Below are positions 1-64,000 of a stretch of DNA of 64,000 nt, piece after piece. The notes under the pieces were generated by a model, which was not told where the DNA came from, did not search any database, and saw only the letters and a program-made list of their open reading frames with translations. The first letter of the stretch is position 1. Each line of letters starts with the position of its first letter. Location of the stretch: NCBI GenBank assembly GCA_036873755.1, contig JAVTVY010008156.1, positions 310,001-374,000 of the forward strand, in the 5' to 3' direction. Source of the DNA: Hanleya hanleyi (taxonomy: Eukaryota; Mollusca; Polyplacophora; Lepidopleurida; Hanleyidae). Both the position numbers and the translations under genes were made by a program.

Positions 1-999
1 AGTTAATAATATACGTATACCCAAAGTGTTTTACATATTTGGAAAGCCGGTTTCTTCCAGATTCAGATAGAACCTTGAATGAAAAATAACCATTTTCGCC
101 ACCAGTGGACAAAACTGACCGCTATGTTCGAAACATGCACATATATGTTGTACAGCATGGCAATATGCATACATCTGGCATGGATGTCCGCTTCTAACAA
201 AAAAAAAATGCCAACGAGACATTTTTAAAGCACTTTTTATCGGTTTGGCCGATTGACCATGAGGACAACAATAGGCTTTTTAAGTGTCTAAAGGCCGGGA
301 CAATATATATTTAATGATCGATACGTCCGTAATAGGAAATATCTGATCATCGCGACCATATTCTTCTGACAGTGCATAGATGGCGACTTGTCAGCCTTTT
401 ACTACTCCAATTAATCAGAATATGACAAAGCGTCTATACAGGTGGTGGAATCCAATATAACTACCTATGCCCATCACATTGAACGTTCACCTCAGCTTGA
501 CAATCATGGACTGGACTAGCTTGGGATATGAGACGTGCACTATTCGCCTTATGCAGGTAATTTGATTGAGCTTTGAGTGACCAAATGGTAAAATGCTTTC
601 ATCCTAAGATGTTATCAAAGTGCAATATTTTGGTTCCTAGATAGTAGTAATTAATAACCCAATCGAATTTGATGAGTTTTACTAACAGTTTCAAAGTTAA
701 ATGTTTCCGTTGGAATGAAAATCATACAAAATATTTTATTGGACTCAGAGGTTTAAAATGACAACTAACTTAGCCATCGCTGTTGAATCGTCTAAAATCG
801 TATGAAACATAACATGTATTTCGATTATTATCCCAATGAGCCTCGTACCCGGGGTAAACTTGGACAGGTTTTTTTACTTTTTAAAATGCAATTCTGGAGA
901 AAAGTAGGCTATAACAGATCTTTTTGATTTTTGTAATGTGACTATGTCATACTAAATATTAGTTATAACTAAAGTATATAAGGCTACTCGCCACTCTGA
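1..999. other. No recognisable feature
   Basis: Roughly 1 kb of AT-rich sequence upstream of the first coding exon. Reading both strands shows only short open frames without family signatures. The last part (about 840-1000) may be the decayed left part of the TTAA repeat that ends at 1206, but I cannot define an edge. Confidence 0.5.
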
Positions 1000-1206
1000 A
1001 CACTGTCACTGTGACGTCATGAAAGCGGCCATCTTGGATTTTGTTTTACATTTTCTTGTAGAGCTTGACTCAAGGGTAAACTTCAGCCTCTAACCTCAAG
1101 GGATAAGAAAAAAATAATGCATAATTCGGGGGGCTCGACATGACCGCTCCCCACCTCTCCCCCATGGCCTGGCAGGTCCCAAAAAGTCCAGGTCTGATAG
1201 TGTTAA
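1000..1206 (-). repeat. Fragment of TTAA-flanked MITE family (copy 1)
   Basis: Contains the diagnostic inner block of a repeat seen about nine times in this window: CACTGTGACGTCATGAAAG, then a 'CCATCTTGGATT' block, 'GAGCTTGACTCAAGGGTA', a 'CAGGTCTGATAGTG' end and TTAA at 1203-1206. The left end is lost. Other copies are at 5921, 21689, 22620, 33259, 37885, 40625, 44376 and 45640. Confidence 0.65.
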
Positions 1207-1253
1207 ATGTTCGCATATCGACTAGCTGTAACCTTTGACTTTTATCATTTCAG

Positions 1254-1750
1254 GACATGAATAGATCCAAATTGGAAGATAAATCTTCACAAAGATTTGT
1301 AAAATGCGCCGCCTTCGAGGAAGTATTACATGTAGTTTGCGCGCAATATCCATCTTGCTGGCAACATGTATAATCTTCATTCGTTTATTACCATTCTTCC
1401 AAAACCCATTGGAACTTTATATATCCAAAGCGAAAGATTCTGCTAAGGTGGACAGACACTCGATGGTAACCTTTCCAGACATCCGCAGATGTGATCAGTT
1501 GACTGGACTCGAAGACGGGCAAACATTCCAATCAGTGGAGGCAGAAAATCACACGTTCGTGTTCTCGGCATATTATGATGATTATACAAAGAAAGGAGAA
1601 ATTAGAATACGACTAATAGGTATGACGTATTCCCGACATCACTTCAAAAAACCGCCTCAGATGTACTGCTACATTCGGCTCCATGATGTAAGAGAGTGTT
1701 TGTTGGTGAACGCGCGTATCAAACCAATACCAATTAACACAGGACGGCAA
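1254..1750 (+). CDS. First coding exon of a glycosyltransferase family 92-like protein (partial)
   Basis: An exon with a consensus acceptor (TTTATCATTTCAG, AG at 1252-1253), a short 5' UTR, an ATG at 1304 and a GTATAA donor at 1751, leaving phase 0. The 149 coded residues start with basic residues and a hydrophobic segment (about residues 12-30), the layout of a type II Golgi signal anchor. They then reach a stretch FVFSAYYDDYTKKGEIRIRLIG followed by MYCYIRL; from memory this matches the start of the GT92 (formerly DUF23) catalytic domain, whose members have a 'SAYxDDR...iRvIgi...yC' pattern. GT92 enzymes add galactose to glycans. I did not find the downstream exons carrying the catalytic DxD region, so the gene may continue in distant exons or be a remnant. 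An out-of-frame ATG at 1257 precedes the start. Confidence 0.5.
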
Positions 1751-1844
1751 GTATAAATAATTTAGTTTTTTTATTTTTTTATTTTGTTTTGCCCCGACGC
1801 CCAAAAAGTTCGTAGGGGTCTCCAGTCTGGTATTGGAGTCCGTC

Positions 1845-2790
1845 CGTCCAACTTCCGTTTCCGAAAAAGCTGAACGGATGCTTTTAGAATTTAGTCAGTT
1901 TGTACCTTTCCTCAAGATTTCGCTGGGATTGCTTTTCAAGCAGACACGCCAACAGGTGACCAAGTTACAATTCCTTTCAGGACGATAACATTTGAAAACT
2001 CGAACGGATTCTTTTTTCCATTTATTGAGTGGGTACTTTGCCTCAATATTTCGCTTGTATAATTGTTCATGCCGTTCTACCTTTAGGTGGCACCACCTTG
2101 GGCCTAAGTTACAATTTGTTTTCGGACAAACCTGAACGGATTCTTTTAAATTAGTGATGGGGTACCTTGCCTCAAGATGTCGCTTGAATTGTTTTTCATG
2201 CCGATCTGCCTATAGGTGGCACCACCTGGGGATCAAGTTACAATTTCGTTTCCGAAAAATAACATTTGAAAACCTGATCGGTTCTTTCAAAATTGTGCTA
2301 TGCGGGTACCTTGCTTCTAGATCTCACTTGGGATTGTTTTTCATGTCTATCCGCCTATAGGTGGTGCTCTCTGAGGCCAAGTTAAAATTTAGTTTCTGCG
2401 TGATAACTTTTGAAAATTTGAACGGTTCTTTCCAAATTTGGTTGTGGGGAACTTGCCTGAAGTTCTCGCTTGAGATTGTGTTGATGATGATCCACCTATA
2501 AGTGGTGCCACCTGGGGGACAAATCTGAATTTGCTGTTAGGGCAAATTTGACCCTGTCTCCTGATATCGCTTGGGATTGCTCTCCATACCGGGAACTATA
2601 CGTTGCGTTTCCGGGCTTCAAGATCTCGCTCGGGATTGTATTCATGCCACCGGTGAAAGAAATTTCATTCCTGAATGGAATTGTTTAGCAAATTTGCTAT
2701 GTGGTACTTTGCCTCAAGATGTCACTTCAGATTGTTTTTCATGTTGATCGGCCTGTAGGTGGTGCCACCTTTGGGGGTAGCGGGGTTATC
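1845..2790 (+). repeat. Degenerate tandem repeat, unit about 130-145 bp
   Basis: The phrases 'GCCTCAAGAT(C/T)TCGCTTGGGATTG', 'CCTATAGGTGG(T/C)GCCACCT', 'AAGTTACAATTT' and 'TGAACGGATTCTTT' recur in order, with anchors near 1911, 2041, 2171, 2312, 2456, 2618 and 2712. Units are diverged, so this is an old array. An isolated further unit lies near 3270-3310. No coding sense is seen. Confidence 0.7.
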
Positions 2791-2811
2791 AACTCAGAAT
2801 GTCCATTCAGG

Positions 2812-3251
2812 ACCTAGCACGGTTTAGTGAGATTTTGGCCCCATAAGATGCGGCTTTGAGTGACAGAATGAAATATCGCATAAGAAATAAATTGTTCATT
2901 CAGATTAAAGTACATGTATACTATCTTGTCGTAGAGTATTTTCTAGACCTTGGGGTTCAGTGTTTTTGAATAACAGCATCTTGTAGTGGATTTGCGAAAA
3001 AGTGTCTGAATTGAGGTGAAAAATTGCACTATTGACACCATCAATATTTTGAGGTAACGTTTATCTTGGTTCTGGACTGGCTTCATATGTTTTTATCTCG
3101 AAATGGACGAATTTGCCCAATGCTTGAAAAATAATCCACGACAAGATAATATATTTCAAGCTAACTGAACAATTCTTTTCTTACGTAATATTCATTTCAC
3201 AGCACTCCAACCGCATTTCTTAAGGGACCAAAACTTCACTTAACCGTGTCC
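2812..3251. repeat. Palindromic MITE-like repeat with about 130-bp arms
   Basis: The left arm (about 2812-2960, with CACGGTTTAGTGAGATTTTGG and ATACTATCTTGTCGT) is inverted in the right arm (about 3110-3251, with ACGACAAGATAATAT and TTCACTTAACCGTG). The spacer is about 150 bp. No open frame of note. It interrupts the flanking degenerate tandem repeat. Confidence 0.7.
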
Positions 3252-3404
3252 GCTCATTTGTATATGGGTACCTTGCCATAAGGTCTCGATTATGATTGCT
3301 TTCCACGCCGGGACTGAACGTTACTGCTTCCAAGTCAATTCACAATTGTTCAACCCCGTGGGGTTTCAGGGTATTGATCTGGGGTGTTTAAAAAAACCCA
3401 GCAG

Positions 3405-3870
3405 TTCGTGACATTATAAGTTCACCAAGACCAGCAGACCGTGACATTATTAGTTCAACAGGACCAGTGGATTGTGACATTATTAGTTCACGAGCACCAG
3501 TAGACCGTGGCTTATTACTTCACCAGGATCAGTGGACCTTGGCATTATAAGTTCACCTGGACCAGCAGTTCGTGACGTTATTAGTTCCCCAGGACCGCTA
3601 GACCGTGACATTATTAGTTCACCAGGATATTCATCAGGACCGCTAGACCGTGACATTTTTATTTCACCAGGACAAGTGAACCGTGATTTTATTATTTCAC
3701 CTGGTCTAGTTAACCGTGACATTATTAGTTCATTAAGACTAGTAGAGCCTGCCAGTATCAGTTCCCCAGAACCAGTGGACATTGCAGTGCACCAGGACAA
3801 GTGAACCGTGATTTTATTGGTTCACCAGGACCAGCAGACCGTAACATTATTAGTTCACCATGTAGGACCA
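3405..3870 (+). repeat. Tandem repeat of about 33 bp
   Basis: About 14 diverged copies of a unit around 'GTGACATTATTAGTTCACC' plus 'AGGACCAGTAGACC'. Because the unit is a multiple of three, stop-free frames arise on both strands; they are not treated as genes. Confidence 0.8.
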
Positions 3871-3894
3871 GTATAATTTATACCAGAAGAGATT

Positions 3895-4140
3895 CAAATG
3901 GGAGAGGCAAGGGGAGGGGAATTAGGTTTAATGTCACACTCAAGGTTGTTTCACTCATATGGTGACAGTTTGGATGGTGGAGGAAGCCGGAGTACCCGGA
4001 AAGAACTACTACCCGCCGGCAAGTAACTGACAAACCTTCACACATGGACCAGCTGGGCTCGAACCCGTGCCGGTTCAGTGGTGTGAGGCTAGCGGTCACC
4101 AGCGAAACGCCTTTAACCACTAGGTCACCGAAGTCCCCAA
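3895..4140 (-). mobile_element. tRNA-derived SINE, family B
   Basis: On the minus strand the sequence starts with a tRNA-like head holding a box A (TGACCTAGTGGTTAAAGG) and a box B (GGGTTCGAGCCC), followed by 'AGCTGGTCCATGTGTGAAGG', 'CATATGAGTGAAACAACC' and 'TTGAGTGTGACATTAAACC'. A second copy lies at 38960-39175 on the plus strand. The RNA polymerase III boxes and shared tail identify it as a SINE, not a functional tRNA gene. Confidence 0.8.
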
Positions 4141-4272
4141 AGACTAACAAGTCATCATCAAATCACGGCAGCACCAAATTAATAAAGTCGTAAAATATTC
4201 ATCGAAACGATACACGAGGCTTTAAATGTATAACTCTCATCTGTTTATATACTTTAGCGGAGTAACTCTTTC

Positions 4273-4281
4273 TGTTGTTGC

Positions 4282-4318
<37 letters not shown>
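4273..4318 (+). repeat. (GTT)n microsatellite
   Basis: An almost pure run of GTT triplets. It gives a poly-Asn frame on the minus strand, which is not a gene. Confidence 0.95.
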
Positions 4319-4319
4319 A

Positions 4320-4624
4320 TGGAGTAGTTTGGAGAATGCTGAAAAGCGTATGCATGAAAATAAGTACATCCTCCACAGACAGTTCAATTAGTTCGTGGAT
4401 TTAAATCTTAAATTTCGAGAGCGCAACAGTGAATCACACCAATACAGCGAAAACATTACCATTGCACTGTTAATCTTTCGGCCCATATGAATTATACACA
4501 ATATGGAAAAAGTAACTCGTGCAAAATACAGAAAAAAGGTTACTGATACAGGAGATTAAAGTTTTACCATACATTTGACAATTTTTTTAAACAATTCTCC
4601 AAATTTATGTTCATGTACCACACT
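4320..4624. other. No recognisable feature
   Basis: AT-rich intergenic DNA between the GTT microsatellite and the TGAAAC-motif cluster; no motif or open frame supports a call. Confidence 0.5.
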
Positions 4625-4975
4625 GTAATAATTGGTGACATGTTTAACGTTTCCCAATGAAACATGATTTTGTTCCAACTTTTGGGACACGTGAGTACGT
4701 ACATGTTCCATTTTGAAACGGCTCATGTTTCAATTTGAAACAGGTGCCATCTTCATTTGTGTTAGGCCTACTGATGTCTCAATATGAGACATATTTTCGT
4801 TCAGCATGTGTTCGTTCGAAACAGGTGGTATCTTGCACAGTGAAACATGTGTTGTATTTACATGTCGCAATCTGAAACATGTTACGGTCGACTACATGTT
4901 TCAACGGGTCTGAAATGTCTCAAACTTAGAAGTGTTTTAAAATAGTCCATCTCCGATTACATGTTTCATCAGCCC
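4625..4975. repeat. Cluster of TGAAACATGT / ACATGTTTCA inverted motifs
   Basis: The decamer-like motif TGAAACA(T/G)G(T) and its reverse complement ACATGTTTCA recur more than ten times in alternating orientation, so the stretch can fold on itself. Probably an old MITE or degenerate satellite. No gene. Confidence 0.6.
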
Positions 4976-5920
4976 ACCAGATCGCCTGTGAAAGAAACTG
5001 AAATAATCAAAATATCCATTTTATTCAACTTGCAGTTTTTATTTTCTTATTTTCGACGGAAGTGAAACTCGGGACATTAACCAACAATAACCATAGGCAG
5101 CAACATATATAACAGACTGCTTGCTCTTCGGGTTAACAATGGCAACTTCAGACAGATAAATGTTTGGTATATCATAAACCCTGATGTGAACTCATTCATA
5201 ATAGAGTGAAAATTGTTCACGACAATAATTTGCTCAAATTCTGGTTAACTATATCACTGACTCACACGAAACTCTATATTTACATTCAGGTATTAACCAA
5301 AATTGTAATTTACTCAAGTTGACGTATTGGTCCGTTGACACGACACGGCCTAATCCACACACGCAGGAAGCAGTTCAATTAACAGAGGTACTATATTACA
5401 AACAAATATGTATTTGTCTAACTCGTATATGATTTATAAAGCTACTCGCAATCGCTACTCGCGGCAACTATCTCTGGCGCGACAGTCGATAGAAATTCCA
5501 TTCCATTTTGGGGAATGGAATACGCATCGCAAATGATTATCAAACTCAAGGAGGCCTGAATTCAGATTCGTTGCAACAGTAATCACATTCAGGCAGGAGA
5601 GAGAAACATTGTTCTCCACACTAACAATATTCAATATTCTCATACGGATGAAAACTAATTTACCCTCTGTCTCCACCTGGTTTAGTGTCATATGTGTCAT
5701 ACAATGGCCAAATTTCATGCAAGCCTGTAATCGCACAAAGCTATCATATTAGCTATGTCCACAAAATCTCCTGATGCGCTACACACATTCAAAATTTTGT
5801 ATGTAGCTTTGATCATATAGAGAGTACATTTTCTTTTTTGTTTCTTGCAATGCGTCCCCTTTTTATGGCAACCCTGCTATGTATTTTGTTAGTATGCACA
5901 TATGTTTGACGCGATTACTC
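4976..5920. other. No recognisable feature
   Basis: About 950 bp of unique-looking AT-rich DNA. The longest frame, on the minus strand around 5455-5736, has no family signature or convincing splice sites. Confidence 0.5.
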
Positions 5921-6465
5921 TTAACCTTCCCAAGCATGAAGGGGCATCATGCCCTCGCCCTTACCAAACTTTCCACACTATATCTCCAAAACATTAGGAG
6001 CTGACATTGCGTGATTTTATAGAGTATTATATTGGGGTCTGCAAATCCCTCCTAGAAAAGGATCATGAGTAAATTCAAATTGGCGACCATGTGGGGTTAC
6101 CAGAAAAGTGGCGTTCGCATACTTTTTCTTTGAGATTTTTGATATTCTGTGGAGAAAAGTGCGCAAGAATTATTTTGTTTCACATCAGATAATTATTGCG
6201 TAATTTACTATGTAGTTTTCTTTGAAGAAAGTAGCACAAATAAAAAACAATCGGAAAATCTTATCGAAAAATTGACCAATGATGCATATTTAGAATATGA
6301 CGTTAGTGTAGTCTTCAAAGCAGCTACTTGTATCTTACAATTGGATTTTTTAGGAGAGTCCAGTTCCTAGTACAGAGCTTGACCCCAAGATATATTTTGG
6401 GAAGTTTTAGACCTCTAGTTCAAGGAGTATAAAAGTATTTATTGGGGAGAGGGCGAGGCTGAAAT
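5921..6465 (-). repeat. Degenerate copy of the TTAA MITE family (copy 2)
   Basis: Starts TTAACCTT at 5921 and carries the family blocks in order: AAACTTTCCACACTATATCTCC, 'GATCATGAGTAAATTCAAATTGGCGACCATG', 'CACATCAGATAATTATT', 'GAGCTTGACCCCAAG' and 'GGGCGAGG'. The internal part is diverged and the CRE block is missing. The right end near 6465 is approximate. Confidence 0.6.
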
Positions 6466-6689
6466 AGAAGAGTGAAACTATGATGCAAGTAAATCAATTA
6501 AATTGGCCAGTTTGTTAACACTCAATACCGACAGATATCTTCACGATCGCTAAAGGCCAGAAATAAATGTCTGGAACTCAGTGGTAATCATATCTTTTTT
6601 TTGCTGATTGATAAAGCTCGTGTATACGGTGGCTCATAGGTGACATTGACTTTTTTTTAATTATGATTTTTTTTTTTTTGCATTATCAC

Positions 6690-7290
6690 CTAGGTGGAAA
6701 TTATTCTCACCCGGGTGATATTATTATCACCTGGGTGGAAATTATTCTCACCTGGGTGGAAATTATTCTCACCTGGGTGGAAATTATTCTCACCCGGGTG
6801 AAAATAATTTCCACCCAGGTGATAATAATATCCACCCAGGTGATAATAATATCCACCCAGGTGATAATAATTTCCACCCAGGTGATAATAATATCCACCC
6901 AGGTGAGAATAATTTCCACCCAGGTGATAATAATATCACCCAGGTGATAATAATATCCACCCAGGTGAGAATAATATCCACCCAGGTGATAATAATTTTC
7001 ACCCAGGTGAGAATAATTTCCACTCAGGTGATAATAATATCACCCAGGTGAAAATAATTTTCACCCAGGTGATAATAATATCCACCCAGGTGAGAATAAT
7101 TTCCACCCAGGTGATAATAATATCACCCAGGTGAAAATAATTTCCACCCAGGTGATAATAATATTCACCCAGGTGAGAATAATTTCCACCCAGGTGATAA
7201 TAATTTCCACCCAGGTGATACTAATATCACCCAGGTGAAAATAATTTCCACCCAGGTGAGAATAATTTCCACCCAGGTGAGAATAATTTC
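6690..7290. repeat. 21-bp palindromic tandem array with an orientation switch
   Basis: About 28 copies of a 21-bp unit built on CACCCAGGTGATAATAATATC. The first five or so units (6690-6795) run in one orientation (CACCTGGGTGGAAATTATT) and all later ones in the other; the switch is at about 6797. Each unit holds an E-box-like CAGGTG/CACCTG. All three frames on both strands are stop-poor because 21 is a multiple of three; these frames are not genes. Confidence 0.9.
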
Positions 7291-7860
7291 TCAGTGACTA
7301 CAAGAGAAAAAACTTACGAGATTACGGGCTTTGTACGATTTCTCAGAGCATATAGATAGATATTTTCACTTCATATACATAAATACGAGAGGTAAAAGTT
7401 AGGAAAACGGGGCCGGTTGCGATATCTCAGAGCATATAGGTAGGTATGTTCACTTTATATATAACCGAGAAAAAGGTTATGAAGGTGGGGGGAGGGGGGG
7501 GGGGGTGTATTTACGATTTCTCAGAACAGTAGTTTATTTTTACATCTGTCGGTGACTACACGATTTTTTTACTTTATATCAAGCAGAGAAAAAAGCTACC
7601 AAAACCGGGTCTTTTTACGATTTCTCAGAGCATGATGACAGAAATATTCTCTTCATATATATCAGTCACTGTAAGAAGAAAGGTCGCGAAATGGGTGCAT
7701 TTGTAAGAATTTTCAGAGCAAGGAAGTCGGAAATTTCGACTTGTCTACCAGCTGACGACAAGAACAATTACGAGTTGTTTGGACTTTTTACGATTTCTCC
7801 TAGCATGGTGGTCGGTAATTTGAATGCATATACATCAATTCTACACGAATGAAGAAGTTA
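7291..7860 (+). repeat. Degenerate tandem repeat of about 110-115 bp
   Basis: The block 'TACGATTTCTCAGAGCATATAGATAGATATTTTCACTTCATATA' recurs with decay near 7335, 7420, 7515, 7615, 7705 and 7790, linked by AGAGAAAAAA(G/A)TTA motifs. It directly abuts the 21-bp array. Confidence 0.6.
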
Positions 7861-9442
7861 TGCTGGTTTCTAAAGCACATTATCTAAATTTGAAAAAAAA
7901 GTTACGTGTAGCGCGTAACTTTCGACGTATGTTAAAATTGAGTTAACATTTCGCGTACTAATAGTCGATTTAACCTTGATATATCAGTCCGCCGGCTCTG
8001 GTCAAAATAATTTATACATAGGCACGACACGTCAATGACCTGGAATCCATTTGAATTTCGAAATTTAGTTGGTGGTTTATTGATTGGCTGTCCTTTGTAT
8101 CTGAGAGAATGCGCCACCATAAATATAGTCATTAGTTATGTTCTATTAGGTTCGTCTCTGGTTTGTAAATGGGCCTTTTCCCTGGCCATCGGCCCACAGC
8201 TAGGGCGTCTAGAAAAATGTTGTGGAAGTGTTATGTTTAGAGCAATACCCCAGACTATAATCCTTAAGTTCCAATATTTAAAGAAAACGGGGTAATTTTG
8301 TTGCGAGCAAGGATCAATTTGCAAGTTAAAAACGCGTCGGAAGCTCATTTTTAGTAAATTAGGCGTATGTTATGCCCTTTTCGATAGAGATTTGTGTAGC
8401 AGGCAGCCAAGAACCAGAATGAAAATCAATTCGTTCAAGTTATCTTTCCATTCCATACAGTTTAACCATAAATATATGTTGGTTCTGATTTGCCTTGGCC
8501 ACTAAAAAATGAAATCTAAAATTATTTTAATGGTGGCCTTGTTGACACAAATGTGTTTATTAATTAGAGATACAATGCTATTGATAGCTAAATAGGTCAG
8601 ACGCAGCGTTGAGCCCATTGGCTGTGTTTCATCGTTGTGGGTTCGAGCCCCATTTCTGTCATTTATAATGTGATCATTTTTTCCCCTGTTTTATATTTTT
8701 TCCCCCCATTTTTCGATCTAAAATATTATCCAAAAATAGCTTTCACGTGTACATGTATATGGCCTGCAATTAATTTCATGAGCATGGGATCGTTGTATTC
8801 ATGTTTTTCACGCCGTCTATATAGTGAAGGACCGATAAAAGCTTATAAATGACTGAAGAATGCTTACAGATTACATTTTCCTCTATTGTTATGTCTGAAC
8901 TATCCACAAACCGCGGAAGAAATAGTATATAATTAGTTCTGATGTTATATTCCTGTAAACACGCTAAAAATGTCCGAATGAGCTTTGCCTGAAGTGAGGA
9001 GAAAATCAGGCCACGCCAGTAAAATTACTGTTGATCAGCACACTTATTAAGGCAACAAAGGGGGAAAAACAGAGACAAATAATCCGCCCTCTGCAGTGAT
9101 ACCACGGAGGAAGTAATGGACTTCAACACTTGAAACATTGAACTGTCCATGAGTATCCATGGTTTCTGCACATTTTTCACTATGCAGGTATGCAGGACAG
9201 ATACACAAATGGATATGCTGTGCCGACACTTGCATATTTGATCTGTTTACAATCAACCAAGAGCACCCCGAAGATTCTTATTAATGGCAACTATATGTTA
9301 CATGTAAATACAACATAGTTTCACTCCAACAAATAATTTTCTTTGATTGGCCCAAGAAAATTCTGCGTGCCAGTGTGCATCATGTCCGTTTTCTTTACCG
9401 TCTGCCTGGTCAGTCGGATGCGTTTTATGACGCAGTATATGT
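7861..9442. other. Intergenic; a tRNA-like box B at 8640-8650
   Basis: No gene seen. At 8595-8655 there is a tRNA-like scrap with 'GCGTTGAGCCCATTGGCTGTG' and box B GGTTCGAGCCC; the acceptor-stem part cannot be paired, so it is probably the head of a decayed SINE. Short frames on both strands around 8035-8350 mirror each other and have no signature. Confidence 0.45.
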
Positions 9443-9758
9443 ATTCTCTAAAAACAACTTGAGTGAACTGTTCCACTCAAGTTTGAGTGAAATGTGCCTG
9501 TTCACTCAAACTTCAGTTACTTTTCACTCAACTTGAGTTACATTCCACTCAACTTGAATTAAAACCACTAAAGTTCACTCAACTTGAGTGGGATCAATTT
9601 CCACTCATATGCTTGAGTGTATGTCACTCAAGTTGAGTGCATTTAACTCAAGTTGAGTGAGAAGTAGCTCAAGTTGAGTGAAAATCTCACTCAAGTATTG
9701 AGTGGGATCAATTTTCACTCTTACTTGAGTGAAATTTCACTCAACTTTTTTTAGACAG
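9443..9758. repeat. MITE-like palindrome built from TTGAGTGAA motifs
   Basis: Ends are inverted (CTCTAAAAACAACTTGAGTGAA on the left; TTCACTCAACTTTTTTTAGAC on the right). Inside, 'CACTCAA' and 'TTGAGTG' alternate more than 15 times, so many nested hairpins can form. No coding potential. Confidence 0.7.
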
Positions 9759-10215
9759 TATGTGCCGCTGCCTGGGCAAAGGAACCAAGACCCTTTACAC
9801 CGCGGATGTGGATTCTTACGGTGGTCCGATAGAGGCTAATTCGAAATGTGATTACGTATATAGAAGTCATCTTGAGTATGAAGATGGGATTATGGGTGCT
9901 GGATCTAAATAGCTGAATCTGATGAAAACTCAATTTTCAAATTAATCTTGTACATGTATAACAGATTCTTTATTGTCATATTGCATACTTGTCTTCAAGT
10001 GCTGCGATAATAATGTTTCGCACAACTAATCGATCAAATGCACCACAGTTGCTTTGGTTGCGAGGTATACACATTCATTACCGATGTACCTCCATCATGC
10101 TAGCTGAGAAAGTCTCTTCCATCACATTCATCAAGAACAAAACTTGGCATGTCACAAACCGCAATATAAAATCATAGCCTGTCTCTCAGATATTGCCTTT
10201 CCTTTGCCAACTCGA
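9759..10215. other. No recognisable feature
   Basis: Unique-looking left flank of element E1; no gene or repeat recognised. Confidence 0.5.
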
Positions 10216-10221
10216 AACGTG
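10216..10221. repeat. Left target-site duplication of E1 (AACGTG)
   Basis: AACGTG lies directly outside the AGTAGTA end of E1 and is repeated exactly at 20481-20486 beyond the other end. Confidence 0.85.
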
Positions 10222-10328
10222 AGTAGTAAAGAAAACCATTTTAAACCCGCATTTTGCCGGGGGAGATAATTCTTGGTGGCGACAGGTGGCGTTGTTCAGG
10301 CCACGGGGAGGTCAAGTGTACTATAGTT

Positions 10329-10344
10329 CCGCCAGGAGGCGCCA
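10329..10344 (+). promoter_or_regulatory. CTCF-like site near the E1 left end
   Basis: CCGCCAGGAGGCGCCA matches the textbook CTCF core CCACCAGGGGGCGCCA at 14 of 16 positions. The mirrored copy is at 20377-20392 in the right arm. Binding is an inference only. Confidence 0.3.
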
Positions 10345-10493
10345 CCAGCTCACGAGACCAAAAACTACCTCCAACACGAGAGGGCTCCTTGAGACCAAAA
10401 ATTACCTTCAACACAGAAGAGTTCCATGCTGCATGGTTCCATTGGGACGAGTGAGGCTCTCTTCAGTCATGTCATGGGTGTTTTCACAGAATA

Positions 10494-10562
10494 AATAAAT
10501 AAATAAATAATAAATAAATAAATAAATAAATAAATAAACAAATAATAAATAAATAAATAAAA
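10494..10562 (+). repeat. (AAAT)n microsatellite, E1 left arm
   Basis: AATAAATAAATAAATAAAT run; the inverted counterpart is at about 20188-20236. Confidence 0.9.
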
Positions 10563-10599
10563 AGCGGAACACGGACTCGTACAATATACAATATACGGG

Positions 10600-11115
10600 G
10601 AAATGCCTGTATGGGTATATCCCATACTCGCTTTATGGGGGAGGCGTGGTCAAATTTTTTTGTGGGCTTTACTATGGCTTGTGGGGTCCCGTTTTTCTCG
10701 TCTCGCCAAGAAAATGACAATGGGAAGGGTTTCGGAGCGAATCGGTGAAATTTTTGGGAAAAGTCACCGAGGTCTGTATATAGGCTCATACTGGCTATAT
10801 GGGGGGGAGGGGTGGTCAATTTTTTTTGTGGGCTTTGCTATGGGTTGTGGGGTCTCGTTTTTCTCGTCTCGCCAAGAAAATCACAATGGGAAGGGTCCCA
10901 GAGCGAATCGGTGAATTTTGTGGGAAAAGTCACCGAGGTCTGTATATAGGCCTATATGCTGGCTATGGGGGGTATGGGTCCATCCCGGAAATTCACACAC
11001 GTTCATTGTGATATGGGTTGTTTGGATTTGTTTTTCACGTCTCGTCATTTAGAACACGATGGAAAGGGTCCCGGAGCGAAACGGTGAAATTTTTGGAAAA
11101 AGTTCACCGAGGCCT
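10600..11115 (+). repeat. ~165-bp tandem repeats, E1 left arm (about 3 units)
   Basis: Units contain 'TTTTTCTCGTCTCGCCAAGAAAAT', 'CGGAGCGAATCGGTGAAATTTTTGG' and 'AGTCACCGAGGTCTGTATATAGGC'. The right arm has about five units (19300-20130), so copy number changed in one arm after the palindrome formed. Confidence 0.8.
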
Positions 11116-11499
11116 GGGTAGGCCCATAGGCCTATACTGCATGGCTATGGGGGTATAGGCCCATACGCGGTGGACGTTTTGGGGTCTAGGTGAGCCCCTA
11201 ATGATCCTATGATGTCGTATGAGGTCTTATTTTGAAGCTCTCGTGGAGGAGCATCCCACTGGACTAATGGTTCGTCCGTGTTCAATAGTCTGCGCATGCG
11301 CAGTCTGGCCGTAGTATACAAAGCAGGCATTTTGGGGGGTATGTGGGTGTGTGTTTGGGATAGAGATGGGACGCTATGGGTCCCAATGGGTCGTGGAAGG
11401 TGTCAAAGTGAAGCTTGTATGGGGTAGAGTCAGAATGGTGTGTTTTTAAATGCAAGTCGCGTCAATCTGCGAATGCGCAGTTGGTTGTAGTAAGTAAAG

Positions 11500-12460
11500 T
11501 GGCCATTTTGGGGGTGCGTGGAGGTGTGTTTGGGGTAGAGAGGGACCATCCTTGGTCCGAATGCGTCCTGGGAGGTGTCATTTTGTAGCTCTCGGGGTGT
11601 ACATCTCCTTTTGAGGGATGTTCGCTTCATCTGTGACGTCATCGGTGACGTCATCAGTACGAGTAGTAGCGAAAGTGGGCATTTTAGGGAAGTGCAGGAA
11701 GGTATTTGTGGTAGAGAGGGAAAATCCTTGGTCCGATTGTGTGGTGGGAGGTCTCATTTTGTAGCTCTCGGGGTGTAGACCCCGATTTGAGGGATGTTCG
11801 CGTCATCTGCGACGTCATCGGTGACGTCATCAGTACGAGTAGTAGCGAAAGTGGGCATTTTAGGGAAGTGCAGGAAGGTATTTTGGGTAGAGAGGGACCA
11901 TCCTTGGTCCGATTGTGTCGTGGGAGGTGTCATTTTGTAGCTCTCGGGGTGTACAGCCCCATTTGAGGGATGTTTCCGTTATCTGTGACGTCATCGGTGA
12001 CGTCATCAGTACGAGTAGTAGCGAAAGTGGGAATTTTAGGGCAGTGAAGGAAGGTATTTGGGGTAGAGAGGGACCATCCTTCGTCCGAATGCGTCGTGGG
12101 AGGTGTCATCTTGTAGCTTTCATGGTGTACATCCCCATTTGGGGGATGTTCGCGTCATCTGTGACGTCATCGGTGACGTCATCAGTACGAGTAGTAGCGA
12201 AAGTGGACAATTTGGGGCAGTGAAGGAAGGTATTTGGGGTAGAGAGGGACCATCCTTGGTCCGAATGCGTCCTGGGAGGTGTCATGTTGTAGCTCTCGGG
12301 GTATAGACCCCGATTTGAGGGATATCCACAGCATATGTGACGTCATTGGTGACGTCATCAGTACGAGTAGTAGCGAAAGCGGGCATTTTTTAGCAGTGAA
12401 GGATGGTATTTGGTGTAGAGAGGGACCATCCGCGGTGCGAATGCGTCGTGTGAGGTGTCA
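11500..12460 (+). repeat. ~175-bp CRE-rich tandem repeats, E1 left arm (about 5-6 units)
   Basis: Each unit reads GATGTTCGCGTCATCTG, then two TGACGTCA-type sites nine bases apart, CAGTACGAGTAGTAGCGAAA, GTGGGCATTTTAGGG, GAGAGGGACCATCCTTGG and GTGTCATTTTGTAGCTCTC. The same unit, diverged, is present in E2 (53960-54570, 55850-56310, 58060-58680), which ties the two elements together. The AGTAGTAGC inside each unit resembles the element terminus. Short methionine-rich frames here are shadows. Confidence 0.85.
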
Positions 12461-13016
12461 TATTGTAGCAACGCCCACCAACGCCAAGCTTAATGCTTCA
12501 ACGCCCTGGTGAAATAGCTCAGAAGCTCTGATATTCCATGGAATTGTCACTAATTCTTCGAAATGCAGTGACGCCCGTCAACGCCCGTCGTTACACCTTA
12601 ACACTCTAACTTAACGCCATGATATAGGCCGGAGAGAGAACAACAACAACAACAAGGATGAGCCATGAGAGAACAACAACAACAAGAAGTTTTTTTCATA
12701 TAGTTTATTCTCCCCAATGTTACATCATACCCAAGCTGGGGGAGCCGCGTGGGTATGTTTACAATACAAATATCCTTTTGTCCAATCAGAGGCCGCCATT
12801 TGCATCTGTCATATTCGTTCCTGTCCGTTAGATGTATTATCGGCTGTTCTTGTCCAATCAGAAGTCGCCATTTCAGAAAGTTTCATCTTCGGCCCTGTTC
12901 GCTCTGAACCGTTTGTTCTAACCGTCGTCAGGGAGGCCAGGATACCGTTGAGGCAACATATCCTCAAATAGTTGTTTGCGCCTTCTGAGTATTTATCAGT
13001 GCATGGGTGAATACAT

Positions 13017-13940
13017 TCACCAGAAGGGAAAATTCCGTAATTTGGTCACGAAGAACGTAACATTGGTCACCCTCTCTGCGACCCACTTGGTGTTGGGGCG
13101 CTGTTCATAGGCCCATTGCAAGACATCCAATTGGTCCACTTGGTCCAGCACGGGATTTAGCAATGTCCGGTTAATGATGGTAAACGGTTGGTCAAATACC
13201 CGGATGTTACTGCTCGGATAAAAGTATCGGACTTGATCTGTCTCCTTATGCTGCAGTACATAACCAAACGCCAGATTCAATTTGAAGGACGTAGCTTGGT
13301 CATTGAAGATGGCTTCCACTTAGCTGCGTAGACGGGCGAGGTTGGTCAGTCGGAAATTGTAGATATCTTGAATAGGGCGATGACGGTGGAAACAGTGCCG
13401 TATCATGGGCCAATGGCGCTGATAGATGTCACTCACTGGATGGGCGTCCTGTAAGAGATCGCTGGGAACATCCACCGCATCTTCCAGAAAATGTTCGTTG
13501 TTGTCAGGCGTGTGACTGGGAACAGGAATGCTAGGGACCGGCTGGATATCTAGGCTCTTCTGAACTGTGGGTATAGACGGGCTCTCCGTGATCGCATCAC
13601 CAGTGGCATTCGTCTCTACGGGCTCATCTTCACTAGGTCCGACCCTCCTGGGTGCCTCTTTAGTGGGAAGTTGTCGCTCATACCGTGGTGACGCACCGTG
13701 AATCAAACGTTGGTGCTGTCTTAACTGACTGGGTCGTTTGAAGAGTTGACCGCATTCATTACATTGTTCCTTCGCGCCCTCGTGGAGTGAGCGTTCGTGG
13801 CGCAGTAAAGCATCTTCCCGATTAAATGACCGTGCGCAGGTTATACAAGTATATAGTGTACCGTTGTGGATGGAGGACTCGTGTCGTCGCAAATCTTCTG
13901 GGCGACTAAACAGCTTCTGGCAAGTTGTGCAAGAGAACAT
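13017..13940 (-). pseudogene. C2H2 zinc-finger gene, E1 left copy, one nonsense codon
   Basis: From the ATG at 13940 (the longer frame starts with GTG, so I reject it) 308 codons run to a stop at 13017, interrupted by one TAA at 13320-13322 where the right copy has TAC. Three C2H2 fingers sit at residues 4-25, 32-53 and 60-81 (C-x2-C-x12-H-x4-H), all ligands intact. Then comes an acidic, Pro/Ser-rich linker (about 85-180) and a C-terminal block of about 120 residues with FKLNLAFGYVLQH, RYFYPSSNIRVF and QRPNTKW. From memory, similar C-terminal blocks occur in uncharacterised invertebrate zinc-finger proteins, often in repeat-rich DNA; I cannot verify that. The TATA is degenerate here (TATTAAAG). 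Likely DNA-binding; the role in the element is unknown. Confidence 0.75.
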
Positions 13941-13989
13941 ATCGGCTGTGGATCTGGAAATGATGAATGCCGTAAAAATTCCCACTTTA

Positions 13990-14350
13990 ATACGTTTTTC
14001 CGTGACATTCGTGTCTTTTCGGCAACCTCCGTGTCTCTTCGGTCACCTCCGTGTCTTTTCGCTGACGTCCGTGACTCTTCGGGCACCTCCGTGTCTCTTT
14101 GGTAACCTCCGTGACATCTTCGGTCACCTCCGTGTCTCTTCGGTGACCTGCGTGACATCTTCGGTCACCTCCGTGTCTCTTCGGTGACCTCCGTGACATC
14201 TTCGGTCACCTACGTGTCTCTTCGGGCACCTCCGTGACATCTTCGGTCACCTCCGTGTCTCTTCGCTGACCTCCGTGACATCTTCGGTCACCTCCGTGTC
14301 TCTTCGGTGACCTCCGTGACATCTTCGGTCACCTCCGTGTCTCTTCGGTC
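13990..14350 (+). repeat. ~20-bp tandem array upstream of the zinc-finger gene, E1 left arm
   Basis: Alternating 'TCTTCGGTCACCTCCGTG' and 'TCTCTTCGGTGACCTCCGTG' units, each containing a GGTCACC/GGTGACC half-palindrome. The mirror is at 16025-16450. It lies in the promoter-proximal region of the zinc-finger gene. Confidence 0.85.
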
Positions 14351-14354
14351 ATCT

Positions 14355-14560
14355 TCGTAACTACCCGGCTGTTCCCGTGTAAACCCCGATGTACCCGTAT
14401 GGAACACACAGCTAAAGGACCCGGATAGAAGTACCTGGATGTAGGCGCGGACGTCATTGACAAGAGCCCGGATGTACAAGAACCCGGATGTACCCGGATG
14501 TAAAAGTTACCGGATGTAAAAGTGCCCGGATGTTTACGAATGTTCCACCATTCCGGACTT
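14355..14560 (+). repeat. Short ACCCGGATGTA repeats, E1 left arm
   Basis: ACCCGGATGTA and variants recur about eight times; the mirrored block is at about 15855-16020. No gene. Confidence 0.6.
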
Positions 14561-14604
14561 CTATCAGGTCCATGTCCAGAAGCTCTCATGTTCTGCATGT
14601 GAAT

Positions 14605-14720
14605 AGTCGTATTGTGTGTGTATGCATGTGTGTATGCGTCTGCGTGTGTGTTGGTGTTTGTGTGTATGCAGCATGTGTGTGTGTATATACGCCTGTGTGT
14701 AGGTGTGTGTCTCACCGTGT
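14605..14720 (+). repeat. (TG)n-rich tract, E1 left arm
   Basis: GTGTGTATGCGTCTGCGTGTGTG-like low complexity; inverted as a CA-rich tract at about 15175-15271 and 15733-15778, split there by an inserted MITE. Confidence 0.85.
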
Positions 14721-14904
14721 GCCATGATACAGACAGATGAGAGGAAGAGTGATCTACACGTTCACAAGTGTTCCTATAGTCCTGAAGTAACCTTTGACCC
14801 CTGCGCTGCTCGGAAGTGCGGTCATCGTACGCAGGCGCACACACACACACATACCTGGTGCACCCTGTACCTTATAGACCGTAGGGCATAGGGTACACCA
14901 GTAC

Positions 14905-14985
14905 AGGAACTGACCTTGACCCTGCGCGCAACTTTTATCCGGTATTGTTAGCGCGCCCAGGGGTCAAAGGTCAGTTCCTGGTGCC
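14905..14985. promoter_or_regulatory. E1 palindrome centre and shared core module
   Basis: The two arms meet here: GGAACTGACC plus TTGACCCTGCGCGC on the left, and the inverse GCGCGCCCAGGGGTCAAAGG plus TCAGTTCC on the right, with a loop of about 20 bp (14930-14950) containing TTATCCGGTATTG. The right half holds a perfect nuclear-receptor DR1 (AGGGGTCAAAGGTCA). The same module recurs near the E2 centre and in E3. It may be a promoter or an end-processing or replication site; that is inference. Confidence 0.55.
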
Positions 14986-15271
14986 CTGGTGTACCCTATG
15001 CCCTACGGTCTATAAGGTTCAGGGTACACCAGGTATGTGTGTGCGTGTGCGCCTGCGTACGATGACGGCACTTCCGAGCAGCGCAGGGGTTAAAGGTTAC
15101 TTCAGGACTATAGGAACACTTGTGAACGTGTAGATCTTTCTTCCTCTCATCTGTCTGTATCATGGCACACGGTGAGACACACACCTACACACAGACGTAT
15201 ATACACACACACATGCTGCATACACACACACGCACACACACACACACACACGCACACACACACGCACATAT
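14951..15271. repeat. Inner right arm of E1
   Basis: Mirror of about 14590-14930: 'GGTGTACCCTATGCCCTACG', 'AGGTTACTTCAGGACTATAGG' and 'GTATCATGGCACACGGTGAG', then the CA-rich tract. No coding sense. Confidence 0.8.
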
Positions 15272-15732
15272 GTTGACGAAAGGTGCATAGTGGGGACATC
15301 CGTACACAACCATACAAGTGGGGACTTCTTTATTTTTTGGCTATTCAAGCAACCTGTTGCTGGTTTGTGTTGTGAACAGCCTCGGGATCTCCACGACACG
15401 TTCAATCCAGTTCAAATTTGCACAGCACCTGAAATAACCGAATCCGTATTTCCACCCCACAAGTGGGGACACATGAAACATACCGGCAAAGTGGGGACAC
15501 CCAGTCAAACACACGTTTCTAATTTCAAACACACCCGCTTGAGTTTTCTCCAGTCAAAATGGGGACATATACGTTATTTTTTTTACCATGGTGTTGTATA
15601 CAAGATCATAAAACGGGCAGCGAAACAGTTTCCCAGTCTTTGTCACACCGGGGACGTCCCCGGTTGGAGGTGTGTCCCCAGTATGAAGGTGTGTATTCAT
15701 ATAAATGTCCCCGCTATACACCTTTCGTAAAC
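15272..15732. mobile_element. 461-bp MITE nested in the E1 right arm
   Basis: Absent from the left arm, where the TG tract is continuous. Ends are 26-bp inverted repeats of the form GTT(G/T)ACGAAAGGTG(C/T)ATAG plus a GGGGAC block. It splits a CA tract, so a duplication cannot be read safely (flanks GCACATAT and GCACACAC suggest 8 bp). The interior repeats GTGGGGACA several times. An internal open frame of 146 codons lacks any signature. Confidence 0.75.
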
Positions 15733-16024
15733 GCACACACACACACGCAGACGCATACACACATGCATACACACACAATATGACTATTCACATGCAGGAC
15801 ATGAGAGCTTCTGGATATGGACCTGATAGAAGTCCGGAATGGTGGAGCATTCGTAAACATCCGAGCTCTTTTTCATCCGGGGACTTTTACGTCCGGGTAC
15901 ATCCGGGTTCTTGTACATCCGGGTTCTTGTCAATGACGTTCGCGCCTACATCCAAGTACTTCTATCCGGGTCCTTTAGCTGTGTGTTCCATACGGGTACA
16001 TCGGGGTTTACACGGGAACAGCCG

Positions 16025-16450
16025 GGTAGTTACGGAGGTGACTGATGAGACACGGAGGTGACCGAAGATGTCACGGAGGTCACCGAAGAAACACGGAGGT
16101 GACCGAAGATGTGACGGAGGTCACCGAAGAGACACGGAGGTGACCGAAGATGTCACGGAGGTGCCCGAAGAGACACGGAGGTGACCGAAGATGTCACGGA
16201 GGTCACCGAAGAGACACGGAGGTGACCGAAGATGTCACGGAGGTGCCCGAAGAGACACGGAGGTTACCGAAGATGTCACGGAGGTCACCGAAGAAACACG
16301 GAGGTGACCGAAGATGTCACGGAGGTTACCGAAGAGACACGGAGGTTACCGAAGAGACACGGAGGTGCCCGAAGAGGCACGGACGTCACCGAAAAGACAC
16401 GGAGGTGACCGAAGAGAGACGGAGGTTGCCGAAAAGACACGAATGTCACG
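16025..16450 (-). repeat. ~20-bp tandem array, E1 right arm
   Basis: Inverted counterpart of 13990-14350: 'GACACGGAGGTGACCGAAGA' and 'TGTCACGGAGGTCACCGAAG' units. There are more units than in the left arm. Confidence 0.85.
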
Positions 16451-16458
16451 GAAAAACG

Positions 16459-16487
16459 TATAAAAGTGGGAATTTTTACGGCATTCA
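16459..16487 (+). promoter_or_regulatory. TATA box and CATTCA cap-like motif of the zinc-finger gene
   Basis: TATAAAAG at 16459-16466, then GGCATTCA with ATTCA starting at 16483, 24 nt after the TATA; the ATG follows at 16511. CATTCA matches the classical histone cap consensus PyCATTCPu except for the first base. The left arm has TATTAAAG instead. Confidence 0.6.
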
Positions 16488-16510
16488 TAATTTCCAGATC
16501 CACAGCCGAT

Positions 16511-17434
16511 ATGTTCTCTTGCACAACTTGGCAGAAGCTGTTTACTCGCCCAGAAAATTTGCGACGACACGAGTCCTCCATCCACAACGGTACACTATAT
16601 ACTTGTATAACCTGCGCACGGTCATTTAATCGGGAAGATGCTTTACTGCGCCACGAACGCTCACTCCACGAGGGCGCGAAGGAACAATGTAATGAATGCG
16701 ATCAACTCTTCAAACGACCCAGTCAGTTAAGACAGCACCAACGTTTGATTCACGGTGCGTCACCACGGTATGAGCGACAACTTCCCACTAAAGAGGCACC
16801 CAGGAGGGTCGGACCTAGTGAAGATGAGCCCGTAGAGACGAATGCCACTGGTGATGCGATCACGGAGAGCCCGCCTATACCCACAGTTCAGAAGAGCCTA
16901 GATATCCAGCCGGTCCCTAGCATTTCTGTTCCCAGTCATACGCCTGACAACAACGAACATTTTCTGGAAGATGCGGTGGATGTTCCCAGCGATCTCTTAC
17001 CCGAAGATCATCCAGTGAGTGACATCTATCGGCGCCATTGGCCCATGATACGACACTGTTTCCACCGTCATCGCCCTATTCAAGATATCTACAATTTCCG
17101 ACTGACCAACCACGCCCGTCTACGCAGCTACGTGGAAGCCATCTTCAATGCCCATGCTACGTCCTTCAAATTGAATCTGGCGTTTGATTATGTACTGCAG
17201 CATATGGAGACAGAGCAAGTCCGATACTTTTACCCGAGCAGTAACATCCGGGTACTTGACCAACCGTTTACCATCATTAACCGGACATCGCTAAAGCCCG
17301 TGCTGGACCAAGTGGACCAATTGGATGTCTTGCAATGGGCCTATGAATAGCGCCCCAACACCAAGTGGGTCGTAGAGAGAGTGACCAATGTTCCGTTCTT
17401 CGTGGCCAAATTACAGAATCTTCCCATCGGGTGA
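16511..17434 (+). pseudogene. C2H2 zinc-finger gene, E1 right copy, one nonsense codon and a damaged finger
   Basis: Mirror of the left copy with the same 308-codon span. A TAG at 17348-17350 (CAG in the left copy) ends translation after 279 residues and removes the last 28. The first finger has lost its second cysteine (CTTW where the left has CTTC), so only fingers 2 and 3 should fold. The C-terminal block is otherwise conserved (FKLNLAFDYVLQH, RYFYPSSNIRV). A good TATA box lies upstream. A hairpin GGTGAA-TGTA-TTCACC overlaps and follows the distal stop (about 17430-17445), and an AATAAA is at 17742-17747, so the 3' end could be polyadenylated. Confidence 0.75.
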
Positions 17435-17990
17435 ATGTATTCACCCATGCACTGATAAATACTCAGAAGGCGCAAACAACTATTTGAGGATATGCTGCCT
17501 CAACGGTATCCTGGCCTCCCTGACGACGGTTAGAACAAACGGTTCAGAGCGAACAGGGCCGAAGATGAAACTTTCTGAAATGGCGACTTCTGATTGGACA
17601 AGAACAGCCGATAATACATCTAACGGACAGGAACGAATATGACAGATGCAAATGGCGGCCTCTGATTGGACAAAAGGATATTTGTATTGTAAACATACCC
17701 ACGCGGCTCCCCCAGCTTGGGTATGATGTAACGTTGGGGAGAATAAACTATATGAAAAAAACTTCTTGTTGTTGTTCTCTCATGGCTCATCCTTGTTATT
17801 GTTGTTGTTCTCTCTCCGGTCTATATCATGGTGTTATGTTAGAGTGTTAAGGTGTAACGACGGGCGTTGACGGGCGTCACTGCATTTCGAAGAATTAGTG
17901 ACAATTCCATGGAATATCAGAGCTTCTGAGCTATTTCACCAGGGCGTTGAAGCATTAAGCTTGGCGTTGGTGGGCGTTGCTACAATATGA
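17435..17990. other. E1 right arm between the zinc-finger gene and the 175-bp repeats
   Basis: Mirror of about 12465-13016. Contains CCGATAATACATCTAACGG, CAA/GTT triplet runs (about 17765-17815), the AATAAA at 17742-17747 and 'GACGGGCGTTGACGGGCG' repeats. No gene recognised. Confidence 0.6.
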
Positions 17991-18880
17991 CACCTCACAC
18001 GACGCATTCGCACCGCCAAATACCACCCTTCACTGCTAAAAAATGCCCACTTTCGCTACTACTCGTATTGATGACCAATGACGTCACATATGCTGTCGAT
18101 ATCCCTCAAATCGGGGTCTATACCCCGAGAGCTACAACATGACACCTCCCAGGACGCATTCGGACCAAGGATGGTCCCTCTCTACCCCAAATACCTTCCT
18201 TCACTGCCCCAAATTGTCCACTTTCGCTACTACTCGTACTGATGACGTCACCGATGACGTCACAGATGACGCGAACATCCCCCAAATGGGGATGTACACC
18301 ATGAAAGCTACAAGATGACACCTCCCACGACGCATTCGGACGAAGGATGGTCCCTCTCTACCCCAAATACCTTCCTTCACTGCCCTAAAATTCCCACTTT
18401 CGCTACTACTCGTACTGATGACGTCACCGATGACGTCACAGATAACGGGAACATCCCTCAAATGGGGCTGTACACCCCGAGAGCTACAAAATGACACCTC
18501 CCACGACACAATCGGACCAAGGATGGTCCCTCTCTACCCAAAATACCTTCCTGCACTTCCCTAAAATGCCCACTTTCGCTACTACTCGTACTGATGACGT
18601 CACCGATGACGTCGCAGATGACGCGAACATCCCTCAAATCGGGGTCTACACCCCGAGAGCTACAAAATGAGACCTCCCACCACACAATCGGACCAAGGAT
18701 TTTCCCTCTCTACCACAAATACCTTCCTGCACTTCCCTAAAATGCCCACTTTCGCTACTACTCGTACTGATGACGTCACCGATGACGTCACAGATGAAGC
18801 GAACATCCCTCAAAAGGAGATGTACACCCCGAGAGCTACAAAATGACACCTCCCAGGACGCATTCGGACCAAGGATGGTC
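17991..18880 (-). repeat. ~175-bp CRE-rich tandem repeats, E1 right arm
   Basis: Inverted counterpart of 11500-12460 with paired TGACGTCA sites and CGCTACTACTCGTACTGATG. Near 18068 one unit has lost the first CRE. Confidence 0.85.
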
Positions 18881-18899
18881 CCTCTCTACCCCAAACACA

Positions 18900-19300
18900 C
18901 CTCCACGCACCCCCAAAATGGCCACTTTACTTACTACAACCAACTGCGCATGCGCAGATTGACGCGACTTGCATTTAAAAACACACCATTCTGACTCTAC
19001 CCCACACACGCTTCACTTTGACACCTTCCACGACCCATTCGGACCCATAGCGGCCCATCTCTATCCCAAACACACACCCATATACCCCCCCAAAATGCCT
19101 GCTCTCTATACTACGGCCAGACTGCGCATATGCAGACTATTGAAAACGGACGAACCATTAGTCCAGTGGGATGCTCCTCTACGAGAGCTTCAAAATAAGA
19201 CCTCATACGACATCATAGGATCATTAGGGGCTCACCTAGACCCCAAAACGTCCACCCCGTATACCCCCATAGTCATGCAGTATAGGCCTATGGGCCTACC
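18900..19300 (-). repeat. E1 right arm, NRF1-site-bearing stretch
   Basis: Mirror of about 11110-11480. Holds CTGCGCATGCGCAG (NRF1 consensus TGCGCATGCGCA) near 18947 and a diverged version near 19126. Confidence 0.6.
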
Positions 19301-20130
19301 CAGGCCTCGGTGAACTTTTTCCAAAAATTTCACCGTTTCGCTCCGGGACCCTTTCCATCGTGTTCTAAATGACGAGACGTGAAAAACGAATCCAAACAAC
19401 CCATATCACAATGAACGTGTGTGAATTACCCAGGATGGACAAATACCCCCCCTAGCCAGCATATAGGCCTATATACAGACCTCGGTGACTTTTCCCAAAA
19501 ATTTCACCGATTCGCTCCGGGACCCCTCCCATTGTGATTTTCTCGGCGAGACGAGAAAAACGAGACCCCACAACCCATAGCAAAGCTCACAAAAAAAATT
19601 GACCACCCCTCCTTCCATGGATATAGCCAGTATGAGCCTATATACAGACCTCGGTGACTTTTCCCAAAAATTTCACCGATTCGCTCCGAAACCCTTCCCA
19701 TTGTCATTTTCTTGGCGAGACGAGAAAAACGAGACCCCACAAGCCATAGTAAAGCCCACGAAAAAAATTGACCACCCCTCCCCCATATAGCCAGTATGAG
19801 CCTATATACAGACCTCGATGACTTTTCCCAAAAATTTCACCGATTCGCTCCGGGACCCTTCCCATTGTGATTTTCTTGGCGAGACGAGAAAAACGAGACC
19901 CCACAACGCATAGCAAAGCCCACAAAAATATTGACCACCCTTCCCCCCATATAGCCAGTATGAGCCTATATACAGACCTCGGTGACTTTTCCCAAAAATT
20001 TCACCGATTTGCTCCGAAAGCCTTCCCATTGTCATTTTCTTGGCGAGACGAGAAAAACGAGACCCCACAAGCCATAGCAAAGCCCACAAAAAAATTGACC
20101 ACCCCTCCCCCCATAAAGCGAGTATGGGAT
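19300..20130 (-). repeat. ~165-bp tandem repeats, E1 right arm (about 5 units)
   Basis: Inverted counterpart of 10600-11115: 'CACCGATTCGCTCCGGGACC', 'TTCTTGGCGAGACGAGAAAAACG' and 'TATATACAGACCTCGGTGAC'. Open frames here are repeat artefacts. Confidence 0.8.
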
Positions 20131-20187
20131 ATACCCATACAGGCATTTCCCCGTATATTGCATATTGTACGAGTCCGTGTTCCGCTT

Positions 20188-20236
20188 TTTATTTATTTAT
20201 TTATTATTTGTTTATTTATTTATTTATTTATTTATT
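20188..20236 (-). repeat. (TTTA)n microsatellite, E1 right arm
   Basis: Inverted counterpart of 10494-10562. Confidence 0.9.
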
Positions 20237-20376
20237 CTGTGAAAACACCCATGACATGACTGAAGAGAGCCTCACTCGTGCCACCATGCAGCGTGGAACT
20301 CTTCTGTGTTGGAGGTAATTTTTGGTCTCAAGGAGCTCTCTCGTGTTGGAGGTAGTTTTTTGGTCTCGTGAGCTGG

Positions 20377-20392
20377 TGGCGCCTCCTGGCGG
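20377..20392 (-). promoter_or_regulatory. CTCF-like site near the E1 right end
   Basis: TGGCGCCTCCTGGCGG, the reverse complement of the left-end site; 14 of 16 matches to the textbook CTCF core. Confidence 0.3.
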
Positions 20393-20480
20393 AACTATAG
20401 TGCACTTGGCCTCCCCGTGACCTGAACAACGCCACCTGTCGCCGGCAAAATGCGGGTTTAAAAGGGTTTTCTATACTACT

Positions 20481-20486
20481 AACGTG
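20481..20486. repeat. Right target-site duplication of E1 (AACGTG)
   Basis: Exact partner of 10216-10221. Confidence 0.85.
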
Positions 20487-21688
20487 CTTTGGGAGTATCT
20501 TCAGCAAACTTTTTCAATGTTATACTCTGCACGATACTTCAGAAGCCTCGACTGTCCTGTCGGATATTTCACCCAGCTATAAACTATGACGGTTTGTCTT
20601 TAAAAAGTTATGGTTGTTTCTTGGGAATAACGGTACAAAAAGCATAATTAGCTCAGCAGCACAACTCAAACAAAGTAAATGTAACGCCGATAACACCAAT
20701 ACATTCCTACAGGATTCATCTATCTTTAAACTGCCAAGTCCGTTAATTTGAAAAGCTTAATGCCACCATAAATCCATAATCAAATAGTTTTGCCAGCAAT
20801 TATTGACTGAGAATGTTATTATAGGTGGCCTCCACAGTTTCGTAGTAATGGCCCCTCTCTAATTTCATAATACGATAGACTGACCGTGTTCTGCTACATC
20901 ATAAATCTTCTTGTCTTCTTAATAGCTTATATCTATAATACCATCCTATTCAGCATTATCAACGCTTCAAACGAGCACGTACAGATCGATGGCTGGCTTC
21001 GTCTACACGGTAATCGGGATCATGGAGTAAATTTTGTTCTGCCTCAGTTATGCCCCTTGGGTGTACCTAAAAATCCGGACTCATTTACGGGAGCAAAATC
21101 TGACAAAAAACGGGCAGGTTGACACCCACTTTTTTTTGCCTTTTTAAGTTGAGACCGGGCCTGGGAACGTGAGTAAGAAGTTTAATTGAAATCGCTCCTA
21201 CAGATTTTTCTGGAAATTGAGCCGAATTTGGCCATTTTTCGACATTTTAAGGGGTTTTCTAGGAAAAATGAAGAAAGCTTGGAGGGGAATGTTTGAGATT
21301 CATTTTTCTATATCATAGCAGTGCTATGTCTTAAAATAATAGCTTAATCATGCTCTTTCAGAAAATATATACATATAAGTGATTTGGGTTGAAGAGTTTA
21401 CGACAACTGGTGGCCGAATATCGGACCCATGGTCTAATCCTTGCCCAATGGAAGAATCCCTGGAGTGCACCCATAGGGTAGATGTTACTATAGGCTTTAT
21501 TGATCAAACTACTGCCGAGTTAATAAAGCAAAAATCAATAAGCGAAATAGGTCAATGTTAAATAAAATAAACTGAAACCTTCGAAGCAATGTTTTTGCTG
21601 AATGATAATGTTTTCAATTGGGCCATTATTACTATGACGGCAACAAATACGAGGAACTGTGTTCCTTTTTCCAGTTTACGGACATTGT
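20487..21688. other. No recognisable feature
   Basis: AT-rich intergenic DNA between E1 and the first of two adjacent TTAA MITE copies. Short frames only; nothing with a signature. Confidence 0.5.
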
Positions 21689-22270
21689 TTAACCCTATCT
21701 GGCCTGGGCGATTTGGAGCCTAGTGGGAGAGGCTTTGTGGGGGGGGGGAGTGACCACTATATATTTTCCCTATTACTAAGGCTAGAGGGCTGAAACTTAC
21801 CACACTATGTCTTTGGCTCAAGCTCTACAAGAAAATCTAAAAAATCCAAGATGGCCGCCATGATGACGTCACTGTGACGTCATTTTCAAAAAGAGTGTTT
21901 TTGGACGAACGAATTTTCGATCAAAATTTTCGATTGTTTTTGTTGTTTCTTCGCAAAAATTGCATGATAAATCAGTAAATAATGATCTGATATGAAATAA
22001 AATAAGTTTTACCCACTTTTCCGCACAGAAAAGCAGACAATTTGAAGAAATATGACGAAAACATCACTTTTTCTGGTACCCCCCATGGCCGTCATTTTGA
22101 ATTTACCCATGATTCTCTGCTTGTAAGGTTGTGCCAATAGGCCGAAGATGACCCCAATATGAAAACCTATAATGTCAGGGAGTTTCGGCTCTCCATATTT
22201 TTTTTTTTTGCGTTCTGGAGATATCGCAGAAAGTTTGGCAGGGTGGGGGGCATTTTGAGCCAGAGCCTGT
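21689..22270 (+). repeat. TTAA MITE family (copy 3, near full length)
   Basis: Begins TTAACCCTATCTGGCCTGGG. Blocks in order: 'GAGGGCTGAAACTTACCACAC', 'CAAGCTCTACAAGAAAATCT', 'CCAAGATGGCCGCCATGATG', the CRE palindrome GACGTCACTGTGACGTC, 'GCATGATAAATCAGTAAATA', 'GAAGAAATATGACGAAAACA', 'TACCCATGATTCTCTGCTTG' and 'ATATCGCAGAAAGTTTGGCAG'. The 3' terminus is decayed. A TTAA target with CCCTA ends is piggyBac-like. Confidence 0.75.
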
Positions 22271-22619
22271 AAATGGGACGTGCTCTAGTAGGTTACCCCT
22301 GCAAATAAATAATGTATGGATGTATGGGATGTATTTGACACATGACCGACTTGAAGTTCCAGTGTCTGATCTCCCATGTGAACAATTCCAATTCTTATTT
22401 CAAGCATATTTGTATCTTTGCTCGTTTCCATCCGAGACGTGGCTGAGAGGAATATTTGTGGCTTGGAATACACGATATGAGCATTGAGCTTCTTTTATAA
22501 AGAACATTTGAGTCACAAGTTAATCGATACAGGAAAAAATCCTGATATCGCGTAAAAATTCATAGGATTCTCAGGTGTATTTCATACGAATGAGCCATGC
22601 TCATACCCTGGACACCGGT

Positions 22620-23089
22620 TTAACCAAAACCAGGCTTATTTATTTCCCCCTGGAGCAGAGTGATGAAACCTTTTCTTTTATTTGGATCAAGCTCTGCAAG
22701 ATAACGTAAAACTTTCCCAAGATGACCGCATTGATGACGTTGCAGTGAGTCATCGTATCGGAAGCCATTTTCGATATTTTCGCTCAAAGGCTAATTAATA
22801 TGACAGATAATTATCGGTTTTGGCAAAATAAGTTACTTTTATGCCATATTAGGCAAGTCAAATGCGAAAAATGGACAGAAGATAACGAAAAAAACGGCAT
22901 TCTGTGGATGCATGGTCGACGCTATTTTGAATTTACTCATGATGCATTTCACTTGGAGTTTTGCAAATAGTCTAAACATGACGCTGATAAGATAAGCAGA
23001 AAATGCAAAAGAGTTTCACCTCTTATTCTCTTCGTTCCGGGGCTGCGGTGAAAAGTTTGCTAGGGGGCACAACGCCCGGATACGGTTAA
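22620..23089 (+). repeat. TTAA MITE family (copy 4, diverged)
   Basis: TTAA at 22620-22623 and at 23086-23089. Inner blocks GATCAAGCTCTGCAAGATAA, 'CCAAGATGACCGCATTGATG', 'GACGTTGCAGTGAGTCATCG' and 'GTTTGCTAGGGGGCA' are recognisable but diverged. Confidence 0.7.
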
Positions 23090-23550
23090 ATTATGGAATA
23101 GGGGTATTTCTAATATCAGATACAATCAAGGGAACGCACAGGAAAAAAACTTTTCCAATGATCGCGTTGTTCTACTGGAATTATCATGAAGGGAACACCA
23201 AAACATCAATGTGATAAATACGAGTCGATCAGAAGAGGCAATTATTAGACCCAGAAAAATACATCAATGATACTACAAAATTTACTTCAAGTCTTGTACA
23301 CATATTCCCAATTAAACTACAATTGATGGAAACTCATAAGAACATCAATCCACAAGAATAACGACAACTTAGTTACATTGCACGGTGTGAAGCGGAATGC
23401 TGGTAATTATACATTTACACCTGCGCTTCTCTCTAGATCGGGAAGTGATAAATCAGAATTCATACTGACTTATCAACATTTTGAGCTACTGCTTTGTATA
23501 AGTACAGGATATATAACAATATTAGAGGAAATTACATAATAATGGCCTTG

Positions 23551-26500
23551 CTAATTCAGCGCGACAAGACTTTGCTCAATGAATAGTTGGATAAATTCTT
23601 CCTTCCTGATGACTCTTGGAGTCTTGTACTGCATTGATGACATTTTGGGATTGTTTGCCATTCTTTGTGCTTTAAAATTCTCGAAACTCCCTGTTTTCAC
23701 TTCGATGATCCGCAAGCCTTGAATAGTCCCACTGTCACGACATCTTTTGTAGGAAGGTGTCAGCTCGCATAGCCTGTCGTCAACCTGAGTAATATTGGCC
23801 AATGTTTCCAGTACTTTAAAAAGCATGTAATATCGTTTACAAAGACTTAGTTATTGAATTACGTACAACAGTTTCGAATAGGACTAACTAACTCTTCCGG
23901 AACACTAAAAACACTTTTTAAGAAAGTGTCATGAAAAGCAAAATGTTGCGCATTTAACAGGAGTTACACAAAGTTGACAAAATATGTAGATTTGTAATTT
24001 CAATCAGTAGATTTGCAATTCCAATAGCAGAATGTGAGTATAGAGAAAGGATACAGACTCTTCCAATGTTTTGTAAAACGGTTTTCCTGTTTGACCAGAT
24101 TCCTAGCGATTATACCAAGATGAAATTAACAACACCAAGAAAAATAATTGGTCCACATTGGGGAAACATCCATGGGAGTAGAACAGGACGTGTTTTGAAA
24201 ACTCATTTGGAAAGATATATCAATTGGTATGTTGAAGGATTCGGGTTGCAATGCCAAAGCAGTATAAGTTTGTCATGACAAACTTTCCCAATGTGATGTG
24301 TTGACTGGGTTCGGGGAAAGAGAGCAGACGAGGGGTGTAGTATATTTACAAATTGGTGCTGATTTTGCAACCACACCAACATATTTAATATTTAATATTA
24401 TTGTGCAGTGTAACTATCGGTCATGGTATACATATGCAACTCATATTTTTATAAAAGGAAAAAAATACGCATATAAATTGTAAATGAGTTTTAAGCACAA
24501 TATCAATTTTATTGTCTGCATGATATTCACGATTGTTTTTTATTGCATGTTGTTTTGATTAAGTCTGTATCAATAGCTCAGTAGAGCTTATGTTGTATAT
24601 TTTGCAAACGAACCGACGTAATGCTTATCTTATCTTATCTTACACCAGTTAAGTGTATTTACCTCCAGTGATTCTCGCTGTGATACCCTGGGGCTCCCTT
24701 CGGTCTCAACAAATAGTACATAGTAAAGTCCGCCTCGTACATCACCTGCAAATCAAGTAGGCTGTATACACTGGGTAATGTTAGCTAATGGTAGATAAAA
24801 AGAAACTAATCGACATTGTAGTTTGCTAAATCAAGAAGTGTGATAGTAATAATTATCACAACAAATTACCAATCTCTGAGAGATGAATTCAAACGGAAAT
24901 TTACTTATTATTCAGAATCGGAAGTGTAACTCTAACTATATCGTTGACTCGCTGACCGAGAGTCTGTGCCAACATCGAGTAATGGAAGACTGGCAGTATA
25001 AGATCCGCACAGACAGGAAAACTTTGACTATCCAGTATTGTGCAGATCCCAGTCAGGCTCTTATACTTAAATTGTTTTGCCAATACTATAAATTCGTTAA
25101 ATGAGCAGTTGAGCACAATCAACAACTGACAATTTCCATCCAGAAACTGATCAACACTGTACATGTTCGGAATGGTATACCTTACTGCTCCGTTGCGGTA
25201 AAGAACCGTCCAGTTGGTGACGGCAGGGAGCTGTAGTAAGTGTTTGGTACCTGACGTTACGGTACTGTGTAATTACTGCTCAGTACAGCAAGTCAGCAAA
25301 TGACCGAACTTCTCAACAGAGACGTGTGGTAACAACACATTACTGATCAGTCTCAAGTTTGACTGGACGGCATTACCTCTGGCTTGTTCAAAGTAGATTG
25401 CCTCTGTGCATGTGTAGTCCTTGAGTTCTCTCCTCTCATAGTTAGAAAAGACCTCCATCAGAGCTTGCGACACGACCTCTACAGGAACCTTAACTGTGTA
25501 CACATGCAATACATCACCAATCCTAGAGAAGAATAATGTAGACAGAGATAAACCTCTTAAGTTAGTCGATCACGTACACTATTAAAAGTTAGACTATGCT
25601 TAAACTTTCAGTAATATAGAAGAAACATTTTGCAATTTGTGTATGTACCCTGTACCATGAAATAAGTAAGGGAAAGAGCCCGTTTTCTGTATAAAACTCA
25701 TTAGACTGATTCCTTGAAGTCAGCTGTTCTTTAAGTTACAATATTAAACATAATTCATATGATTCTTGCTGGATTTGAAGTAACATGGGAGTCGCCATAC
25801 TTTTTCTAATGGCAGCGGTTAATCAGATAAATTGAGCCTTTGAGGATGTCCGCTCGTGGTAAATCAAAGTAATTAACTTTTTGAATAATATGTTGTTGCA
25901 TTCATAATTGTGTAATATGAGAAACAAAAACAAAAAAATATAGGTTGGTGTGCATTTTTTAGCGGTAGGCAACGTTAAGTGGACTGACCCATACTTTATT
26001 TGATAACCCAGAAAACATAGGGAATAGCCCTAGTTTTGAAGCTTATTCAAGAAAAATTCATATAAATAGTATTTAACTTTTTCTTATATTCTAACTGTCT
26101 GCAGATAATCACAATGTCTATCAAAATTTATCAAATTGGATGGATGTTGCTATGCAAAATTCTCGGCTAGAAGGCTTTTAAAGGAAATCCCCATCTCTTA
26201 ACCTAGGGAAGGGAGATAAACCAATAGGAAAAAAAAACAGGCAAAATGGCTGCCAAAGCCAAAAACCACCAGCGGACATTCTTAAGGGTAGGAGTGGGAA
26301 ATTCAGGTAGAAGTGTGAAAATGTTCTTGGGCATAATCTCCGATGCAGTTGGAAGGCTCGCTTTTCGCTGGAATTGAATTGGCATGATTTTCTGAGGTCA
26401 CCAACAGTATAATATCTAGCCTAAGAAATGCGCTTCGTCGCCCGAATATTAAATATAACAGGCCCTCCTCTTCGTCGGACAAATTTCATAGTGAAGGTAT

Positions 26501-29500
26501 AAATGGTTCTGCTGTGGCAGATATTAATATTTTGTTTACTTTTGTCGTGAGGTGAAATTTTCTGGAAATTATATTTTGAAACTTCAGTCTGTTCTAAAGA
26601 ATCCCAAAAAATCTCCGTGTTATAGCTCCATGGGCGCATGAACAGGAACTTGACCCACTTCCTTTATAGTAAAATCGGGATCATTGTAGAACGAATCTGG
26701 TAAGTAGTCACCAGACAAACATCTTTCAGTCTACATACCCTGAATAAGATAAATCTTTATAACAAAGAAAAGAATAGAAAAATTCTTGAAGGATGGTTCA
26801 TAATTTAGGTAAGTCTTAAATATCAGAGGATATGTAATCCCCAATTCTATAACACTTACACCTATTACACACTGATAACCGTGCAATTATTACACGATTT
26901 AGCACGGTTAAGAACTTTGTGACGTATGAAATCTGCACCCGTGATCTTGACACGCACAGGTGTTCGCTCGGGAGAATCCATTTCACAGGGCTGGTGATAA
27001 ATGGCAGGACAAAGTCTCGTCTGCCTGCATGTACAGTCGAATAAACAAATAGAATGGATACCCTGTAAGTAGGAACTTTATTTTATTTTAAAGGCAGATA
27101 ATGTATAATCGCAGATATTTACAGACCAATTGGGACATACGAGTGTACACAAGAAACCGATCAACAGGAGAAACAATATGTGCTTTCAGATTTGAGTTAT
27201 CTAGAGAAGCGGAGATCGAAAAGTTCATGAGAGACGCAGATGATGATTATCTTCTTGCTGTTTTAAATGAGACACAACACGAGTGTGACCAGCTGAACAA
27301 AGGTAGATTTTTCTCCGCTGACGACGAGAAATTAAGAGATCTGGCAGGCAAACGAAATAGGAAATACGGATATTTAAATGTATCACATTCGTTCTATATT
27401 ATAATCAAGTCTTATAGATACATGTAAATACACCTATAGATTACCCGTTACACCAATCATTGCTTGAGATCAACAACTGCCACGGTTCTGCTTCAGGCGG
27501 GTGGGTCTATCATTTATGTGATGTCGGTTACAGGCCACAGAAATTACAAACGACATCAAATATTTGTAATTTCACATCTGTTCTTGGCGGTTTTTTTTTT
27601 CCAAAATGCCAATGTTTCCAATAGCACCGTGAACATAAATTTCCTTCCTAGTTAAATAAAGACTGCCAACATTTTTCATTGTTTGAGAAAAAGCTGTAAA
27701 TTAATATTTATTAAAGACGTACATTTCTGTCTCAAGTTTAACTGTTGGTTCCATCGTGATTGATTAATAATGCCACACAAAGAGGCTTGTTGCATTTACG
27801 TTTCACTGCTCCCCCTTCTGAGAGACCACATACACTCGTCCAATGATATTGACACCCTGCCAACTGAGGCGGACGGCACATTTCAACAAAGGGAAGGAAG
27901 GTTGTGAACGTTTACCATATTTTTCAATCTTTCATTGTAATCTTTGTTGATAATCAATTTGAGTAGTGCAACAGAATAGAAATAATGCTTTCATAAGCGT
28001 GCTAAATCGTTAATTTACGCACGGTTAGTGTGGGAAAGTTTATAAATTTTAGGGCTTACCGTGCGTAAATTAACGATTTAGCACGCTTATGAAAACATTA
28101 TTTCTAAAATATATGACGCTCATTCCTTGATATCTCAGCGTTGGAGGGAGTTATTTATTCAGGGTAATTGGCTAATGTTATTAATGAACGGCTAAATGGA
28201 CAGGTTCCATAAACATACCTTCGTACAAATTTGTACAGTGGCATCTGATGGTAAAACCGGGTCACCTGGATGATGTCGCCAGTTCGAAATCTGTACAGCC
28301 CTTCCCGCGTAGTCACAATAAGCTCGTACTGCTGTCCGATTTCTATCTGCAGTTAAAGACACAAATTTATCTATCTAATTCAAGTTCTACAAGATCGATT
28401 ATTGCAGCCTGCCAGCGCACAGTTTTAAGGATGTCAGCTGGTGATTTTGGGCTTTGGTGGTCATTTTGCCAGTTTTTCTTATTAGGTTATCTCCCTATCC
28501 TAGGTTAAGGTATGGGGATTTCCTTAAAGCCTTCTAGTCGAGAATTTTGAACAGCAACATCCATCCAATTTGATAAATTTTGATAGACATTGTGATTGTC
28601 TGCAAACAGATAGAATATCAGAAAATTTAAATACTATTCATATGAATTTTTCATAAATATGCTTCAAAAGCAGGGCTATTCCCTATGTTTTCTGCGTAAT
28701 CAAATGGAGCATGGGTCAAACCATTTAACATTGTGTACAGATTAAAAATGCGCACGAACCTATAATTTTTTCTTTGATTTTCCTCATATTCCACAATTAT
28801 GAATGCAACAACACACATTATTCAAAAAGTTAATTACTTTGATTTCCGCCAGCGGACATCCGTAATGAATGTTCATGCGAACATGCATTTTCCACTGCTT
28901 TTACTTTTGCAGCCCTGCAGCAGGATTTGAAAAGGCCTTGTCGTTTCGAACAACCGCGCCTGCCTTAACACAATTATCACCTCACCTTAACTTAATCCTT
29001 GCAATGTGGCCATTATGAAACCGGATGAAGACGCACTATAAAGTATGCACGAGTTAAATACGCCGTCATATTTTAAGGTGGCAATCTCTTTGGAATAGAT
29101 ATTATATATTTGGTGAAATAAGGTACCTAGCTATAGACGGACAATTTCAATGTCGTAAAATATTTGTTGTGGGTGAAATAGTCCAACGGTGATGTTTCAG
29201 AAACATTTTCAATCTGGCGGTTCAACTTGGTGAATTATAGAATCTCACAAACCGTCAAATGGGAGGCGATTTTAAAGTGAAACTATATAGCTTGAGATAA
29301 GCCCATCGTTTGAATATGAGAAAATCAATATATGAAAAGCAGGCTCACTAGGTCATAAAACTGCGACATACAGAAAGGGTGATTAATGTTTTAGGGACAA
29401 TACGCGTGATAAAGCACTTATATTTGAAAACCAGCATAGTGATGTGATGTAAGTCGAATTCTGGTGGTTTATGTAAACAACAGCCACGTCAAACAGGACA

Positions 29501-32380
29501 ACACTCGAGCCCATTACGTCACATCACCTCGAAAAATATCGACCTCAAACTATCGACGTCTATGAATACGACTACATGCATAGATTGTAAACTATTGATA
29601 TATTCAAATCCGTTACTTCTCACCCACAACAACCCATACAGATGACCTTATTTCTTTGGATAAAAACGGATATCGCGAAGGACACATAGCCACCTTCACT
29701 GGACAGCGATATTCCTAGAAAAGCCTTAATATAACGTACACATATATCGCCCAGCAGCAGTTGCTAGATCTTCTGTTAAATGTGACGATTCAACGCCAAA
29801 AAACATATTTACATAAACTGATTGGGCACGAGTATAAAACCAAGCGCTCCATTCATTCTCAAATCCATTGTAGCTGAGTCCCAGCGACTTTTCGGAAGAA
29901 TCGTCTTCTCGGGAGAATTTGTTTCGTGTTATTGAAACCATTATCCTAAATTTTCGGAAAAGTTGGTAGTGAGTTTTGTGTGGGACATAATATCCTCCCC
30001 CACCCCCCACCCCCACCTGGATACATTAAATTAACCACTGTTGTATGAACTTCATGAAACCGGGCGATGACAAGCTCTATTATAGAGTGTACTCAAACAG
30101 CATACTCCGCCATTTCCCAGGATAATGGCCGTCCCATCTTCAAACTTTCATTTTTTTTTAAAAATGGTTCATCGAAGGCCATTCTTGTGCAAACACGTGC
30201 GTTATAAGGCCCAATCAGCCCAATGGAAATCTTACTGAAACAATCAGAGCAATTGCCGGATATTTTCCAAGGTGGTGGACCAAACTGCTGAACAGTTCCC
30301 TGTATAAATTCGACATCGCCATCCCCAGGGCGTGCCATGCTTTATCCCTGGTGTAGCATGGTTTTACAGTTTATCATACTTGTACCATACTTATACCATG
30401 ATACTTTAGTACAAATACATGGTATATTATCGTATGTTTCTGTAAATTACGAAATGACGAACAACACAACTGAATATGGAACAGAGAACTGTTCAGCATT
30501 TTGGTCCTCCATCTTAGAAAATGTCCGCCAAATACTCTGATTGTTTGAGTAAGATTTCCGTTCAGCTGATTGTGCCTTATAACACACGTGTTTGCACAAG
30601 AATGGCCTTCGATGAACCGTTTTAAAAAAATGTGGAAGTTTGATAATGGGACGGCCATTATCCTGGAAAATGGCGGAGTACGCTGTTTGAGTACACGTTA
30701 GAGCTTGTTATCGCCCGGTTTCATGAAGCTTATATAAGTATGGTTAATTTAACCCATGTGTCCAGGGGAAAGGGGATATTATGTCCCACCCAAAAACTCC
30801 GTACCAACTGTTCCGAAAATTTACGATAATGGTTCAAATAACACGACACAAATTCTTCCGGGATGAAGACGATTTTGTTTGGCATTTACTGGAAGAACTT
30901 GGCCGAAATATAGAGTATCTCAAACTTCAGCCCTCTACACCAAAGTGTAAGAGAAGTAGGAAGGGTGGGGATATGCTCCCACTACCCACACTCCGAAGGT
31001 TGTGCCATATTCAAAATCGCTCAGGTCTGAAAGGCTTAGGGTGTGATGACAAATGTGGCAATTCCCAACCCTGGTACAGCATTATTCTACAGGATACAAC
31101 ACCAATCAAAAGCAGTTCGAAATCACACGCAAAATAGCAAACATACGTACCTCATGTAACATCAGCGTACGAGCTGCTTCATCATCGACGCTCAGGAATT
31201 CATAGAAAATTGTCTCTGCTAAGACGACATAGTTGCATTCAGCATCATGAGGCCACAAATTCACAGCGTATACTCCCTCTGTTGCGCCATGGTATTGGGA
31301 ATACAAAATGACGTCGCCCAAGTATTTCTGCTTCAACAGTTCAGCATAAACACGGAAAGTTCCCGAAGATATCGCAACAACAAGTTTACACTCTTGCCAA
31401 ATTCTTGGAACAATACTGTCAAAGCCTTTGTGGAATTCTACACGAAGCTCATTTGCTCTGAGCGGATCAGCTATGCAGCTCTCTTCCAGCTGCATTCGTA
31501 CATTTGTTTTCAGTTGAATGTCAGAGTTTATTGTCCCGTGCTCAATATCCTCACAGAGATTTTCCCATTGGGTCTCCAAAGTTTTAAATAGAGCCAGTGC
31601 AGTAGGGGCAACAATTGTGAAGATGACACTGATATCCCGGTCCCTCAGGCCGAACAGTAGGTCGAGGTAAAACTTTTGTGCCTCCGTATCTACGTCATCA
31701 GCGATTTCAGAACTGGTCCACATGGGGGCATTGTTCATTGACTGGGCTGATGACATTGGTCCGATTCTTATACCTCTGTGGGTATAAGATGCCTTGGAAG
31801 GATATCCTACTTTCACCCAGAGATTAAGTTTTTCCACTCCATTAACTGGAGAATTCGGCCAGAAAGTGAGTGCAGACGACTTCTGCAAAAGACTTCTGTT
31901 AACTTTCAACGATTTTGGATATAACTTACTTTTACTTGATGTTGTACCGGTGGTGGTTGCTATAAAGTCAACTTTTTCTGGAAACATGATATTGTCCTCG
32001 CCATTGACGGCGCGGTTGACAAACGGGAGATAATCCTCGTAAAGCGTTATTGGCATTATTTTCCGAAACTCCTCAACGGTCCTGATCTTGGTCATGCAGT
32101 GATGTTTGAGGATCTCCGTTGAAGCGGCATGCTCCAGGATTGAGCGAAGAGTAGCCCTTTGAGACTTCTCTATGTTTCGACAAACTTTGTCAAATTGCCT
32201 CTTAGCCATGTAACCTTTCAGCGCCATGAGCTTGAAAATAATGTAGCAGGCAACCATGGAGGTACACGTATGGTAGGCAGATGGTTCAAGTCTATACATA
32301 TCAAGGAACATACCAGCCACTATCAGCAATGATCCAGTGGTGATCCAACCTGTGAAAAGTTTAGAAAAACGGGCGCACAT
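23551..32380 (-). CDS. GH3 domain-containing protein, five-exon gene
   Basis: I assemble five coding exons with consensus borders and matching phases: 32380-31151, 28346-28219, 25522-25377, 24745-24663 and 23784-23551 (stop). They total 1,821 nt, 606 residues, similar in size to known GH3 proteins. GH3 enzymes belong to the ANL adenylate-forming superfamily; plant members join amino acids to jasmonate or auxin, while animal members (vertebrate GHDC) have no settled reaction. Visible motifs: ATP-loop ATTTGTTSSKSKLYP (residues 141-155), YHGATEG (363-369), YELIVTTREGLYRFRTGD (417-434), ELKDYTC and LYYVLFVETEG, and a C-terminal YKTPRVIRKEE. Two hydrophobic stretches (about 12-28 and 37-54) suggest a membrane-anchored N terminus. 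The start is uncertain: a good acceptor (TTTTCTAAACTTTTCACAG, exon from 32349) lies just inside, so an upstream exon may supply the true N terminus. Introns hold MITEs and hairpins. Confidence 0.9.
25840..26285 (+). repeat. TTAA-type MITE with GGATGTCCGCT ends, copy 1 (GH3 intron)
   Basis: Ends GGATGTCCGCTCGTGG and CCACCAGCGGACATTC are inverted; flanks are TTGA and TTAA. The whole 440 bp is present again, inverted, at 28425-28865 in the same intron. Shared blocks include 'GCATTCATAATTGTG', 'CATAGGGAATAGCCC' and 'TTGGATGGATGTTGCT'. Confidence 0.75.
27101..27427 (+). CDS. Unrecognised open frame of 108 residues inside the GH3 intron
   Basis: Begins with a real ATG after an acceptor-like TTTTATTTTAAAGGCAG. 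The protein is hydrophilic with an acidic stretch (MRDADDDYLLAVLNE) and a basic stretch (KLRDLAGKRNRKYG), and has no motif I know. It lies opposite to GH3 in its second intron. It may be an exon of an unknown gene, a transposon scrap, or chance; no downstream donor stands out. Confidence 0.2.
   Translation: MYNRRYLQTNWDIRVYTRNRSTGETICAFRFELSREAEIEKFMRDADDDYLLAVLNETQHECDQLNKGRFFSADDEKLRDLAGKRNRKYGYLNVSHSFYIIIKSYRYM
27978..28105. repeat. 128-bp hairpin (near-perfect inverted repeat)
   Basis: Arms of about 51 bp (27978-28029 and 28055-28105), with 'GCGTGCTAAATCGTTAATTT' exactly inverted in the other arm, around a loop of about 25 bp. Probably a tiny MITE or foldback. In the GH3 intron. Confidence 0.85.
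28425..28865 (-). repeat. TTAA-type MITE with GGATGTCCGCT ends, copy 2 (GH3 intron)
   Basis: Inverted copy of 25840-26285: left end TTAAGGATGTCAGCTGGTG, right end GCCAGCGGACATCCGTAA. The flanking tetramers are TTAA and GTAA. It lies just before the 128-nt GH3 exon, on its acceptor side. Confidence 0.75.
29899..30874. repeat. ~1-kb palindromic repeat with about 400-bp arms (GH3 first intron)
   Basis: The left arm (29899-30303) is inverted in the right arm (30480-30874): for example 'AATCGTCTTC', 'GGGACATAATATCC', 'CAGCATACTCCGCCATTTCC', 'CACGTGCGTTATAAGG' and 'CTGAACAGTTC' all have mirrored partners. The arms differ by substitutions and small indels. Open frames on both strands here mirror one another and are not counted as genes. 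Confidence 0.8.
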
Positions 32381-33258
32381 AAGTCAAACATAGCACGAAT
32401 GTAACAGCTTTTTAGGCTAGCTGGATGTATTAGACCCGAGCTTTCGCAGATAAATCTGTGTCTTCGGGTCTGAGTTGAGATGGTCAACATCCGCATATAT
32501 GGATGAAGGCTGCATAGCTAGCACAACGGTCCATGGCAGGAGTGAGTAGAGTCAATACATATGCCATTATGCCAATACAACAGTAAATTAGTTTATTTGA
32601 GATAGAATTAACTGTACAGGTTACAAATATTGTCACAAGTGCCGCTCTCCATACATGCGCGATAGACACCAGCTTGTGCAGTCAGAGCTGTTTTATGGAA
32701 ATGACCTTAGGTTAGTTTGCCCCTGTCCAATATTCAACTTTCTCTCACTGTGAACAAGCTTCGATGACGGAGTGCCAAAAAAAAAAATCACCCATACCAT
32801 GCCCCGTTAAAGAAACGGCGTTAACTTGGCGTAAAAGTTGACTTCAAGTAAACTTCTTTGATAGCGACCATATACAACTTGATTCACACAGATGATGTTG
32901 GCAATCGTTAGTGTCTAGATCTACATTATTTAGCGCCGAACTCGAGGGCGAAATATGTTAATTATTGTTCGTAGCTGAAGTTGCCGTCTTGATCATCGGC
33001 CGTAGGCCGGTGCATATCGAGCAACTTCGTCCCTTTTCTGCTTATCAATTTGAATCGGCTACTTGCTGTCCTTATCAGTGATTGCCACCATCATTCCCTG
33101 TTCCTCATGGAGAATAAGGGAAAACAAACAATAAAGACAAGAACAAACAACATTGATAAGGTACGGATTACTAATTGACTTATTTTTGGAAGATAAACAC
33201 TAGTTAGATTTAGCTCTTCCGGAAAGTGCCTGTTCTCCCCTTGAATAACCGCCGCTCT
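32381..33258. other. 5' flank of the GH3 gene
   Basis: Sequence upstream of the presumed GH3 start. A minus-strand frame at 32484-32669 has a hydrophobic middle but no join that I trust to the GH3 acceptor at 32349. Nothing else recognised. Confidence 0.4.
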
Positions 33259-33538
33259 TTAACCCTATCTGGCCTGGGCGATTTGGGGTGTACCCCAAAT
33301 ATGAAGAAATATGACGAAAACATCATTTTTCTGGTACCCCAGATGGTCGCCATTTTGAATTTGCCCATGATCCTCTGCTCGAGAGGTTATGAAAATAGGC
33401 TCAAAATGACCCCAATATGATAACCTATAACGTCACAAAGTTTCAGCTCTCCATTTTTTGGCGTTTCGGACATATCGCAGAAAGTTTGGTAGGGGGGCAA
33501 TTTGGCCCCCTCTCCTCCCCCTGGCCTTGTAGGGTTAA
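33259..33538 (+). repeat. TTAA MITE family (copy 5, internally deleted)
   Basis: Perfect structure: TTAA, CCCTATCTGGCCTGGG at the start, and GGCCTTGTAGGG then TTAA at the end (33535-33538). Only 280 bp, because the region from the first block to 'ATGAAGAAATATGACG' is deleted. This copy best defines the family ends. Confidence 0.85.
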
Positions 33539-35796
33539 AGCGGGAAGGGACCGAGGGGGATCAAATCAGGGGGTATTTTTTGGTGATGCTAAGACATATG
33601 GTTTCAGTAAAATGCATAGAATCACGTTGAATCAACATGCTGAATTTTTGCGTAATTTTTGAAGAAATATAGGGAGGGTTAAGGTAGGGTTAAGTTTAGA
33701 GGTATGAAAAGCTGCTTCTGGGAAGTAGTCGCATCGGTTTCACTTTTACCAAAGGCCCCCGCAATTATTTTGAATAATAAATTGATCAACTATTCCAGAT
33801 TATTTGCTTGAAAAGCTATCCGGTTTATATTGTTTACATGAACCGATAGATTCTGTGCGCGTGTACATTAGAAAGATAATTCTCTGGCAAAATAAAATAT
33901 GTAATCACTATAACTAATTATGAGGGCCTCTGGTACTTACCGGAAGTTCTCTGCACCAACACGCCTCTAGTGAAACAAGGGAGAAAAAACCCTTTCCGAA
34001 TTGAGCTATAGACAGACCAGGAAGGAATTTAGGGATAAAACTTCGATAGAAATATGGACTGAGTCAGCTTCTTTACAGGTTTATCAATAGTCGTACTTAC
34101 ACTTACAGATTGAAATCCGTGACCACTGTTTACCGAACAAAGAGGTATCACTTAAATTGAATGTTTCAGTGTGCTGAGATCTGTTAGTTCGATTTTCCAA
34201 TCTACAGTGGATTCGTAGTGTTCGTTTGATTGAAATTATTTCATATCGCTCCAAAATAATAAGGGACAAGGTAATTATTTAAGAGAGTATATGTGATTGA
34301 TCATAAGTCATAATATAACTGTATGCATGCATATAAAATCAGGTATACCGTTCTTCAATTGTCTTAAATCGGGGCTATATTTTTTCTTGACAGAAATCCG
34401 TAAAATACCATCGTCTAGTCCGTCATTCAATATTCAGCCGTCGTCCATCAAAGAATATTCGATTCCAACCACTCAAAGACCTAATTCCATTCAAATTCAA
34501 CATGCAATTTTCTTTAATTTATTAAACCGGTAGTTTCTTTGACCAAGTTAAATGACTTGTAACCCAGTTTTCAATAATATTCGGTACACAGTTTAGAGAT
34601 AGTCAATGGAGATCGCGAGCGACACTAGGCGGCGCTAGTGCTTCAACAGGTTAAAAAAGACGTGGCATCGTAAAATGAACAAATATAACGTTGCTACATT
34701 ATGACGTTGCCTTTGTGACGTTCAATAAAACGACATGGGCATGCGCCATTTACCTCCTGGTACACGTAGCCACCTGGCGTCAGTTCGGGCTGGTGAACCC
34801 CATTGGTCACCACGTGTTAGCTTAACATAGGTGGCACACCTGCAGCGATCGCCGACAAATCCATTTTCAATACATTTGTAGGTATCTCTAGACGCCTACA
34901 TTTCGGTATAAAGAAATATTTTCTTTCATGAATTTTTTTCCATCAACCCATCGATTTGATTATAAATTTGATAAGTAACACAGAGATTACGATGAGCGAG
35001 CTGCATCCGTCCAGGTCAGAGGATCAAAGGCGGCTACTCCAGATACGAACAATGACGATGGAGAAAATTACCGGTTTGAATTAGACTGCAAATCATTGAT
35101 ACTAATGACATTTTCTTAAAGTCATTTTTAACATTTAATGTTTCACTAAACCTAGTATAAAATGGAAACGAGTTTTGACATTGTTGAGAAATCGTTTAAG
35201 CAATCTGGTATTCCCAGCTTTTATCAGTCTCCCATTGTCAATTATTCAACCGTCTCCCAGCGTTGATCTGTCAGGGTAAAATCATCTGGCTGAATTGGGT
35301 CGAAAAATGCGACGTGCATGCGCATTTATTAATTTTGGTCGACACAAGAAACGTGTATCTGCATACGAGATATCTGGAAATGCATCCAGTATATCTTATA
35401 TAAGAAGGAAGAAGTTAGCTGCGCATATCCTATCACATCACATCACATAACATCACAGCGTTCTGTTTAGCTGTGACATGCTAACACCATTCCTCTCTGC
35501 TAATAACGTGTAAGACCGATAGGCCCAGGGTCAAACGTAGAAAAGCTGCACTCCAATGCAATCTGACCACATAATGAGTGAGTGCCTGAGTGAGTAGTAG
35601 GTTTTAACGTCGTTTTCAACCTTGTTTCAGTCATATCAGAACGGTGCCTACATCCGCCAGAACACGAAAGTGCTCACAGTTCCTCACAGCCACCCATCCA
35701 ATTATTGAAGGAGCTTGACGTTACTTAACTTCGGTGATCTGACGAGAACCGGTGTGTCCAACGCTAAAAGCCGAACCACGTAATGTCTGACAATAG
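33539..35796. other. Intergenic; one CTCF-like palindrome and a shared repeat scrap
   Basis: No gene recognised. CACTAGGCGGCGCTAGTG at about 34623-34640 is an imperfect palindrome resembling a CTCF core. A scrap around 34424-34456 ('TTCAATATTCAGCCGTCGTCCAT') recurs inverted at about 39600-39640. TCACATCACATCACATAACA is a short tandem near 35430. Confidence 0.45.
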
Positions 35797-35842
35797 GAGT
35801 CGCTATATAGCTGAAAGATTGCTGAACGCAACGTTAAGCCTT

Positions 35843-35895
<53 letters not shown>
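35797..35895 (+). mobile_element. SINE 3'-tail scrap followed by (TC)n
   Basis: 'GTCGCTATATAGCTGAAAGATTGCTGAACGCAACGTTAAGCC' matches the tail of the SINE at 38585-38945 (GTGATATAGCTGAAAAAATG, GCGACGTTAAACCC) and runs into a pure (TC)n tract (35846-35895). Confidence 0.65.
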
Positions 35896-35898
<3 letters not shown>

Positions 35899-36291
35899 TT
35901 TTGTGTGTGACAATGGGAGGTGTATACTTGTAACCTGGGTTGTTAAGTCAAAAGACGACTCTGGGACGTTTATACTTGAGATCATACCAATGTCCTGTAC
36001 ATAAAGACACAACGTTATTACATAAGCTGGGAGTTAATAAAATACAAAATTAACAGATTTTACTGCAAAATAATAGCTGGATTGAATGCATTTTGTCATC
36101 GATATTATAATATTGACCAGCGAGATACAGGCTTATGCCAGACGGGGTCGATCGATATATTGCAAGGCAACTCTCTAGAATCGCTTCTTGAAGCTTCTCG
36201 AAATAAATATTTTGTTCTTTCTTAATCTGGAAGTACAGTATTGATTATATTTTCATCAAACGATCGTGATTCGGCGCTTCTGAAGCCACCT

Positions 36292-36513
36292 GCACTACAC
36301 AACAGGTTGTATTTACCATACATGGATCATACATGTACACATATTTGGAAGTGTTTGCGAATACAACCCACAGGTATTGTAAATATACTGTTCCTGTATG
36401 GCAAATATGATCAAAAGCATTTGCCAAACATAAACCATATTTTTATATTTCGATATATTTGTGGGCACCCATATATACTTAATGTATGGTAAATATAACT
36501 GTTTGTGTAGTGC
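36292..36513. repeat. 222-bp MITE with GCACTACACAA ends
   Basis: Left end GCACTACACAACAGGTTGTA and right end ACTGTTTGTGTAGTGC are inverted repeats of about 30 bp that continue into TATTTACCATACAT. A related scrap, 'TGTATGGTAAATACAACTAG', is near 39666. Confidence 0.75.
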
Positions 36514-36655
36514 TGAATGATGATATCCTGTATTACGAGAGAAATTCAAATGATACATATCCAACTATATATCCATGTTTGCTGATAGACCACGAGGATT
36601 TCATAAAGCGCATTATTCATCATCTCAAATAAAGCATGAATCGTCATAGTATAGT

Positions 36656-36987
36656 GACTGATATCTGCCATGTCGAACCATCGTACCATCGCTCCATTTT
36701 TACTAGGGCGATGGAACGATGCGATGGCATGATGCGATGATACGATGGTACCATGACACGATGGAGAAATTTCCAGCGTACCATCGTACCATCGCCTCGA
36801 GCCATCGTATCATCGCATTCGTGTAATCGCATCTTGTCATCGTATGATCGCATCTTTTCATCAAACCATCGCATCGTACCATCGTACCAGTGTATCATCC
36901 CATCGCGTCATCGCATCGTGCTATCGTACCATCGTCCTAGTAAAACTAGGGCGATTGTACGATGGTACGACATGACAGATATGTCAC
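36656..36987. repeat. MITE filled with CGATGGTACGATG hexamer-like repeats
   Basis: Ends TGACTGATATCTGCCATGTCG and CGACATGACAGATATGTCA are inverted. The interior is a run of CCATCG/CGATGG motifs (for example ATCGTACCATCG) with 'ACTAGGGCGAT' at both sides, so it can fold in many registers. Confidence 0.75.
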
Positions 36988-37574
36988 CATACCGTAGGCC
37001 TATGATGTATAATGGACAGAACCAGAGCCTGGTTCCTGTGAATAGTTTTAGCGAGCTGAATCTTGACAAATATAAAATTTAGTCTGTAATGATACAATGG
37101 CATGCAATCCGAATTTAATAAAATGTGCTTAAGCACGCCCAAGAACTTCGTCAAATGTCGGTATACAAAATCTTACATTTCACAAAAATTCCCCAAATTT
37201 CTCTTCAATAAGATATCCAAGGATATCGTATATGTAATTAATTTCCAAATATCCAATTTTTACAAGCGTTTATACTTCATTAACTATGGGGACATCAGAA
37301 ATGACAAGATTAATGCCAACCGCAAATGAATTTGCTTCGAAAAACAATGAGATTTTGTGTACCAACACCCGACAGTTGAGAAATGTTTGAGAATATGTTT
37401 TATCAGCATATTAGCCAGTTTTCTATATATAAATATTGAATGCATATAATCTGGACAGCAGGTGTGCGAATGTAAACTTCGCTATAGTTAGTTTAATTCA
37501 AGATATTCAAATCTTTTCCAAGGTGACAACAACAACGCTACAACAACAACAACACAATGTAATCAAAGTCTTAC
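36988..37574. other. No recognisable feature
   Basis: AT-rich intergenic DNA; short plus-strand frames around 36990-37330 have no signature. Confidence 0.45.
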
Positions 37575-37733
37575 AAGAGAAAGGTAGCATTGAGGCCGTC
37601 TCCGTCACTGACATATGCTGGCTATCAGGCAGGAGAGATACACATGACGTTATCCACCATATTGCCAGGGCGAAGCTCCCCACCGCAATCAGAAGACACT
37701 GGTAGCGCTTGGACAGCATGTCTAATGTAGATT
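37575..37733 (-). CDS. Candidate first coding exon with signal anchor, unknown protein
   Basis: On the minus strand: acceptor CACTTGTTTCAG (exon from 37733), ATG at 37719 and donor CTCTT/GTAAGA after 37575. The 48 coded residues begin MLSKRYQ, then a hydrophobic segment of about 20 residues (LLIAVGSFALAIWWITSCV), then a polar stem. This is the layout of a type II Golgi or plasma-membrane enzyme. The family cannot be told from this exon and no later exon was found. Confidence 0.35.
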
Positions 37734-37884
37734 CTGAAACAAGTGCATATCATCAGACCAATGAAACATAGCGCAGTACAATCCTATGTCAGGACAAGGT
37801 CACGTGACAAAATGCGTATCACGTGTCCATGATTTGTAACAAACTCAATTATTTTCACACAATATACTATAAGATTTTATTTAA

Positions 37885-38330
37885 AAGAATCGAGCATTAT
37901 GCCCTCCCCCCCCCCCAAACTTTCTGCGCTAGCTCCGGAACGACCAAAAAAATGGAGAGATGAAACTCCGTAACTTTATAGTTTATCATATTGGGCTCAT
38001 ATTTGTCATATTTCTTCAAAATGTCTGCTTTTCCGCGATGAAAAGTGGGCAAAAACTATTGTATTTCACATCACATTAATATTTATCAATTTATCATGCA
38101 TTTTTTGCGGAGAAATTGCAGAAGTAACCTTTTTTTTGAAAATAACGTCACTGTGACGTCATGAAAGCGGCCACCTTGGATTTTTTTAAACATTTTCTGG
38201 TAGAGCCTGACCCAAGGGTATAGTGTGATAAGTTTCAGCTCCTTAGCTCAAAGGGTAAGAAAAATAATTAGGTGTGGTGGGGGAGGCAGGCCTGGACAGG
38301 TGCCAAAAATCCCAGGCCAGATAGGGTTAA
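37885..38330 (-). repeat. TTAA MITE family (copy 6)
   Basis: Blocks in reverse order: AAACTTTCTGCGCTAGCTCCGG, 'CATATTTCTTCAAAATGTCTGC', 'ATTTATCATGC', the CRE palindrome AACGTCACTGTGACGTCATG, 'GGCCACCTTGGATT', and the end CCAGGCCAGATAGGG then TTAA at 38327-38330. The left end is not clear. Confidence 0.75.
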
Positions 38331-38571
38331 GGTGTTATATCCTTGCTAAGAGAGAAATCATTCCTAAAAATGCCCCAAAATGCAAAAAAATAGGTCAGGG
38401 AGTTCATTTCCATTAATCATATCTCCGGTTTTGTCCATCACCATGACGATTTTTCGAAGCTCATATTTCATTATGTAAACTTCAAGATAAGATAGTTTTT
38501 GGAGGGTTTTGGATTGAGTAAAAGAGAATATTTGGGAAAGACTTTTTCCCATATCAACGTCATGTATCCTT
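38331..38571. other. No recognisable feature
   Basis: Short gap between a MITE and the SINE; nothing supported. Confidence 0.5.
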
Positions 38572-38958
38572 TCCTTTCAATAGCACTGCGGTGGTCTAAT
38601 GGTTAGAGCATCGGCCTCGTAAGCGGTAGGTACTGGGTTCGATCCCAGGCCAGGTCATACCTAAGACTTGAAAAATGGAACTTGTTGCTCCCTCGCTTAC
38701 GCTCAGCATTAAGAGGATAGAACAAGGACTGGTTCGCTCGGTGTCAGTATAATGTGACTGAGTGGGGTGTCATGTCTGCCTACGGTATGATATTTCAGTG
38801 GGACAGCACTATAAAATGGCAGCATTAGATCTGCTCTGTTACAAGCAGGTTCCCCTGCCTCTCCCTCTCCCCTCCCTTCCCTTCCCCGTCGTGATATAGC
38901 TGAAAAAATGTTGAAAGCGACGTTAAACCCTATTCACTCACTCACTCCTTTCAATAGC
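38572..38958 (+). mobile_element. Full-length tRNA-derived SINE, family A, with 13-bp target duplication
   Basis: The duplication TCCTTTCAATAGC is at 38572-38584 and exactly repeated at 38946-38958. The body (38585-38945) begins with a tRNA-like head: box A TGGTCTAATGGTTAG and box B GGTTCGATCCC. A tRNA-unrelated middle follows, and the tail GCGACGTTAAACCC plus TATTCACTCACTCACT. Perfect duplications mean a recent insertion by a LINE enzyme. Confidence 0.92.
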
Positions 38959-38959
38959 G

Positions 38960-39175
38960 GGGCCCTCGTTGGAAGAGTGGTCTAAGGTGCTTCGCTGATG
39001 ACCGCTATCCTCACACCGCTGAACCGGCACGGGTTCGAGCCTAGCTGGTCCATGTGTAAAAGTTTGTCAGTTACTTGCCGACGGGCGGTGGTTATTCCTC
39101 AACCAAACTGACTGTCACCATATGAGTGAAACAAACTTGAGTGTGATATTAAGCCACCCCCCCCCCACCCCTTTT
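38960..39175 (+). mobile_element. tRNA-derived SINE, family B
   Basis: Second copy of the family at 3895-4140: 'TGGTCTAAGGTGCTTCGCTG', box B CGGGTTCGAGCC, 'AGCTGGTCCATGTGT', and the tail CATATGAGTGAAACAAACTTG then GTGTGATATTAAGCC. Family A lies directly at its 5' end. Confidence 0.8.
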
Positions 39176-40624
39176 TTCGAACTCGGTACATTGAGAATTA
39201 TTTCAAGCAGGTGAAACTCTCCGTCTCCAGTCATACAGGACTCATATAACACGTGCATGTGTTACTTATAGATTGCGGGTCTTCAGTCTGTACTGCCATA
39301 ATATTACTCTGCCGAGCTGTCATGTTATCTCGTCCAAGAAACACAACCTATGCTACCCAAATCAATTTAGGTATACTACTACCCTGCTTATCAGTGCTAA
39401 ACTTATAGAACCAACGAGTCATCGTACTCGCTTACTACGCAAAAATAAAATTTTCCATACATCTTTTGTAATAAGATATGCTTGCGAAGGCCGCTAAAAT
39501 GTATGAGAAATGCATGAAAAATGGTTGTATCAGCCATCCATTATACATTTTCCATATATTTGGGTGGAATTCGTAACTTGTGTATTTTGGATGGAGAAAT
39601 TCTTTAATGGACGACGGCTGAATATTGAATGACGGACTTCCCCTTGTATTTCCTACTACATCAAATGTATGGTAAATACAACTAGAACTAACAACGCATC
39701 GTACTCACTTAAACATCAGAAGTTCAGAAGCTAGATCTGTCGAGACAGTTGAACGGTAGCCCACATGTATCCGTCATATATTTTCTCCCAGTGAATTGAA
39801 CTAATCACGCGTAAAGGGATTAACTGTTCGCTATTTCAAGCAATACTTTCTCATATTCTGCCATAATCTGACCGATATTCTTCTTCATCATGTAAAATAC
39901 TACAACGATGACAGAAATGAATAGCAGATCAGATTGTCTAACAAAACACATACCTGCATGTATACCTGAAACTCCTCCGCAATCAGAAAAAAACTGGGAC
40001 AGTTCAACGGCTTCGGGGACTTTAATACCAGGTCGTATCAAGCAGTCGTAGATAGGGGAGACCAAGGCCGATTCGGGGACGGGTACGGTTGAATTTTTTT
40101 TTTTTTTATTTTTTTTTTTTTTATTTACTGATTTTGACATATAATCTGGGATAAAGAGCCGGACACAGCCCATATTAATCTTCTCTCCGTAAATAAACAT
40201 ACTAAAGTAAAATCACATCAATTGAAAATGTATAAGAAGATAATAAGATTAATAGCTATAATTCTAAAAATTGCGATGTCTTCGTCGCTGCTTTGTCTGA
40301 CGGAATATGTGAAGTATGAAACTGCGCAACATCAATGCCCTTTTAACGATTGAGGTGCGCGATCGGCTTTTCCCGTGCAAATTTTCCATTTTCCCTATGT
40401 TTTAACATGTTGCTAAATACCCTCCTTGACCATATTAAGCGGATCTGCCATCGTGGCAATATTTACTTTCTAATTAGTACCCCTAATTGTATAGATCCGA
40501 ATTAGAGAATCTAAGTTGATTTGCGTACATTCGCAATTGCGAATCTCGTATCAATTGCATAGATTAGCATATGATAATCCCAGCTAAGTAGCGTCTTTTC
40601 AGCAGTTAACGTTAGGTCTCTTTG
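39176..40624. other. No convincing gene
   Basis: Intergenic. A T-rich tract at about 40095-40125 produces a lysine-rich frame. A minus-strand stretch (about 39965-40090) is open with a GTATAC donor after GGAGTTTCAG, but has no acceptor or signature. Confidence 0.45.
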
Positions 40625-40684
40625 GTAACCCTATCTGCCCTGGGCGCTTTGGGGTATACCGCAGACTGAGGGAGGTGGGGACGG

Positions 40685-40690
40685 AGCGGA
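40685..40690. repeat. Putative left target-site duplication of E3 (AGCGGA)
   Basis: Pairs with GGCGGA at 42414-42419, five of six bases identical. Placed by aligning the E3 right end CTACTACT with the diverged left end. Confidence 0.5.
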
Positions 40691-41236
40691 ATTTGTGGTA
40701 TAAGTTGAAATTGGATCCCATTGACCTACTTCCGACTGGGTGGCGCCCCCAGGTCACTTGACTGTAACGTCACTTCCGGTTCCGGTCAGGTGACCGGAAG
40801 TGACCTTTGACCCTGCGCATGCGCACAACACCAGATATCATTAATGAGGCGCAGGGGTCAAATGTCACTTCCGGTCACGTGACCGCAACCGGAAGTGACG
40901 TCACGTTCACGTGACCTGGTGGCGCCCTTATCGAAAGTAGGTTAGTGGGACACAATTTCACCTTTACATCAGGTCAATGGACCTCAAGATCCCATTTGAC
41001 TTGTAGCACATCAACGTGGCCTAGTGGCACCCCCTGTCGGAAGTACGTCAATGGCACCCAATTTCACCTTTACATCAGGTCAATTAACCGCAAGATCCCA
41101 TTTCACTTGTAGCACATCAAAGTGACCTGGTGGCACCCCCTGTCGGAAGTATGTCAGTGGGACCCAATTTCACCTTTACATCAGGTCAATGAACCTCAAG
41201 ATCCCCTTTTACTTGTAGCACATCAACGTGACCTGG

Positions 41237-41252
41237 TGGCGCCCCCTGTCGG
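41237..41252 (-). promoter_or_regulatory. CTCF-like site in an E3 left-arm repeat
   Basis: TGGCGCCCCCTGTCGG, the reverse complement of CCGACAGGGGGCGCCA, which matches the textbook CTCF core at 14 of 16 positions. Weaker versions recur in neighbouring units. Inference only. Confidence 0.3.
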
Positions 41253-42079
41253 AAGTAGGCCAATATGCTATAATTTAACCTATACGTCAGGTCATTGGAC
41301 CTAAAGACCCCGTTTTACTTGTAGCACATCAATAACATCTAGCCATATATAGGAGGGGTGCGCAAGGTCAAAGGACATTCAGTACATCTTAGCCTTGGTT
41401 AACTACGGTATACAAAACTCACAATGTTGTAGGAAAAACAGATTTTATAACAGACAACACAACATATGAATAGATACACTGTAGATATTCCACTTGACTT
41501 CTAATGTTATATTAAGAGGCAATAACTGTTGTATATATGTTGTGCTGTCGGTTATAAAATGTGTTTTTTCCTACAACATTGTGAGTTTGGGTTCTTTTGT
41601 ATACCGTAGTTAACCAACGCTAAAATGTACCGAAGTGCTCTTTGACCCTGCGCACCCCTCGTATATATGGCCAGATTTTCTTGATGTGCTACAAGTAAAA
41701 TGGGGTCTTGAGGTCCGTTGACCTGAGGTAAAGGTCAAATTCTAGCATATTGACCTACGTCCGACAGCGGGCGCCACCAGGTTACCTTGATGTGCTACAA
41801 GTAAAATGGGATCTTGAGTTCCATTGACCTGATGTAAAGGTGAAATTGGATCTCATTGACCTACTTCCGACAGGGGGGCGCAACCAGGTCACGTTGCTGT
41901 GCTACAAGTAAAATGGAATCTTGAGGCCCATTGATCTGATGTGAGGGTGAAATTGGGTGCCATTGATCTACTTCCGACAGGCAGCGCCACCAGGTCACGT
42001 TGATGTGCTACAAGTAAAATGGGATCTGGAGTTCCATTGACCTGATGCAAAGGTGAAATTGGGTCCCATTGACCTACTT

Positions 42080-42095
42080 CCGACAGGGGGCGCCA
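42080..42095 (+). promoter_or_regulatory. CTCF-like site in an E3 right-arm repeat
   Basis: CCGACAGGGGGCGCCA in the opposite orientation to the left-arm sites; further diverged copies lie at about 41868 and 41973. Confidence 0.3.
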
Positions 42096-43097
42096 CCAGG
42101 TCACGTTAATGCTACAGGTAAAATGGGATTTTGAGGTCATTTGACCTGATATAAAGGTGAAATTGGGTCCCATTGATCTACTTCCGACATGTGACTGTGA
42201 CGTCACTTCCGGTTTCGATCACGTGACCGGAAGTGGCATTTGACCCCTGCGTACCATTATTAATATCCGGTATTGCGCGCATGCGCATGGGTCAAAGCTC
42301 ACTTCCGGTCACGTGACCAGAACCGGAAGTGACGTCGCAGTCACGTAACCTGGTAGCGCTCCCCCCGGTCGAAAGTAGGCCAATGGTCACCAATTTCAAT
42401 AGATACTACTACTGGCGGAAAGTACCCCGCTAGACCTAGAGGGCTGAAATTTACCACACTATTTCTTTGGGTCAAGCTCTAGAAGAAAATGTAAAATAAC
42501 TCAAGATGACCGCAATGATGACGTCACAGTGACGTCATTTTCAAAAAGGCATTTTTCTGAACGATTTTTCGGTCAGATTTTTCGACTTTTTAATTATGCG
42601 TTTTCTTCGCAAAACTGCATGATAAATTAGTAAATAATAATCTGATATGAAATAAAATAGGTTTTATCCACTTTTCCATGCAGAGAAGCACAAATCTTGA
42701 AGAAATCTGACGAAAATATCACTTTTCTGGAACCTCACATGACGGCAAATTTGAATTTACCCATGATACTCTGTTTGGGGGTTCATGTGAACATGGTCAA
42801 ATGACTCCAATATAATGATCTACAAATTCACGGAAATTCAGGAGATAAGAGCAAAGAAAACCAACAAGGGGTGGGACGGAAAATCCCCCCCCCCCGTCCC
42901 CTCCCCCCAGGCCAGCAAGGTTTACGAGGGAAGATAATACACTGTCTAATTAGTAAATTAATATTAGCTCAGCTAACTTGCTGAATAGCATAGATTTGCA
43001 TCAGCAAACCTTCTAATTAGCAAATGATGATATCAGCTAGTTAGCGTAGATTCGCACTTGCGATCGGCTAAATCGTTTGTATCTCGTTTGGAGGGCT

Positions 43098-43384
43098 CTA
43101 AACCGAGAAGAGGTGTGCCTACCAACCCAGTTACCGATTCAGATGCCAGAAACTTATAGCTATTCGCCTTATGGTTATGGATCGTGGAACTAACGGTATC
43201 GTCGTGTAGGTATTGTCTTTGTAGTATGCGTCTACCAAGTTTGGTGGCTCTAAACCACGAAGAAGTGCGTATGCCAGCCCAGTTACCGATTCAGATACAA
43301 ATTACCTAGTCACCTCCGGGCCGTGGATCGCGAAACTAATGTTGTCATCATGTAGTTATTGTCTCGACATGTTGGTGGCTCTAA
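43098..43384 (+). repeat. ~160-bp direct repeat (two units)
   Basis: 'GGCTCTAAACC(G/A)(A/C)GAAGA', 'GCCCAGTTACCGATTCAGAT', 'GGATCG(T/C)G(G/A)AACTAA' and 'GTAG(G/T)TATTGTCT' each occur twice in the same order. No coding sense. Confidence 0.65.
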
Positions 43385-44375
43385 TTCAATTGCAAAGATA
43401 TCTACAGACGCTACAATTATTTGAATCGCGAACTGCGAGCCGTGAACTCATCATCCGAACGCATGGCACGATCAGACGTAGAAACTTCTGCTCTTAGCCA
43501 TGCGGTAACGGGTGCTATCTGAGTGTATAAGGGCGTTTCCTAAATGGTCACATCCGATTGGTCCCGTGACATCCGACATCGGCGCAGTCACATTCATAAA
43601 ACGAAGATTGAAATGATGATCCCTTGGTGGGCCTCGAAGTGCCCCTATCACACAATAAAAAGTGTATCATTTTCCTGTGAACTGCCGTTGATTTTTTTTT
43701 TCATATATGTTATGCTGTTTGTAATATGATTTTTCTTAAACATCCTCCATTAGAGTGATAAAAAAAGTATCTAATTCGAACAACTTCGTTTTGGTCTCGC
43801 GTAGAATCATCCAGTGTTGTGCCTCGTGAAACTGACATGTCTGATGTCTGAGATGCCCCGGTCAAAATATTTATATGCAGATAATTTCATTGGCTCGTTT
43901 AAATGGGGCGGACATGTGACTTGATGCTTTGGGAGCAGGATTATCTCCCTCGTGATGTTCGTCTTTTGCGGCTGATAGATGGCGCCGTCTGAAATACATG
44001 CCGAAAAAGCTGAAGGTAGTGTTCAGTGAAACGTGATATGCCCTTAGCAAGCTAAGATGTCGTGAACTGCAGGCAGTTAACTTCACGAACATGACCTATA
44101 TATTACAGATGAAAATAAAAGAAGAGCGCCAGTTAAATCTTTAGTGCAGGAACGACCATCGCACAAGGAAAGAACACGTGCAATATATTGAACTGTCAGG
44201 GTAGATAATAACATTCTAACGCATTCCTCCCAAAGACATAGAAAGGATCAATAGTTATTCCTGTGATGTTTTGTAGCTACGTTACATTTTTATTGTAGAT
44301 GTTCATGCATACACCTTGACTGGAGACTAGCCATTACGAAAGCTTAGGACATGCTCACACAAGTCATATGTAACT
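43385..44375. other. No recognisable feature
   Basis: Intergenic. Frames at 43544-43729 (plus) and 43871-44092 (minus) have no signature or splice support. Confidence 0.45.
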
Positions 44376-44629
44376 TAATTTTACCAGGCCTGGAGGGTGC
44401 GGGGGGGGGGCATTATGACTCTCCCCTACCAAACTTTCTCCCCTGTGACGTCATCAAAGCGGCCATCTTGTATTTGTACATTTTCTGGTAGAGCCTGACA
44501 CAAGGATATATTGTTGTAAGTTTCAGTCCCCATAGATCAAGGGGAAAGAAAAATATTTGCCGGGGCCGAAATCCCCCCCCCCTTCAAGACCTGGGCAGTT
44601 CCCAAAAATACCAGGCCAGACAGGATTAA
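44376..44629 (-). repeat. TTAA MITE family (copy 8, half element)
   Basis: Starts near TTACCAGGCCTGG (44381) and ends CCAGGCCAGACAGGA then TTAA (44626-44629). Only half of the family sequence is kept ('CTGTGACGTCATCAAAGCGG', 'CCATCTTGTATT', 'GAGCCTGACACAAGG'). Confidence 0.75.
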
Positions 44630-44678
44630 GAAATGCCGAAGCTCGGATTTTTTTTTTGCGAAAAAAGAACCTTTCAAG

Positions 44679-44852
44679 ATGGCGTCCCAAGAGTATGTGG
44701 AATGGATACAATTTGTCCCTGGAGTGTATTGGAGCAATGAACTCCCGTCTATGCGAATGGGTGTAAACGACGATAACCTAATGGCTACCCTCATGCAAAC
44801 TCCATTGTCAGTGACCTTTCGACGGAAATATGGGCCACGCGCCGCCACATAA
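44679..44852 (+). CDS. Small open frame, 57 residues, unknown
   Basis: The ATG sits in AAGATGGCGTC, a YY1-like start context common in housekeeping first exons. The protein starts MASQEYVEWIQFVPG and is unrecognised. It is only a candidate: it could be a first exon, a small protein or chance. Confidence 0.2.
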   Translation: MASQEYVEWIQFVPGVYWSNELPSMRMGVNDDNLMATLMQTPLSVTFRRKYGPRAAT

Positions 44853-44959
44853 AATCTTACTGACATGACGACAATTGTAAAGCTGTGAATTCCTTGATTG
44901 ATTTGTTATCTCAAATCCAACTCCGCGCGAGTCTAAATATTCATACTTTCTGCTTAGCC

Positions 44960-45020
44960 ATGTTTACTGGGACAAGCTCTGAATTATTGGCAGTAACTGC
45001 TTCGGCGGAGGAAGGAAAGC
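44960..45020 (+). CDS. Candidate first coding exon ending at a perfect donor
   Basis: GCCATGT gives a good start context; 20 codons follow and end at AAAGC/GTAAGT, a full-consensus donor. The peptide (MFTGTSSELLAVTASAEEGK) has no known motif. The next exon was not identified. Confidence 0.2.
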
Positions 45021-45084
45021 GTAAGTCAAACCGTATAGCTTTATTCAGAAAGTGAATGATATCCCCCTGGATCGCTGGCGCTCT

Positions 45085-45380
45085 TTAAGGTCGGAGGTAT
45101 AAACATGTGTTGGGCCATTGCAATTTTAATAAGCACCCCCAGCCCCCTTGTGGATGGTTTTGAGATTTGGAAGGAATGGGGGTATGTTGCCTGAAGAATA
45201 TTAGGGGGTGGCGGATGGTTTTTATATTTGGGAGGGGTGGTATGTTGTCCCGAGATGATTGGGGGGGAGGGGGAAGGGCTGATGGCTCTAGAAAATGTAA
45301 GGGGGGGGGGGGAGAGCGGGAGGGGAGGGGGGTGTTACCGTAATTACCGTAATTTGTTGGGGGAGGGGTAGGGGTAGTTC
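45085..45380. repeat. G-rich low-complexity repeat
   Basis: 'TGGTTTT(G/T)A(G/T)ATTTGG(A/G)AGG', 'GGTATGTTG(C/T)C' and long G runs recur about three times at ~65-bp spacing. A proline-rich minus-strand frame here is a by-product. Confidence 0.6.
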
Positions 45381-45639
45381 GTGGAGATTCCGTTATTCCA
45401 CCAGTGCCGGTACACAATACCTAAACTTTCGTAGCTTTAGGTCACAAAGTAACACTTTCTTCAGTGGTGCATCCAACTCATAACCTGGACTAGTTGGAAT
45501 TATCAAACTGCCCACAGTGAATGACATCCATCTAGGAAATTGCGATGACATATATTTACAGAAATACAAAAAAAAAGTTTTGCCAGATGGTGACTGGTGT
45601 GACTGACATAATTAAGGTATGGCAGTTTATTGCTTTGTA

Positions 45640-46229
45640 TTAACCCTATCTCACCTGGGCTTTTTGGGACCTGTCCAGGCCTGGGGGGGGGGGCATTTCG
45701 GTCCCCTAATTATTTTTCTTAACCCACGAGCTAGGGGGCTGAAACATATCACACTCTACCCTTGAGTCAAGCTCTACCAGAAAATGTAAAAAATCCAAGA
45801 TGGCCGCTTTGATGACGTCACAGTTACGTCATTTTCAAAAACGGCATTTTTTGTTCGATTTTTCTGTCCGATTTTCCGATTTTTTTATTTATGCAATTTC
45901 TCCCCAAAACCAAAAACTGCATGATAAATTAGTAAATATTAAGGTGGTGCGAAATAAAATAGTTGTTGCCCGCTTTTCATCGTGGAAAAGCAGAAATTTT
46001 GAAGAAATATGACAAAACATCATTTTTCAGGTACCCCACGTGGCCGCCATCTTGAATTTACTCATGATCCTCTGCACGGGGGTTAAGCAAATAGGCTCAA
46101 AATGATTTCAATATGATCAAATATAAAGTCAAGGAGTTTCAGCTCTCCATTTTTGTCGTTCCGGAGATAGCGCAGAAAGTTTGGTAGGGGGGTTCATTTC
46201 CCCCCCCCCCCCTCACCCAGTAGGGTTAT
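45640..46229 (+). repeat. TTAA MITE family (copy 9, full length)
   Basis: TTAACCCTATCTCACCTGGG at the left; CAGTAGGG then TTAT at the right (46226-46229). All blocks are present, including 'CCAAGATGGCCGCTTTGATG', GACGTCACAGTTACGTC and 'CCGCCATCTTGAATTTACTC'. At 590 bp it is the most complete copy. Ends and TTAA suggest piggyBac-like mobilisation. Confidence 0.85.
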
Positions 46230-46779
46230 CAAGAACATGTAGATCCATTCCTATCAGCCTCAGCTACCAGCCCCTGTGTTTAATCCCCTTAAAACACAGC
46301 TCGAAGAAATATCAAAGGAAACAAGCTAGTAACGAGACACTGCTGGTTTTATTGCCCAGGTCTGGCCACTGACAGCAGTCAATATTGGTGTCATAAAACT
46401 CTGGTGTATCTGTCTGTAGTAGGACCAATGATCTGCGTGAGGTGTACACGTATATTTATTTCACACCACCTTTATATTGTTCAGTTTTTTTTCGAGGTTT
46501 GACTGCAGGATAGGATATGTGATGATTACATATGCACAAAAACACCCCTTTGTCTGTGTAATAGTGCTGATTTTTTGTCAATCCAAAATCCAAATACGGA
46601 AGTATCATCCTGGGAAAAATATCAAGATGATCAGCTGAATAAAAACGAATTTATGATTCATCAAAATGTGCTCGCTGGCCTATTATGGTATTTTTGGGGC
46701 ATTTATAGACAAAAATATGACACCTAAAACCAAAATCAATATTGATACTTTCAAATGATCAAACTTCCTAATATCTTAT
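46230..46779. other. No recognisable feature
   Basis: Intergenic AT-rich DNA; no signature. Confidence 0.5.
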
Positions 46780-47020
46780 ATGCGAAAATATAATTTTGGG
46801 TTGAAGTGTTATATCTGTGATATGGAAAAACAGAATATAGGCGATTCAATTTCGTCTTCAAAGGAACTCAAAGTACTATCTTCTTTAACATCCCATTTTG
46901 ATCGTGCGAGTTATGTAGATCTGCTACATGACCGGTCTTTGAGGAATACAATCTGTAAATATAGAATCTCTGCCAATAAATTGGAGATCGAAACAGGGCG
47001 ATACAGGGCGGTAATAAACA
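46780..47020 (+). pseudogene. Scrap of a non-LTR retrotransposon C terminus
   Basis: An open stretch with 'SLRNTICKYRISANKLEIETGRYR'-like sequence (about 46930-47005) resembles the 'L(T/C)K(F/Y)RISxHxLxIExGRY' signature found near the C terminus of many animal LINE or endonuclease-reverse-transcriptase proteins. The conserved cysteine block that normally follows is missing, and no RT domain is nearby, so this is a short dead fragment. Identification is from memory. Confidence 0.4.
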
Positions 47021-47094
47021 ACACACTGATATGGTATGTAGGCAATGCTCCTCTCAGATTCAATCGAGGATGAATCCTATTTCTTTCGGGACAC

Positions 47095-47270
47095 CCTAAT
47101 TCAAGTTTCAAGTTCCCAAAATTACCTAATTTCCAGTTCCCAAGTTCCAACTTCCATCTCCGTAGTTTCAAGTTCCAGCTCCAAAGTTTCAAGCTCCAGC
47201 TTTCTCAAGCTCTATCCCCAAGTTTCAAGCTCCACCACCGAAGCTCCAAGCTTCCATATCGTCTGGTGCT
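47095..47270 (+). repeat. Degenerate CAAGTTTCAAGTTCC repeats
   Basis: CAAGTTTC/CAAGTTCC/AGCTCC motifs recur about 12 times with variable spacing. Confidence 0.7.
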
Positions 47271-48364
47271 GGTTATGATTCAGATTCAAGGGTTTTCTTA
47301 CCTGTAACTTTTGTTTTTCTTTCAAAATGTGATCACATCGAGCACAGATGTTTAATGGGGTCTTACAAATAAGATGTTCAAGGTTCCCCATTTTCCTCGA
47401 CTTTTGTTGCGATATAAGTACCGGTTATTAGAACAATTAGAGTTTAGAATTCGCCTGCCTGAAAGGGTTGAAGTGTGCCTCGCGTGAGGCGTGTTGGAAC
47501 CAATGTGCACGTGTTACATTCATTTGTAAAACCATTTAAGGGGATGGACCGGTAACATACTTGGGTCAACAAATATGGCTGACTTTCACCATAGGCTGTT
47601 AATAATTTGACAATTGCGCCAAAATGCATTCTCACAGGAATGTCAAATTTTCCGGAAATAAATACCACGACACTCTGAATCATGTTAGCAAATTGGAATT
47701 GCTCCAGATGAAATAATTGTTGATGAACGATAGCTGTGAATATAGCCATATTGCGGTACACCAGGTGGAAATTAATATACAATTTTACAACGAATAAAAT
47801 GCTTTCATTCCCAGTAGAGGTGTGCGGGAGTTCATGTTTGTGAACACTATATCAATGTTTGGAAGGAGTATACGATAAACTGATAATGAAAAACAACCTA
47901 TTTCATACGTCGACCGCCATTTTGGAAAGTTTTGACACGGCCGACAGTAACCAACAACAACGACATGAAATTTGTTTTTAAAATATTTTTCTCTAATGAC
48001 ATCTACATTATCATACATCAATGGAAAGCTTATGGGGCTAGCTGTCTGAATACATATCTGACTTGAAGGATCTACTATCTGATGTGGTGGAAAAGGTGAG
48101 AATATCATAGGGTATTGACGACAAATAAACCGAAGACATCGTATGTGGCGTTAGAATCCAAAATGATTGAAACGCTCCGCAGCGAATACTGCATTGAGTA
48201 AACATTGGTTAAAATAGTATCAAGTCACATTGTATGTATTTATCAGTTTATATTCGTGTTTCTATTTTTAAAATTGTGACTGCCTTTTGAGAAAATCAAG
48301 AACTATTTTTTTTCGTGTACAAGTCCTACCCGACCATCGACTTCCGGTGGCTATTGTTCTGCAG
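47271..48364. other. No recognisable gene
   Basis: Intergenic. Frames on the minus strand at 47444-47782 and 47785-48108 have no signature. An ETS-like ACTTCCGG lies at about 48342, just ahead of the candidate exon at 48365. Confidence 0.4.
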
Positions 48365-48411
48365 ATGTCAAAACGTGGTGGGACGTTCGAAGAGGGAAAC
48401 AACATGATTTG
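48365..48411 (+). CDS. Candidate first coding exon (16 codons) ending at a GTAAGC donor
   Basis: CAGATGTC start, peptide MSKRGGTFEEGNNMIW, then TTTG/GTAAGC. An ETS-like site sits 20 bp upstream. If real, element E2, which begins 640 bp downstream, would lie in its first intron. Short and unverified. Confidence 0.2.
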
Positions 48412-49045
48412 GTAAGCTCACCTGTGTTTTTCTGTTTTATGATATACCAGGGACGATGTAGAATATGTTTTTTCAACAGATCAGATATACATATTGTTGG
48501 AAATATAGCCTAAAGAAATGTTGGTGCAAGTGACGTCAAAGGAATTAACCCCCTGAGGACCACCATGGCCATGCGTTGTTTGTATACATGTACATTGTAC
48601 CATGCCACATAACTTTTGACATTTTCGACCGTATGATTTCCGACAATTTATTCCTACAACGCTGACATAATTGATAAACCCAATGAAAGTAATCTATTTC
48701 CAAATTATGAAGAAAACCCATCGACTATTTACTGGGTTTTTCTGATTGTTACCCCTCAACGAATTTTGGCCTAAGCCAGGGGTATTGTCAAGTATGTGCG
48801 TCCGTCCGGCCGTATGAATTATGCAGATTCCGGTAATAAAACATGTTTAGGACTACATGTTATTATGTGATGTGACCCAAGCACTTCCATGAACACAAAA
48901 ATTTAGATTTATTCACACCTTCTGTCATGTACAAGACAACCATTCTATGTGCATTTCATATGAACATAACAAATTTGCATTTTTCCATTCTTTGCAGGAT
49001 GAAAGGGGAAGTAACTGTCAGTGCTGAGGACTTAACTTTGTGATG

Positions 49046-49051
49046 TATACT
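49046..49051. repeat. Left target-site duplication of E2 (TATACT)
   Basis: Exact match to 63588-63593, directly outside the AGTAGTATG end. Confidence 0.88.
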
Positions 49052-49164
49052 AGTAGTATGTATAGCGTAAATTGATATCGTAGCCCTCAACTGCGCATGC
49101 GCGAGAACCTGTTTTGACGTCATTTGGGGCGGAGCGAGGGGGTTATTGGGGCGGTGCGCATGCG

Positions 49165-49695
49165 TGAGTGATATGTGAGTGGGGTGGGTTCAAAATGGCG
49201 GACTTTAAGTTGTCCCACGGTGCACTGATTGACATGTGGGTGAGTGGGGTGGGTTCAAAATGGCGGACACCACTCATTCCGGTGCACTGATTAACATGGG
49301 GGTGAGTGGGGTGGGTTCAAAATGGCGGCTTGTGGTGTTGTGTGTGTAAAATAAGTTGTGCCGCCATTTTGAACCCACCCCACTCACCCCCATGTTAATC
49401 AGTGCACCGGAGTGAGTGGTGTCCGCCATTTTGAACCCACCCCACTCACCTACATGTCAATCAGTGCACATTCACCCCCATGTTAATCAGTGCACCGGAG
49501 TGAGTGGTGTCCGCCATTTTGAACCCACCCCACTCACCTACATGTCAATCAGTGCACCGGAGTGAGTGGGGTGGGTTCAAAATGGCGGACTTTTGCACCG
49601 GTGAGTGGGTGGGTGGGTTCAAAATGGCGGCTTATGGTGTTGTGTGTGTAAAATAAGGTGCCGCCATTTTGAACCCACCCACCCACTCACGCCTG
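49165..49695. repeat. Subterminal array of GTGGGTTCAAAATGGCGG motifs, E2 left arm
   Basis: GAGTGGGGTGGGTTCAAAAT plus GGCGG and its reverse complement occur about eight times in both orientations, spaced by 'GTGCACTGATT(A/G)ACATG'. AAAATGGCGG is a YY1-type site. NRF1-type GCGCATGCGC sites lie just outside (about 49087 and 49160). Confidence 0.9.
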
Positions 49696-49719
49696 TTTGT
49701 TGTCCACCCTTTTGAAAAT

Positions 49720-49779
49720 ATGCAAATGAGGTCAATTGGATATAAAAGGAGTCCATTTTTAGGGAAAGGGGTGTATTCA
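49720..49779 (+). promoter_or_regulatory. Promoter of an outer transcription unit, E2 left arm
   Basis: Octamer ATGCAAAT (49720-49727), TATAAAAG (49741-49748) and GTATTCAATC with ATTCA 34 nt after the TATA. The right-arm octamer has one base changed (ATCCAAAT) while the TATA is intact (62891-62898). Confidence 0.5.
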
Positions 49780-50385
49780 ATCTGACTTACCTGACCTGAC
49801 CTGTCTCCCTGCCTGCCTGCCTGCCTGCATCCCTGCCTTGCTTGCCTGCCTGCATTCTGCCTGTATGGAATGCATGTACTGACTTGGTTCTGGGTTTTTT
49901 CCATCACGGTTGTGCGCAGGTGTATGACGTCACTTCCGGTCTGCGTGAATCGGGCGTGACCTGGGACTATGGGATGCATGTACTGACTTGGTTCTGGGTA
50001 TTTGTCATCACGGGGAGGTCACGTGATCAGTTCAAGGTCATATCCATTTTTTATCGATATGTCAACCCCACACCCAGTCCATTAGATGCTCCTTCACCTA
50101 AGCTTCACTTTGATACCTCACTCGACCTGTGGTGTGAGTGAGTGCAAGAATGTATTCATCCGCGGTGATGCAGTCATGTCTGGCGGTGATTCGGTCTCGG
50201 GAAAAAGCTTCCTTGCCCAATGCCTACGGACTTTACCGAAGATACACGGACTTTAACGAAAAGACACGGACGTACACGAAAAGACGCGAAGGTGAACGCC
50301 ATTGTGGGAAACCTCCCACAGACAGGTCAGTACATGCATTTCTATGTTGTTCACGCATAATAAAAGGATTGATCTGTAATCTGTG
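49775..50385 (+). ncRNA. Possible outer transcript of E2, no clear protein (left arm)
   Basis: Runs from the TATA unit through CCTGCCTG repeats, an ACTTCCGG plus TGACGTCA stretch, 'TTTACCGAAGATACACGG' repeats like those in E1, a GTGGGA-AACC-TCCCAC hairpin (about 50304-50319), to AATAAA at 50359-50364. The first ATGs open only very short frames. It could be a non-coding RNA or the remains of a gene. The mirrored copy is at about 62255-62865. Confidence 0.3.
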
Positions 50386-50619
50386 TTGTTGTTGTTGCTC
50401 CCTTTTTTTGGACTAACCCATCAGAATAGTACGTATCACGGACTACACCCGTACCATACACATTTATTGATCTGGAGAGCGTATAATTGTATTTAAAATT
50501 CACAGAGTTTTTTACTGTTAATTGTATTAAAAAATTCAATACTCAGATATAATTGTATTAAATTCAATACCCTTGTGAATACGTTCATTGTGTGTTAATA
50601 AAAAATAGTAGAAAATTAA

Positions 50620-51465
50620 AAAAAATGCTTAGTGTTCATTCTTTTTTCCTTTTTTAATAGTCAAATAGCTCCAAAAACGTCTATTTCCATTCTTGCGCAT
50701 GCGCAGAATGCTGATAGTTCAACCCACGTCAGTCCATCAGATGGCCCTTCATCTCACCTTCACATTGATACCTCACTCGGCTCCATCGGGCCACTAGGGA
50801 CGCCTCTAACCCCAAAAAGGCTATTTTCACACCCTTCGGCCGCCACGCATGCGCAGAAGGCCGATAGTTCAACCCCACACCCACCCCATTAGATGCTCCG
50901 TCACTTTACCTTCAATTTGATACCTCACTCGACCCCATTGGTCCATTTTAAAAATTTTTTTTTTGGCTATCTCCTACCTCCAAAAACGTCTATTTTCATA
51001 CCTTTCGGCTACCGCGCATGCGCAAAATGCCCATAGTTCAATCCCATACCCAACCCATTACATACCCCTTCACTTCACCTTCAATTTGATACCTCACTCG
51101 ACCCCATGGGTTCATTATTAAAGAAAAAATGGGGGCTATTCCATCCACCTTGCTTACTCCCTGTCCCCCCCTCCAATTTGCCCCTCCCCTTTCTTAATTT
51201 CAATTTTTAATTGTTAAAAAAACATATAAAATGAAAAAGATTTTTTTTGGCTCCATGAATCTTTTTTTCCTTTTTTATTCAATGATAAAAAAAATTTTTT
51301 TGGCTATTCCATTTACCTCCCCCCCTCCCCATGTCCCCCCACTTCAATGTTTCCCCTTTTTTTCAATCATTTGAAAAAAATGGTAAAAAAAATGTTTTCT
51401 TTGATTTTTTTGGGGGAAAAAGGATGCTGGGAGATGGTGTTAGTTGGGTGTGCTTAAGAAAAGAA
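50620..51465. other. E2 left arm: diverged repeats and T/A-rich DNA downstream of RING gene 1
   Basis: Three diverged units of ~160 bp contain '(C/G)CGCATGCGCA(G/A)AA', 'GATAGTTCAACCC', 'ACCTTCA(C/A)(A/T)TTGATACCTC' and 'AAAACGTCTATTT'; they carry NRF1-type sites. From about 51130 on the sequence is T-rich and C-rich low complexity. No gene. Confidence 0.6.
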
Positions 51466-51470
51466 GCTTT

Positions 51471-51479
51471 CTCTTTCGG
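51471..51479 (-). terminator. Histone downstream element-like CCGAAAGAG, RING gene 1 left
   Basis: Reads CTTTCCGAAAGAGAAAGC on the minus strand, 11 nt after the stem-loop. Purine-rich, and shared by RING gene 2. Confidence 0.6.
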
Positions 51480-51490
51480 AAAGATGGGTT

Positions 51491-51506
51491 GGCCCTCAAA
51501 AGGGCC
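51491..51506 (-). terminator. Histone-type 3' stem-loop, RING gene 1 left
   Basis: On the minus strand ATCAAC-GGCCCT-TTTG-AGGGCC-AACCCA: a 6-bp stem, 4-nt loop, GG/CC base, pyrimidine-rich 5' side, with CAAC before and ACCCA after, 23 nt past the stop codon. This is the replication-dependent histone mRNA 3' end consensus, apart from G for C in the last loop position. Confidence 0.7.
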
Positions 51507-51529
51507 GTTGATAGTGTGATAGGACACAC

Positions 51530-52360
51530 TTAGGCGCGGTATATTCGCTTCACGCCCCCCACATGTTTTCTGCATATGGGGCATTTTACTTTCAGATGGG
51601 ACTCTCCGGCATCAATGCATCGACACATCGCACCTTCACACGTCAGGGTTACCCAGCAATCCTTACACAGGCAAAGATGGCCACAAGGTAACACGGCGTA
51701 CCAACTTTCCTCCTCCGTACAGATACTGCATCGTGTTTTTTTCTCTTCGACACGGCGTTCTTTCTTGAGTATGGTAATTTGCGACTCCATTCCTTGCAGC
51801 GTCGTCTCCACCCCATCCATCCCTCTCTGCATGGCGATAATCTGTTCATTGAGTTGGATTATCTCTACTTGGTGGCGACAGGGGGATTGTGGTGTTTCTG
51901 CAGCTGAAATTGTTGGAGTTTCGGCAATGGTGGAAAGTCCGGCTGTATGGTCTTCAGTCCTTATACTTTCAGTGTACACAGGCGGTGTGATTGTGGTTGT
52001 TGTTGGAGGTCTACTAGTACTTAGCCAGGGTAGCTCGTCGCCGTCTTCTTCCTCACTTTCCGTCACATCATTGTTGTTTTCATCCATTCTGTGTATGTTT
52101 TGGTCCTGTTGATCACTCAGGCTTCGGATCCGGCTACTCTCTTCTGTTCTCACCTCTTCCCGCAATTGTTCTGCAAGTTCTTCGGTAGTCCTGATTAACG
52201 TGGCTTCGTTTTCAATCACTTGCTGAAAACTGGAGATGATGTTCAAGCCCCCTCCATCTGCTTCATGGCGAACGATCTCTCTGTGTTCTTCTGTATTAGC
52301 AATTCTCGGATCTCGAGTCGGATGATGTGTAAACAGAGCACGTCGTCTTCGAAAACTCAT
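51530..52360 (-). CDS. RING-finger protein 1 (E3 ligase-like), E2 left copy
   Basis: 276 residues from the ATG at 52360 (an in-frame extension upstream starts with TTG and lies too close to the TATA box). Order: an Arg-rich start (MSFRRRR), an acidic helical region (about 50-110, with a run of E/D), a Thr/Pro-rich linker (about 115-160), a likely coiled coil (about 170-205) and a C-terminal RING at 211-263: C211-x2-C214, C226, H228, C232-x2-C235, C260-x2-C263, with the usual PCGH. C3HC4 RINGs recruit E2 enzymes for ubiquitin transfer; the target is unknown. Intronless, divergent from RING gene 2, with a TATA box and histone-like 3' end. The right copy differs by about three residues. No BIR domain, so it is not a full IAP. 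Confidence 0.88.
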   Translation of the reverse strand: MSFRRRRALFTHHPTRDPRIANTEEHREIVRHEADGGGLNIISSFQQVIENEATLIRTTEELAEQLREEVRTEESSRIRSLSDQQDQNIHRMDENNNDVTESEEEDGDELPWLSTSRPPTTTTITPPVYTESIRTEDHTAGLSTIAETPTISAAETPQSPCRHQVEIIQLNEQIIAMQRGMDGVETTLQGMESQITILKKERRVEEKKTRCSICTEEESWYAVLPCGHLCLCKDCWVTLTCEGAMCRCIDAGESHLKVKCPICRKHVGGVKRIYRA

Positions 52361-52373
52361 GATGGTGTATTGG

Positions 52374-52406
52374 TGAATAAATATCAAAATTATACGCTAT
52401 TTATAG
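52374..52406 (-). promoter_or_regulatory. TATA box and ATTCACCA motif of RING gene 1, left
   Basis: Minus strand CTATAAATAG (52406-52397), then TATTCACCA with ATTCA 27 nt after the TATA start; the ATG follows 36 nt after the TATA box. The spacing is identical to RING gene 2. Confidence 0.75.
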
Positions 52407-53030
52407 TCTAGTGGGAAGGTGAGTACAAAATGGTCGTGATCCACAGGCCTCCATTTTTAACCCACCCCACTCACCGGTGTCAGTGAGTGCAAGATATAGG
52501 CTGACCCTACTGTATAGTGATTGGCAGTACAAAATGACGGCCAATCCACAGACCGCCATTTTGAACCCGCCCCACTCACCCGTGTCAGTCAGTGCAAAAA
52601 TCCCACTGTGCTGTGTGTACCCCTTGTCCCAAGCATTAAAATTTCTTATTATTTTTTCGATAAAACCCGTCACAATTTTCATGGAACTATTAGACGACTG
52701 TCACTCAGAGTCTACACGTTTTTTTAGTCAGGAAAATCAATTTATTTCCAATATACCTGGTGTTTCAGATTCCGTACACGATTTTTATGGGTTTAAAATC
52801 AATAAAAATTAATAAAATAGCGGTAGTGTGTAGCGTTAGACGGTTAAAATTTTAAAATACAATACATTGAATTGCCTGAGTACATCTTGCCATAAAAATA
52901 TAGGTGCGTTGACAGTTATTGAAAAATGACAGTCGTTTTTAAAATGGGAAAGAAACACAAATATTGGCAGTGTCGTAAAAATATAGCACACAGCTAGAGT
53001 GTTCTCTCGCTGACGTGCGCGTGAATTACC
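52407..53030. promoter_or_regulatory. Divergent intergenic region between RING genes 1 and 2, left
   Basis: Holds two TTTTGAACCC(G/A)CCCCACTCACC-type YY1/array motifs (about 52455 and 52560) close to gene 1, then AT-rich DNA. Small open frames on both strands (52401-52812) are mirrored in the other arm but show no signature. TGACGTG lies at 53011, near the gene 2 TATA. Confidence 0.5.
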
Positions 53031-53066
53031 CTATAAATAGCGCTGCATTTTTTTAATTATTCACCA
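53031..53066 (+). promoter_or_regulatory. TATA box and ATTCACCA motif of RING gene 2, left
   Basis: CTATAAATAG at 53031-53040, ATTCACCA from 53059 (27 nt after the TATA start), ATG at 53077. Confidence 0.75.
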
Positions 53067-53076
53067 GTACCCAGTC

Positions 53077-53843
53077 ATGCAGTCACTACCGCTCACTGAA
53101 ATCAAGGATATGGACGACTTCATCACCCATGATGAAAATCAACTCTACGGGAATATCATAAGTTTGGAAGATCATGACCAACCTTGGATAACTGATATCC
53201 TGGCAGAATTATTCCTCCTTCACCGGGGAACCAGCCTGCTTCAACTTCAACCATACCGGATGTTTTTCCAGCCGTCGACTCCTGTTTTGACAAGATACAC
53301 GCCGAGTTAGAAAAGATGTTGAAATCACTCCCAGCTCAAGACGAACCGGTACAAGAGGCACCCCCCGAAACAGAGGGAAGCACCCAGGCTACAGAAGAAC
53401 AAAGACCCGATGCCAAGGCAACAGAGAACAGAGGAGAACATTTCACCCAGAAGAAGCGGGTACAGAAAAAAAGAAAAGATGTCCGGCTACGCAAGAGGCA
53501 AGACAGAACAGATACAAGGGGCAAGAGAGACAGGAGACCTCCCCTTCAAAAAATGGACGATGAGGTGCATTATGTTTGGGCGATCACCACTTCAACATTG
53601 GGCTGTAACACAGAACGACAAAGCCAATTATTTCTACCCTGTGTAGAATGTTCTAACCAATTTGCCCGGTTTGCGATTGGTCCTTGCGGTCATCTGGCAT
53701 TGTGTTTAGTCTGCATCCATCGTCGGGCCCAAATACCTACCTGTGCAGAAGCCAATCATCCCCAACCGTGTGAACTGTTACCTCTTACCTGTACCGTGTG
53801 CGCTGAGAGAAGACACCGACTAAAGATGCCCTCAACGATGTAA
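53077..53843 (+). pseudogene. RING-finger protein 2, E2 left copy, one frameshift
   Basis: Comparison with the right copy implies a 255-residue protein. Here one T is missing near 53213 (ATTATTCC against ATTATTTCC), so the first 46 residues or so run into a wrong frame ending at 53310, while the rest is open in the other frame to 53843. Order: an acidic N terminus (MQSLPLTEIKDMDDF), a Glu/Pro-rich region, a strongly basic Lys/Arg stretch (about 120-160; possible nuclear signal) and a C-terminal RING from about 189: CVEC, PCGHLALCLVC, CTVC. The PCGHL-x-LC-x2-C core is like that of RING 1, suggesting the two are old paralogues. Translation by frameshifting cannot be excluded; a sequencing error in a T run is also possible. 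Confidence 0.75.
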
Positions 53844-53870
53844 TTTATTACATAGTAAAAGAAAAAAAAA

Positions 53871-53886
53871 TGTCCTTTTCAGGACA
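53871..53886 (+). terminator. Histone-type 3' stem-loop, RING gene 2 left
   Basis: TGTCCT-TTTC-AGGACA: 6-bp stem with the canonical TTTC loop, preceded by an A run, 27 nt after the stop codon. The base pair at the foot is T-A rather than G-C. Confidence 0.65.
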
Positions 53887-53896
53887 ATTATCTTTT

Positions 53897-53905
53897 CCGA
53901 AAGAG
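53897..53905 (+). terminator. Histone downstream element-like CCGAAAGAG, RING gene 2 left
   Basis: TCTTTTCCGAAAGAGAACTTC, 10 nt after the stem-loop; the same nonamer as after RING gene 1. Confidence 0.6.
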
Positions 53906-53959
53906 AACTTCTAATCACGCACAAAATTAAAAACGAAATCCCCACACCTTATAACCATG

Positions 53960-54570
53960 CAAGTCGCGTCAATCTGCGCAGGCGCAGTTGGTTGTAGTAA
54001 GTAAAGTGGCCATTTTCGGGCAGTACATGAAGGTATTTGGGATCGAGATGGGCTATTCACGGTTCAGGCCGTCCTGGAAGGTGTCATCTTGCTAGTTCTC
54101 CGGGAATTGTACATTCCGATTTGAGGGATGTTCGCGTCATCTGTGACATCATCGGTGACGTCATCGGTACGAGTAGTAGCGAAAGTGGACATTTTCGGGC
54201 AGTACATGAAGGTATTTGGGATCGAGATGGGCTATTCACGGTTCCGAATGCGTCCTGGAAGGTGTCATCTTGTAGTTCTCGGGGTGTACATTCCGATTTG
54301 AGGGATGTTCGCTATTCATCTGTGACGTCATCGGTACAGTAGTAGCGAAAGTGGACATTTTCGGGCAGTACATGAAGGTATTTGGGGTCGAGATGGGCTA
54401 TTCACGGTTCGAATGCGTCCTGGAAGGTGTCATCTTGTAGTTCTCAGGTGTACATTCCGATTTGAGGGATGTTCGCGTCATCTGTGACGTCATCGGTGAC
54501 GTCATCGGTACGAGTAGTAGCGAAAGTGGACATTTTTCGGGCAGTACATATGAAGGTATTTGGGGTCGAG
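53960..54570 (+). repeat. ~175-bp CRE-rich repeats, E2 left arm
   Basis: About 3.5 units: GATGTTCGCGTCATCTGTGA, paired TGACGTCATCGG, ACGAGTAGTAGCGAAAGTGG, ACATTTTCGGGCAGTACATG, 'GGTGTCATCTTGTAGTTCTC'. Homologous to the E1 repeats at 11500-12460. Confidence 0.85.
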
Positions 54571-54571
54571 A

Positions 54572-55661
54572 GTCACACTTGCCGTATACATGTAGATGTA
54601 TGTCACACTTGCCGTATACATGTAGATGTATGTCACACTTGCCGTATACATGTAGATGTATGTCACACTTGCCGTATACATGTAGATGTATGTCACACTT
54701 GCTGTATACATGTAGATGTATGTCACACTTGCTGTATACATGTAGATGTATGTCACACTTGCTGTATACATGTAGATGTATGTCACACTTGCCGTATACA
54801 TGTACGTCACACTTGCCGTATACATGTTGATGTATCACACTTGCCGTATACATGTACACGTCACACTTGCCGTATACATGTAGATGTATGTCACACTTGC
54901 CGTATACATGTACGTCACACTTGCCGTATACATGTAGATGTATGTCACCTGCCGTATACATGTAGATGTATGTCACACTTGCCGCATACATGTAGATGTA
55001 TGTCACACTTGCCGTATACATGTAGATGTATGCCACACTTGCCGTATACATGTAGATGTATGTCACACTTGCTGTATACATGTAGATGTATGTCACACTT
55101 GCCGTATACATGTAGATGTATGTCACACTTGCCGTATACATGTAGATGTGTCACACTTGCCGTATACATGCAGATGTATGTCACACTTGCCGTATACATG
55201 TAGATGTATTATGTATGTCACACTTGACGTATACATGTAGATGTATGTCACACTTGCCGTATACATGTAGATGTATGATGTATGTCACACTTGCCGTATA
55301 CATGTAGATGTATGTCACACTTGCCGTATACATGTAGATGTATGTCACACTTGCCGTATACATGTAGATGTATGTCACACTTGCTGTATACATGTAGATG
55401 TATGATGTATGTCAAACTTGCCGTATACATGTAGATGTATGTCACACTTGCTGTATACATGTAGATGTATGTCACACTTGCCGTATACATGTAGATGTAT
55501 GTCACACTTGTCGTATACATGTAGATGTATGTCACACTTGCCGTATACATGTAGATGTATGTCACACTTGCCGTATACATGTAGATGTATGTCACACTTG
55601 CCGTATACATGTAGATGTATGTCACACTTGCCGTATACATGTAGATGTATGTCACACTTGC
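54572..55661 (+). repeat. 30-bp satellite, E2 left arm (about 36 units)
   Basis: Unit TGTCACACTTGCCGTATACA plus TGTAGATGTA. A few units are shortened or carry an extra ATGTATG. Thirty is a multiple of three, so long stop-free frames occur on both strands; they are repeat artefacts. Confidence 0.97.
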
Positions 55662-56504
55662 CTTGGGGTCGAGATGGATCCGCCATCTTGGATATGTCCC
55701 ATAATGCGCCGGGTCAAAATACTCGCTTCTGATTGGACGAGAGCTCTGTGACGGATTTTAAATACTCGCTTCTGTTTGGTGTACGTCGCTAAAGGTGACC
55801 GGAACTGACCTTTGACCCCGGCGCGCAAAGGTTTCCACCGCACCGCGGCAAGTGTGACTCTCGACCCCAAATACCTTCATGTACTGCCCGAAAATGTCCA
55901 CTTTCGCTACTACTCGTACCGATGACGTCACCGATGACGTCACAGATGACGCGAACATCCCTCAAATCGGAATGTACACTCCGAGAACTACAAGATGACA
56001 CCTTCCAGGACGCATTTGAACCGTGAGTAGCCCATCTCGACCCCAAATACCTTCATGTACCGCCCGAAAATGTCCACTTTCGCTACTACTCGTACCGATG
56101 ACGTCACCGATGACGTCACAGATGACGCGAACATCCCTCAAATCGGAATGTACACCCCGAGAACTACAAGATGACACCTTCCAGGACGCATTCGAACCGT
56201 GAATAGCCCATCTCGATCCCAAATACCTTCATGTACTGCCCGAAAATGTCCACTTTCGCTACTACTCGTCCCGATGACGTCACCGATGACGTCACAGATG
56301 ACGCGAACATCCCCCTGCGCGGTGGAAACCTTTACACTGCGCGCGCCGGGGTCAAAGGTCAGTTCCGGTCACCTTTAGCGACGTACACCAAACAGAAGCG
56401 AGTATTTAAAATCCGTCACAGAGCTCTCGTCCAATCAGAAGCGAGTATTTTGACCCGGTGCATTATGGGACATATCCAAAATGGCGGATCCATCTCGACC
56501 CCAA
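55662..56504. repeat. E2 palindrome centre with two inverted core modules
   Basis: Left module about 55670-55850, right module about 56320-56500, inverted: 'GGATCCGCCAT', 'AATACTCGCTTCTGATTGG', 'GAGAGCTCTGTGACGG', GGTGACCGGAACTGACCTTT plus GACCCC and GGCGCGC. Between them lie two and a half further 175-bp repeats (55850-56310), all in one orientation, so the loop is asymmetric. GGAA ETS-like, DR1 (TGACCTTTGACCCC) and GCGCGC elements are shared with E1 and E3. Confidence 0.75.
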
Positions 56505-58063
56505 GGCAAGTGTGACATACATCTACATGTATACGGCAAGTGTGACATACATCTACATGTATACGGCAAGTGTGACATACATCTACATGTATACGGCAAG
56601 TGTGACATACATCTACATGTTACGGCAAGTGTGACATACATCTACATGTATACGGCAAGTGTGACATACATCTACATGTATACGGCAAGTGTGACATACA
56701 TCTACATGTATACGGCAAGTGTGACATACATCTACATGTATACGGCAAGTGTGACATACATCATACATCTACATGTATACAGCAAGTGTGACATACATCT
56801 ACATGTATACGGCAAGTGTGACATACGTCTACATGTATACGGCAAGTGTGACATACATCTACATGTATACGGCAAGTGTGACATACATCTACATGTATAC
56901 AGCAAGTGTGACATACATCTACATGTATACAGCAAGTGTGACATACATCTACATGTATACGGCAAGTGTGACATACATCTACATGTATACAGCAAGTGTG
57001 ACATACATCTACATGTATACAGCAAGTGTGACATACATCTACATGTATACGGCAAGTGTGACATACATCTACATGTATACGGCAAGTGTGACATACATCT
57101 ACATGTATACGGCAAGTGTGACATACATCATACATCTACATGTATACGGCAAGTGTGACATACATCTACATGTATACGGCAAGTGTGACATACATCATAC
57201 ATCTACATGTATACGGCAAGTGTGACATACATCTACATGTATACGGCAAGTGTGACATGCATCTACATGTATACGGCAAGTGTGACATACATCTACATGT
57301 ATACGGCAAGTGTGACATACATCTACATGTATACGGCAAGTGTGACATACAAGTGTGATCTACATGTATACGTCTAGTGTGGCATACATCTACATGTATA
57401 CGGCAAGTGTGACATACATCATACATCTACATGTATACGGCAAGTGTGACATACATCTACATGTATACGGCAAGTGTGACATACATCTACATGTATACGG
57501 CAAGTGTGACATACATCTACATGTATACGGCAAGTGTGACATACATCTATATGTATACGGCAAGTGTGACATACATCTACATGTATACGGCAAGTGTGAC
57601 ATACATCTACATGTATACGGCAAGTGTGACATACATCTACATGTATACGGCAAGTGTGACGTACATGTATACGGCAAGTGTGACATACATCTACATGTAT
57701 ACGGCAAGTGTGACGTACATGTATACGGCAAGTGTGACATACATCAACATGTATACGGCAAGTGTGACGTACATGTATACGGCAAGTGTGACATACATGT
57801 ACATGTATACGGCAAGTGTGACATACATCTACATGTATACGGCAAGTGTGACATACATCTACATGTGTACGGCAAGTGTGACATACATCTACATGTATAC
57901 GGCAAGTGTGACATATATCTACATGTATACGGCAAGTGTGACATACATCTACATGTATACGGCAAGTGTGACATACATCTACATGTATACGGCAAGTGTG
58001 ACATACATCTACATGTATACGGCAAGTGTGACATACATCTACATGTATACGGCAAGTGTGACT
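56505..58063 (-). repeat. 30-bp satellite, E2 right arm (about 51 units)
   Basis: Inverted counterpart of 54572-55661 but about 470 bp longer, showing that satellite length drifts independently in each arm. Confidence 0.97.
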
Positions 58064-58680
58064 CTCGACCCCAAATACCTTCATGTACTGCCCGAAAATG
58101 TCCACTTTCGCTACTACTCGTCCCGATGACGTCACCGATGACGTCACAGATGACGCGAACATCCCTCAAATCGGAATGTACACTCCGAGAACTACAAGAT
58201 GACACCTTCCAGGACGCATTCGAACCGTGAGTAGCCCATCTCCACCCCAAATACCTTCATGTACCGCCCGAAAATGTCCACTTTCGCTACTACTCGTACC
58301 GATGACGTCACCGATGACGTCACAGATGACGCGAACATCCCTCAAATCGGAATGTACACCCCGAGAACTACAAGATGACATCTTCCAGGACGCATTCGAA
58401 CCGTGAATAGCCCATCTCGACCCCAAATACCTTCCATGTACTGCCCGAAAATGGCCACTTTCGCTACTACTCGTACCGATGACGTCACCGATGACGTCAC
58501 AGATGACGCGAACATCCCTCAAATCGGAATGTACACCCCGAGAACTACAAGATGACACCTTTCAGGACGCATTCGAACCGTGAATAGCCCATCTCGATCC
58601 CAAATACCTTCATGTACTGCCCGAAAATGGCCACTTTACTTACTACAACCAACTGCGCCTGCGCAGATTGACGCGACTTG
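58064..58680 (-). repeat. ~175-bp CRE-rich repeats, E2 right arm
   Basis: Inverted counterpart of 53960-54570, with CGATGACGTCACCGATGACG and CGCTACTACTCGTACCGATG. Confidence 0.85.
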
Positions 58681-58734
58681 CATGGTTATAAGGTGTGGGG
58701 ATTTCGTTTTTAATTTTGTGCGTGATTAGAAGTT

Positions 58735-58769
58735 CTCTTTCGGAAAAGATAATTGTCCTGAAAAGGACA
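58735..58769 (-). terminator. Histone-type stem-loop and downstream element, RING gene 2 right
   Basis: Minus strand TGTCCT-TTTC-AGGACA (58769-58754), then CCGAAAGAG (58743-58735). Identical to the left copy. Confidence 0.65.
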
Positions 58770-58796
58770 TTTTTTTTTCTTTTACTATGTAATAAA

Positions 58797-59566
58797 TTAC
58801 ATCGTTGAGGGCATCTTTAGTCGGTGTCTTCTCTCAGCGCACACGGTACAGGTAAGAGGTAACAGTTCACACGGTTGGGGATGATTGGCTTCTGCACAGG
58901 TAGGTATTTGGGCCCGACGATGGATGCAGACTAAACACAATGCCAGATGACCGCAAGGACCAATCGCAAACCGGGCAAATTGGTTAGAACATTCTACACA
59001 GGGTAGAAATAATTGGCTTTGTCGTTCTGTGTTACAGCCCAATGTTGAAGTGGTGATCGCCCAAACATAATGCACCTCATCGTCCATTTTTTGAAGGGGA
59101 GGTCTCCTGTCTCTCTTGCCCCTTGTATCTGTTCTGTCTTGCCTCTTGCGTAGCCGGACATCTTTTCTTTTTTTCTGTACCCGCTTCTTCTGGGTGAAAT
59201 GTTCTCCTCTGTTCTCTGTTGCCTTGGCATCGGGTCTTTGTTCTTCTGTAGCCTGGGTGCTTCCCTCTGTTTCGGGGGGTGCCTCTTGTACCAGTTCGTC
59301 TTGAGCTGGGAGTGATTTCAACATCTTTTCTAACTCGGCGTGTATCTTGTATCAAAACAGGAGTCGACGGCTGGAAAAACATCCGGTATGGTTGAAGTTG
59401 AAGCAGGCTGGTTCCCCGGTGAAGGAGGAAATAATTCTGCCAGGATATCAGTTATCCAAGGTTGGTCATGATCTTCCAAACTTATGATATTCCCGTAGAG
59501 TTGATTTTCATCATGGGTGATGAAGTCGTCCATATCCTTGATTTCAGTGAGCGGTAGTGACTGCAT
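58797..59566 (-). pseudogene. RING-finger protein 2, E2 right copy, one frameshift
   Basis: The N-terminal frame is intact through residue 73 or so, then two extra bases (TA, near 59350) shift it and a stop follows at 59330. The C-terminal part with the basic stretch and RING is open to 58797. The lesion differs from that of the left copy; the left copy reads normally at this point and vice versa. One residue differs near the start of the C-terminal part (DELVQ against DEPVQ). Domains are as in the left copy. Confidence 0.75.
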
Positions 59567-59576
59567 GACTGGGTAC

Positions 59577-59612
59577 TGGTGAATAATTAAAAAAATGCAG
59601 CGCTATTTATAG
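59577..59612 (-). promoter_or_regulatory. TATA box and ATTCACCA motif of RING gene 2, right
   Basis: Mirror of 53031-53066: CTATAAATAG on the minus strand ends at 59603, ATTCACCA near 59584-59577. Confidence 0.7.
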
Positions 59613-60236
59613 GGTAATTCACGCGCACGTCAGCGAGAGAACACTCTAGCTGTGTGCTATATTTTTACGACACTGCCAATATTTGTGTTTCTTTCCCATT
59701 TTAAAAACGACTGTCATTTTTCAATAACTGTCAACGCACCTATATTTTTATGGCAAGATGTACTCAGGCAATTCAATGTATTGTATTTTAAAATTTTAAC
59801 CGTCTAACGCTACACACTACCGCTATTTTATTAATTTTTATTGATTTTAAACCCATAAAAATCGTGTACGGAATCTGAAACACCAGGTATATTGGAAATA
59901 AATTGATTTTCCTGACTAAAAAAACGTGTAGACTCTGAGTGACAGTCGTCTAATAGTTCCATGAAAATTGTGACGGGTTTTATCGAAAAAATAATAAGAA
60001 ATTTTAATGCTTGGGACAAGGGGTACACACAGCACAGTGGGATTTTTGCACTGACTGACACGGGTGAGTGGGGCGGGTTCAAAATGGCGGTCTGTGGATT
60101 GGCCGTCATTTTGTACTGCCAATCACTATACAGTAGGGTCAGCCTATATCTTGCACTCACTGACACCGGTGAGTGGGGTGGGTTAAAAATGGAGGCCTGT
60201 GGATCACGACCATTTTGTACTCACCTTCCCACTAGA
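59613..60236. promoter_or_regulatory. Divergent intergenic region between RING genes, right
   Basis: Mirror of 52407-53030, with the two AAAATGG(C/A)GG array motifs near RING gene 1. Confidence 0.5.
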
Positions 60237-60269
60237 CTATAAATAGCGTATAATTTTGATATTTATTCA
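60237..60269 (+). promoter_or_regulatory. TATA box and ATTCACCA motif of RING gene 1, right
   Basis: CTATAAATAG at 60237-60246, ATTCACCA from about 60265; ATG at 60283. Confidence 0.75.
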
Positions 60270-60282
60270 CCAATACACCATC

Positions 60283-61113
60283 ATGAGTTTTCGAAGACGA
60301 CGTGCTCTGTTTACACATCATCCGACTCGAGATCCGAGAATTGCTAATACAGAAGAACACAGAGAGATCGTTCGCCATGAAGCAGATGGAGGGGGCTTGA
60401 ACATCATCTCCAGTTTTCAGCAAGTGATTGAAAACGAAGCCACGTTAATCAGGACTACCGAAGAACTTGCAGAACAATTGCGGGAAGAGGTGAGAACAGA
60501 AGAGAGTAGCCGGATCCGAAGCCTGAGTGATCAACAGGACCAAAACATACACAGAATGGATGAAAACAACAATGATGTGACGGAAAGTGAGGAAGAAGAC
60601 GGCGACGAGCTACCCTGGCTAAGTACTAGTAGACCTCCAACAACAACCACAATCACACCGCCTGTGTACACTGAAAGTATAAGGACTGAAGACCATACAG
60701 CCGGACTTTCCACCATTGCCGAAACTCCAACAATTTCAGCTGCAGAAACACCACAATCCCCCTGTCGCCACCAAGTAGAGATAATCCAACTCAATGAACA
60801 GATTATCGCCATGCAGAGAGGGATGGATGGGATGGAGACGACGCTGCAAGGAATGGAGGCGCAAATTACCATACTCAAGAAAGAACGCCGTGTCGAAGAG
60901 AAAAAAACACGATGCAGTATCTGTACGGAGGAGGAAAGTTGGTACGCCGTGTTACCTTGTGGCCATCTTTGCCTGTGTAAGGATTGCTGGGTAACCCTGA
61001 CGTGTGAAGGTGCGATGTGTCGATGCATTGATGCCGGAGAGTCCCATCTGAAAGTAAAATGCCCCATATGCAGAAAACATGTGAGGGGCGTGAAGCGAAT
61101 ATACCGCGCCTAA
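60283..61113 (+). CDS. RING-finger protein 1 (E3 ligase-like), E2 right copy
   Basis: 276 residues, open from the ATG at 60283 to TAA. All eight RING zinc ligands are kept. Against the left copy I see V/M and S/A changes in the coiled-coil part (GMETTLQGMEAQ) and G/R after the RING (KHVRGVKR). That both arms keep this frame open while gene 2 is broken in both suggests either selection or simply youth. Function and structure are as described for the left copy. Confidence 0.88.
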   Translation: MSFRRRRALFTHHPTRDPRIANTEEHREIVRHEADGGGLNIISSFQQVIENEATLIRTTEELAEQLREEVRTEESSRIRSLSDQQDQNIHRMDENNNDVTESEEEDGDELPWLSTSRPPTTTTITPPVYTESIRTEDHTAGLSTIAETPTISAAETPQSPCRHQVEIIQLNEQIIAMQRGMDGMETTLQGMEAQITILKKERRVEEKKTRCSICTEEESWYAVLPCGHLCLCKDCWVTLTCEGAMCRCIDAGESHLKVKCPICRKHVRGVKRIYRA

Positions 61114-61136
61114 GTGTGTCCTATCACACTATCAAC

Positions 61137-61172
61137 GGCCCTTTTGAGGGCCAACCCATCTTTCCGAAAGAG
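61137..61172 (+). terminator. Histone-type stem-loop and downstream element, RING gene 1 right
   Basis: GGCCCT-TTTG-AGGGCC at 61137-61152 (23 nt after the stop), CCGAAAGAG at 61164-61172. Confidence 0.7.
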
Positions 61173-62020
61173 AAAACTTCTTTTCTTAAGCACACCCAAC
61201 TAACACCAGCTCCCAGCATCCTTTTTCCCCAAAAAAAATCAAAGAAAACATTTTTTTTACTATTTTTTTCAAATGATTGAAAAAAAGGGGAAACATTGAA
61301 GTGGGGGGACATGGGGAGGGGGGGAGGTAAATGGAATAGCCAAAAAAATTTTTTTTATCATTGAATAAAAAAGGAAAAAAAGATTCATGGAGCCAAAAAA
61401 AATCTTTTTCATTTTATATGTTTTTTTAACAATTAAAAATTGAAATTAAGAAAGGGGAGGGGCAAATTGGAGGGGGGGACAGGGAGTAAGCAAGGTGGAT
61501 GGAATAGCCCCCATTTTTTCTTTAATAATGAACCCATGGGGTCGAGTGAGGTATCAAATTGAAGGTGAAGTGAAGGGGTATGTAATGGGTTGGGTATGGG
61601 ATTGAACTATGGGCATTTTGCGCATGCGCGGTAGCCGAAAGGTATGAAAATAGACGTTTTTGGAGGTAGGAGATAGCCAAAAAAAAATATTTTAAAATGG
61701 ACCAATGGGGTCGAGTGAGGTATCAAATTGAAGGTAAAGTGACGGAGCATCTAATGGGGTGGGTGTGGGGTTGAACTATCGGCCTTCTGCGCATGCGTGG
61801 CGGCCGAAGGTTGTGAAAATAGCCTTTTTGGGGTTAGAGGCGTCCCTAGTGGCCCGATGGAGCCGAGTGAGGTATCAATGTGAAGGTGAGATGAAGGGCC
61901 ATCTGATGGACTGACGTGGGTTGAACTATCAGCATTCTGCGCATGCGCAAGAATGGAAATAGACGTTTTTGGAGCTATTTGACTATTAAAAAAGGAAAAA
62001 AGAATGAACACTAAGCATTT
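61173..62020. other. E2 right arm: A/T-rich DNA and NRF1-site repeats
   Basis: Mirror of 50620-51465. Holds TTTTGCGCATGCGCGGTAGC and related NRF1-type sites. No gene. Confidence 0.6.
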
Positions 62021-62254
62021 TTTTTAATTTTCTACTATTTTTTATTAACACACAATGAACGTATTCACAAGGGCATTGAATTTAATACAATTATATCTGA
62101 GTATTGAATTTTTTAATACAATTAACAGTAAAAAACTCTGTGAATTTTAAATACAATTATACGCTCTCCAGATCAATAAATGTGTATGGTACGGGTGTAG
62201 TCCGTGATACGTACTATTCTGATGGGTTAGTCCAAAAAAAGGGAGCAACAACAA

Positions 62255-62865
62255 CAACACAGATTACAGATCAATCCTTTTATTATGCGTGAACAACATA
62301 GAAATGCATATACTGACCTGTCTGTGGGAGGTTTCCCACAATGGCGTTCACCTTCGCGTCTTTTCGTGTACGTCCGTGTCTTTTCGTTAAAGTCCGTGTA
62401 TCTTCGGTAAAGTCCGTAGGCATTGGGCAAGGAAGCTTTTTCCCGAGACCGAATCACCGCCAGACATGACTGCATCACCGCGGATGAATACATTCTTGCA
62501 CTCACTCACACCACAGGTCGAGTGAGGTATCAAAGTGAAGCTTAGGTGAAGGAGCATCTAATGGACTGGGTGTGGGGTTGACATATCGATAAAAAATGGA
62601 TATGACCTTGAACTGATCACGTGACCTCCCCGTGATGACAAATACCCAGAACCAAGTCAGTACATGCATCCCATAGTCCCAGGTCACGCCCGATTCACGC
62701 AGACCGGAAGTGACGTCATACACCTGCGCACAACCGTGATGGAAAAAACCCAGAACCAAGTCAGTACATGCATTCCATACAGGCAGAATGCAGGCAGGCA
62801 AGCAAGGCAGGGATGCAGGCAGGCAGGCAGGGAGACAGGTGAGGTCAGGTAAGTCAGATTGAATA
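62255..62865 (-). ncRNA. Possible outer transcript of E2 (right arm)
   Basis: Mirror of 49775-50385 with the same TATA-to-AATAAA layout and no clear protein. The octamer is altered here. Confidence 0.3.
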
Positions 62866-62890
62866 CACCCCTTTCCCTATAAATGGACTC

Positions 62891-62898
62891 CTTTTATA
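62891..62898 (-). promoter_or_regulatory. TATA box of the outer E2 unit, right arm
   Basis: CTTTTATA, reverse complement TATAAAAG; mirror of 49741-49748. Confidence 0.5.
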
Positions 62899-62943
62899 TC
62901 CAATTGACCTCATTTGGATATTTTCAAAAGGGTGGACAACAAA

Positions 62944-63475
62944 CAGGCGTGAGTGGGTGGGTGGGTTCAAAATGGCGGCACCTTATTTTACACACACAAC
63001 ACCATAAGCCGCCATTTTGAACCCACCCACCCACTCACCGGTGCAAAAGTCCGCCATTTTGAACCCACCCCATTCACTCCGGTGCACTGATTGACATGTA
63101 GGTGAGTGGGGTGGGTTCAAAATGGCGGACACCACTCACTCCGGTGCACTGATTAACATGGGGGTGAATGTGCACTGATTGACATGTAGGTGAGTGGGGT
63201 GGGTTCAAAATGGCGGACACCACTCACTCCGGTGCACTGATTAACATGGGGGTGAGTGGGGTGGGTTCAAAATGGCGGCACAACTTATTTTACACACACA
63301 ACACCACAAGCCGCCATTTTGAACCCACCCCACTCACCCCCATGTTAATCAGTGCACCGGAATGAGTGGTGTCCGCCATTTTGAACCCACCCCACTCACC
63401 CACATGTCAATCAGTGCACCGTGGGACAACTTAAAGTCCGCCATTTTGAACCCACCCCACTCACATATCACTCAC
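62944..63475. repeat. Subterminal array of GTGGGTTCAAAATGGCGG motifs, E2 right arm
   Basis: Inverted counterpart of 49165-49695, followed by CGCATGCGCACCGCCCC and GCGCATGCGCAG near the end. Confidence 0.9.
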
Positions 63476-63587
63476 GCATGCGCACCGCCCCAATAACCCC
63501 CTCGCTCCGCCCCAAATGACGTCAAAACAGGTTCTCGCGCATGCGCAGTTGAGGGCTACGATATCAATTTACGCTATACATACTACT

Positions 63588-63593
63588 TATACT
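63588..63593. repeat. Right target-site duplication of E2 (TATACT)
   Basis: Exact partner of 49046-49051. Confidence 0.88.
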
Positions 63594-63746
63594 GTTGTTG
63601 AGAAGGGGTTAATCATGATTTGGCTGGAAGTAGTCCTTGGCAGCCATTACTATCAACTGTAGAGTACTGGCCAGAAGTACCTCAATTTCACCTGACTGTA
63701 TATTTTCATGTGAACTTATTACAACTGCGTTTTCTGCAAATGAGAC

Positions 63747-63806
63747 ATGAGTAACCCTTCTTTGAAATATTGTGAAGTAATCTTCTGTAGGAATTCAAAA
63801 TTAAAG
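63747..63806 (+). CDS. Candidate first exon of a THAP-type zinc-finger gene (partial)
   Basis: ATG at 63747, 20 codons, then AAAG/GTGAGT, a full-consensus donor. The peptide contains YCEVIFCRNSK, close to the first Cys-x(2-4)-Cys of THAP domains, where a (K/R)N follows the second Cys. The rest of the domain would lie beyond the window. THAP domains bind DNA and are often derived from P-element transposases. Confidence 0.3.
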
Positions 63807-64000
63807 GTGAGTCGTGGTGCACACAAAATTGTCTATGTTGAACATTCATTTATACATAGTTATGCTTCAGAAAACATTGTTTTCTTGTTGGATGCGTGTT
63901 CATCATTATATATAGTCACATAATCTGAACTTTCAAGTTGGTCAACCAGTTATTTTTTCTTTTATTGTAATTTTACCACCAGCGTGTCTAAAACGGCAGC

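Follow-up and report, generated by a model that had tools for sequence, protein, structure and literature searches.

Background

FB and TU foldback elements have very long inverted arms built of tandem modules and lack a transposase. To our knowledge, how foldbacks become and remain palindromic is unsettled. Polintons begin with AG.

The foldback Tetris is described as having very long inverted arms of tandem modules and no transposase (PMC4079207; here and below, a PMC number stands for an excerpt of that paper). Its target duplications (TSDs) of 8-10 bp are taken as a sign of Mutator, to which foldbacks are mostly assigned, and its terminal inverted repeats (TIRs) reach 1,735 bp (PMC4079207). 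A suggestion cited there is that TIRs elongate following loss of the transposase gene. Polintons (Mavericks) have 6-bp TSDs (PMC10045372, PMC8969392, PMC12220804) and long inverted ends (PMC10045372, PMC8969392). Dada elements make duplications of 6-7 bp and insert into small-RNA genes, and Dada-U6 and Dada-U1 are described as having no TIRs (PMC3706591). IS3EU and GingerRoot also make 6-bp duplications; the termini are TA..TA in IS3EU and mostly TA..TA, occasionally TG..CA, in GingerRoot (PMC10045372).

Here we describe three palindromes from the chiton Hanleya hanleyi that compare with these systems in different ways. They lie in one 64,000-nucleotide stretch of contig JAVTVY010008156.1, which we analysed whole and call the window.

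Three probable palindromic insertions

We named the palindromes E1, E2 and E3 by their position in the window (Table 1). (The E2 and E3 of a first-pass annotation are our E3 and E2.) Arm alignment bore out all three palindromes where that annotation had placed them, with 133 mismatches in 4457 ungapped columns for E1, 96 in 759 for E2, and 48 in 6774 for E3. The tips of E1 are AGTAGTAA and AGTAGTAT, and both tips of E3 are AGTAGTATGTATAGCG. The right tip of E2 is AGTAGTAGTAT; its left tip, ATTTGTGGTAT, is decayed. So the AGTAGTA ends that had been reported, in places as a diverged form, hold for E1, for E3 and for the right tip of E2.

Directly outside the AGTAGTA tips of E1 and E3 are exact 6-bp TSDs, and the flanks of E2 match at 5 of 6 positions. 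Two random 6-mers from the window are identical with a frequency of 0.00043 and match at 5 or 6 places with a frequency of 0.0058, so the TSDs of E1 and E3, which the annotation had also listed, are far beyond chance, and that of E2 is suggestive. A boundary scan (up to 40 bp from the ends; repeats of 4-9 bp; at least 13 of 20 terminal bases inverted) recovered the tips of E1 and E3 with exact 6-bp repeats among its best 6 results per element. For E2, the best 6 results were only 4-bp words. The scan of E1 and E3 also gave meaningless self-palindromic words within the arms.

For other palindromes in the window (25844-28861, 29899-30874, 9447-9755, 36649-36992, and 27977-28106), the scan showed no AGTAGTA tips and no clean 6-bp duplications. 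(The palindrome at 25844-28861 has a self-palindromic TAATTA inside an arm.) E1, E2, and E3 look like insertions. These results support what had been proposed for them, a foldback lineage with nearly all of its body inverted, AGTAGTA tips, and 6-bp duplications.

Table 1. Features of the three palindromic elements, by position in the window.
Feature	Position	Strand	Remarks
E1 palindromic element	10222-20480	.	97.0% arm identity
E1 TSD, left copy	10216-10221	+	AACGTG
E1 TSD, right copy	20481-20486	+	AACGTG
E1 left 176-bp repeat array	11529-12469	+	units contain AGTAGTAGCGAAA
E1 P0001	13026-13319	-	98 aa; continues frame of C2H2 ORF beyond its stop
E1 left-arm C2H2 ORF	13320-14042	-	three C2H2 zinc fingers; reads outward; its terminating stop is missing from right arm
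E1 core hairpin	14904-14980	.	at dyad
E1 right-arm single-copy insert	15272-15732	.	missing from left arm; 22/25 terminal bases inverted; no clean duplication
E1 right-arm C2H2 ORF copy	16409-17350	+	313 aa; Cys of first finger replaced by Trp
E1 right 176-bp repeat array	18016-18937	-	order of left array mirrored
E2 palindromic element	40691-42413	.	87.4% arm identity; 106-bp repeats; flanks AGCGGA/GGCGGA
E2 left core hairpin	40742-40926	.	72-nt stem, 89%
E2 right core hairpin	42191-42344	.	61-nt stem, 87%
E3 palindromic element	49052-63587	.	99.3% arm identity
E3 TSD, left copy	49046-49051	+	TATACT
E3 TSD, right copy	63588-63593	+	TATACT
E3 left RING ORF	51530-52396	-	288 aa stop to stop; IAP-type RING near C terminus
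E3 left second RING-like ORF	53196-53843	+	215 aa; score below Pfam curated cut-off
E3 left 176-bp repeat array	54003-54571	+
E3 left 30-bp repeat array	54572-55662	+	36.4 copies
E3 split core, left half	55790-55845	.	at dyad
E3 core-loop arm copy	55849-56313	-	additional copy of the 30-bp/176-bp junction of E3; 390/465 ungapped positions match right arm from 58053
E3 split core, right half	56311-56385	.	at dyad
E3 right 30-bp repeat array	56505-58062	-	51.4 copies
E3 right 176-bp repeat array	58063-58637	-
E3 right second RING-like ORF copy	58797-59351	-	184 aa after upstream stop
E3 right RING ORF copy	60247-61113	+	copy of 288-aa ORF

A hairpin core in all three elements

The core module that had been proposed for all three elements is real. 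It is a hairpin, which lies at the dyad in E1 and, split, in E3; E2 has two subterminal copies near its ends, off the dyad. We compared the five pieces in 10 pairs and in both orientations, each against 500 dinucleotide shuffles. In 19 of the 20 comparisons the similarity was above the best shuffle (the exception was the two halves of E3 in reverse orientation), but many of these comparisons depend on one another: the core is palindromic, and two of the pairs each match mirror copies from the same element. The E1 core and the right core of E2 have an identical 12-base loop (TATCCGGTATTG), and the three uninterrupted cores (E1 and both of E2) have folding z values of -8.2 to -10.5. The arm copy in the loop of the E3 core is as template switching would leave.

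Repeat arrays and copying between arms

E1 and E3 do have in common the repeats first described as 175 bp, which we measure at 176 bp. The units are 71-87% alike between the two elements, and their orientation toward the tip is identical in both. Arm content that is private to E1 or E3 is symmetric inside its own element.

In E1, mirror partners among the 176-bp units have a mean identity of 99.4%, versus 88.2% for tandem neighbours, and the mirror pairing alone, among 120 pairings, reaches a mean of 0.994. Because mirror units are far closer than tandem units, the array expanded before it was copied: an already diverged repeat array is mirrored as a block. In E2, mirror units are not clearly closer (0.880 versus 0.861 for tandem units; 3 of 24 permutations), and the same comparison does not discriminate for the 30-bp array of E3 or a 41-bp array of E1. 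Array lengths are unequal between arms.

The arms also have long identical runs. A run of 502 bp in E1 was matched by none of 5000 random mismatch placements (1 of 5000 in a repeat test). For a run of 1535 bp in E3, p is 0.0018, weakening to 0.034 with the 176-bp array excluded.

ORFs in the arms

Purifying selection does not account for the arm identity of E1. The two copies of its C2H2 ORF have 14 nonsynonymous and 5 synonymous differences; with dN at 0.025, dS at 0.030, a cysteine missing from one arm, and the other arm interrupted by a stop, the ORF looks to be decaying. The two RING ORFs of E3 have 3 and 1 nonsynonymous and 0 synonymous differences between arms, numbers too small for a judgement. 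The second RING-like ORF also has, in its right copy, small indels and a stop within the first 31 codons, before the first Met.

No relatives were scored among 599 candidates for the right-arm C2H2 ORF of E1, nor found among 14 candidates for P0001 or 952 for the 288-aa RING ORF. Viral contigs gave no match to the E1 ORF, P0001, a motif pattern, or the 288-aa RING ORF. (For the second RING-like ORF, one viral locus has a 15-residue match.) NCBIfam searches with four proteins found nothing close to the cut-off. P0001 may resemble the N-terminal regions of Polinton-type polymerases; its predicted fold is uninformative (mean pLDDT 38.9).

Which enzyme integrates the elements?

Six-frame scans, which covered the left half of E1 and that of E3, and scans of individual ORFs found no integrase, transposase, polymerase (including pPolB), protease, ATPase, or capsid Pfam domain. 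(The six-frame scans are less sensitive: one missed the second RING, which was detected in the per-ORF scan.) With none of these domains in the scanned frames, the choice of enzyme is guesswork based on the TSDs and tips. The best candidate for integration in trans by an enzyme with 6-bp TSDs is a Polinton-type integrase.

The first-pass annotation had also mentioned Dada elements. In the window, ARAGORN found no tRNA or tmRNA, and the sole Rfam match, a 5S-like stretch at 35662-35775, is away from the insertion sites. On the long TIRs and the lack of a small-RNA gene at the insertion sites, we reject Dada as the source of the enzyme; mobilisation of that type is not supported. IS3EU is rejected on the AG..CT tips, which are not TA..TA.

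How might the palindromes arise?

With moderate confidence, we read E1, E2, and E3 as non-autonomous foldback DNA transposons of a single lineage, which use a 6-bp-TSD enzyme in trans and whose palindromes are made by snap-back. The enzyme, for which an rve integrase like that of Polintons (Mavericks) is most likely, would join the tips to the target. To make the palindrome, and to renew it later, one strand would fold back on itself at the core hairpin and be copied from itself out to the tip. Such copying would overwrite one arm with the other, and gene conversion between arms might later add patches. RING and C2H2 genes gained by one arm would thereby come to be present in both.

Several results speak for this reading: the exact TSDs, the likeness and folding of the cores, their position at two dyads, the 176-bp units shared by E1 and E3 in one orientation, the symmetry of private arm content, the mirror order and the long identical run in E1, and the arm copy in the E3 core loop. 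Copying of an entire stretch of arm is indicated by the array order in E1 and by the likeness of the hairpins at two dyads. The mirror order in E1 could come from gene conversion alone as well. Against this reading are the lack of enzyme domains in the scanned frames, the position of the E2 cores off the dyad, the lack of a clear mirror signal in E2 and in the arrays with 30-bp (E3) and 41-bp (E1) units, the weakness of the E3 identical run without the 176-bp array, and the unequal array lengths. The evidence comes from three elements in a single window.

It is quite possible, although we tend to doubt it, that these are ordinary foldbacks. A conventional cut-and-paste transposase would then move them, nothing but gene conversion or post-excision gap repair would keep their arms alike, and the core would be a mere repeat module. 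An inverted body, arms of tandem modules, and no transposase found are as in Tetris (PMC4079207), the identical run in E1 suggests conversion between arms, and a core off the dyad in E2 also fits. But the TSD is 6 bp rather than the 8-10 bp of Tetris, and most foldbacks are assigned to Mutator (PMC4079207). This explanation also leaves unaccounted for why E1 and E3 have a similar core at the dyad when the flanking arm sequences are otherwise unlike.

It seems improbable that the elements are derived from an autonomous Polinton, one end of which was doubled during protein-primed replication, with the C2H2 ORF of E1 and P0001 as the N-terminal part of a polymerase. The 6-bp TSDs and the tips are as this would predict, and so is the possible resemblance of P0001. 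But P0001 and the ORF before it are without database support, the predicted fold of P0001 adds nothing, and the scan of the left half of E1 showed no polymerase domain.

A false inverted duplication from sequencing or assembly is hardly conceivable: some read types do yield false palindromes, but here the arms differ by 133 (E1) and 48 (E3) substitutions as well as indels, E1 has a single-copy insert in one arm, and for E1 and E3 exact 6-bp duplications lie in host sequence beyond both tips, so we reject it.

A further and rather unlikely idea is a self-mirroring transposon. Its core would be an origin dedicated to folding back. In every round, a half molecule with a hairpin end would arise and be copied to a perfect palindrome before integration. 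A gene gained by one arm would then be doubled automatically, and arm divergence would date the insertion. More generally, if newly made palindromes are perfect, the divergence of their arms would act as a built-in clock. Elements of 10-14.5 kb with paired RING ORFs, which are ubiquitin-ligase-like, could also spread pieces of genes related to immunity or cell death.

Comparison with known elements

E1, E2, and E3, three elements in one window, are likely a new family. They share 6-bp duplications with IS3EU and GingerRoot, but their tips are AG..CT instead of TA..TA (or, occasionally in GingerRoot, TG..CA; PMC10045372). The duplications are also similar in size to those of Dada (6-7 bp), but the TIRs here are long, whereas the excerpt describes Dada-U6 and Dada-U1 as lacking TIRs and Dada as targeting small-RNA genes (PMC3706591).

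As in the foldbacks Tetris, FB, and TU, inverted arms of tandem modules make up almost the whole element, and we found no transposase. Compared with Tetris as excerpted, the TSDs of E1 and E3 are 6 bp instead of 8-10 bp, and these elements are 10-14.5 kb long, versus a maximum of 1,735 bp for the TIRs of Tetris. E1 and E3 also differ from foldbacks in having ORFs in both arms and similar hairpins at their dyads.

A literature survey at the level of records, on palindromic or foldback Polintons and their kin and on defective palindromic genomes, found nothing that matches. Unlike Polintons, the elements have a palindromic body, and the scanned frames hold no rve integrase, pPolB, protease, ATPase, or capsid. 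But they do resemble Polintons in the 6-bp TSDs of E1 and E3, in their long inverted ends, and in beginning with AG.

Three palindromes and their ends

Self-comparison of the window (80 of its 420 rows) confirmed the three long palindromes of the first-pass annotation, which had numbered our E2 and E3 the other way around. It had also described AGTAGTA tips with 6-bp target duplications directly outside them. The tip motif is present in E1, in E3, and at the right end of E2, but the left end of E2 has decayed. Similarly, the duplications are exact in E1 (AACGTG) and E3 (TATACT), but in E2 they agree at 5 of 6 positions. The exact duplications were also recovered by a boundary scan (up to 40 bp from the ends), which in addition returned self-palindromic words within the arms; these are meaningless. 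Two random 6-mers from the window are equal with a frequency of 0.00043. At E = 1e-4, E1, E2, and E3 had no matches in the window outside the three elements.

Positions of features in the window
Feature	Position	Details
E1 palindrome	10222-20480	4324 matches, 133 mismatches between halves (end-free alignment)
E2 palindrome	40691-42413	663 matches, 96 mismatches between halves (end-free alignment)
E3 palindrome	49052-63587	6726 matches, 48 mismatches between halves (end-free alignment)
Insert in one arm of E1	15272-15732	about 460 bp; 25-bp inverted ends (22/25)
Inverted repeat	25844-28861	arms about 440 bp, 85%
Inverted repeat	29899-30874	arms about 410 bp, 82%
GH3-domain frame	31106-32383	425-aa open frame; E = 3.3e-65
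5S rRNA-like	35662-35775, minus strand	40 bits (cut-off 38)
Dispersed repeat family	21672-22246, 33302-33537, 38002-38330, 42436-42777, 45623-46192	one copy starts about 20 bp past the right end of E2

The boundary scan found that the tips of the two additional inverted repeats differ from those of E1-E3 and gave no clean 6-bp duplication for either. The 5S-like match may be what is left of a gene, or it may be a repeat derived from 5S. Judging by the GH3-domain gene and the kinds of repeats present, the window may be metazoan.

A shared hairpin core

As had been proposed, all three elements share a core module. It is a hairpin that measures some 70-120 bases and reads approximately ACCGGAA-TGACC-TTTGACCC-TGCGC, a loop, and then the inverse. 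It lies at the dyad (the palindrome center) of E1, at the dyad of E3, where an insert splits it, and twice in E2, near the ends. When five pieces were compared as 10 pairs in both orientations, 19 of the 20 comparisons exceeded the best of 500 dinucleotide shuffles. The loop TATCCGGTATTG is common to the E1 core and the right core of E2; the loop of the left core of E2 differs at 2 of 12 bases. The three uninterrupted cores have single-strand folding z scores of -10.5, -8.8, and -8.2, which none of 200 shuffles matched. In E3, the loop is occupied by 55849-56313, which is identical to the right arm of E3 (from 58053) at 390 of 465 ungapped positions.

Repeats and the origin of the arms

From tip to center, E1 comprises a tip module, repeats of 164-166 bp and then of 176 bp, an outward C2H2 ORF, 41-bp repeats, and the dyad. 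E3 starts with repeats of 62 and 88 bp and then of 169 bp; two head-to-head RING-like ORFs come next, followed by arrays of 176-bp and 30-bp units and finally the dyad. E2 is short and built from 106-bp repeats. Array lengths are unequal between arms: in E1, the 164-166-bp unit is present 2.0 vs. 4.0 times and the 41-bp unit 8.3 vs. 9.9 times, and in E3 the 30-bp unit is present 36.4 vs. 51.4 times.

The common repeats of E1 and E3, annotated as 175 bp, are indeed present, at 176 bp. They are the chief match between these elements (all of the best 14 of 78 matches fall there), although the core also matches. Between E1 and E3, the units are 0.71-0.87 alike (150-base windows anchored on AGTAGTA). 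They contain AGTAGTAGCGAAA, which we noticed post hoc to be similar to the right tip of E1, AGTAGTATAGAAA, in the same orientation. E1 and E2 share a 31-base stretch near the tips (87%).

Each arm of E1 has five 176-bp units, which are 97-100% identical to their mirror partners (mean 0.994), while units within one arm have a mean likeness of 0.882. Among 120 pairings, the mirror pairing alone reaches the observed mean. Because mirror likeness far exceeds likeness within an arm, this array diverged first and was then copied, in order, to the other side. In E3, likeness to mirror partners is 0.98, 0.95, and 0.99, with one unit slightly nearer a neighbor (0.96). The order signal is not clear in E2 (mirror 0.880 vs. 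tandem 0.861; 3 of 24 permutations), the 41-bp array of E1 does not discriminate (0.932 vs. 0.914), and the same comparison for the 30-bp array of E3 gives no clear mirror signal.

Arm identity in E1 is patchy: within the 176-bp array, 502 bp in a row are identical, a length matched by 0 of 5000 random mismatch placements (1 of 5000 when the test was rerun). In E3, a 1535-bp identical run spans the 5' parts of the RING ORFs and the stretch between them; its p value is 0.0018 when the 176-bp array is counted, but leaving the array out weakens this to 0.034, as the array holds 15 of the 32 mismatches. We read these patterns as block copying of one arm, with a later conversion patch in E1. Copying may begin at the core hairpin, since the core occupies the dyad in both E1 and E3, although the arms of these elements are otherwise unlike except for the 176-bp repeats. 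The insert in E1 is confined to one arm, so it probably arrived after mirroring.

Gene-like frames

The 288-aa ORF of E3 has an IAP-type RING finger near its end, with a match to BIRC3 (E = 7.6e-7, PDB sequence search) and to Pfam zf-C3HC4_3 above the cut-off. The RING of the 215-aa ORF is weaker and falls short of the Pfam cut-off; it aligns with the first one across 25 residues (44%). In a longest-frame test of 51123-54002, the 288-aa frame was longer than in all 300 shuffles (maximum 229), and a length of 215 was reached by 2 of 300. Pfam scans of the left halves of E1 and E3 in all six frames, and of the ORFs, detected no integrase, transposase, polymerase, or capsid domain. The six-frame scans were of limited sensitivity: one of them missed the second RING, which was seen weakly when its ORF was scanned alone.

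Three C2H2 fingers are encoded by the left-arm ORF of E1. Its right-arm counterpart has lost one finger Cys, and the frame there continues beyond the left-arm stop. The left-arm stretch after this stop (P0001, 98 aa) has no relatives among viral contigs, protein candidates, or NCBIfam. It may resemble the N-terminal part of Polinton-type polymerases.

Some exact words that resemble ubiquitous animal promoter sites are commoner in the 26,518 element bases than in the 37,482 bases outside: TGACGTCA (39 vs. 9), GCGCATGCGC (10 vs. 0), CACTTCCGG (10 vs. 0), and AAAATGGCGG (21 vs. 2), although these counts are not independent, as many fall in repeats or mirrored arms.

Source of the integration enzyme

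The ends of Polintons begin with AG. Target duplications of 6 bp are reported for Polintons and for the rve integrases of Polinton-like viruses (PMC10045372, PMC8969392, PMC12220804), and they are also compatible with IS3EU/GingerRoot (PMC10045372) and Dada (PMC3706591). But the termini of IS3EU, and mostly of GingerRoot, are described as TA (PMC10045372). A Dada-type integrase, which the first-pass annotation had allowed as the mobilizer, is disfavored, as Dada inserts into small-RNA genes (PMC3706591). Both the 6-bp duplications and the AG tips fit Polintons; so, with no claim of membership, we tentatively favor Polinton-type integration in trans as the best single candidate.
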